Origin: a virus
IMG/VR virus record: IMGVR_UViG_3300042402_001352
Location: 1-29,973 of that record
DNA: 29,973 nucleotides
Reading direction: 5' to 3' (one strand)
Shown here: piece after piece, positions 1 to 29,973 of the stretch
Layout: the number at the start of each line of letters is the position of its first letter
Position numbering within the stretch: position 1 is the stretch's first letter
The notes under the pieces: generated by a model
Told to the model about the DNA's origin: nothing
The model's database searches: none
The model's input: only the letters and a program-made list of their open reading frames with translations
Position numbers and translations under genes: made by a program

Positions 1-214
1 ATTGACCTAAATCACCATCTGCCTGTTTCAATTTCTGAGCATGCCTCTTTGCGAGTTCTTCTCTATATATTGTAACAAAAGTAGATAGCTGTGTCAAGAG
101 ATCTCTACTGCCCATTCTTGCAGCAGCGTGATATTTTTTATTCAATTCGATGAGACGATTTTCAATGTCTTGATCTTTATACTCTGACAAATCGCCGCTC
201 AGTGGATGAAACAT
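1..214 (-). CDS. Conserved small phage protein, C-terminus cut by window edge
   Basis: This reading frame opens with ATG at 214-212 and runs off the left edge, giving 71 visible residues beginning MFHPLSGDLSEYKDQD. It is highly charged and predicted helical, with a Lys/Arg/Glu-rich segment (EELAKRHAQKLKQ) near the visible end. The start overlaps the stop of the upstream 193-aa gene as TAATG, so translation is probably coupled and the protein probably belongs to the same structural operon. It resembles small conserved proteins next to fibre genes in T4-like marine phages, but I recognise no domain. Function unknown; a small structural or assembly protein is the contextual guess. Confidence 0.7.
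   Translation of the reverse strand, partial: MFHPLSGDLSEYKDQDIENRLIELNKKYHAAARMGSRDLLTQLSTFVTIYREELAKRHAQKLKQADGDLGQ
69..97 (-). promoter_or_regulatory. Possible sigma70 promoter inside a coding region
   Basis: On the minus strand TTGACA (97-92) is followed after exactly 17 bases by TACAAT (74-69). The match is good, but the site lies inside the partial CDS, so it may be fortuitous. It would transcribe genes beyond the left edge. Confidence 0.25.
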
Positions 215-795
215 TAGCTGTATAATCCTAAATAATTCATCCAAATTACAGTAGCACTGTGTTGCCAAACTTCGATGATCACTGGGTTTGTAGCAGATGT
301 GACTGTAACTGATACAGGAAAACCTGGTGATTTTTTAATCACAGTGCCGCCTGAAGTAATAAATGTAATTGTTCTAGCAGTACCATCTCCGTAGAGTTCT
401 AGAGTGGCTTTACCGATCTGTCCGAGTCCTGTGACATCCACTGCTCCGGTAGGAAATTCAGAGAATGACAAACTGGTGTTTGCTCCGAACTTTACTATGT
501 GATACATGGCCTGTTTAAAACTGATGTCTTGTGTGCCTGCCACTATTGGAGAACCATAGTCCTTTTTACGCAGATAAGCATCTTGTAGTGTTACAGATCC
601 TACTACATTATACAAGAAATCGTTGTCTTCGTCTATCCGGGCTGCATTATCCTGCAGATCTGTAATCTCAGTCTTGGCAGCAGAGAAGTTGGTTTTGATA
701 GTATCAAAGTTATCTCTAAACACCTGAGTGTCGTTGTCCTGGCCAGCTACAGGAAAGTTTTCATTTATTGCTGCGAAATTGATAAGGCTTGTCAA
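214..795 (-). CDS. Virion structural protein, short fibre-like, 193 aa
   Basis: The protein begins MTSLINFAAINENF and has a segment VFRDNFDTIKTNFSAAK (about residues 25-41) that looks like a variant of the AFxKVNxNF module at the N-termini of the neighbouring fibres. The remainder is Gly/Thr/Ser/Val-rich and predicted beta. The start codon is TTG: TTG at 795-793 overlaps the TGA stop of the 833-aa gene (TTGA), a GGAG lies about 10 bases upstream, and no in-frame ATG exists near it. Position in the fibre cassette and composition argue for a tail or baseplate-associated protein. The exact role and target are not visible. Confidence 0.75.
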   Translation of the reverse strand: MTSLINFAAINENFPVAGQDNDTQVFRDNFDTIKTNFSAAKTEITDLQDNAARIDEDNDFLYNVVGSVTLQDAYLRKKDYGSPIVAGTQDISFKQAMYHIVKFGANTSLSFSEFPTGAVDVTGLGQIGKATLELYGDGTARTITFITSGGTVIKKSPGFPVSVTVTSATNPVIIEVWQHSATVIWMNYLGLYS

Positions 796-3293
796 GGTAA
801 TTTTTCTCCACGTTGCGGGAATGCAAGGTATTTATCCTCTATTTCTCCGTCTATAATATCTATTATATAGCGATCTGCTACAAAGTCAATGGTTTTAAAA
901 TCAAAGCCACTGGCTTTGATTCTGGCCACTATATTTTCAGCCGGGCTGGCTGCTGCATCATTATCCGATCCTGGTTTGCAATAACACAGGGGTAAGGCTG
1001 ATACATATCCTGTCTCAAAAGATGCTTGGTCTTGTGTGCTGCGCATCCATAAGGGCAAAAATTCTCGATCTCTGTCCCCTATTGCGCTGATGCGTGATCT
1101 CATGTTTTTAATAGAATTAGGAAACACTCGCTGATGATCACTGTCGCTGACCAAGGGAATGTCGCTGTCTATTTTGATACTGTCATAGCTGATCAATACC
1201 TTGCTGTTAATGTTATTGGGTAGATTCACTGTTTGGCTGATGCTGCGACCGTTTTTTTCTAGGTCGTCTATGATTTCTACATAGATGACTTCATAGATGG
1301 TCTCTTGTGTTACAGGATCTTTGGCTTTGGCAGTTTTAAGACTACCAAATTTCAATCTCTTGTGATAATGATTGCGACTCATGGCCTGCACAAATTTCAC
1401 AGCTGTAACACTTTCTATACCTGCATATATCAAAACTCGAAGATCTGTCTGCACACTGAAATTAACGTCACCATATCGATAGATGTCTGTGGGGCGGAAT
1501 ATTGTTGCATCGGTGATGAAATTAAACCATGCTAATCTTTTGGGTTTTGATTGTAGGGCTTTGACATAGAGATTGGCAAAAGTTTTATTGTTTGCAACCA
1601 ACACAGATAAATTAAATGTGCGATTTAATGTGGCAAAATTCACACTGTCTCTGGCTCGCACAGTAAATGTAAACTTGAGATCATATGTTGTGGTAGAATT
1701 GTCGAATATCGAGGAATAATCTCTACTGAGTGTGGAACTGTCTTCAGCGGGTGACAGATTGTCTGTGCGTTCGAAAAATCTTGTTAGTCCCGGACCAGCG
1801 TCATCTGCAAACTGTTTGATCTTGCCTTGTATTGCACCTGTAGGCAAAAATTGCAGTCCAGCAGGTAGATTGCCTGACACAAATTCATAGCTGATTCTTC
1901 CGCCGTAGAGTAGACTTGTTGCTTGAATGAATTTGTCAGAAGCAATGTTTGGTTTAATTGTTCCAAGATCGCTGTCAGTGATCCATTCTACTGCGCTGTC
2001 AATTTCTCCGATCACTGTGACAGTGAAAGTTTTTTCAGTCTTGGAAGTGCTGGCTCGCCAGTATTCTTCATCAGTGGGTAGTCTGTTAACATGAACTTTC
2101 ACACTGATATATGTTACTCCAACGAATTCCACAGCATCGTTGATTATGTAAGTAGTGGAGTTATTCCATGTGCCTTTATAAACATAATTTGTGTATGCCA
2201 GATCTGCTGGATAATTCACAGCACGGACAGTGAATTGATAATTTTTCGAGATTCTAGCCTGATATGGCACAGAACCTGCTATATCGCCTGTGGTAGTATC
2301 TAGTTCCATGCCAGGAGGCAGTTGGCTCTGTGAACCGTCGGGATTGACGGGCAACAGAAAGTATGCGATGGTGCCGGATAAAGTGGGAGGATCGTAGACA
2401 TCCAAGAATATGGTCACATAGTTATTGGCACGGAATCGGCCTAGATCACTGTCAGTGATCCAAATTGGCACACGAGCACTGCTGGCATCTGCCTGAAATA
2501 TATTGGTGTCAACCTGCACTATTGAGTTATCGGCCTGTAGGAACTCTTCAGTGACCACATAGATTTTAAACAGTCTAGTTTCTGTATACACTCCGTCAGT
2601 GACAGCCACTATGAAATTGTAGATCCTGCTGAGACGTCTAGGAGTTCTGCTGGGTTCATTGTAATCAAACACAGTGATGTCGTAGGTAAATGTGTCAAAT
2701 CCATTGCCTCGAGCTTGTATAAAGTCTATAGGAAACACGTCTAAGGGTGCGGTGTCATAGCCACCTGAAGTTTCCAGATTGTATTCCACGGCAAATATGG
2801 GATCGGTGAAACCTGATATTACACCACTCTTGCTGAGGCTGAGTCCAGGAGGCAATACTCCTCCATTGGGCACAAGATAAAATTCCAATACATCACTGGC
2901 AATGAGATCTGTGTCACGTGCTTCTAGTTGAAAATTTACTCGTGCATTGTCTAATACAAAGTAAGCTTCTGCTGGACCAACGTTTAAAAATCCTTCCTTG
3001 GTGAGCCATATGGGTCTATCACTGCCATCCACGGCCAGCTTAAAAGTGCGGTCTTCAATGTCCACACCGTCTGATGCTCGAATCACAAATCTGTTTTCTG
3101 TGTAGACTTTGACTTCAGTGGGACTGCCTTTGATAGCGCCATCAATCAGTTTGAGGCCACGTGGCAATGAACCTGCGATCAAGCTGTATGCAACAGTGGC
3201 TGTGAGATTGGTTGTGGCCTGTAATTGTATATCAATAGGTATACGTTCAGTGAGCAAGCCTAGACTATCTGCAGGAGTGATCCATGTTATCAT
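792..3293 (-). CDS. Structural protein with repeated Ig-like (He_PIG-type) domains, 833 aa
   Basis: The sequence shows at least four copies of a motif typical of putative Ig (cadherin-like) He_PIG domains: a hydrophobic strand, then LPxGLxL, then GxIxGxP. Examples are GSLPRGLKL (about 41-49), GGVLPPGLSLSKSGVISG (about 143-160), LPPGMELDTTTGDIAG (about 322-337) and GNLPAGLQFLPTGAIQG (about 471-487). The strands WITDSDLG also recur. A segment near residues 375-416 (GTWNNSTTYIINDAVEF, then YWRAST) resembles a chitin-binding type 5/12 carbohydrate-binding module. The C-terminal third is less repetitive. These folds are common on phage tails and baseplates, where they mediate weak glycan binding. 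ATG at 3293 has AAGGA upstream. A baseplate wedge or fibre-base component is the likely role. Confidence 0.75.
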   Translation of the reverse strand: MITWITPADSLGLLTERIPIDIQLQATTNLTATVAYSLIAGSLPRGLKLIDGAIKGSPTEVKVYTENRFVIRASDGVDIEDRTFKLAVDGSDRPIWLTKEGFLNVGPAEAYFVLDNARVNFQLEARDTDLIASDVLEFYLVPNGGVLPPGLSLSKSGVISGFTDPIFAVEYNLETSGGYDTAPLDVFPIDFIQARGNGFDTFTYDITVFDYNEPSRTPRRLSRIYNFIVAVTDGVYTETRLFKIYVVTEEFLQADNSIVQVDTNIFQADASSARVPIWITDSDLGRFRANNYVTIFLDVYDPPTLSGTIAYFLLPVNPDGSQSQLPPGMELDTTTGDIAGSVPYQARISKNYQFTVRAVNYPADLAYTNYVYKGTWNNSTTYIINDAVEFVGVTYISVKVHVNRLPTDEEYWRASTSKTEKTFTVTVIGEIDSAVEWITDSDLGTIKPNIASDKFIQATSLLYGGRISYEFVSGNLPAGLQFLPTGAIQGKIKQFADDAGPGLTRFFERTDNLSPAEDSSTLSRDYSSIFDNSTTTYDLKFTFTVRARDSVNFATLNRTFNLSVLVANNKTFANLYVKALQSKPKRLAWFNFITDATIFRPTDIYRYGDVNFSVQTDLRVLIYAGIESVTAVKFVQAMSRNHYHKRLKFGSLKTAKAKDPVTQETIYEVIYVEIIDDLEKNGRSISQTVNLPNNINSKVLISYDSIKIDSDIPLVSDSDHQRVFPNSIKNMRSRISAIGDRDREFLPLWMRSTQDQASFETGYVSALPLCYCKPGSDNDAAASPAENIVARIKASGFDFKTIDFVADRYIIDIIDGEIEDKYLAFPQRGEKLP
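829..836 (-). promoter_or_regulatory. Possible late promoter GATAAATA
   Basis: GATAAATA (836-829, minus) lies about 33 bases before the TTG start of the 193-aa structural gene, inside the end of the 833-aa gene where it encodes Asp-Lys-Tyr. It is one base from the T4 late consensus. Because it is coding sequence it could be chance. Confidence 0.35.
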
Positions 3294-3304
3294 GTGATCA
3301 GTCC

Positions 3305-3880
3305 TTAGAGAAGTGTGCCACAGTCCAGATCCATGCGTCCAGGCAGCAGTATGGTGCCAAAATCTATGTTTGCAGATTGTAGAGCTACCTGCATGGCATT
3401 GGTATATGTGCCGTCTATGCGTCCAAAGTCATAGGAAGTCAATATGTCTGTGACTGGAATAATGGTTTTGAAACTCACTGTGGAACCAAAAGCAGTGACC
3501 TCTATGTCCTTTCTGCTGGTAGTAGACCCTGGTGCTGCTACTCCTGCCATGGTGATCTGTTGATGTGTGCTGGCTAGCATGACACCAGCATCGGTGTCTA
3601 TTCTGATAAAAGCATCTGGAGCAGAGTTATTCACGGTGATGGTATCTGTGTTTTCAGACAACAGCATCTTGGTGCCGGATACCAGCTTTTTAAATTTTAG
3701 ATCAGCACCTACTTTTTCTTTGAAAACACCTGCACCCACTGCACCAACATTGGTGGCAGTGATAGTTAGCTGAGTGCTTATATCTGCGAAGTTGGCATTT
3801 ACTTTTTGAAACGCGGTGCGTAGATCATCGCCTAGGCCATCATTTACCACATTGCCGATATTAATTGGTTGTATTGTCAT
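3305..3880 (-). CDS. Short tail-fibre-like structural protein, 191 aa
   Basis: The N-terminus (MTIQPINIGNVVNDGLGDD, then LRTAFQKVNANF) is nearly the same module that begins the 1280-aa and 2488-aa fibres, but here only about 150 further residues follow. The body is predicted beta with Thr/Val/Gly-rich strands, and the last part (ILLPGRMDLDCGTLL) ends the protein. It therefore looks like a short fibre or adaptor with the common virion anchor but no large receptor-binding domain. A GTAAATA late-type element lies about 19 bases upstream of the start. Known function: none recognised. Inference: a baseplate/fibre component competing for, or occupying, equivalent attachment sites. Confidence 0.75.
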   Translation of the reverse strand: MTIQPINIGNVVNDGLGDDLRTAFQKVNANFADISTQLTITATNVGAVGAGVFKEKVGADLKFKKLVSGTKMLLSENTDTITVNNSAPDAFIRIDTDAGVMLASTHQQITMAGVAAPGSTTSRKDIEVTAFGSTVSFKTIIPVTDILTSYDFGRIDGTYTNAMQVALQSANIDFGTILLPGRMDLDCGTLL

Positions 3881-3898
3881 AACACGCTCTCTTTAGTA

Positions 3899-3906
3899 TA
3901 TTTACC
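3899..3906 (-). promoter_or_regulatory. Candidate late promoter GGTAAATA
   Basis: GGTAAATA (3906-3899, minus) lies in the 29-base gap between the LamG-like gene and the 191-aa gene. It leaves a short leader containing a purine-rich AAAGAGAG before ATG at 3880, which suits a T4-type late promoter. Confidence 0.5.
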
Positions 3907-3909
3907 GTT

Positions 3910-4602
3910 TTATGGGTATCCAAATCTTGCTCGATATGTGGTATACAGCGACTGAACATTGGACAGCGTTAATACACCGTTGTATACTTTGACAAATCCT
4001 ATATCAGCTGTTTGCACTTCACTACCGCCAGCACGACTGAACAGTCTTAGTTGATTGAAACCACCACCACCAGCATTGGTGCCGGTGAACAATGTGCCAG
4101 TTGGCGAGGAACTGGTTGCAGAATATAGTTGTCCTAGACTTGTTGAGGTATTCCAAGTAGCCCAATCAAGATGCCAGAAGAGATCAGCACCCGATGACGG
4201 CAGGTTAACTGCAAAGTTAGGATAGAATGTTTGGTCGTGGCCGTTGTACAGGCCCATGAGCCAGTCTTTGCTGGCTTCGCTTTGTGTTTGCAGCAGTCTA
4301 CCATCAGCAGTTGCTATGCGTTTGTAGGCCATAAACACAGTATAACTTTGTCCAGTAACATAGTTAGGACCACCATAGATAACATCAGTGCCCACGGCGT
4401 TGCTTTTTCTAAACACCCCACCGTTGGAAGATTGCCAAGAAATACTGCCGCCAGCATTGGCCACCGATAGTGTGTAAGTTCCTGTAGCATCCGAGGTGCC
4501 GTTCACAGGCACAGCAGAATAGTTGGCTGCGTCTAAATCGTATACCAAAGTTGGCAGTGAGCTTCCGCCATAACTGGTCATTAATGCTGTTACGCCTGTC
4601 AT
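3910..4602 (-). CDS. LamG / concanavalin A-like lectin-fold structural protein, 230 aa
   Basis: The protein resembles the laminin-G/concanavalin A-like lectin fold: an early YDLDAANYSAVPVNGTSD segment (about 20-37), a central run of aromatic strands (SYTVFMAYKRI; DWLMGLYNGHD), and an ending ADIGFVKVYNGVLTLSNVQS (about 200-219), which is a common closing strand pattern of phage LamG-like domains. It lacks the N-terminal anchor module of its neighbours. It starts one base after the stop of the 1280-aa fibre, so it is likely translated together with it. Family knowledge: such domains bind glycans on cell surfaces. Inference: a fibre-tip adhesin or glycan-binding decoration protein. Confidence 0.7.
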   Translation of the reverse strand: MTGVTALMTSYGGSSLPTLVYDLDAANYSAVPVNGTSDATGTYTLSVANAGGSISWQSSNGGVFRKSNAVGTDVIYGGPNYVTGQSYTVFMAYKRIATADGRLLQTQSEASKDWLMGLYNGHDQTFYPNFAVNLPSSGADLFWHLDWATWNTSTSLGQLYSATSSSPTGTLFTGTNAGGGGFNQLRLFSRAGGSEVQTADIGFVKVYNGVLTLSNVQSLYTTYRARFGYP

Positions 4603-4603
4603 A

Positions 4604-7600
4604 TTATGTTAGTCCTGTTCCGTTGATGTACCAGGTAGTGGCAGCTACCTTGACTGCTGTGGCCATACCGTTGGCCGCCAGTGTTCTTGTGCCAGTGCTT
4701 GTGCCACCCGCCAATCTCAGGGTGTCTGATGTGATAGCAATGGTCACTGTGGTAGCACTTGGTCCTGCTATGAATGTAAGAGTGGTTCCTATTGGATAGG
4801 CCACTGAAGCATTAGCTGGAATTGTTATTGTCTGACTGTTGGTTGTTACATAAATGTGTTCACCAGCATCTGCTATGGTCAATGTGTTAGTGGTTGTAAC
4901 TGCGCTTGCCGGGATACCTAGATAACCAGCACTTCTGGCTGTGCTGGCTGTGGTAGCCTCTGCTAGGGTGTTGATCACAACACCACCACTGCCATTGCAT
5001 TCTAGTTCAAGGTTAGCGTTTGTGACCGTTGTGCTGATTCTATTGCCCACCACAGTGATCTGATCAGTGTTGAATGTTTCAGCTGTGACACTATTGCTGT
5101 ATGAAACTTCTTTGGTGCTGGCGTTGTATTGCAATACTCCACTGGTAGCACTGATATTTCTAATTGGTGCCACAGTGAATGTGTTGGCTGTAGCTTGATT
5201 CAACACACTGCCGGTGGCATTTATAACGATTGAGTTAGCGGCTTGGCCATTGTAGCCGGCAGCATAACCAATGGCCACAGAATTGACACCTTGATAGCCA
5301 CCACCAGCAAAATAACCAATAGCCACCGCGCCAGCACCTTGTTCAATATTACCAGCCTCACGGCCAATGGCCACAGCATTGGTGCCTTGTTGAATATTAC
5401 CAGCACTGCTACCAACAGCCACAGCATTTGCACCTTGCGTTGTTTGTCCAGTAGCGTAACCAACAGCCACAGTATTGATGCCTTGTTGAATATTACCAGC
5501 ACCGGCCCCAACGGCCACCGCGCCAATGCTCTGGCTGGTAAGCCCTGCTTGCGCACCAAATGCCACAGCATCGCCAGCTGTGTCTTTTATCACAGCACCA
5601 TTTGTTAGTGTGATACTACCTGGCAATGTTAAACTGCCATCGTCACCAAATGTCCATTGTTTTGATGTTCCTCCAGTATTGGTCCTAATGAGTATATTTG
5701 TATGAGCGTATAATTCAGCAGATACCGACCCCATATACAATGCAGTAGTATCATCACTAGTACTTGTTAGATATGCAACGTTGGCGTAAGTAGTAAAGTC
5801 TAGTTTAGCATTTCCTAATCCACTAATTGGTCCTGGTACTGTTAACTCACCATCTTCACCAAATGACCATCTACGCAAAGTACTATCACTTAGGTTGATG
5901 TCAATGTTGATGTTGCCGTCGCTCTTGATATTACCAGGTATGGTCAAATCACCTGCCGTGTCAAACTCCCAAATCTTGTTAGTCGCATTGGGGGTGGTTA
6001 TTTGTATTTTACCGTTAGTGGTAGTACGCACATTGTGATCGTCAGTGCCCAAGAAGATACTGGTTTCTGTTAAATCGCCTGTGGTCAAGTGTAGGTGATG
6101 ATCACCTCCTACATATGAAGGTGCGTCACTGTTGATCAAACCTGATTCAACGCCTATACTTTCAGGATCGTAATTATCTTCTTCAGGTGATACACGAATA
6201 GTAAATTCGTAGTCATCACTGTCAACGAGAATACTAAAGTCACCGCCGCTGCCGTCTAATGTTACTGTACCAGAGTCTGGATCAGCGATGCCAGCACCTT
6301 CTGGGTAGATCCACCAGTATAGTGTTTGATCAGCATATGTATCTGAATAAACATAGAAAGTAAGAGTATCACCAACTTGAGCAGTATTGACATAATAATT
6401 TATTTCTATGCCGTTGTCAGTGTAGATATACGAGCCGCCGCCTTTAATTACTAACTTCTGACTGGCCACATCTGGGCTTGCTGGTGTAAGTTGAATAGTG
6501 GGATTGCTGGTAACAACGCCTTCTGTGATTGTACCGCCTTCAGGTAATACTAAATCACCATCCTCACCGAATCTCCATCTACGCAATGTTGAATCTGACA
6601 AGTTGATGTCAATGTTGATAGCACTTTCGCTACGGATATCGCCTGGTAGTTCTAGACCACCGTCGCCCTGAAATTTCCAATTATGTTCAACTGTACTGTT
6701 TACATCTGTGCGATCAAATGATCTAATGGTTAGGCCACTGCGATCTTCATCCTGCCAGTTTAGTTTAATCTGTGCTCGTTCGTCACTGTCACCTTCACCA
6801 TCTGGATCACCACTGTAGGCTCGAATAAGTTGTGTGGTATCGTCGTCAACCTCTACATTGATCCAACGCATTGAAGTTGTGCCATCGCCGCAGTCTTGTA
6901 CAAATCTACCACCATTTGTACCAGTGACAATATCATCTGGTGCTGTTAGTATACCATCCTCACCAAACTGCCAGATGCGCTGTGTTGAATCTGTAAGATT
7001 AACTCGGATTGAAACATCAGTTTCACTTTCTATGCCAGTGGCAGCGCCGCCCCCTGATCCAGTGATGGTAATATTGCCTTCTGCATCGCTGGCAGTGGTA
7101 ACACCACCAGCACCTATGAACTTGATTGATTCGTTGTTGCTGATTACTCTCTGTGTGGAATCATCTGCGGCTACTGAGAAACTAAAAGCAAGAGCGCCTG
7201 CGGTAGTCTGTGTTGTGCCGTCTGGGAATGTAATGCCACCCGGAAGGGTTAGATTTCCTGCGCCATTGAACTGCCAAACTCTTTCGTTATCACCTTGGTT
7301 AGTGAGTATTCGTACTGGGGCAGCATAATTTCCACCGTTCTCTGTGTAAGCACGAACAGTTAGACCATCTTCGTCTTGTCTAATCCTACTGTTAACACCG
7401 CCGGCAACCGAGCCATAGTCCCATACGATGCCTCTATTAATACCGCCAGTTTCGCCGCTGAATGTTGCATTACCTGCTGCGGAAAGTGTAAAAGTTTCTG
7501 TGCCGTTGACTAAATTACTGACACTACCAGTCCAGGCGGTGTATTGACTTGTACCGTCTGGAAAATTTATTCTACCATAGTAGGTAGCACCATTGTCATC

Positions 7601-8446
7601 TGAAAGTTCTTCAAATTCCCAACGAGTTCCACCCGGACCGCCGGCATATATAGAGTTAGAAAGGTCATCCCATCTTAGCGTAGTACCGTTGGTAGTTAGA
7701 TACTTATTAGCGTTACCAGTTTGTGAGGGGATGGTAACGCCACCGCCGCCTGTATAGGCTGTGGTTTGAGTAGTGCCATCAGGAAATCTTAAATCACCAT
7801 CTTCACCAAATGACCATCTACGCAAAGTACTATCACTTAGGTTGATGTCAATGTTGATATCGCCTTCACTGCGGATATTGCTAATGTTACCGACTGAAGT
7901 CAAAAAACCGCTGTCGTTAGACAGTTGACTCACAAGTGTTGGTATAGTTGGCTTGCCAGTTAGGTCAGCATAGGCACCAGTGGTAGCCACTGTAGCAAAT
8001 GTGGGCTTGCCTGTGATACTGTTCCAGGCTGCTGTGCCAACATCTGCTATAGACTGCCCTCCCACTAATAGATTACCTTGACTATCTATAGATAATGCTG
8101 TGCCACCCAAGAAAATTGTGTTGTTGCTGACATAGAGACTGCGCCAAGGCAGTGTGCTTGAACCTAGATCACCACCGTGAGCAGTCTGTGGCAGAATGTC
8201 TCCACCCACTGTCAAGTTGCTGGTAACGGTAGTAGCTTGGTCGATTACAATGGCAGTACTGTCTGTGGTACTTAGTGTACTTCCCGCAAATTCAAACGCC
8301 CCTAAATTTAAATCAACGTCTGCATTTATTCCCAGTGCTGTGTAAAGTTCTGTGAAGTTAGCATTTACTTTTTGGAACGCAGCTCGTAGGCTATCGCCTT
8401 TCTTGTCATTGGCTGTGGTGCCTACATTAATATTCTGTTTTGCCAT
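4604..8446 (-). CDS. Large repetitive tail fibre with YadA-like head repeats, 1280 aa
   Basis: Residues 1-40 (MAKQNINVGTTANDKKGDS, then LRAAFQKVNANFTELY) form the anchor module shared with neighbouring fibres. The shaft carries about eight or nine copies of a unit of the form W-x-F-x3-G-x-L-x2-P, for example RRWSFGEDGDLRFPDGTTQ, three of them preceded by INIDINLSDSTL. Residues about 955-1075 contain eight tandem YadA-head-type repeats (AVAIGREAGNIEQG and relatives), expected to form a trimeric left-handed beta-roll. A C-terminal beta domain of about 130 residues follows (TLTIADAGEHIYVTTNSQ). ATG at 8446 is two bases from the upstream stop and has GGAGCG before it. Probably a trimeric long tail fibre; the receptor is not deducible. 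Confidence 0.8.
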   Translation of the reverse strand: MAKQNINVGTTANDKKGDSLRAAFQKVNANFTELYTALGINADVDLNLGAFEFAGSTLSTTDSTAIVIDQATTVTSNLTVGGDILPQTAHGGDLGSSTLPWRSLYVSNNTIFLGGTALSIDSQGNLLVGGQSIADVGTAAWNSITGKPTFATVATTGAYADLTGKPTIPTLVSQLSNDSGFLTSVGNISNIRSEGDINIDINLSDSTLRRWSFGEDGDLRFPDGTTQTTAYTGGGGVTIPSQTGNANKYLTTNGTTLRWDDLSNSIYAGGPGGTRWEFEELSDDNGATYYGRINFPDGTSQYTAWTGSVSNLVNGTETFTLSAAGNATFSGETGGINRGIVWDYGSVAGGVNSRIRQDEDGLTVRAYTENGGNYAAPVRILTNQGDNERVWQFNGAGNLTLPGGITFPDGTTQTTAGALAFSFSVAADDSTQRVISNNESIKFIGAGGVTTASDAEGNITITGSGGGAATGIESETDVSIRVNLTDSTQRIWQFGEDGILTAPDDIVTGTNGGRFVQDCGDGTTSMRWINVEVDDDTTQLIRAYSGDPDGEGDSDERAQIKLNWQDEDRSGLTIRSFDRTDVNSTVEHNWKFQGDGGLELPGDIRSESAINIDINLSDSTLRRWRFGEDGDLVLPEGGTITEGVVTSNPTIQLTPASPDVASQKLVIKGGGSYIYTDNGIEINYYVNTAQVGDTLTFYVYSDTYADQTLYWWIYPEGAGIADPDSGTVTLDGSGGDFSILVDSDDYEFTIRVSPEEDNYDPESIGVESGLINSDAPSYVGGDHHLHLTTGDLTETSIFLGTDDHNVRTTTNGKIQITTPNATNKIWEFDTAGDLTIPGNIKSDGNINIDINLSDSTLRRWSFGEDGELTVPGPISGLGNAKLDFTTYANVAYLTSTSDDTTALYMGSVSAELYAHTNILIRTNTGGTSKQWTFGDDGSLTLPGSITLTNGAVIKDTAGDAVAFGAQAGLTSQSIGAVAVGAGAGNIQQGINTVAVGYATGQTTQGANAVAVGSSAGNIQQGTNAVAIGREAGNIEQGAGAVAIGYFAGGGYQGVNSVAIGYAAGYNGQAANSIVINATGSVLNQATANTFTVAPIRNISATSGVLQYNASTKEVSYSNSVTAETFNTDQITVVGNRISTTVTNANLELECNGSGGVVINTLAEATTASTARSAGYLGIPASAVTTTNTLTIADAGEHIYVTTNSQTITIPANASVAYPIGTTLTFIAGPSATTVTIAITSDTLRLAGGTSTGTRTLAANGMATAVKVAATTWYINGTGLT
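5224..5575 (-). repeat. Tandem 42-48 bp coding repeats (YadA-head-like)
   Basis: About eight imperfect tandem units encode the pattern [A/S]-V-A-[I/V]-G-x2-[A/T]-G-x4-Q-G. The units occur in phase with the protein frame. Frequent gcccacag/ttgaatattaccagc blocks make the DNA recombinogenic. Confidence 0.75.
5847..5911 (-). repeat. 65-bp exact direct repeat, copy A
   Basis: This stretch is identical by eye to 7794-7858 and lies in the same 1280-aa fibre gene. It encodes the INIDINLSDSTLRRWSFGED unit. A diverged third copy lies at 6555-6619. Confidence 0.8.
6555..6619 (-). repeat. Diverged 65-bp repeat, copy C
   Basis: This stretch aligns without gaps to the exact pair 5847-5911 / 7794-7858 but with multiple substitutions. 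The encoded protein unit is nearly the same (INIDINLSDSTLRRWRFGED), so selection acts on the protein repeat. Confidence 0.7.
7794..7858 (-). repeat. 65-bp exact direct repeat, copy B
   Basis: This stretch is identical by eye to 5847-5911, about 1.95 kb away in the same reading frame. Recombination between the copies would shorten the fibre shaft in frame by about 650 residues. Confidence 0.8.
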
Positions 8447-8447
8447 T

Positions 8448-10499
8448 TTACGCTCCTATGCTCACGCGGTGTATTGCTAGTCGACTACTACTCGATATGT
8501 CAACAGGTCCACCACTGACTTGTCTTATAGCAACTCTAACAGCATCTCCTGCAGAGGCCGGCATTACAGTTGAGTAGTGTAGATAACTACCAGTCCAAGA
8601 ACCATTGAAAATTACAACTGCTTTAGTGACATCAAGGTTAGTATCTATAGTAAGAAAGCTACCCGGGTTTAATGTTACTGTGGTTGAGAAATATACTGAC
8701 ATGTTGATCTGATAGTAACCTGTGTATGGTACTGTAAATGTTCCAGTACTATACGAATTAGCAGTGTCAACTGTGTCAACAAACTGTATAAATGAGGCAC
8801 TTGCTCCGTCGTTTACTGTCTGCGTAGTTGTTGTGGCAGCAATTACTGTAACAGGACTATAACTTTTTAGTACACTACCGTCACTGAATGTAATACCATT
8901 AGATACAGTAAGCTCGTTTTCTACATTGACATCGCTGCTAAAAATTGTTTTAGGAGTAACAGTAATTGCTGAACTGTCTGCTGAATCAATCAATGATGTA
9001 AAGATATTTCCAGTAAACGTACCGCTAAGTGTGCCGCTTACTGATCCTAATGCGGAATTATACGTAACTTCTTTTGTACTAGAATCGTATTGTACAATGC
9101 CACTTGCACCAGTTTGATTTCTAACGGGATTAACATAGAAACCAGCCGCTGGTGCATCTAGTGTAAATCCAGATGCGTTAATTGCAATGGATCCTGAAAC
9201 AGCTGACGGATACCCTGCTCCATTGCCTATAGAAATAGCGTAATCGCCTTGACCTGCACCTGCGGCGGCTCCGATAGCAACAGCACGATTCCCTTGATTA
9301 ACATTGCCTGCACCAGAACCAATAGCAACAGCGTAGTCTCCTTGATTAAATCCACCTGCTACGATTCCGATAGCAACAGAGTCTAAACCTTGCAGTCCGT
9401 CGCCCCCTGCGCCTATACCTAGTGCAATTTTAGTATCTTCAGTTCTTAATGTTGTTGCAAATATTCCGCCATAGACTTTGTTTTCTACAGCATCAATAAT
9501 CTTAGTTGAATCGTCGCCAAACACTGAACCTCGTAAATCAAACACTGGATTCACTGCAATGGTTAAAGTGTCAGTGGCCACATTTTTACTCAGTGTGATG
9601 GTTGCATCACTGGCAATGTTTAATGTGTCGCTGGCTGCATCAGCTGCCAGTATATTAGCTATATCATTGTTGACTACAATTTGTGTAAACGCATTTACCG
9701 CAGGTGCTGAGTTGGTAATAGTCACGTCACCTGTGGCAATGTCGGTACTAACTGTGATACCTACACCAGAAGATACAGTTATGACACCAGTGTTGGTTAT
9801 TCTCAAGTTGTCACCAGTCGCGCCGTTTATGTTAATACCTGCGCCTGTGGTTCTGCCTGAGGGCAAAGCAGTGACATTCTGTAGACTGCGAACACCAGTA
9901 TTGGTTATTGTTGCCACACCACTGCCTGTGGCAGTTGATATACCCGAACCTGCTGCTACGCTAAGTATGCCAGTGTTTGAGAATGTGATTGAGTCTGCTC
10001 CTGAACTCACCGCCAGTCCCACGCCTGAACCTGACAAGAAATTCACTGTGTCACCGAATGTGGTTGCCACTATGGACAGATCGTTGTTGATTTGTATTTC
10101 TTTGAAGAACGTTTTATCAGGATCTATGATCAAACTGGTGCCTACACCAGTTAACGGATCACCACCCACAGTAGATCCTGTAGGTAGATTAATGATACTG
10201 CCCACACCTTTGACCTGTGCGCTGCCTGCCCATAAGCCGTTTAATGGATCCACGGTAGTGTGTTCTGCTGTAAACACTGATCGCCACTGACGAGTTATAT
10301 CTCCCAAACTGCGTAAATTATTTGTAGTAGGAGTAACATCGGTATCCAACGATGAAAAATCTATAGGAGCCAGTCCTGACCCAGTGCCAATAGTAGCAAC
10401 TAGTATGTCAAAGTTTTCATTGACTTTCGTAAACGCTTCATTGACTTCACTCCATAATACAGGAGGACGACCTGGGGTTATATTATTATTAAAAGGCAT
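8448..10499 (-). CDS. Tail fibre with YadA-like repeats and C1q/TNF-like tip, 683 aa
   Basis: The N-terminus holds a variant anchor (WSEVNEAFTKVNENFDIL, about 17-34). Residues about 60-350 are beta-rich, with repeating GxGISTATGSGVATITNTG-type strands. About residues 370-440 hold four to five YadA-head-like units (YAVAIGSGAGNVNQG, RAVAIGAAAGAGQG). After a short linker with a coiled or shaft segment, residues about 560-683 look like a C1q/TNF-like jelly roll: GTFTVPYTGYYQINMSVYF is the characteristic strand pair, followed by hydrophobic strands and a basic C-terminal strand (SRLAIHRVSIGA). C1q-like tips are trimeric ligand-binding heads. ATG at 10499 overlaps the stop of the giant gene (TAATG) and has GGGAGA upstream. 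Confidence 0.8.
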   Translation of the reverse strand: MPFNNNITPGRPPVLWSEVNEAFTKVNENFDILVATIGTGSGLAPIDFSSLDTDVTPTTNNLRSLGDITRQWRSVFTAEHTTVDPLNGLWAGSAQVKGVGSIINLPTGSTVGGDPLTGVGTSLIIDPDKTFFKEIQINNDLSIVATTFGDTVNFLSGSGVGLAVSSGADSITFSNTGILSVAAGSGISTATGSGVATITNTGVRSLQNVTALPSGRTTGAGININGATGDNLRITNTGVITVSSGVGITVSTDIATGDVTITNSAPAVNAFTQIVVNNDIANILAADAASDTLNIASDATITLSKNVATDTLTIAVNPVFDLRGSVFGDDSTKIIDAVENKVYGGIFATTLRTEDTKIALGIGAGGDGLQGLDSVAIGIVAGGFNQGDYAVAIGSGAGNVNQGNRAVAIGAAAGAGQGDYAISIGNGAGYPSAVSGSIAINASGFTLDAPAAGFYVNPVRNQTGASGIVQYDSSTKEVTYNSALGSVSGTLSGTFTGNIFTSLIDSADSSAITVTPKTIFSSDVNVENELTVSNGITFSDGSVLKSYSPVTVIAATTTTQTVNDGASASFIQFVDTVDTANSYSTGTFTVPYTGYYQINMSVYFSTTVTLNPGSFLTIDTNLDVTKAVVIFNGSWTGSYLHYSTVMPASAGDAVRVAIRQVSGGPVDISSSSRLAIHRVSIGA

Positions 10500-13400
10500 T
10501 ATGTTCTCCCTACTGCTATTTCAATTGACCCTATGTGATCTGAATCGTATGCTATCAGAGCTTTACCAACCACGGTGCCTACTCTTACATCACCTGTGGC
10601 AGCCACTGCCACTCCTGGAATTCCTGATGTGATCAAAATATCTCCTTTTGATATTTTTCCTACTACCTTGCAGGGCACACGACCTTGTAGTGCAACTAGA
10701 TTCTTCAAGCCTGGACAAGCATCATACATGATAAATGCTGCATTATCAGATACCACACCAGCTACTCTAGTATCACCTTTGATATTGCTCATGGTAACTT
10801 CTTTATCCCCGCCGAATACAAGAACAGTTCCTACTTCATATTCTCGATCACCTTCGTAGTATTCTGCAAGGTCAGCAGCATATGTGGCCTGCATTCTAGA
10901 CCCTGGGTTCAAGCTCCAGGTACCTATGATAGTACCAGGGTTGCCATTGCCACCAGTAGTCAGTGAACCACCACTACCAACATTCAGACCAGTACAGGTG
11001 ATAGTGCTGGTTGATGTAATTGCACCCACCGCAGTGATAGGAGCATTAGAAACACCATTCTGAGTTTTGAATTCATGACTATCATTCCAATACGATGTTT
11101 TATCATCTGTAGCCAACGACCCTTCGCTGATCAGTATACCACCAGCACTGTTATATCCGTAATAGCGTAGGTACCCACCAGTGGCAGTTGTTGCTGAATC
11201 AACAGCCAATTGCGTGTCAATCTTGATATTAGATACATCAACAGTTCTACCACCAAAGTCACCATTCGTGTCTCTGACAATGATTTCATTGGCTCCGATG
11301 CTGCTGCTGCTTCCAGCAGATCCAGCTACTACACTATAGGAACCATCTGCTGTTGCAGTAGCACCAGTTCTTCTTAAGAATCCCACAGTGGAGTATTGTG
11401 ATTTTTTAATGGCCAGTCCATCGTTGACCACATCAGCAAATGCCACTGCGGCAGCGTTGGCTGTGCTCACACCACTGTTACCGATCAGTGTGTCTGGAGC
11501 CAACTGTGCAAGATCTCCTAGCTGAACACTGTTGGCTTTGATGGTAACATGTCCGTCAGTGACGTCAAAATCCGCATTGCTGAAACTGCTTAATCCGCTG
11601 GCTGCTTGTATAACAGCAGCAGATCCCACAGGCGCTGCAGACTGTGCAGTAGCAATGGTCATTGCCAGCTTGCTCTGATCAATAGCTGCGGCAGCATTTA
11701 CTTCAGCATTGTTGACCACACCGGCGTTTAACTGCACGTCTATGTTGTTTAGGCTAGAGTCTATGCCAGTGCGTAGATCAAAGGTCAAGTCGCCAGTGAC
11801 ACTGGCATTTACAAAGATGTCGTCAACACCAGTGAACACCATTACTTGGCCGCCCTGCACATTGGATCCCGCATAGTTTTGTAAATTGGTAAAAGTCAGA
11901 CTACGAAGATTTACTGCATCTTGAGGGTCAGTTGGATCGGCAACATTAGCAATCTTATTGAAGTTAAGATTCATAGTTGACTGCATGCCCAGCTGGCCAT
12001 CTAGACTCATGAAACCGCCTGTGCCAAATGGTATTATTTCTGCTGCTACAACAGCAGCACCTTCATGTGAGATTCCTAGTCGACGATCTATGTATTTGCG
12101 TGTGGCATTCTCTGTGGGCACAGTATCTGTGGCGTTGTCTGTAAATCCACTGTCTGTAGAAAATTCACTGACTGGCACACCACGTTTGAATCCAATACCG
12201 TCCAAATTGCTCAGTGCAATAGAACTGGAGAATGTGACCTGTCCTGTACCTTGGTCAACTCTAAAGAACGGTCCTACGGAGAAATTACCAAATTGATCCG
12301 TGGTAACATAAAATACACGACCCACATCACGTTCTTCTGTTTCTTTGGAGTCGTCTACCGGATTAACACTACCTCCATAAATTTCTTTGGGATAGTTGGT
12401 ATCTGCATAAGAACCTGTGCCGATCTCAAGCAGATCATGTCCAGTAACTCGAGTAAGAGCAATTCTAATAGTCAAAGTGCCAAGACTGCCGCTGGTACGC
12501 ACAGCCACGGCAGCTTTAATGGTGTAACTTGTGGACAAATTGTTTATGGCATTGACCAACGGACGGTTCAGTGTGATTCTGCCAAACACGGTGCCAGTTA
12601 CACCAGGACCTTGATACGAACTAATCACATATTCTTCGCCCAGATAAACAAACTTAGCTGCAGATAATCTAGATATTTCAGTAGTTGAAATAGCAATTAC
12701 TGCAACAGCATTGTCACCTGCGCGGCCGGTAACTAGCCCTACTTTTTGCACACCACTCTGTATACCGGAGGTTTCTATAGCCGGGTCACCAGGCACATCT
12801 GTAATTTGGAATGTATCAGGATTTCCTGTGCTGACAACAAAATACCTATTTTGAATACTTATTCCTGTGGGCAAAGCACCAGTGGTAGTGAATTTGACCA
12901 CGTCTCCCGCGGAGAATCCATGCCCGACCAGTGTTACCACAGCTGGATTAGCGATTGATATAGTGCAGGTTGTACCAGTTGGTGTTGAAGATATAAATTC
13001 TCCAGGCTGGAATACCGTGATATCTATATAGTTGTAGTTTTCTCTGGTCTGGGTGAGAGTCAACCCCACGATGTTATATCTATGAATGCCACTACCTGCA
13101 GTTGTGATACTCACAGCAGCACCGTTTTTCTGTGTGCTTATACTGAATTGTGTTTCTGTGAGATTGTTAGGCAACACATAGTAAGTTTCTCCCACTAGCA
13201 ATGGAGCAGGTAACGTGCCTGTGGTAGTGAAACTTATGGTGTAGGCCTCTAACAGTTTGTGAGTTTTCACGGCTTTGATACTCAGTCCAGCACCATTTGT
13301 CAATGTAAATGTGCTGCCGCCTGGACTTGAGCTGACTGTGAACGTGTTATATGTGGGCTGTGTGATAATATAATAGGTAATGCCGCTGACAAAGTTATTG

Positions 13401-16400
13401 GCAGTACTGGTAGGAATTATTTTATCACCTATTCTCAGTTTGTGATTACCGCTGGTGGTACAGACGTTTGAAACTATATCTGTTATAGTCAATGTAATGC
13501 GGAATATTGTAGGTGTAGCCGTGTTAACTAATATATCATAAGGACCATTATTATCTGCGGTATTAGTGAATGACAATACACGATACACTGTGCCTGGAGT
13601 TTCACGTAGCTTCAATCCAGTAGAAGGTCTTACAGCAACATCTTCCAGACTGCCGGTGAGCAGTGTATTGCTGAGCTGACGAATTGTCATTTTGGTGTTG
13701 TTTGTCACCACCGCAAATAGACCCGCTGTGGCGGTGCCGAGCCCAGTGCTGAGATTCAATCTTGCCACCCCCACTGGAAGATCGGTGGTAGTCACACTAG
13801 TCACTGGGTATCTATATATTTCTGTGCCGTGCAGAATTTCCAATTCTGATCCACTTAGTGGTGTGTAGTCGAAATTATACACAAATATAGACAATCCACC
13901 TGCCACGTTGGCATATGCGCCACTAGGGAAATAACAATCTACTCGTTGATTTAGATCTTGATACAGAGTGGTTGGGGTAGGAACTTCAAGTGGATCTGCA
14001 CCTTCTGCAACCAAGGCATAATTACCATGAGCATTTGAACCGCCAACCGCACGAATCTGTCCGCCAGTCAGTGAGTAGTAGGCAATATGGCAGTAGTATG
14101 TGAACATAGACACTGCTTCAGTTAAGCCACCATTGGCCACAACTATGCCATAGCCGAGGTCGTTGATCTGTGTGAAGTCGTTACATAACATGCTTCTGTT
14201 ACCAGGCATCAACAACTCATATCGATTGCCATTGAAATCCACATAGCTCACAGCTGATGCCTGGAGCGCAGCTTTATTGGTCTGAATGATAGTTCTAACA
14301 GCAATGTTATTAGCAGTGTATCCCACAAAGCTAGGTTCAGTTATGGCTACCACTGCTTGCGCAGCTGTGAAGTTGGCAGCACCGATGATTGAACTCATGC
14401 GGGTCATTAGGGTGTTGATTGTAGCAGCTTCTGTGGCCGAGGCAGGAGTTCCTGAGGCTCTAGTCACTGCAGAATAACTCACAGCTGGAGCCAAGTCCTG
14501 CACAATTTGTCCTAGCAGATAATTCAAATAGGCATGCCAGGTTGCAGATTGAGCTTGTGTTAGCGAAGAATCAGTGATTACTGCACCTGTGAGATTGTTG
14601 TAGAATTTCAGTGCTCTAGTGCGTGTGGCCACATTGCCGCCATAAATCAAGTCATGTATCACAGCGTCCACAGCTTGTCTAATCTGATATTCTACTTCAC
14701 TGGCCACATATACCGTGGCAGTGGTAAATCCACTGAGATTGCCTGCTATCTGTGCATCGATATAAGCAATTAGTTCAGCGATTTCATAGTCTCTGTTTGC
14801 CAACAGCAGTGCATAGGCATTAGTGACGTTAGCAGACAGTCCAACCGGTAGTGTAAATGACAGAGCAGGTGCTGCAACAATCCCGCGTTCTATAGTGTCT
14901 GCTATGACAGTATTGCTCTGATCCACAGTTTCTTGAATACTAGGATAAGCAGTAATTAGATCGTTTACAGAATCATGAACGAACTCAATAGCTTCTAATG
15001 TGATTCGTCGTTGATCCGTCAATACCACTGCGCTTTGGCTGAGTCTGTAGGTCAAGCCATTTTGTCTGGTCCAGTAGTTGGTGCCTAGCACAATATCCCT
15101 TCCCAGGCCATCTAGGATCAATCCAGTGTCTCGACTGCAGGCAGCAGCATTGTAAGTGAATACTGAGAATGGCCAAGGCGTGGTTTCATCTAATACAAAT
15201 GTAGCTGTGCTGCCGTCCTTGTCATAGACAAAGTCTCGGACATAGTTTATTCTATATACAGAATCCGCTACAATAAATGATGCTGGAAGTTGCGGAAATC
15301 TATCAAGATCACTGACTTGCAATCTTGTTGGAGTAGCCACGACGTCGATATTGAATTCCAGGTTGCCTGCAAATCCGTCTGTGAACATACCGCCAGCAAA
15401 CACCTGTCTGTCCTTGCTGCGGCTGAATGAAGCACACTCTTGAAAGTATGGAGACCTTGACAATATCTGACCTGTGGGATCCAATACTCCCATGAAACCG
15501 CCATGACCTATGGCTGATATCGCTTGCCAACGCACGGTATCGTTGGCTAGGAACACGTCCATCTCTTCGTTGTCTTTGGGATAATTCACTGATCCCGATC
15601 CATCAATTACATCCTTGAACGCTGTGATCAAGTCTGTGATAACCCCATCAGCGCCCACCTCAGACTGGAACGCAGGATCAATAGTCTGTAAAAATAAATT
15701 CTGTTTAGGTGAGGCAACAGCAGTGTTAGTGATAATATCTTGAACTAGCTCTTCAAAAAGATCTATCACCGCCAGATATTCACTGAGCTGTGTGGTAATT
15801 ACTGTGTTACCAATTTCACTTTGATAATATTTCAGTGCTGCAGATATAGTTCGATTATATTCTCCGTAGTCTAGATCAAAAGTAAGATCGTCAACTAAGA
15901 TACCTATGCTGGTTTTGTAGAATGGTTTATCATAATTAAAAGTAGAAACAAAAGGTATAACATTATTGATTTTGCGGAAATCAATAGTAGCAATGATTTC
16001 TTCCTGTAGAAACTGTCTGTTCAATCTAATCAGGTCCGCAGCTGCTTCATATCCGCCTTTGTTTTGTATTTTGGGATAGACAGGTTGAGTGCTGTTCTGT
16101 AGATAATGATAACCGTAGGCCTGTGTGACCACATCAAGGCCATCGATGACTGGATCTCTACGGAATTTATTAAATGCCCAAGGACTGGCAGATGTGCCTG
16201 GACGAGGTCTAAAAATAACTCTACGGAATTCATCTCCTACTACAGAAACGTTTGCAGGAACTTTTAGTGGATAGTTTTCGAAATATTCTCCACTTTCTAC
16301 CAGCACAGAAATCTGTATGTTTCTAGCAATGTCTCCATAGGTTATACTTTCACCTATTTGAAAATTACCAGACAAGATATCCACATCAAAAATTTCATTG

Positions 16401-17965
16401 CCACCACTTTCTAGTTGTCCTGAATGTGCCACAATCTGGGCCAATGCGTTGCTGGTCTTGCCTCGAAGAAATAGTCCTTCGCGTATATCACGTCCTCGGA
16501 CAGCTTCAACAGTATTGGTAGTAACATCACCTGTGAAGTCTGTGCGCAGGCCTGCGGTATAGATCAAGAATCTAGGAAGGTCCACTACGAAATTTGGCAA
16601 TGAACTAAAGCCTGAACCTTTGTCTGTGATAGTGATACTGGTAATCGATCCGCCAGTGACCACAGCGGAACCAAATGCTCCAGTGCCTCCGCCACCTGTG
16701 ATTCTTACAGAAACCAAACTATACCCACTGCCGCCATTACTAATAGATACTGATCCCACTTTGTATCTGATATCAAAAGTAGCACCAGTTCCTATAGGAC
16801 CGATCCCCACAGGTGCAGCACTAGTGCTGATTGTGGTTGGCACAGCAGTAGCACCTGGTAGTGCAGTATATGTTCCAGTAGAGACGACTTTAAAAGTAAC
16901 AATAGCACCAGGAGTAGTTAGGGTAGTTAATACTTCTATTAAACAAGCCCCACCACCTGAAGGCACAGTTCCTCCGGAGACTTGTAGTATATCACCGGGA
17001 TAATAATTTGCACCTACGGTATTAATTACAACAGTGTCTACGCTCATACGTATAGTGCCAGCGAAATCTATACCAGATGTAGGAGATTCTTCAATGGCAG
17101 TCAACGAACATTCGGTAGCTCCGTTATTAAAAGTTAATGTTTTTTCGTAAGGCCCAATAATAGATCGTGATTCTAAAACCAATTGTTCTGCACGTTTGAG
17201 AGCAGCTTCGAGAGTTCTGTAAGCATAGGCCAAAGCACGACCTTGCAGTGCCTGAGATACGCCCGGGCGATCATCTTGACCACTGAGCGCCACATACAAA
17301 TTCACACTAGAACCAAATGCCGAACTATCAACATACTGTTTTGTAGCTGCGATCAATCCGCCGTAATTTGTGTCGTCATCTGGTTCTGGACTTCTAGAAA
17401 GTATCAGCGGTCCGCTCATACGTCCAAAGCTGGTATCTGTAAGACCTGTAGCAGGATCTATGGCATTGACCCCAAATCTAGATATTTTAGAATCTGCATA
17501 ATTCTTATTAACTAATTCGTGACTGTAAATTGGTGCCAACGGGCTAATTGTTGTTCCGGCATCAACTATACGATATTGATTACCACCAGAGCGCATGGAC
17601 AAATCGCCGCCCAGCTGTGGTGTTGTATCAGCAGCTATTTCGGCAAAATCCGCATTAATTGCAATTTGATTGGGGTTAGTGGTAAAATCAATGCTGATAC
17701 CACTGCCTGCAACAAGTTTTTTAAATTGCAGTCCTGACTCTGTGTTATTCACAGTGACTACAGGAGTATTGCCAGTAACAACGTCGTTCTGACCCACGTA
17801 GGTAGCAGGAGTATCTTCTAGGCCTGTGAATTGTAATCTTTCGCCGAGCCCTAGTGAGCTGTAAAGTTCTCTAAAGTTGTCATTAACTTTACGGAATGAA
17901 TCTCTTATACTGTCGCCGGTGCCGTCGTTGCCAACGGTGCCGATATCAATAGTCTTTCTTGCCAT
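10499..17965 (-). CDS. Giant fibre/structural protein with beta-helix-type domain, 2488 aa
   Basis: Residues 1-40 are the shared anchor (IDIGTVGNDGTGDSIRDSF, then RKVNDNFRELY). About residue 216 on, NLYVALSGQDDRPGV and the following TLEAALKRAEQL resemble the entry of pectate-lyase-like right-handed beta-helices; VLVESGEYFENYPLKVPANV (about 555-575) fits the same fold. GSGY/GGGTGA beta repeats lie near 405-470. Helical segments near 680-745 and 1105-1160 look like copies of one domain (DL-x-YG ... ALKxY). A block near 1830-1970 contains VGRVFYVTTDQFGNFSVGPF, a motif seen in marine T4-like phage structural proteins. The last ~130 residues (AADLAEYYEGDREYEVGTVL on) form a conserved fibre C-terminal domain, possibly a chaperone or cleavage domain. 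Probably the longest tail fibre or a baseplate-attached adhesin. Confidence 0.75.
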   Translation of the reverse strand: MARKTIDIGTVGNDGTGDSIRDSFRKVNDNFRELYSSLGLGERLQFTGLEDTPATYVGQNDVVTGNTPVVTVNNTESGLQFKKLVAGSGISIDFTTNPNQIAINADFAEIAADTTPQLGGDLSMRSGGNQYRIVDAGTTISPLAPIYSHELVNKNYADSKISRFGVNAIDPATGLTDTSFGRMSGPLILSRSPEPDDDTNYGGLIAATKQYVDSSAFGSSVNLYVALSGQDDRPGVSQALQGRALAYAYRTLEAALKRAEQLVLESRSIIGPYEKTLTFNNGATECSLTAIEESPTSGIDFAGTIRMSVDTVVINTVGANYYPGDILQVSGGTVPSGGGACLIEVLTTLTTPGAIVTFKVVSTGTYTALPGATAVPTTISTSAAPVGIGPIGTGATFDIRYKVGSVSISNGGSGYSLVSVRITGGGGTGAFGSAVVTGGSITSITITDKGSGFSSLPNFVVDLPRFLIYTAGLRTDFTGDVTTNTVEAVRGRDIREGLFLRGKTSNALAQIVAHSGQLESGGNEIFDVDILSGNFQIGESITYGDIARNIQISVLVESGEYFENYPLKVPANVSVVGDEFRRVIFRPRPGTSASPWAFNKFRRDPVIDGLDVVTQAYGYHYLQNSTQPVYPKIQNKGGYEAAADLIRLNRQFLQEEIIATIDFRKINNVIPFVSTFNYDKPFYKTSIGILVDDLTFDLDYGEYNRTISAALKYYQSEIGNTVITTQLSEYLAVIDLFEELVQDIITNTAVASPKQNLFLQTIDPAFQSEVGADGVITDLITAFKDVIDGSGSVNYPKDNEEMDVFLANDTVRWQAISAIGHGGFMGVLDPTGQILSRSPYFQECASFSRSKDRQVFAGGMFTDGFAGNLEFNIDVVATPTRLQVSDLDRFPQLPASFIVADSVYRINYVRDFVYDKDGSTATFVLDETTPWPFSVFTYNAAACSRDTGLILDGLGRDIVLGTNYWTRQNGLTYRLSQSAVVLTDQRRITLEAIEFVHDSVNDLITAYPSIQETVDQSNTVIADTIERGIVAAPALSFTLPVGLSANVTNAYALLLANRDYEIAELIAYIDAQIAGNLSGFTTATVYVASEVEYQIRQAVDAVIHDLIYGGNVATRTRALKFYNNLTGAVITDSSLTQAQSATWHAYLNYLLGQIVQDLAPAVSYSAVTRASGTPASATEAATINTLMTRMSSIIGAANFTAAQAVVAITEPSFVGYTANNIAVRTIIQTNKAALQASAVSYVDFNGNRYELLMPGNRSMLCNDFTQINDLGYGIVVANGGLTEAVSMFTYYCHIAYYSLTGGQIRAVGGSNAHGNYALVAEGADPLEVPTPTTLYQDLNQRVDCYFPSGAYANVAGGLSIFVYNFDYTPLSGSELEILHGTEIYRYPVTSVTTTDLPVGVARLNLSTGLGTATAGLFAVVTNNTKMTIRQLSNTLLTGSLEDVAVRPSTGLKLRETPGTVYRVLSFTNTADNNGPYDILVNTATPTIFRITLTITDIVSNVCTTSGNHKLRIGDKIIPTSTANNFVSGITYYIITQPTYNTFTVSSSPGGSTFTLTNGAGLSIKAVKTHKLLEAYTISFTTTGTLPAPLLVGETYYVLPNNLTETQFSISTQKNGAAVSITTAGSGIHRYNIVGLTLTQTRENYNYIDITVFQPGEFISSTPTGTTCTISIANPAVVTLVGHGFSAGDVVKFTTTGALPTGISIQNRYFVVSTGNPDTFQITDVPGDPAIETSGIQSGVQKVGLVTGRAGDNAVAVIAISTTEISRLSAAKFVYLGEEYVISSYQGPGVTGTVFGRITLNRPLVNAINNLSTSYTIKAAVAVRTSGSLGTLTIRIALTRVTGHDLLEIGTGSYADTNYPKEIYGGSVNPVDDSKETEERDVGRVFYVTTDQFGNFSVGPFFRVDQGTGQVTFSSSIALSNLDGIGFKRGVPVSEFSTDSGFTDNATDTVPTENATRKYIDRRLGISHEGAAVVAAEIIPFGTGGFMSLDGQLGMQSTMNLNFNKIANVADPTDPQDAVNLRSLTFTNLQNYAGSNVQGGQVMVFTGVDDIFVNASVTGDLTFDLRTGIDSSLNNIDVQLNAGVVNNAEVNAAAAIDQSKLAMTIATAQSAAPVGSAAVIQAASGLSSFSNADFDVTDGHVTIKANSVQLGDLAQLAPDTLIGNSGVSTANAAAVAFADVVNDGLAIKKSQYSTVGFLRRTGATATADGSYSVVAGSAGSSSSIGANEIIVRDTNGDFGGRTVDVSNIKIDTQLAVDSATTATGGYLRYYGYNSAGGILISEGSLATDDKTSYWNDSHEFKTQNGVSNAPITAVGAITSTSTITCTGLNVGSGGSLTTGGNGNPGTIIGTWSLNPGSRMQATYAADLAEYYEGDREYEVGTVLVFGGDKEVTMSNIKGDTRVAGVVSDNAAFIMYDACPGLKNLVALQGRVPCKVVGKISKGDILITSGIPGVAVAATGDVRVGTVVGKALIAYDSDHIGSIEIAVGRT

Positions 17966-17997
17966 GGTTAGAATCCTAGATTGAGCAAATGCTCTAA

Positions 17998-18004
17998 TAT
18001 TTAG
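17998..18004 (-). promoter_or_regulatory. Candidate late promoter CTAAATA for the giant fibre
   Basis: CTAAATA (18004-17998, minus) lies about 33 bases before ATG at 17965. The leader contains a small GAGC-AAAT-GCTC hairpin (17983-17994). The location at the head of the structural cassette supports it; the sequence is a weak variant. Confidence 0.4.
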
Positions 18005-18026
18005 CCCAAAGTTTTATAAGCCGGAT

Positions 18027-18033
18027 GTAAATA
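18027..18033 (+). promoter_or_regulatory. Candidate late promoter GTAAATA (plus strand)
   Basis: GTAAATA ends four bases before ATG at 18038, the same spacing class as before thyX, kdsA, sod and the 283-aa fibre. Transcription from it would give a leaderless or nearly leaderless message. Confidence 0.45.
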
Positions 18034-18037
18034 CTAG

Positions 18038-18325
18038 ATGTTTCTCACAACCAAAACTCAACTAAATCAATACTCTAGACTCAGTAAACACGGAGTCGAA
18101 CATCAATATAAAAGAAAAAAGACTGTAGTAGTGTTGAGATGTGATGACTGTGATTCGATATTTGAAAGAGATCTCAAACACATGGATAAGAAACGCCTCA
18201 GCAACAATTTCTTTCATTGTTGTGGGTCTTGTGATGCCAAAAGATTTGCTCAACGCACAGGAGTCGAACAAAAACAGATCTGGAATTTACCTGCTAGTTT
18301 AGACTTACCTGTGTCTAAATTCTAA
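18038..18325 (+). CDS. Small Cys-rich zinc-finger-like protein, 95 aa
   Basis: This is one of only two convincing plus-strand genes. It is basic in its first half (KRKKTVVVLRC) and has C35-x2-C38 followed by H60-C61-C62-x2-C65, a spacing suited to a zinc ribbon or treble-clef knuckle. The C-terminal part (QIWNLPASLDLPVSKF) is conserved-looking. It faces the iscA gene and its last 11 bases overlap the iscA 3' end tail to tail. No ribosome-binding site is evident, but GTAAATA sits four bases upstream of the ATG. A nucleic-acid-binding or HNH-like role is possible, but no catalytic His-Asn-His pattern is clear. Function unknown. Confidence 0.65.
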   Translation: MFLTTKTQLNQYSRLSKHGVEHQYKRKKTVVVLRCDDCDSIFERDLKHMDKKRLSNNFFHCCGSCDAKRFAQRTGVEQKQIWNLPASLDLPVSKF

Positions 18326-18641
18326 ATGATTCGCCGCAGCCGCAGCGGTCGCGCTCATTGGGATTGATAAAATCAAAGCCTTCATTGAGCCCATTGCGGA
18401 CCCAGTCCATGGTCAACCCGTCTAAATAGGCTAGACTTTTGGCATCTACTAACACAACAAATCCGTCATGTGCAAAATTAGTTACTCCTACTTCAGATTC
18501 GTAACTGTCCACGTATTCTAACACATAGGCTAGCCCACTGCACCCTGTAGTCCTAACACCTATGCGAATGCCTACGCCGTGACCACGTTTTGCTAGATTC
18601 TGTTTGATTCGTTTACTGGCTGTGTCGGTTACGGTAATCAT
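18315..18641 (-). CDS. iscA: IscA-type iron-sulfur cluster carrier (HesB family), 108 aa
   Basis: A-type carriers accept Fe-S clusters from IscU, or deliver iron or clusters to apo-proteins, in the cytoplasm. The length matches bacterial IscA. The three ligand cysteines are present: C34 in RTTGCSGLAYVLEY, and C100 and C102 in the C-terminal CGCGESF. The block GLNEGFDFINPNERDRCGCG points to IscA rather than ErpA or SufA as I remember those sequences. The start at 18641 lies within the end of iscU (29-base overlap in another frame), so the two are translationally coupled. An isolated phage HesB protein would be unsurprising; adjacency to a complete IscU makes a functional assembly unit likely. 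Clients are not known from this window. Confidence 0.93.
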   Translation of the reverse strand: MITVTDTASKRIKQNLAKRGHGVGIRIGVRTTGCSGLAYVLEYVDSYESEVGVTNFAHDGFVVLVDAKSLAYLDGLTMDWVRNGLNEGFDFINPNERDRCGCGESFRI

Positions 18642-18999
18642 CTACGGCTGCTTTGATAGCATCTTCTGCTAGAATTGAACAATGTATCTTAACTGGAGGT
18701 AGGGCTAGTTCTTGGGCGATTTCGGAGTTTTTGATTGATCCGGCTTGGTCAAGTGTTTTTCCTTTGACCCATTCTGTAACGAGGCTCGAGCTCGCGATAG
18801 CCGATCCGCAGCCATACGTTTTAAATTTTGCATCTGTAATAATACCTGTATCATGATCAACCTTTATTTGTAATTTCATAACGTCACCGCAAGCAGGTGC
18901 GCCAACCATGCCCGTACCCACATCTTGATCATTTTTATCAAATGATCCTACATTTCGGGGGTTTTCGTAATGATCAATTACTTTGTCCGAGTATGCCAT
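18613..18999 (-). CDS. iscU: IscU iron-sulfur cluster scaffold, 128 aa
   Basis: IscU is the cytoplasmic scaffold on which cysteine desulfurase IscS, with an iron donor, builds [2Fe-2S] clusters before HscA/HscB-driven transfer. All key residues are visible: C37 and D39 in GAPACGDVMKLQI, C64 in TYGCGSAIASSSLVTEW, H106-C107 in KIHCSILAEDAI, and the HscA-recognition motif LPPVK at 100-104. The length is full. As I remember the enterobacterial protein, long blocks are almost unchanged, suggesting acquisition from a proteobacterium and continued selection. It overlaps sod by 26 bases at its start (GGAG upstream of ATG 18999) and iscA by 29 bases at its end. No iscS, hscA, hscB or fdx is in the window, so host partners are probably used. 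Confidence 0.96.
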   Translation of the reverse strand: MAYSDKVIDHYENPRNVGSFDKNDQDVGTGMVGAPACGDVMKLQIKVDHDTGIITDAKFKTYGCGSAIASSSLVTEWVKGKTLDQAGSIKNSEIAQELALPPVKIHCSILAEDAIKAAVDDYRNRHSQ

Positions 19000-19531
19000 T
19001 GATTATTCTCCAGTTTATTATCTTCCATATATTGGTTAGATACTTTTTTTTATCAGCTTGATAGTCTAATGCCCATGCATGCTCCCACCAATCAATCAAC
19101 AACACAATATCATTTCTAACTTCGTGATTGACAATGGTTTTGATCTTGCCGTCACGAGCTAAGTAAGCCCATCCGCTGCCCTGAATCTTCATGGCTGTTT
19201 TTTCAAATTCTTCTTTGAATCGATCAAAAGTACCAAAGTGTTTTTCTATAAACGCCAAACTAGCATCATAGGGTCTGTTGGATCCCTCTGGCTTTTGTAG
19301 TTGACCAAAATAGATATTGTGTAAAAACGCACCAGCTTCATTGAAATCGTCATCACCTTCGTTCTTGTTATATCGATCAACATAGGCTTTATACAGCGTT
19401 CCGTAATGATAATCTATGGTTTCTTTAGATTTTACAGGTGCAAGATCCTCGCGATCGTATGGCAGTGACAACTGTATGAGTTTGTCTTTTTTGCCTTCAA
19501 CAATGAATTTTTGAATGAAATTGTATGTCAT
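18974..19531 (-). CDS. sod: Fe/Mn-family superoxide dismutase, shortened, 185 aa
   Basis: The enzyme converts superoxide to peroxide and oxygen. The four metal ligands expected for the family are present: H42 (TIDYHYGTLYKAY), H71 (AFLHNIYFGQL), D147 and H151 (DWWEHAWALDY). GSGWAYLARDGK matches the usual GSGW block. The segment between the first two ligands is much shorter than in bacterial SodB, and the second-shell residues differ: the gating His after HYG is Leu46, Gly67 sits at the position that is Gln in E. coli SodB, and a His-Glu pair lies near the Mn-type Gln site. Metal preference is therefore uncertain (Fe, Mn or cambialistic). It is the first gene of the sod-iscU-iscA operon. There is no signal peptide, so it is cytoplasmic. 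Confidence 0.88.
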   Translation of the reverse strand: MTYNFIQKFIVEGKKDKLIQLSLPYDREDLAPVKSKETIDYHYGTLYKAYVDRYNKNEGDDDFNEAGAFLHNIYFGQLQKPEGSNRPYDASLAFIEKHFGTFDRFKEEFEKTAMKIQGSGWAYLARDGKIKTIVNHEVRNDIVLLIDWWEHAWALDYQADKKKYLTNIWKIINWRIINGILGQSN

Positions 19532-19536
19532 ACATG

Positions 19537-19544
19537 TATTTACC
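19537..19544 (-). promoter_or_regulatory. Candidate late promoter GGTAAATA for sod-iscU-iscA
   Basis: GGTAAATA (19544-19537, minus) is followed by five bases and then the sod ATG (19531). By T4 late promoter geometry, transcription would start at or next to the A of the ATG. It lies back to back with a plus-strand CATAAATA only one base away. Confidence 0.55.
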
Positions 19545-19545
19545 G

Positions 19546-19553
19546 CATAAATA
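19546..19553 (+). promoter_or_regulatory. Candidate late promoter CATAAATA (plus strand)
   Basis: CATAAATA is one base from TATAAATA and lies 20 bases before ATG 19574, giving a leader with a strong AAGGAG ribosome-binding site. It is divergent from, and nearly abutting, the sod promoter. Confidence 0.6.
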
Positions 19554-19573
19554 ACCTACAAGGAGATTTTAAT

Positions 19574-19813
19574 ATGCTAGGATTAATCAAGAAACTTTTT
19601 GGCAGCAAGCCAGTCGAATCTGTTGAGGTGCCTTACAAGGTAGAAACTCCACCAGTTGAAGTTGTTCAGCCTGTAGTTGAGCCAACCGCAGCAGCAGTTA
19701 GTGCTGAAAACAAAGCAGTGGCCGTGGCCAAAGCCAAACGAGCACCAACGAAAAAACCAGCTGTTAAGAAAGCACCAGCGCCGAAGGCTCCACGCAAGCC
19801 AAAGGCTCCGTAA
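19574..19813 (+). CDS. Lys/Ala/Pro-rich basic small protein, H1-tail-like, 79 aa
   Basis: The start at 19574 is set by AAGGAG seven to eight bases upstream; a longer frame from 19511 would begin inside sod and before the promoter. The N-terminus MLGLIKKLFGS is a short amphipathic basic helix. The middle is Pro/Val/Glu-rich (VETPPVEVVQPVVEP). The C-terminal 30 residues are a Lys/Ala/Pro tail (KRAPTKKPAVKKAPAPKAP) like those of histone H1 or low-complexity DNA-binding tails. It overlaps the 3' end of the UV endonuclease gene tail to tail by 50 bases. Inference: a DNA- or membrane-associated basic protein made late, for example for DNA condensation or packaging. No enzyme domain is seen. Confidence 0.7.
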   Translation: MLGLIKKLFGSKPVESVEVPYKVETPPVEVVQPVVEPTAAAVSAENKAVAVAKAKRAPTKKPAVKKAPAPKAPRKPKAP

Positions 19814-20834
19814 CTTTTTTATCCTGTTCGTATAGAGCAAATGAGGCCAAGTTCTTGGCCTTGCTTTCACACATGATGTCTGCCCACGACCTATGTGTCA
19901 ATGCCCAAGAATTAACTGCGGTATTCCAATAAAACCCACTGTGCGCTCGCAGCTTGCCTTTCTTATAGCCCTGCTCTAGGAGGGCCGGAAGATCGGGGCG
20001 GATGTGTCTGGGATGGTCAATAAGACAGTCTTCCCGTGAAACACTATAATGTATAACAGGGCGAACACCACGCCAACTATCAATAACCCTTTTAACACGA
20101 TCGTCATTCGCTTCAATATATTCTCCAGTTTTAATCCAATGATGGTGAATGTCTAGCACCAGGGCACAGTCCTTGACCAACTCAATGCTTGAGTCAATGC
20201 CCCAGGTCATTTCGTCATTTTCGATGGTAAGACAGTTACGGGCCTCGGGTGTCATTTTGCTAAGAGCGTCACGAACACCCTGCGGACCCAGCTTGCCGGA
20301 GATATGCACATTAATCTTGAAGTCCTGGAATGTCTTACCAAAGCCCATCCAACGAGCCATGTCTACGTGGTACTCGAACTCTTCTATGCTGCGTTCTACT
20401 ATGCCCGGGTTAATAGAAGCCAACACGCAAAACTGGCCAGGATGAAAGCTGAGCCTAACATTATTCTGCCTAGCCACATCACCCACCCTGGCAAATCCTC
20501 TTTCTGCAAATGCTCTGACATCGGACTGCCGCCAAAACCACTTCCAACTAGGCTCAGTATATACAGGAAGTATATCACTTGAGAGTCGTACCATTCTAAG
20601 ATCTTCATCTAGTGTTCCTATCCTGCTGACTAGTTTGTAGCAGGCTTCTATGTTTCTTTCCATCAAGTCCCAAAGTCGCTGTTCTGCTTCTTGAGGATGT
20701 TCACGCAACCACCTAACTGTGGTGGAGCCTGTATTTAAGTCGCGGTCAACAGCATTTATTTTCATACCGTCAACTTCGGAAGGATCGTTGATCCATTTGC
20801 AGGCAAAGCCTAGTCGTCTGAGTGTAGTGTTCAT
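19764..20834 (-). CDS. uvsE: UV damage endonuclease (UVDE/UvsE family), 356 aa
   Basis: UVDE enzymes nick DNA 5' to UV photoproducts and other distortions using a TIM-barrel fold with a metal cluster. Diagnostic blocks are visible: RRLGFACKW at the N-terminus, RLSSDILP (about 83), VRLSFHPGQFCVLAS (about 126-140), LTIENDEMTWG (about 205), ALVLDIHHHW (about 225) and RPVIHYSVSRE (about 255). They supply the His, Glu and Asp metal ligands. The length is near the family norm. The start codon 20834 lies seven bases after the -10 of a near-consensus sigma70 promoter, so it is probably an early gene with a leaderless transcript. It provides dark repair for a sunlit-water phage. The C-terminus overlaps the convergent basic protein gene. 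Confidence 0.93.
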   Translation of the reverse strand: MNTTLRRLGFACKWINDPSEVDGMKINAVDRDLNTGSTTVRWLREHPQEAEQRLWDLMERNIEACYKLVSRIGTLDEDLRMVRLSSDILPVYTEPSWKWFWRQSDVRAFAERGFARVGDVARQNNVRLSFHPGQFCVLASINPGIVERSIEEFEYHVDMARWMGFGKTFQDFKINVHISGKLGPQGVRDALSKMTPEARNCLTIENDEMTWGIDSSIELVKDCALVLDIHHHWIKTGEYIEANDDRVKRVIDSWRGVRPVIHYSVSREDCLIDHPRHIRPDLPALLEQGYKKGKLRAHSGFYWNTAVNSWALTHRSWADIMCESKAKNLASFALYEQDKKVTEPLACVEPSALVLS

Positions 20835-20840
20835 ACTACA

Positions 20841-20869
20841 AGTATAACATCATTACTGCCAGTTGTCAA
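20841..20869 (-). promoter_or_regulatory. Near-consensus sigma70 promoter for the UV endonuclease
   Basis: TTGACA (20869-20864), a 17-base spacer, then TATACT (20846-20841). The expected start falls at or one base from the A of ATG 20834. The -35 and spacer overlap the last codons and stop of the glycosyltransferase gene. Confidence 0.75.
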
Positions 20870-21659
20870 CGACAAATTTGTCCTGAACGTCCTGAGGATT
20901 TGGTTCTCCGTGAAACACAGCTATGCTACAATCTGGAGGAGGTCGCACATCGTGTTTCACTGTTTTGAATCGCCGCCCACCATGTGCAACAGTGAGTTCA
21001 TCCCTGCTGCGTATTTCCCATTTGTAACTCATGATCCATTCTTTGGGCCAAAATATCATTCTATCTTTGGCTATCTTCCAAATCCAATCTTGATCTCCTT
21101 GCAGCCGCTGTGCCTCTGCGGGTTTCGATTTGAATTGATCGTATATATGACCTTGTGTGCCGTGTGTCCATGCCAATACCGAACTGTTGAGATAATTCCA
21201 ACCGGGAAAAAATTTTCTATTGAAATCGTGGATACCTATAAAGCTGGTAGGATGATATCCAGTGAGCTTGTTCATGTTGGCATGTATGACCACATCTAGA
21301 TCCAAATATAATATTCTTCCCCTGAGAGGCAATGCAGAATCAAACATGTGAACCTTGTGCCACCAACCTCTAGCATAGTTGGCGTTGGGTTGATATATTT
21401 TACGAACTCCGGCAATATCATGTTGATCGTCAGTGAGACAGGCAAACTCATAAGGCACAGTGAGATGCCTAGACACCATATTACGTAGCCGTTCTACATA
21501 TTCCCGGCCGTATTTGTTACCAAATCTCACACACAGCACAGTGATAGGTTCGTTGGGATCCGAAGGCACTACAAGATCAGGATATTCTCCACGTGCTGCC
21601 ATTTTGGCAGCTCTCTTTTCAGCCTTGGCTTGTATGCGTTGTTCTTTTGACAATTCCAT
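20853..21659 (-). CDS. Glycosyltransferase with DxD motif, 268 aa
   Basis: After a charged N-terminal helix ([19 protein letters not shown]) the protein shows a GT-A type nucleotide-sugar fold: [13 protein letters not shown] (about 39-51), FACLTDD (about 72), and the DxD metal/nucleotide-sugar motif D120-L-D122 in [29 protein letters not shown] and the late [12 protein letters not shown] match the acceptor and C-terminal blocks of GT8-like phage glycosyltransferases. The start overlaps the kdsA 3' end by 41 bases. With KdsA and the sialyltransferase-like protein nearby it suggests a surface- or virion-glycan function, either modifying host polysaccharide or decorating virion proteins. Donor and acceptor are unknown. 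Confidence 0.82.
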
Positions 21660-22464
21660 CTATGGCTACCAAGTCTTTTAAAATGTCACTAAGGTCGTCT
21701 AGTTTGATCATATTTGGACCATCACTGGGGGCAGAATCTGGATCTTCATGACACTCCATAAACACAGCTGCTACTGATCCTGTAGCTATAGCAGCTCTCG
21801 CCAGGTACGGGACCATGGTCCTATCTCCTCCAGATCTTTCTCCCATTCCCCCAGGCTGTTGAACAGAATGTGTGGCATCAAAGACCACTGGATAGCCAGT
21901 GCTTGCCATAATAGGTAGACTGCGCATGTCCACCACAAGATTATTGTATCCATGAGTATATCCTCTTTCACATAACATGATGCGTTCATTACCAGTCGAA
22001 GCAATCTTTGCCGCAACATTTTTCATATCGTGGGGAGCAAGAAACTGCCCTTTCTTGACGTTGATGGCACATCCTGTAGCACCCGCTGCCAACAATAGAT
22101 CAGTTTGTCTACAAAGAAATGCTGGAATTTGTAACACATCTATGCCAGCGGCAGCACACAACTCTGCCTGATAACTTTCGTGAATGTCAGTTAAAACTGG
22201 CACTCCAAAACGATGTTTAACTGCATTTAGAATCTTTAAACCTTCATCAATACCGATACCTCGTTTAGTAGAAATGCTACTTCGATTGGCTTTGTCAAAA
22301 CTGCTTTTATAGATAAACTTAATGCCTAGACTATCACAGGTTTGTTTTATGCTGTGTGCGGTTTCGAGTGTATGATCTAGACTTTCAATTTGACAAGGAC
22401 CGGCAATTAATACCAACGGTTCGTTGTTTCCTAATTTTGTATTATGAATGTTAAATGTGCGCAT
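21619..22464 (-). CDS. kdsA: 3-deoxy-8-phosphooctulonate (Kdo-8-P) synthase, 281 aa
   Basis: KdsA condenses phosphoenolpyruvate with arabinose-5-phosphate to Kdo-8-phosphate, a precursor of lipid A-core in Gram-negative bacteria. All signature blocks are present: IAGPCQIES (C24), [77 protein letters not shown] (H199) and [16 protein letters not shown] (E237, D248). Cys24 with H199, E237 and D248 marks the metal-dependent class rather than the metal-free E. coli class. The start at 22464 is chosen because the family begins just before the IAGPC strand, and a GTAAATA element lies five bases upstream. An extension to 22536 would overlap the membrane gene. It may raise Kdo supply or remodel LPS during infection. 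Confidence 0.95.
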
Positions 22465-22469
22465 ATTAT

Positions 22470-22477
22470 TATTTACC
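22470..22477 (-). promoter_or_regulatory. Candidate late promoter GGTAAATA for kdsA
   Basis: GGTAAATA (22477-22470, minus) contains the TAA stop of the small membrane protein gene and is followed after five bases by ATG 22464. The geometry predicts a leaderless kdsA transcript. Confidence 0.5.
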
Positions 22478-22664
22478 AATGCCTGATGGTATTGGCAATA
22501 ATAAAACCACAGGTTATCACGTGAATGATAACCCAAAAAGTTTTTAAGAATAAAACAATGCGAGCTTCACGTAGAGTGAGAATAGGCACATCTGGCCTAT
22601 CCTCATCAGTTTGCCCCATTCTGTGCCCAGTTGCTCGAGCCCAGATGCGTTCAATGCTATTCAT
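22473..22664 (-). CDS. Small single-pass membrane protein, 63 aa
   Basis: A polar N-terminal half ([20 protein letters not shown], residues 1-20) is followed by one hydrophobic span of about 20 residues ([19 protein letters not shown], about 36-54) and a short NTIRHW tail. There is no signal-peptidase site. Its ATG overlaps the TAA of the QueD-like gene (TAATG), so it is translationally coupled. Similar small proteins occur in marine T4-like phages, from memory, with no assigned function. The positive residues near the start suggest the N-terminus stays in the cytoplasm. Possible roles are inner-membrane modulation, for example a lysis or superinfection accessory, but nothing in the sequence decides this. 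Confidence 0.7.
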
Positions 22665-23191
22665 TAGGCCTCATAGACTGCCGAATTGCCAGCATGTTCA
22701 AACACTTCTGCTGAACGCAACTTAACACCCTGACCTACAGGATACCGAGCTTTGTAACTTCGTTCGGTATTAGGACAAGTCCAAGTCTCGCCTCGCTGGA
22801 ACGTTTCTAAAATCTCTTTCATTTTAAAGAAAGCCAGTTCGGAAAACTTTTCACATCCAACTCCGGGAACTAATCGAAGATCTAAAATCCCCCCAACGTC
22901 ATTGAGACCTAGTTCTGCTAATTTGAGAAATTTTTCTAGATGAGGATCATCAGTAGCAATAATTGTAGAGTGATCGAACATGTATTCGCTCCACTCTTTG
23001 AATGCTTTGAGTCCGCCAAAGTCCATGACCCAATTGCGGTCGTCTAAGGTTTCTGATTCGAAAATTAATTTGATACCGATTGAGTATCCGTGCAGTAATG
23101 AGCAGTGACTATGTGTGCTTCTCCACTGTCTAAAACAGCATGAAAGTCCGCGGTCGTTGCCGTAAGTTTTTGTTGAAAGATATTTTGCCAT
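22664..23191 (-). CDS. queD: QueD-like 6-pyruvoyl/6-carboxy-tetrahydropterin synthase, 175 aa
   Basis: The family converts dihydroneopterin triphosphate to 6-carboxy- or 6-pyruvoyl-tetrahydropterin, the former leading to queuosine and 7-deazaguanine bases. Visible blocks are FRQWRSTHSHCSLLHGYSIG (residues 20-39), NWVMDFGGLKAFKEW (about 53-67), FDHSTIIATDDPHLEKF, VPGVGCEKFSE and AEVFEHAGNSAVYEA. The putative catalytic Cys30 precedes LHGY, where classical QueD has LHGH, so one zinc ligand position is Tyr36 and the upstream His-x-His (27, 29) may substitute. This looks like a divergent subfamily, so the exact product is uncertain. Overlapping early and late promoters and a short leader ORF lie upstream; AAGGAG is before the ATG. 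It is coupled to the downstream membrane protein by TAATG. Confidence 0.82.
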   Translation of the reverse strand: MAKYLSTKTYGNDRGLSCCFRQWRSTHSHCSLLHGYSIGIKLIFESETLDDRNWVMDFGGLKAFKEWSEYMFDHSTIIATDDPHLEKFLKLAELGLNDVGGILDLRLVPGVGCEKFSELAFFKMKEILETFQRGETWTCPNTERSYKARYPVGQGVKLRSAEVFEHAGNSAVYEA

Positions 23192-23193
23192 CT

Positions 23194-23259
23194 CTAGTCT
23201 CCTTTATATAGGTAGCAAGTTTGATGACTGCAGAGTGTTTAGAGAGGGATGATGCCATA
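23194..23259 (-). CDS. Possible 21-codon leader ORF before the QueD-like gene
   Basis: An ATG at 23259 has AGAGGA four bases upstream and opens a 21-residue frame beginning MASSLSKHSAV. It ends with TAG just two bases before the queD-like ATG, so ribosomes finishing it could re-initiate. It sits on the only long leader in the window. No homolog is recognised. It may be a tiny gene, a coupling device, or chance. Confidence 0.35.
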
Positions 23260-23286
23260 GAGTCCTCTTTGTGTGTGTATTGTAAT

Positions 23287-23315
23287 AGTATACAACATCT
23301 CTATTTATAATGCAA
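23287..23315 (-). promoter_or_regulatory. Candidate sigma70 promoter for the QueD-like operon
   Basis: TTGCAT (23315-23310), a 17-base spacer, then TATACT (23292-23287). The spacer contains the complete late element TATAAATA, so early and late control elements overlap. Predicted start is near 23280. Confidence 0.5.
23302..23309 (-). promoter_or_regulatory. Perfect T4-type late promoter TATAAATA
   Basis: TATAAATA (23309-23302, minus) is an exact match to the T4 late consensus. It includes the TAA stop of the sialyltransferase-like gene and lies about 110 bases before the queD-like ATG, above the leader ORF. Confidence 0.65.
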
Positions 23316-23898
23316 CGAATTCCACATTATTTTTTCTCCATTCCGGTGGCATCTTCCAGTCTGGTCTATTATAGATAACAAATGTTGTATTGGGATAATA
23401 TATGAATACCGATTCAATCTGGTAGACCCAATAGCTGTGATCCACTGCCTGCGATCCTGCTCTGGCATAATTCACAGTGCCTTTGTAGATGTTGTTCACA
23501 CTATGATCGATTGGATACAGATCAAATCCTATCATTGCAACTTCTTGATGACCTAACACAGCTGCCAACAACACAGCGTACCCGCCGCTGCCCCAATGTT
23601 CAGCCTGATCCTTTTTCAATTCTCCTTTGGTGGGAACTGTAGGTAGAAGGTTGATGTTTTTGTTTTTTCTTATTTTTCTAAAGTAATGATGCCAATGATC
23701 ACGAACGTAGATTTCTGTGTCTTTGGTGTTGGGATTGTTTACAGCTTCTTCAGCCATTCTGCGATCGCAACAAATCAAATGATTGACATTGAGATCTCTG
23801 TGTATGGCATTACATCCTATAAGGACATGGTCGGTGTATGTGCTGATATCGATATGGCGTCTACTTTCGCCATTTCCAACCACCAACGCTCGAGACAT
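23305..23898 (-). CDS. Sialyltransferase-like / DUF115-like Rossmann protein, 197 aa
   Basis: The N-terminus ALVVGNGESRRHID is the nucleotide-binding loop of the CST/GT42 and DUF115-type families. HVLIGCNAIHRDL (about 24-36) and LICCDRRMAEEA follow. The segment SGGYAVLLAAVLGHQEVAMI with the following GFDLYPID (about 104-131) closely resembles the SGVYxxxxAxxLGxxxIxxxGIDFY block I remember from bacterial CMP-sialic acid transferases. Later residues (FVIYNRPDWKMPPEW) are less typical. It is 60 or more residues shorter than Campylobacter Cst proteins, so it may be a minimal transferase or only a nucleotide-sugar-binding relative. It overlaps the fibre gene upstream (TAATG) and its stop lies inside a late promoter. 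Confidence 0.6.
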   Translation of the reverse strand: MSRALVVGNGESRRHIDISTYTDHVLIGCNAIHRDLNVNHLICCDRRMAEEAVNNPNTKDTEIYVRDHWHHYFRKIRKNKNINLLPTVPTKGELKKDQAEHWGSGGYAVLLAAVLGHQEVAMIGFDLYPIDHSVNNIYKGTVNYARAGSQAVDHSYWVYQIESVFIYYPNTTFVIYNRPDWKMPPEWRKNNVEFVAL

Positions 23899-24749
23899 TA
23901 ATCGATTCTACCGAATCCGTTCCATATCCCAGGGTTACCTGATTGCACACATATCCATCCGACATGTTTGCCTGCCTGTGGATTGTCATTCCAACATATG
24001 TCACCTTTGGTATAAGAATTCATTGTTGGTGCAGCATCGGCACTAAAGTGTAGCTTGTCGTTGAATTTCAGTGCGCCATTGACATGAAGGGCACTGCGTT
24101 GATCGGGAGTCTGAGTGTTTACACCCACTAATCCCATTATTGATACTTTGTGATATCCGGAGTTTGTATTGCCTATAACGATATTTCCGTCGGGCAACAT
24201 ACTGATTCTTGCGGTATTATTTGTACCAATATCAAGAGAGTGTCCGCTAAATGTTCCTATAAATGCTCTAGTAGTATCCGGGGACCCTATCACTATTTCG
24301 ACATCGTTGTCAACTATGCTTACGGCTGAGTTTGGAGAATCAGTGCCTAGTCCTAGTCTATTTGTGTTAGCGTCAAATACAAGGAACTGACTTACAGATA
24401 ACCCGCCATCAATTACAAGTCCTTTAAGATGGCCGACTTCTCGCAAATTACTTTTTGTGATCGTAGGGCCTAGCTCTTTTTCGTCAATTAATTTTATGTT
24501 ATCAATTGATAATGTTTTACCTCGGGCTAGATCTATGTTTTCAGATACAAAAAATCTGCCAGGATTCGAATAGTAAACGAGCTGTTTTGTATGTCCCTGG
24601 CCGCTCCAAATAATGCCTTTGCCTTCGATATCACTGCGAAACTCTAAGAACTTGCCTATATCTTGTGTAGTCCGTGCATAGGCTGAGATTATAAGTTTAA
24701 ATGCTTCGTCTAGATCAGTAAGAGGGAGATTAACGTTTGTATTGTCCAT
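23898..24749 (-). CDS. Fibre-like virion structural protein, 283 aa
   Basis: The ATG at 24749 (MDNTNVNLPLTDLDEAFKL) is preferred over an upstream TTG at 24764, because that TTG lies inside the late promoter element. The N-terminal part is helical (DEAFKLIISAYARTTQDIGK). The body has beta repeats of a kind common in phage fibres: NRLGLGTDSPNSAVSI, RISMLPDGNIVIGN and LVGVNTQTPDQRSALHVNG. The C-terminus (KGDICWNDNPQAGKHVGWIC and WNGFGRID) looks like a conserved tip or foldon-type end seen in marine phage fibre proteins. It lacks the AFxKVNxNF anchor of the left cassette and stands alone among enzymes. Probably a minor fibre or head decoration protein; the target is unknown. Confidence 0.7.
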   Translation of the reverse strand: MDNTNVNLPLTDLDEAFKLIISAYARTTQDIGKFLEFRSDIEGKGIIWSGQGHTKQLVYYSNPGRFFVSENIDLARGKTLSIDNIKLIDEKELGPTITKSNLREVGHLKGLVIDGGLSVSQFLVFDANTNRLGLGTDSPNSAVSIVDNDVEIVIGSPDTTRAFIGTFSGHSLDIGTNNTARISMLPDGNIVIGNTNSGYHKVSIMGLVGVNTQTPDQRSALHVNGALKFNDKLHFSADAAPTMNSYTKGDICWNDNPQAGKHVGWICVQSGNPGIWNGFGRID

Positions 24750-24754
24750 ACAAA

Positions 24755-24762
24755 TATTTATC
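24755..24762 (-). promoter_or_regulatory. Candidate late promoter GATAAATA
   Basis: GATAAATA (24762-24755, minus) is followed by five bases and ATG 24749. It is a one-base variant of the T4 late consensus just downstream of the preceding gene's stop (24766). Confidence 0.6.
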
Positions 24763-24765
24763 AAA

Positions 24766-25941
24766 TCAACTTACTTTCAGTAGTATGGTTTCCTCATTTA
24801 TTCTACCGTTTAGCTTGATATCTACAGCTTTGATATCCTCTAAGAACTTGCGTAACTGCACTTTGCCAGCAGCCTTGAACTCTTTGAGCTGTTCTTCCGG
24901 CTTGCGCAGGGTTTTCTGCACACTTTTTATTGGATCAAATCCAATGACTGTGGTGCCTTTGACTGCAAGATCGCTGAATTCAGCAGCCACATACTTGCCT
25001 AATTTACGTGACTTGACATTATAGATCCACAGTTCCTTGACTCCGATAATGTCTTGTGGGTTGATAGAAACTAATTTAAGTTTTTCATCCTGCTTGAGAT
25101 ACTTCATCTTGGCCACAACTTTGGCCTTGTCAGTGGGCTTTTTAGCACGAGGCTTTTTGTTGACCTTGGCTTCTTGTGCCAGCATGTCGCAGGCTGCAAG
25201 AATTTCGCTATAGAACAGCGTGATCTTCTTTAGATTGGTCTTGCTCAAATGAGCATATCCTTCTTTCAACTGCTCGTCTTTGGTCGTAGCTGCTTCTACC
25301 AATTCGTCGTAGTTTCGAATGTATAGTGTTTTAATAATGCGAGCATGAGCAGCCTTGGCCTGGCGTCCACGTAAAAGGTTTAGCAGTTTAAATGCTTTTG
25401 GATCAAAGGATTCTGGATCTGTTTGAAAAGCCTCAATGGCATCTTCAATCTCTTCAGTCATGCCTATTGCAACTTCACGCAGTCGTTCTTGAATGCTAGG
25501 AGTATATACTGCGGGTTTGATTTCTACTACACCATCTTCGGGTTCAACTTCGTCATGTTTGCCCTCCTCGATAATCTTAGCAATGGCTTTGCTCAACCAT
25601 TCTGCGGTGTTACGGCCCTCATTGAAGTCTGCTCTTACCGCAGGCATGCCTTTGAGTAAATTGGCAGCAATGGCACCTACGGTTGTGCCGCATCGATTGT
25701 CTTTGGTATCTTTGAATGCTTTAATAACATCTTTTGGATAGTTCTGGCTGCTCATCCAATTAATAACTTTGGGTTTGAGTTCTTTGCCGCTAGTTTCTAA
25801 ACGATAATAACTCATAGCCATCCGGAAGTGTCGACTGAACTGGTCAGCAGTCATGGTCTCGTGATCGTCCCATTTTGGACTTAGATCACGTCCTTTGTTT
25901 TGGCGGATATCGATACTTGCTTTTTTCAGTTTGGTTACCAT
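24766..25941 (-). CDS. Conserved phage protein of unknown function, 391 aa
   Basis: The start at 25941 (MVTKLKKASIDIRQNKGRD) has GGAG eight bases upstream and follows a strong sigma70 promoter; a longer frame to 26001 would begin inside that promoter. The protein is very rich in Lys, Glu and Ala and predicted mainly helical, with a basic stretch VNKKPRAKKPTDKAKVVAK in the second half. No catalytic motif or known domain is apparent. The basic and helical character could suit a nucleic-acid- or host-protein-binding role. Early expression is predicted from the promoter. I recall proteins of this general type in T4-like cyanophages without assigned function. Confidence 0.75.
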   Translation of the reverse strand: MVTKLKKASIDIRQNKGRDLSPKWDDHETMTADQFSRHFRMAMSYYRLETSGKELKPKVINWMSSQNYPKDVIKAFKDTKDNRCGTTVGAIAANLLKGMPAVRADFNEGRNTAEWLSKAIAKIIEEGKHDEVEPEDGVVEIKPAVYTPSIQERLREVAIGMTEEIEDAIEAFQTDPESFDPKAFKLLNLLRGRQAKAAHARIIKTLYIRNYDELVEAATTKDEQLKEGYAHLSKTNLKKITLFYSEILAACDMLAQEAKVNKKPRAKKPTDKAKVVAKMKYLKQDEKLKLVSINPQDIIGVKELWIYNVKSRKLGKYVAAEFSDLAVKGTTVIGFDPIKSVQKTLRKPEEQLKEFKAAGKVQLRKFLEDIKAVDIKLNGRINEETILLKVS

Positions 25942-25972
25942 AGAGTCACTCCTGTTATTAAACAATACATAT

Positions 25973-26001
25973 ATTATAGCACCAAACTGAGAGTTTGTCA
26001 A
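25973..26001 (-). promoter_or_regulatory. Consensus sigma70 promoter
   Basis: TTGACA (26001-25996), a 17-base spacer and TATAAT (25978-25973) match both hexamers exactly. The TGA stop of the upstream 64-aa gene lies within the -35. The leader to ATG 25941 is about 25 bases and contains AGGAG. Confidence 0.85.
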
Positions 26002-26192
26002 CCATGATTAAATCGTTTGATTTCATGTAGGTCACCGTTTTCATCTTCTTGATAGACCACAGCTTCCATGAAGCCTAATCCAATATTGGCTTCTGCTATT
26101 TCTAACGCTTCTTTTCTACTGCTGGTGGTTTCTACCAATTCTTCGTGACCGGTGTCATCCACTGCCCAAACTTCATAAAGTTCGAAGTTCAT
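25998..26192 (-). CDS. Small acidic hypothetical protein, 64 aa
   Basis: An acidic protein (MNFELYEVWAVDDTGHEELV at the start) with an alternating strand-helix-strand pattern: EVWAVDD, a helix KEALEIAEANI, then MEAVVYQEDENGDLHEIKRF. The pattern resembles small phage inhibitor or adaptor proteins, but no family is recognised. AGGAG lies about 13 bases before the ATG. Its TGA stop is built into the -35 hexamer of the next promoter, so the downstream gene is uncoupled from it transcriptionally. Likely an early host-takeover protein by context only. Confidence 0.65.
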   Translation of the reverse strand: MNFELYEVWAVDDTGHEELVETTSSRKEALEIAEANIGLGFMEAVVYQEDENGDLHEIKRFNHG

Positions 26193-26213
26193 TTTAAACT
26201 ATTATCTCCTAAG

Positions 26214-26744
26214 TTATTCATCGTCCCACTCTATGGCCACCCAGCCTAGAGTTTTAAGATCGTTGGCTATTTCTTCAGTTACCTGACCTTCAGGTATATA
26301 TCCCTTAGTGCCGCCTTCATCGCCGTTGCCCAATCCCTCTCCCATGCCACTACAATACCAATCGATGTAGTCACCTTTCTGTAGCATATCTGCTACAATA
26401 CCGCCAGCATGTCTCCAGCTGGCACTCCACCGTTGATTTTTTAGGATAGGAAGAACATCCAGTTTGATAAACTGCATATTACACATGGCCGCATAGAGAT
26501 TTTGTGCATAGGTATCAGAGTTTCGAGCTTTGTCACACATCCATTCGCTACTGCGTAGGTCGTATTCCATGTTGTCTTTTTGCCACGCTGGATCTACAAG
26601 ATTGGCTTCGTCTTGTTCTTTGGCCGACTTCCAGAAGTTTTCATAGATCTCCGGAATCTCATCTCGGCCATCTTCTTTGGCACGTTCCTTTGCTTGTTCA
26701 AGCTGAAAGGTGTGCCGTTCAGGGCTGCTTGAAATTTTTGACAT
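26214..26744 (-). CDS. Conserved phage protein of unknown function, 176 aa
   Basis: An acidic, Trp-rich protein. A helical N-terminal half (FQLEQAKERAKEDGRDEIPE) is followed by SSEWMCDKARNSDTYAQN and a distinctive C-terminal segment WRHAGGIVADMLQKGDYIDW, then a Gly-rich loop GEGLGNGDEGGTKGYIPEG. The AGGIVAD and DYIDWY patterns look conserved, but I cannot tie them to a known enzyme. It overlaps the 3' end of the 121-aa gene by 26 bases and has no strong ribosome-binding site, so translation is probably coupled. From memory, similar proteins occur in T4-like marine phages. Function unknown. Confidence 0.72.
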   Translation of the reverse strand: MSKISSSPERHTFQLEQAKERAKEDGRDEIPEIYENFWKSAKEQDEANLVDPAWQKDNMEYDLRSSEWMCDKARNSDTYAQNLYAAMCNMQFIKLDVLPILKNQRWSASWRHAGGIVADMLQKGDYIDWYCSGMGEGLGNGDEGGTKGYIPEGQVTEEIANDLKTLGWVAIEWDDE

Positions 26745-27084
26745 CTTGTATTGCTTTCTTTAGTGTTTCTGCGTAGTTCAGCGCCTGTTGTTCAGTCATA
26801 ATAATGTTAGCCTCATACTCAACATAACCTTTGGTAAGAAGAATCCAAATGGTCTGCCAGCGATTGAGCTTCCACCATTTAGATTTTTGTGTAGTATAGG
26901 TAGTAACAGTCACACGATGGTCATCAGCTTCAACCCAAACATTGTGATCGTGATTGGCATCTTGACATTCGCAAACAACTTGATAGGTAATAGCATCGCC
27001 CCAGTCGCTGCGTTTCAATACGCCTTCTGCTGGAGTTTGTGGTTTAAGTGTCGTCAAAGGTTCGGACATCATTTCTTCTTTCAT
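26719..27084 (-). CDS. Hypothetical phage protein, 121 aa
   Basis: Residues about 20-75 are predicted beta strands (SDWGDAITYQVVCECQDANH, then NVWVEADDHRVTVTTYTT), followed by a Trp-rich turn KWWKLNRWQTIWILLTKGY and a C-terminal helix EQQALNYAETLKKAIQDV. The two-strand-plus-helix layout is reminiscent of small single-strand or protein-binding domains. No motif is diagnostic. The start is ambiguous: ATG at 27084, or one of the paired ATGs at 27072 and 27069. The gene overlaps the 75-aa gene upstream and the 176-aa gene downstream, so it belongs to one translationally coupled early-type cluster. Confidence 0.68.
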   Translation of the reverse strand: MKEEMMSEPLTTLKPQTPAEGVLKRSDWGDAITYQVVCECQDANHDHNVWVEADDHRVTVTTYTTQKSKWWKLNRWQTIWILLTKGYVEYEANIIMTEQQALNYAETLKKAIQDVKNFKQP

Positions 27085-27271
27085 ATATGCTTTTTACCAT
27101 ACGTTGATAGTCTTCTTCCGGCAACACAGTTCTATACATGCTGAGAGCCTGTGTGACCATGATACCGGCTATCTCTATGTCTTTGTATTCTTCCATCATC
27201 ACGCTAGTAAACTGTAGATACTTGGTATATAGGTCTTCAATACTGTGTTGATTTTTATCAGATATACTCAT
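27044..27271 (-). CDS. Small helical hypothetical protein, 75 aa
   Basis: A short, mostly helical protein (SIEDLYTKYLQFTSVMMEEY, then EIAGIMVTQALSMYRTVLPE) with a charged C-terminus. Its ATG at 27271 lies one base after the stop of the 278-aa gene. The amphipathic pattern suggests an oligomeric helical bundle. No family recognised. It shares the transcript of the consensus promoter at 28119-28147. Confidence 0.65.
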   Translation of the reverse strand: MSISDKNQHSIEDLYTKYLQFTSVMMEEYKDIEIAGIMVTQALSMYRTVLPEEDYQRMVKSIYERRNDVRTFDDT

Positions 27272-27272
27272 A

Positions 27273-28109
27273 TTATGTCCATAGACTGTCTCGGGCTTTG
27301 ATAAGGCGGATCATCATGGCTTCATCTTCGGCTGCATATTCTTCTTCAATCTTCTGTAGCAGTTCGTGTGATCGTGTGCTGAGTTCTTCAAGTTCGGGAG
27401 TCTTCTTGCTGCCAAAAAGTCTGCCATCGTTGAGGAGTCGTGCCTTTTCACAGTATTCAGTCCAGCCGCTGACATCATAAGGATCAGGACGATTACGATA
27501 AGTCACAGTCCACCATAGGTAAAGTTCTTTGATCTCTTTTGCACGAAGAGCCTGTCCAGTTGGTTTGCCATACTCTGGATGATCTGGTTCACACCAGTCG
27601 GTGTTAGTCAGAGTCATTGCCCAATCTAAATGATCAATGCCTGCTTGAGGACAACGCCAAGTGCGCCAACGGAACCAACCTGTAGCCCAGAAAGGTGCCT
27701 TATACTTTGCCTTATCTTCTTCGCTACCCCAAGCAATATGACTCCATGCTTGTTCTATTTCAACAAAGTCTACAAGTTCGTTGAAGAGGCAAGGAAGGAA
27801 CCGGTTGCCCACGTCGCACCAGTTACCGGGCTTAATATCGCGAGGGTGAGCGGTAAGACTATGAGTGCGACTAACCCAACGGTTATTAATGTAATACTTA
27901 ACATCATAGATCTTTCTAACAGGCCAGGTGACAAAATCTTGGATATAGCTTAGGCCTTCTTCAGCTAGCCAATAACGGACAGGATGATAGCGTTTGGCTT
28001 CATCTTCCCATTCGGCCCAGCCGTCCGAGGTTAGCGCACCCTTTTTAGGTGTGCCTCGAACCCAATCTGCGAACGGGGAGCATGACCAGTAGTTTGTGTG
28101 TTGTGCCAT
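27273..28109 (-). CDS. Conserved Trp-rich phage protein of unknown function, 278 aa
   Basis: An unusually Trp- and Tyr-rich protein beginning MAQHTNYWSCSPFADWVRGT. Further blocks are GWAEWEDEAKRYHPVRYWL (about 30-48), GNWCDVGNRFLPCLFNELVD (about 95-114), FWATGWFRWRTWRCPQ and ELYLWWTVTYRNRPDP. The C-terminal 60 residues are a charged helix (ELSTRSHELLQKIEEEYAAE). Similar proteins occur in T4-like aquatic phages, from memory, always uncharacterised. It is the first gene after a perfect sigma70 promoter, so early and strong expression is likely. With the -10 only nine bases before the ATG the transcript would have almost no leader. Function unknown. Confidence 0.75.
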   Translation of the reverse strand: MAQHTNYWSCSPFADWVRGTPKKGALTSDGWAEWEDEAKRYHPVRYWLAEEGLSYIQDFVTWPVRKIYDVKYYINNRWVSRTHSLTAHPRDIKPGNWCDVGNRFLPCLFNELVDFVEIEQAWSHIAWGSEEDKAKYKAPFWATGWFRWRTWRCPQAGIDHLDWAMTLTNTDWCEPDHPEYGKPTGQALRAKEIKELYLWWTVTYRNRPDPYDVSGWTEYCEKARLLNDGRLFGSKKTPELEELSTRSHELLQKIEEEYAAEDEAMMIRLIKARDSLWT

Positions 28110-28118
28110 AATAAAGTA

Positions 28119-28147
28119 ATTATACAGTCTTTCTAGAAACTTGTCAA
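28119..28147 (-). promoter_or_regulatory. Consensus sigma70 promoter
   Basis: TTGACA (28147-28142), a 17-base spacer and TATAAT (28124-28119) match both hexamers exactly. Expected start near 28112, three to four bases before ATG 28109. Preceded by an inverted repeat at 28151-28166. Confidence 0.85.
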
Positions 28148-28150
28148 GAC

Positions 28151-28166
28151 GATTCTTTTTTGAATC
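28151..28166. repeat. Inverted repeat GATTC-T6-GAATC next to a promoter
   Basis: Arms GATTC (28151-28155) and GAATC (28162-28166) flank six T residues, immediately upstream of the -35 at 28147 and overlapping the stop of the 127-aa gene. It could be a regulator site or a weak hairpin; there is no T-run after it to make a terminator on either strand. Confidence 0.4.
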
Positions 28167-28548
28167 AAAACTTTCTTTGGTAGCCTGCTAGATTGAGCAT
28201 GATTGAATACTGCTCATAGGCTTTTTGGACAGCTGTGTTCGATTGGCGATACCAACTTTCCTCACGTTCCTTTTCCATAAGCATGGAAAACATGTCGGCG
28301 TCGCTATATCCGTGAGTATGGTTGCCAAAAAATCTCTGTTCCATTTCGACTAGGGCTCGAAAACGGCTTTCGGGTATTTGAACTGTGTAGACTTTTTCCG
28401 TTTCATATTTTACAAAGTCCTTGCTTATAACATCTGCTCGCAGGGGATCTGTAAAATACCTAGGAGGGTAATATCTAGCCCTCCGTTTTTGATCATCTAC
28501 GATTTGTACCTCGTAGTTTTTACAAAACTGATCAACTTTTTCTTTCAT
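28165..28548 (-). CDS. Conserved charged phage protein, 127 aa
   Basis: A highly charged, helix-rich protein (MKEKVDQFCKNYEVQIVDDQ at the start). A Tyr/Pro segment RRARYYPPRYFTDP (about 22-35) is followed by a helix with YTVQIPESRFRALVEMEQRF (about 54-73) and a C-terminal helical stretch ending LAGYQRKF. No enzyme motif is seen. The ATG overlaps the thyX stop (ATGA), so it is translationally coupled to thyX. T4-like phages often keep such small proteins beside nucleotide-metabolism genes, but a function link to ThyX is inference only. Confidence 0.68.
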   Translation of the reverse strand: MKEKVDQFCKNYEVQIVDDQKRRARYYPPRYFTDPLRADVISKDFVKYETEKVYTVQIPESRFRALVEMEQRFFGNHTHGYSDADMFSMLMEKEREESWYRQSNTAVQKAYEQYSIMLNLAGYQRKF

Positions 28549-29210
28549 TGTACTAGGATTTCTGCTAGAGGAAATATTTCTGCAATTACTTTTGCACAGG
28601 CTTTAGCAATTTCTTGATGCTCTTTCTGGGTGCCATTGGCCGAGCGTAGTTCAATAAAATGCACCCATGAACGCAATGTTCCATTCATATACAAGCGACT
28701 TTCTATAAGACCTTCTGGTAATACAGCCCGAGCCTGTTCCTTGGCTATGCCATTAGCGATAGCCCATTCATACTCTCGTTTGGCAGCATAGATGACTCGC
28801 TGTTGAGCACGATACCATTCATTTTGTAACAATTGATCATCGACGTCGACGCTATTCTGTCTGTTCTTGGGGTCTTGAAGTCTAGCTTCCCTTGTAACAA
28901 AATTGAGATCTTTCGTTGGGTCAGCATAGCGTTGAGAGAACTCTTGGAAACTGAAACTTCTGTGTCGCAAGATTTGCCGGGCAATGTCTCTTGTTGTGGT
29001 AATTTCGATACAGGCGGAGACCATTTCGAGCGGTGACCAGTGTTGGTGTTTAACCAAATATCGGATAAGTTTATCTGATGTCTCTGTATTAAGCTGGTTG
29101 CTGGGATTGCTGACACGGGCGCAATACGCAATGAGTTCCTGTGCATCTGCAATACCCATGTCTTGATATTCGCCGGTGGGTTGGCTGTAGGATAAAAGTT
29201 TAACATTCAT
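28545..29210 (-). CDS. thyX: FAD-dependent thymidylate synthase ThyX, 221 aa
   Basis: ThyX makes dTMP from dUMP with methylene-tetrahydrofolate and NAD(P)H through FAD, supplying thymidine for phage DNA. The diagnostic RHRx7S motif is intact at residues 82-92 (RHRSFSFQEFSQRY). The N-terminal Ser/Glu-containing helix (HWSPLEMVSACIEI), the central RQILRHRSF strand-helix and the late LPEGLIESRLYMNGTLRSW with HFIELR, placing the conserved substrate Arg and active-site residues, are all present. The length is typical for a phage ThyX. The ATG at 29210 lies three bases after a GTAAATA element that itself contains the upstream stop codon. A non-homologous alternative to ThyA, common in aquatic phages. 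Confidence 0.95.
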   Translation of the reverse strand: MNVKLLSYSQPTGEYQDMGIADAQELIAYCARVSNPSNQLNTETSDKLIRYLVKHQHWSPLEMVSACIEITTTRDIARQILRHRSFSFQEFSQRYADPTKDLNFVTREARLQDPKNRQNSVDVDDQLLQNEWYRAQQRVIYAAKREYEWAIANGIAKEQARAVLPEGLIESRLYMNGTLRSWVHFIELRSANGTQKEHQEIAKACAKVIAEIFPLAEILVQ

Positions 29211-29213
29211 ATA

Positions 29214-29220
29214 TATTTAC
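29214..29220 (-). promoter_or_regulatory. Candidate late-type element GTAAATA before thyX
   Basis: GTAAATA (29220-29214, minus) contains the TAA stop of the 170-aa gene and sits three bases before ATG 29210. The sequence fits the late set, although thyX would be expected to be early, so it may instead reflect an A/T-rich start context. Confidence 0.35.
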
Positions 29221-29729
29221 TGCTTAGGTTCTTCGACCGGTTCATCAAAACAAAGACTTTCCATAGTCTTGTAGTGTTCGTAGGCTTTTTTAAGAGCTTC
29301 GAATCTTTCAAGTTTTGCCGGATCAGGCACTAGTATGGACAGTCTTTGTTCCATTTTCTTCATAAATTCTTTTAGACTCTTACCATCAATTTTAATATCT
29401 GTACCAGCGGCCATGTCGATACCATCAGTGCTAATGTTAACGGTGCTTGAACTATTCCAATTACCGTTGTTTATAGCGTATCCACTAGTCCCGGTAGTCC
29501 ATCCGGTATTGCTGTTAATATTACCAATAGTAGTAATGCCACCAACAGTTGTGCCACCATAGGTAAAGGTGCTACTGGGCAGAGTTATTGTATTGATATT
29601 TGAATATTGATCCGATGAACCAGTAAGTGTAATAGTATCTAGGGTGTCAGTCATGGTGCTTTGAGCAGCACCATAGCTGCTTAGATCAATTTCAATATCA
29701 TCAAACGTGATACTGTCCTTGTCGCTCAT
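29217..29729 (-). CDS. Small Ser/Thr/Gly-rich virion-type protein with conserved C-terminus, 170 aa
   Basis: The first half is low-complexity beta (TLDTITLTGSSDQYSNINTI, then TTVGGITTIGNINSNTGWTT). The C-terminal half is charged and helical with a block DIKIDGKSLKEFMKKMEQRL and the following LVPDPAKLERFEALKKAYEH, ending in a YKTMESLC segment. That C-terminal block occurs, from memory, at the end of small proteins in many T4-like phages of aquatic hosts, attached to variable N-terminal regions. Function is not assigned; a structural or surface-display protein with a conserved helical assembly tag is plausible. ATG 29729 lies two bases after the upstream stop, and its TAA is part of the element before thyX. 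Confidence 0.7.
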   Translation of the reverse strand: MSDKDSITFDDIEIDLSSYGAAQSTMTDTLDTITLTGSSDQYSNINTITLPSSTFTYGGTTVGGITTIGNINSNTGWTTGTSGYAINNGNWNSSSTVNISTDGIDMAAGTDIKIDGKSLKEFMKKMEQRLSILVPDPAKLERFEALKKAYEHYKTMESLCFDEPVEEPKQ

Positions 29730-29731
29730 GA

Positions 29732-29923
29732 TTAGGCCTTGGCTTCTTTGCGAGCGTTCTTTTCTTCTGTGATTTCGTTGCGACGAGCTTTAACTGCTTT
29801 GCCTACTTCCTGTAATGCTTTGCGAGCACGGGTACCTGCGGCATTGTTACCTGCTGCAAATTTTGCGTCTTCTGCCAAGAATGCTTCCATTGCTGCTTTT
29901 AATTGTTCTACTGTGTTTGACAT
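29732..29923 (-). CDS. Histone H1-like Hc1-family small DNA-binding protein, 63 aa
   Basis: The protein (MSNTVEQLKAAMEAFLAEDA at the start) matches the N-terminal helical domain of chlamydial/bacterial Hc1-like proteins: an acidic helix, then GNNAAGTRARKALQEVGKAV, where GTRARKAL is the family hallmark, and a basic C-terminal tail ending NARKEAKA. Such proteins bind and compact DNA. AAGGA lies seven to eight bases before ATG 29923. A Lys/Ala/Pro tail typical of longer Hc1 homologues is absent here but is found on the separate plus-strand protein at 19574. Probable role: nucleoid-associated or phage DNA-condensing protein in the cytoplasm. Confidence 0.8.
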   Translation of the reverse strand: MSNTVEQLKAAMEAFLAEDAKFAAGNNAAGTRARKALQEVGKAVKARRNEITEEKNARKEAKA

Positions 29924-29973
29924 AATGTTTTCCTTAAGTTATGTTCTACTACTTATAATAGTAATTGGTGTGG

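Follow-up and report, generated by a model that had tools for sequence, protein, structure and literature searches.

A T4 gp9/gp10-family module at the start of four tail proteins in an uncultured phage, one of them a probable adhesin slot

The window analyzed here is the whole 29,973-base stretch of the IMG/VR virus record IMGVR_UViG_3300042402_001352 (positions 1 to 29,973), which probably derives from a very large uncultured tailed phage. Seven genes lie between positions 214 and 17965, all on the minus strand; read along that strand, they encode proteins of 2488, 683, 1280, 230, 191, 833, and 193 amino acids (Table 1). Four of the seven (2488, 683, 1280, and 191 aa) begin with a common module, termed here the peg. 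An earlier note on this DNA, whose named genes were all found in place, had counted five adjacent genes with the module; this is incorrect, because the 230-aa and 833-aa genes, which lack it, stand among the carriers.

Table 1. Features of the tail gene cluster in the window.
Feature	Coordinates	Strand	Evidence
35-residue peg module, start of 2488-aa tail protein	17861..17965	-	PF07880 E 1.2e-7, above curated cut-off; phrog_958 baseplate wedge
2488-aa peg-bearing tail protein	10499..17965	-	Family matches; full length kept across relatives
Derived peg module, start of 683-aa protein	10386..10499	-	hhalign probability 96.6%, 0/100 permuted controls
683-aa tail protein, repeats in common with 1280-aa protein	8448..10499	-	Comparison of relatives
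Peg module, start of 1280-aa protein	8342..8446	-	phmmer to T4 gp10 (PDB 5hx2) E 1.2e-5; exchange junction at last residue in relatives
1280-aa fibre, hypervariable slot	4604..8446	-	In relatives, body exchanged for another, shortened, or lacking
230-aa protein, second gene of slot, without peg module	3910..4602	-	Changes along with fibre body
Peg module, start of 191-aa protein	3776..3880	-	PF07880 E 0.0038, below curated cut-off; phrog_958 E 2e-7
191-aa peg protein, end marker of variable slot	3305..3880	-	Full-length conservation, 19-sequence alignment, 47-90% identity
833-aa protein, Ig-like (He_PIG) repeats, without peg module, conserved neighbour	792..3293	-	PF05345 E 1.2e-16
193-aa protein with a conserved N-terminal signature of its own, peg not detectable	214..795	-	hhalign probability 0.5%

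The likeness proposed earlier for the starts of the 2488-, 1280-, and 191-aa proteins was borne out when the window was searched with the 2488-aa protein. Its residues 1-46 align with the start of the 1280-aa protein (48% identity, E 7.4e-9), and its residues 4-40 with that of the 191-aa protein (46%, E 1.2e-5); this query had no matches in the window beyond these two starts. The motif given for the module, opening with INIG or NVG, describes a segment that is present in all three proteins, and is slightly too strict, as the 2488-aa copy reads IDIG...SIRDSFRKVNDNF. The earlier note also proposed an HMM of the module as a check. Seeded with the three copies, such an HMM finds the module in nearly all of 75 related loci, with E-values down to 1e-26.

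Variants of the module had been reported in the 683-aa and 193-aa proteins, of which the first stands and the second does not. The 683-aa protein retains mainly the helical half of the module (EAFTKVNENFDIL), and as a single sequence it scores weakly (E 0.11). Nearly all of its orthologues retain ...AFxKINENF... at the same offset, and a profile of 27 distinct orthologous N-termini aligns with the module profile in hhalign at a probability of 96.6% (E 6e-10). The score of 48 compares with a maximum of 17 in column-permuted controls, none of 100 reaching it. At the level of sequence profiles, the 683-aa protein is confirmed as a variant that carries the module in derived form. For the N-terminus of the 193-aa protein, the corresponding probability is 0.5% and 23 of 100 permuted controls score as high. 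On this comparison, the protein is not counted as a peg carrier, despite its weakly gp9/gp10-like beta domain.

The N-terminus of the 193-aa protein (FPVAGQDNDTQVFRDNFDTIK) is a separate conserved signature, which the jumbo phages Atu_ph07 and Phosso also have at the start of far larger proteins. The C-terminal beta domain of the 193-aa protein (predicted, pLDDT about 90) bears a weak resemblance to a 303-residue chain of Klebsiella phage Lilla1 (E 0.0075), T4 gp9 (E 0.05), T4 gp10, and CBA120 TSP4 (tail spikes). Beta domains of this type are common in viral tail fibres. The adjoining 833-aa protein was considered as a socket and set aside; the search gave it only distant relatives, in Agrobacterium phage Atu_ph07, and no supporting evidence.

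Behind the module, the bodies of the carriers are not wholly unrelated, as had been claimed. In relatives, the alignment of the 2488-type with the 191-type proteins extends past the module as far as residue 118 or so; the 683-aa and 1280-aa proteins have about 125 residues of repeats in common (48% identity). The central parts of the 2488-aa protein are related to tail-fibre families, and its C-terminal 125 residues or so also occur in jumbo phages. The 191-aa protein was modeled with low confidence (pLDDT 57), with the module predicted as a helix over residues 16-37. This model had no PDB match and was too poor to serve as evidence.

Profile matching identifies the module as the segment with which proteins of the T4 gp9/gp10 family begin (Pfam PF07880, T4_gp9_10_N); as such, it is already known. 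Against the curated cut-off of 25 bits, the 2488-aa protein scores 32.4 bits and an 84-aa peg-only protein (see below) 32.9 bits; the 191-aa protein (17.8 bits) and a 74-aa protein (19.1 bits) fall below it. The 1280-aa protein has no Pfam match, yet it matches T4 gp10 in the PDB. Coverage extends over profile positions 1-50 (2488 aa) and 2-63 (191 aa) of about 175, and the full-length domain, with a beta domain after the helix, was not found in these two proteins. PHROG baseplate wedge and tail-fibre-connector families also match the module carriers. Matches to the gp10 and gp9 families are mainly confined to the first 40-95 residues, apart from a loose gp9-family match that spans residues 1-497 in the 1280-aa protein at only 34.5 bits. 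Orthology to gp9 or gp10 over whole proteins was not found; the bodies match other tail-fibre families or nothing. The module is present in 1,723 records of cultured phages; of those sampled, most bear the annotation baseplate wedge gp10 or gp9 connector.

Bordetella phage PHB09 and Pseudomonas phage Almagne likewise have tail proteins that open with the module. In both, the gene order is tape measure, minor tail protein, module protein, and further minor tail and assembly genes, which we take to be phage lambda-like. In T4, gp9 is bound to the baseplate protein gp7 through its N-terminal domain and holds the long tail fibre with its C-terminal one; gp10 is similar to gp9 over its first 200 residues, and the N-terminal domain of gp10 lies elsewhere on the baseplate, adjoining gp12 (PMC3004832). 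The earlier note saw in the module a peg for one common socket. A peg role is well grounded, because the module is the start of T4 gp10 and gp9, the latter with its gp7-binding domain. The idea of one common socket is weakened, because gp9 and gp10 lie at different places on the T4 baseplate, and a T4-specific socket is weakened further by the module's presence in phages with lambda-like tail clusters.

From these clusters, it seems possible that the module nucleates or caps trimers and does not fit a specific baseplate socket. It would then be a general N-terminal cap for fibres, with its carriers attached at different places through other contacts. The two T4 positions and the occurrence in PHB09 and Almagne are consistent with this, as is the predicted helix in the conserved second half of the module. 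The conservation of the slot proteins, described below, points the other way.

Two scans of IMG/VR yielded 75 and then 79 further loci, some of which overlap on the same contigs. Wherever loci are of sufficient length, the order is 2488-like, 683-like, slot, 191-like, 833-like, and 193-like; what varies is the slot, corresponding to the 1280-aa position. The slot gene begins with the peg and encodes 70 to 1625 residues in place, and over 2000 in a relocated copy; from this position, a peg gene is missing in at least six long loci. The gene adjoining the slot gene changes with it, and by our own reading of the sequences these second genes appear to be LamG-like, lectin-like, or of other kinds. 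Among 54 distinct slot proteins, the peg is strongly conserved to Y35 and variability jumps beyond it, with column entropy staying below 1.8 through position 35, apart from one value of 2.3, and lying mostly at 2-3 afterwards. Residues 9, 13, 17, 18, 20, 21, 26, 28, 30, 31, 33, and 35 are invariant. Among them, the positions G9, N13, G17, and D18 of the non-helical part vary no more than the helix does; this points to a binding surface and argues against a mere trimer cap.

Comparison of related loci at the DNA level supports the earlier proposal that adhesins are swapped behind the module. There are three clear pairs, which is a small sample. In loci L015 and L024, a 9.4-kb stretch of 96% identity runs up to nucleotide 105 of the slot gene (codon 35); past it the two are diverged, and 94% identity returns shortly before the 191-aa gene. 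This is unlikely to reflect an assembly chimera, because each type comes from more than one metagenome (several for L024, two for L015). The other two pairs have a near-identical tail end with different pegs. L035 and L116 differ at 20 of 105 nucleotides in the peg and 2 of 105 in the tip (Fisher p 5e-5), with unalignable upstream DNA and mostly 97-100% identity over the following 1 kb; L152 and L151 differ at 20/105 and 2/147, respectively (p 8e-7), between diverged flanks. Outside these three pairs, L123 and L151 follow the same trend less sharply (25/105 versus 9/147). At the protein level, L123 and L133 have pegs that are 97% identical and bodies that cannot be aligned.

Other candidate pairs were rejected. 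The 99.9% identity of L024 and L033 ends inside the 683-aa gene instead, and L035 and L115 have no sharp joint at the end of the peg. The bodies of L016 and L026 are 93% identical with different stops, which is a frame change, and breaks such as that between L055 and L056 were discounted since the L055 contig ends there.

Since the exchange junctions fall at the end of the segment, it might be thought to stem from recent duplication within the genome and to mark recombination hot spots, with no specific structural role. However, the copies within one genome are only 46-48% identical in protein, they are conserved with T4 gp10, and genes reduced to the peg are under purifying selection. This reading is already disfavoured and we consider it very improbable.

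The shortest slot genes encode 70, 74, or 84 residues and consist of the peg and a tip of 35-49 residues; their tips differ and they occur in many loci. Forms of 112-119 residues have other tips. Peg-only genes are most likely functional and not debris, since they are found intact and repeatedly in different metagenomes, and their dN/dS ratios, 0.02-0.16 by a simple counting method, indicate strong purifying selection. Their conservation, though little body remains to trimerise, is a further point against the module acting as a general trimer cap, which we regard as rather unlikely. Our favoured guess is that a peg without a fibre is kept in order to fill the docking site. A more speculative extension is that the proteins of 70-84 residues, which are retained where the slot lacks a fibre body, are dedicated blanks at a fibre-docking site, and that a lineage switches between fibre-bearing and blanked states by exchange after codon 35; this is doubtful at present.

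In whole-record searches, the module profile matches 4-5 places in relatives of 281, 353, and 163 kb, counts that include a weak match in the 683-like gene. Among the comparison phages, there are two copies in the T4-like E. coli phage AR1 (gp9 and gp10), one each in cyanophage P-SSM7 and pelagiphage Mosig, and none in cyanophage P-SSM2. In the 353-kb record, a slot-type gene is at 346.7 kb, the end of the record, and the other carriers are at 103-116 kb. T4 baseplate homologues were also considered as a route to the docking partner. The gp25 family, a contractile-tail wedge protein, is found in relatives G001 and G002 and not in G003; Pfam models detect neither the gp8 family nor tail sheath in the three large relatives, for which either divergence or missing sequence may account. 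Given that gp8 and sheath escape these models and gp25 alone is found, the baseplate appears too divergent for a docking partner to be named, and this route was abandoned.

The arrangement of the carriers bears on whether they form several adhesins at all. If each peg bound the end of the previous protein, the cluster would encode one long composite fibre. The genes are contiguous and co-oriented, and the second genes of the slot change along with the fibre, both of which are compatible with such an assembly. Nevertheless, the C-termini of the carriers show no shared end that could receive a peg, and in G002 some 110 kb or more of the record separates a slot-type gene from the other carriers. 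A composite fibre therefore seems improbable.

The best explanation, to which we assign a probability of about 0.72, is that a gp9/gp10-family attachment module is present on four tail proteins of one cluster and that one of the genes is an adhesin slot with exchange behind the peg. Each carrier would probably be a trimeric tail or fibre protein of the virion, with the module fixing its proximal end to the tail, presumably at a baseplate site. In the 1280-aa gene, the 35-residue peg would be retained and everything downstream exchanged. Recombination at or near the last codon of the peg would give rise to long fibres, short tips, or peg-only proteins, and may influence host range.

Several known systems resemble this arrangement. 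T4 gp9 (the long-tail-fibre connector) and gp10 (baseplate wedge or tail pin) have the same segment, at full length, at the start of tail proteins. T4 has two such carriers, compared with four in one cluster here. The match in the present proteins covers only about the first 35-60 of the 175 Pfam positions, and what follows the peg is a long fibre body or, in relatives, next to nothing. Cyanophage proteins annotated as "baseplate wedge tail fiber connector" (e.g. P-SSM7 gp9) are up to 67% identical over the module, with one carrier in the P-SSM7 record in contrast to the four here. In the N-terminal anchor model, a conserved N-terminal anchor is combined with an exchangeable C-terminal body. 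The present case differs from it in that a junction can be placed to within about one codon and peg-only forms persist. That model concerns receptor-binding proteins of Klebsiella phages (PMC6872550). Likewise, the tailspike complex of CBA120 and Kuttervirus and the branched fibres of RaK2 assemble several adhesins through conserved N-terminal T4-gp10-like domains (PMC8825819, PMC10253068). Those phages use gp10 XD2/XD3 jelly-roll domains and a separate anchor domain on one protein, whereas the repeated unit here is the extreme N-terminal segment of each protein.

It is a known principle that N-terminal anchors organize several adhesins (PMC8825819, PMC10253068, PMC6872550). As far as could be found, the new part is the codon-resolved exchange joint together with the peg-only genes. 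If the proposed reading is true, a 35-residue segment would be a standard part with which a large environmental phage can fit different appendages to its tail. With the exchange joint, adhesins could be mined from viral metagenomes, any gene that starts with the peg being a candidate tail appendage whatever its body. In addition, the peg-only genes make it testable whether a docking site must be filled for the tail to work.

An extra carrier of the peg, the 35-residue N-terminal module of T4 gp9/gp10 type, is encoded in the related locus L050 (see table). The segment duplicated in the second slot gene of L024, another related locus, looks like a further peg derivative.

The 193-aa protein opens with a different N-terminal signature, which also begins an 876-aa protein of Atu_ph07 and a 930-aa protein of Phosso and is perhaps a second exchangeable N-terminal module. 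The ~125 C-terminal residues of the 2488-aa protein may constitute a self-cleaving or folding domain.

Features of the window and of related loci
Feature	Coordinates	Details
Second slot gene of L024, 365 aa	L024:20927-22021	Duplicated segment ELNDLHPANPLVxVINTVNENF
Extra peg carrier, 401 aa	L050:23637-24839	Between 833-like and 193-like genes
N-terminal signature of 193-aa protein	window:652-795	Also in L080/L081
C-terminal ~125 residues of 2488-aa protein	window:10502-10900	Stretches with 40-43% identity occur in PA5oct and Atu_ph07, both jumbo phages
Metabolic genes adjoining tail cluster	window:18315-29210	Pfam: Fe-S carrier, NifU-like, superoxide dismutase, PTPS/QueD-like, ThyX
Dense gene run of L163, radical-SAM enzymes by appearance	G001:236000-255900 (281-kb relative)	CxxxCxxC motifs

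Two more of the metabolic genes near the tail cluster were assigned by eye rather than by Pfam: one is UV endonuclease-like, the other KDO8P-synthase-like. Judging by their motifs, the CxxxCxxC-bearing genes of L163 appear to encode radical-SAM enzymes.

Several second slot genes share the starting tag M-x-x-SFTGSFKFGRR (seen in L016, L019 and L045), and the bodies behind it are mutually unrelated. Distal tips may use it as a second docking tag.

Follow-up and report, generated by a model that had tools for sequence, protein, structure and literature searches.

In Burkholderiales, including the Comamonadaceae, the isc operon for iron–sulfur (Fe–S) cluster assembly has the order iscR-iscS-iscU-iscA-hscB-hscA-fdx, with no superoxide dismutase gene (sod) nearby. 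Components of Fe–S assembly have also been reported in viruses. Radical-SAM enzymes occur alongside IscU and/or A-type carriers in T4-like marine viruses, and one such genome encodes 12 of these enzymes (Nishimura et al. 2017, PMC5332604). In addition, nifU and sufE were described in 2021 as viral auxiliary genes in the virome of an oxygen-minimum zone and were tied to oxidative/redox stress (PMC8940887). The use of these single viral Fe–S genes was unclear. The locus analyzed here contains a conserved and selected unit of three genes, sod-iscU-iscA, located in a slot that appears able to hold a whole SUF pathway.

Layout of the unit and its protein products

The window, namely the whole stretch of DNA analyzed, is one virus record of 29,973 bases. 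Three minus-strand open reading frames (ORFs) overlap head to tail in it: sod (18974..19531, 185 aa), which is the first gene of the unit, iscU (18613..18999, 128 aa) and iscA (18315..18641, 108 aa). The overlaps are 26 bases between sod and iscU and 29 bases between iscU and iscA, and these positions and overlaps agree with the initial annotation of this DNA. The slot harboring the unit is bordered upstream by a gene for a uvdE-like endonuclease (19764..20834, minus strand), assigned by Pfam (PF03851, 123.8 bits) and synteny, and downstream by a gene for a tail-fibre-like protein of 2,488 aa (10499..17965, minus strand), assigned by synteny. Two small ORFs on the opposite strand are constant companions of the triad. 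One is Cys-rich and zinc-ribbon-like (18038..18325, plus strand), convergent with iscA, and has homologues in 97 of 152 loci; the comparison with Pfam and PHROG gave no match. The other is Lys/Ala/Pro-rich (19574..19813, plus strand), located upstream of sod, with homologues in 85 of the 152 loci and no match in PHROG. A T4-type late-promoter consensus was looked for upstream of sod, and none was seen. Beside the slot, positions 21619-22536 encode a conserved KDO-8-phosphate synthase scoring above the curated cut-offs, which suggests lipopolysaccharide-type sugar chemistry by the phage.

The sod product is an Fe/Mn superoxide dismutase (SodFM), as judged by its fold, two Pfam domains and four metal ligands, and is predicted to be active. 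Both Sod_Fe_C (PF02777, 85 bits) and Sod_Fe_N (PF00081, 38 bits) exceed their cut-offs, and the AlphaFold model (pLDDT 88.4, pTM 0.84) matches solved Mn and Fe SODs in Foldseek with E values of about 1e-14. The four ligands noted in the initial annotation, H42, H71, D147 and H151, are invariant across 27 phage SODs, and so are Y50, H136, W149 and E150. H136 probably corresponds to the second-sphere Gln of E. coli MnSOD, and the sequence cannot tell a preference for Fe from one for Mn.

The iscU product is an IscU scaffold according to a curated model and its retained motif, with a predicted role in cluster assembly. It scores 187.5 bits with Pfam NifU_N, which is over the cut-off, and 224.9 bits with the IscU equivalog model TIGR01999 (cut-off 192.4). 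The IscU copies of five relatives share 78-81% identity with E. coli IscU. Alignment to the E. coli proteins bears out the residues first read from the sequence, with C37, D39, C64, H106, C107 and LPPVK retained in IscU and the three cluster cysteines C34, C100 and C102 in IscA. The window IscA matches Pfam Fe-S_biosyn (PF01521, 60 bits, over the cut-off) and belongs to the A-type carrier family by TIGR00049 (100.1 bits, cut-off 58.8). The IscA-specific equivalog TIGR02011 is its best-scoring NCBIfam model, above those of SufA and ErpA, yet the score of 140.6 bits is just below the cut-off of 150.6, and we therefore describe the protein as an IscA-like A-type carrier. In one related locus (L394:10688-11100), the frame of iscU shifts by one base at LPPVK, probably through an error in sequencing; a group I intron is ruled out there by the single-base nature of the change and the absence of an Rfam match.

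Phage origin, conservation and likely hosts

The sod, iscU and iscA genes are phage genes and not host contamination. Five independent contigs from other samples, 99.7-100% identical to the window, cross the region unbroken. The best relative, G001 (IMG/VR 3300042907_001080, 281,658 bp), encodes a phage terminase and is colinear with most of the window, with 84-96% identity over the longer matches. The contig-purity check proposed in the initial annotation thus finds a shared gene order in these contigs and G001, which rules out a chimeric assembly with bacterial DNA. The window's phages are a family of large freshwater phages.

About 466 relatives of the SOD and at least 599 relatives of IscU were found in viral contigs. 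The unit itself was counted in 309 viral loci gathered from four sod/iscU scans, in which a few contigs are counted twice. A viral search for the three genes together had been suggested, and the triad proved common, being present in 179 of the 309 loci; 159 of them have the plain sod-iscU-iscA order, and 20 carry an inserted erpA or a doubled iscU. The remaining arrangements include iscU-iscA (50 loci) and iscU alone (47 loci). Both overlaps are preserved in most loci, that of 26 bases in 80 of 100 and that of 29 bases in 111 of about 140. As a rule, the unit is flanked by uvdE on one side and by a gene for a tail-fibre protein of roughly 2,500 aa on the other. A second phage lineage has iscU-iscA, with sod also present in a few loci, either between nrdA and nrdB or immediately after nrdA-nrdB-grx. 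Median dN/dS values of 0.07 for sod and 0.10 for both iscU and iscA demonstrate that each gene is under purifying selection and rule out relaxed selection on the triad. With their active sites intact as well, all three proteins look functional, as first proposed, although their activities are predicted from sequence.

The nearest bacterial IscUs, with up to 87% identity, are from Burkholderiales, mostly Comamonadaceae such as Rhodoferax and Limnohabitans. An IscU tree of low support and narrow sampling separates the phages from the Burkholderiales by one branch. This similarity suggests Comamonadaceae/Burkholderiales-like hosts, so phage IscU should fit the partner proteins of the host. In contrast, the window SOD shares only 33-38% identity, over the main match, with the SODs of ten Burkholderiales genomes, which makes recent capture of sod from the likely host unlikely, and 42.5% with the SOD of the PA5oct group of jumbo phages. 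The unit therefore looks put together from two sources.

The partners of IscU seem to be left to the host. Searches of G001 by tblastn with E. coli queries detected no desulfurase, HscB, Fdx or IscR, and no Hsp70, hence no HscA, was found. Extending the tblastn search to five other phage records likewise gave no IscS and no HscBA/Fdx, with the exception of a DnaK-type Hsp70 in one of them, G002. That protein starts like DnaK and has only 40.5% identity to E. coli HscA, which rules it out as a phage-encoded HscA. Its gene lies together with an Hsp20-like gene (G002:46274-48695), in a phage that has iscU-iscA near nrdA/nrdB.

Other Fe–S modules in the uvdE/tail-fibre slot

Outside the window, relatives hold SUF modules in the same slot, which points to Fe–S biogenesis as its common theme. 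In L412 (the same as L517-L519), the order is uvdE-sufC-sufD-sufS′-sod-erpA-iscU-iscA, where sufS′ denotes a sufS-like gene. The SufS-like protein of this locus (L412:7489-9992) has neither the PLP lysine nor the active-site cysteine, and the SufC encoded there lacks the ABC signature motif; these degenerate proteins are possible non-catalytic partners of the host SUF system. Related arrangements are uvdE-sufC-sufD-sufS′-iscU-iscA (L086 and L522-L526) and uvdE-sod-sufC-sufD (L529 and L530).

Three further contigs carry apparently complete SUF operons. L528 (7874-12980) has the order uvdE-sufB-sufC-sufD-sufS-sufE-sufT-carrier-tail, L521 (1973-7445) has the same order with a Grx4-type glutaredoxin gene added after sufB, and in L527 (373-6477) sod is located two genes ahead of sufB. 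Homologues of SufB, SufC, SufD, SufS and SufE occur together in all three, with the PLP lysine and cysteine of SufS and the cysteine of SufE retained. In L528, SufB (845.7, cut-off 717) and SufC (278.8, cut-off 212.8) exceed the curated equivalog cut-offs, whereas SufS (432.1, cut-off 475.1), SufE (76.4, 160), SufD (131.5, 222) and the SufT-like protein (133.2, 143.4) score below them. The SufD proteins of the SUF-bearing contigs are short. Around the SUF sets of L521 and L528, many genes share 50-89% identity with counterparts in G001 and its relatives, which indicates that these contigs belong to the same kind of phage. In other phages, sufB is also found without other suf genes; in L544, L546 and L551, from other T4-like phages, it stands by itself among head genes, close to the region of the major capsid gene.

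Taken together, the chances seem to us evenly balanced that one phage family keeps a dedicated slot for virus-run Fe–S biogenesis. At one end of the range of its contents would be sod-iscU-iscA, to which erpA may be added, and at the other a complete and self-contained SUF module (sufB-C-D-S-E-T-A, with grxD or sod), which would make clusters from cysteine without the host assembly machinery; mixed sufC-sufD-iscU-iscA sets would stand in between.

Possible role of the unit and comparison with known systems

In our preferred reading, to which we assign a probability of about 0.6, sod-iscU-iscA would be a co-expressed phage module for Fe–S supply that works on host IscS/HscBA and mainly serves phage radical-SAM enzymes, with SOD as a shield. 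The reading is based on gene order, intact active sites, purifying selection, phage origin, the radical-SAM genes of relatives and the absence of the other ISC parts from G001. Phage IscU would be supplied with sulfur by host IscS and with iron by other sources in the host, and host HscBA/Fdx would pass its cluster on to IscA and ErpA, the carriers of the phage; the ErpA-type second carrier of G001 is encoded at 173 kb, away from the unit. From these two carriers, clusters would go chiefly to the radical-SAM enzymes and QueE of the phage itself. Solvent-exposed [4Fe-4S] clusters, as in radical-SAM enzymes, are sensitive to superoxide, and SOD produced from the same message would reduce superoxide where clusters are made and used. 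Phage IscU and the carriers may thereby make clusters once host isc expression fails.

The search for Fe–S clients elsewhere in the genome, as recommended in the initial annotation, yielded 19 radical-SAM matches in G001, 18 of them above the cut-off, and a QueE-like ORF. The matches lie mostly in two clusters at 144-152 kb and 230-262 kb (loci L160, L165 and L166), and most of the radical-SAM genes are in a cluster beginning just past the thyX end of the window. We compared non-duplicate records of at least 62 kb, hand-picked from the scans and mostly fragments. Carriers of sod-iscU-iscA have a median of 10 radical-SAM genes per record (n=15), as against 1 in records with iscU without sod (n=12; Mann-Whitney p=0.0006), and densities are 7.2 and 1.0 per 100 kb, respectively, both differences being confounded by lineage. 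Among records of at least 100 kb, the counts are 19, 14, 12, 10, 8 and 4 for the triad and 5, 4, 3, 1, 1, 1 and 0 for iscU without sod. G070 and G071, which lack sod but carry sufC-sufD-iscU-iscA, have 4 and 5 radical-SAM genes. Two triad records of 64-86 kb showed no radical-SAM gene. The link tracks lineage: only one independent contrast falls on well-supported branches, and no phylogenetically corrected test could be passed. A terminase-anchored control is uninformative, since about 177 kb separate the terminase from iscU in these fragmentary records. The enrichment is therefore support and not proof.

The initial annotation had proposed that the unit borrows host IscS/HscBA either to repair or build clusters and protect them from superoxide during infection, or to load the phage's own Fe–S proteins. 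The borrowing is supported by the intact sites, the low dN/dS values, the Comamonadaceae-like IscU and the absence of a desulfurase and HscA from G001. Of the two branches, the loading of own proteins has the stronger support, given the many radical-SAM genes in phages with the triad. A general host-support role, in which an auxiliary metabolic unit stands in for host IscU/IscA during the breakdown of host genes and sustains respiratory and biosynthetic Fe–S enzymes of the host to the end of infection, with phage enzymes not the main client, appears unlikely. It agrees with the host-like phage IscU and with the earlier reading of viral nifU and sufE as host support (PMC8940887), and many phages with zero or one radical-SAM gene keep iscU alone or iscU-iscA, i.e., without many clients of their own. 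However, it leaves unexplained why SOD-linked modules occur mostly in phages with 4-19 radical-SAM genes.

The second lineage, with iscU-iscA and sometimes sod beside nrdA/nrdB, raises the alternative that the module maintains the iron cofactor of a phage class Ia ribonucleotide reductase while SOD guards the tyrosyl radical. The NrdB proteins fit this, since all 30 checked retain the diiron ligands and radical tyrosine of canonical class Ia. For the window's lineage, it is contradicted by the longest records: PF02867 (class I/II ribonucleotide reductase) has no match in G001 (281 kb), G044 (270 kb), G050, G052, G070 and G071, which rules out such a client there. Nor was a YfaE-like ferredoxin found in six records tested, and we consider this alternative improbable. 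IscU binds IscS, and surplus phage IscU could in principle sequester host IscS and starve host functions that depend on it, for example phosphorothioate DNA defence or tRNA thiolation. The family's SufS-like protein without PLP lysine and catalytic cysteine resembles a non-catalytic partner, but the complete cluster-binding sites, the co-conserved IscA/ErpA and SOD, and the intact SUF operons of relatives fit cluster making better, so that diversion of sulfur is very improbable. Chance adjacency of unrelated cargo in a flexible island, which the variable region and occasional insertions between the genes might suggest, is equally disfavoured, as most loci share the exact overlaps, the triad is found in two gene contexts and the alternatives that occupy the slot are again Fe–S genes.

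If the Fe–S supply reading is true, cofactor supply would be a limiting step of infection for these phages in oxygenated water, and the phage radical-SAM enzymes would provide a defined client set for study. In the open-licence full-text literature, we found no description of sod-iscU-iscA as a unit or of a phage SUF operon, and priority is thus not established. The novelty first claimed for this locus stands for the SOD-coupled unit on that basis, but not for phage iscU and A-type carriers, which were known before (PMC5332604); the novelty would lie in the coupling to SOD and in the modular slot, and relatives with SUF sets may be more novel than the window unit.

Among phages, the jumbo phages of the PA5oct group, MIJ3 and Callisto likewise encode a SodB-like Fe/Mn SOD, to which the 42.5% identity refers. 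Unlike in the window unit, the SOD of PA5oct lies among Clp/heat-shock genes, and this phage has no NifU/IscU and no A-type carrier. The annotation of this SOD homologue, EST35_0261 (L195:7989-8537), calls the product hypothetical and carries an ESI-MS/MS note, which suggests that the protein has been detected. The T4-like marine viruses of Nishimura et al. (PMC5332604) combine IscU/A-type carriers with radical-SAM enzymes as the window's family does; SOD is unmentioned there, whereas in the present family sod, iscU and iscA overlap as a fixed unit in a single slot, for which SUF modules are the alternatives. The oxygen-minimum-zone virome (PMC8940887) also shows Fe–S assembly genes in viruses, but as single genes without context and with sufE lacking sufS, whereas sufB-C-D-S-E-T-A lie together on single phage contigs here. 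The phage unit agrees with the bacterial ISC operon in its IscU and IscA proteins and in their order, but sod is placed in front, the genes overlap, and G001 is without IscS, IscR, HscA, HscB and Fdx. Similarly, L521, L527 and L528 share with the bacterial SUF operon (sufABCDSE) a row of SufB, SufC, SufD, SufS, SufE, a SufT-like protein and an A-type carrier, including the catalytic cysteines of SufS and SufE. The phage sets differ in occupying the uvdE/tail slot of T4-like phage contigs; a Grx4-type glutaredoxin is added to one of them, and sod precedes another.
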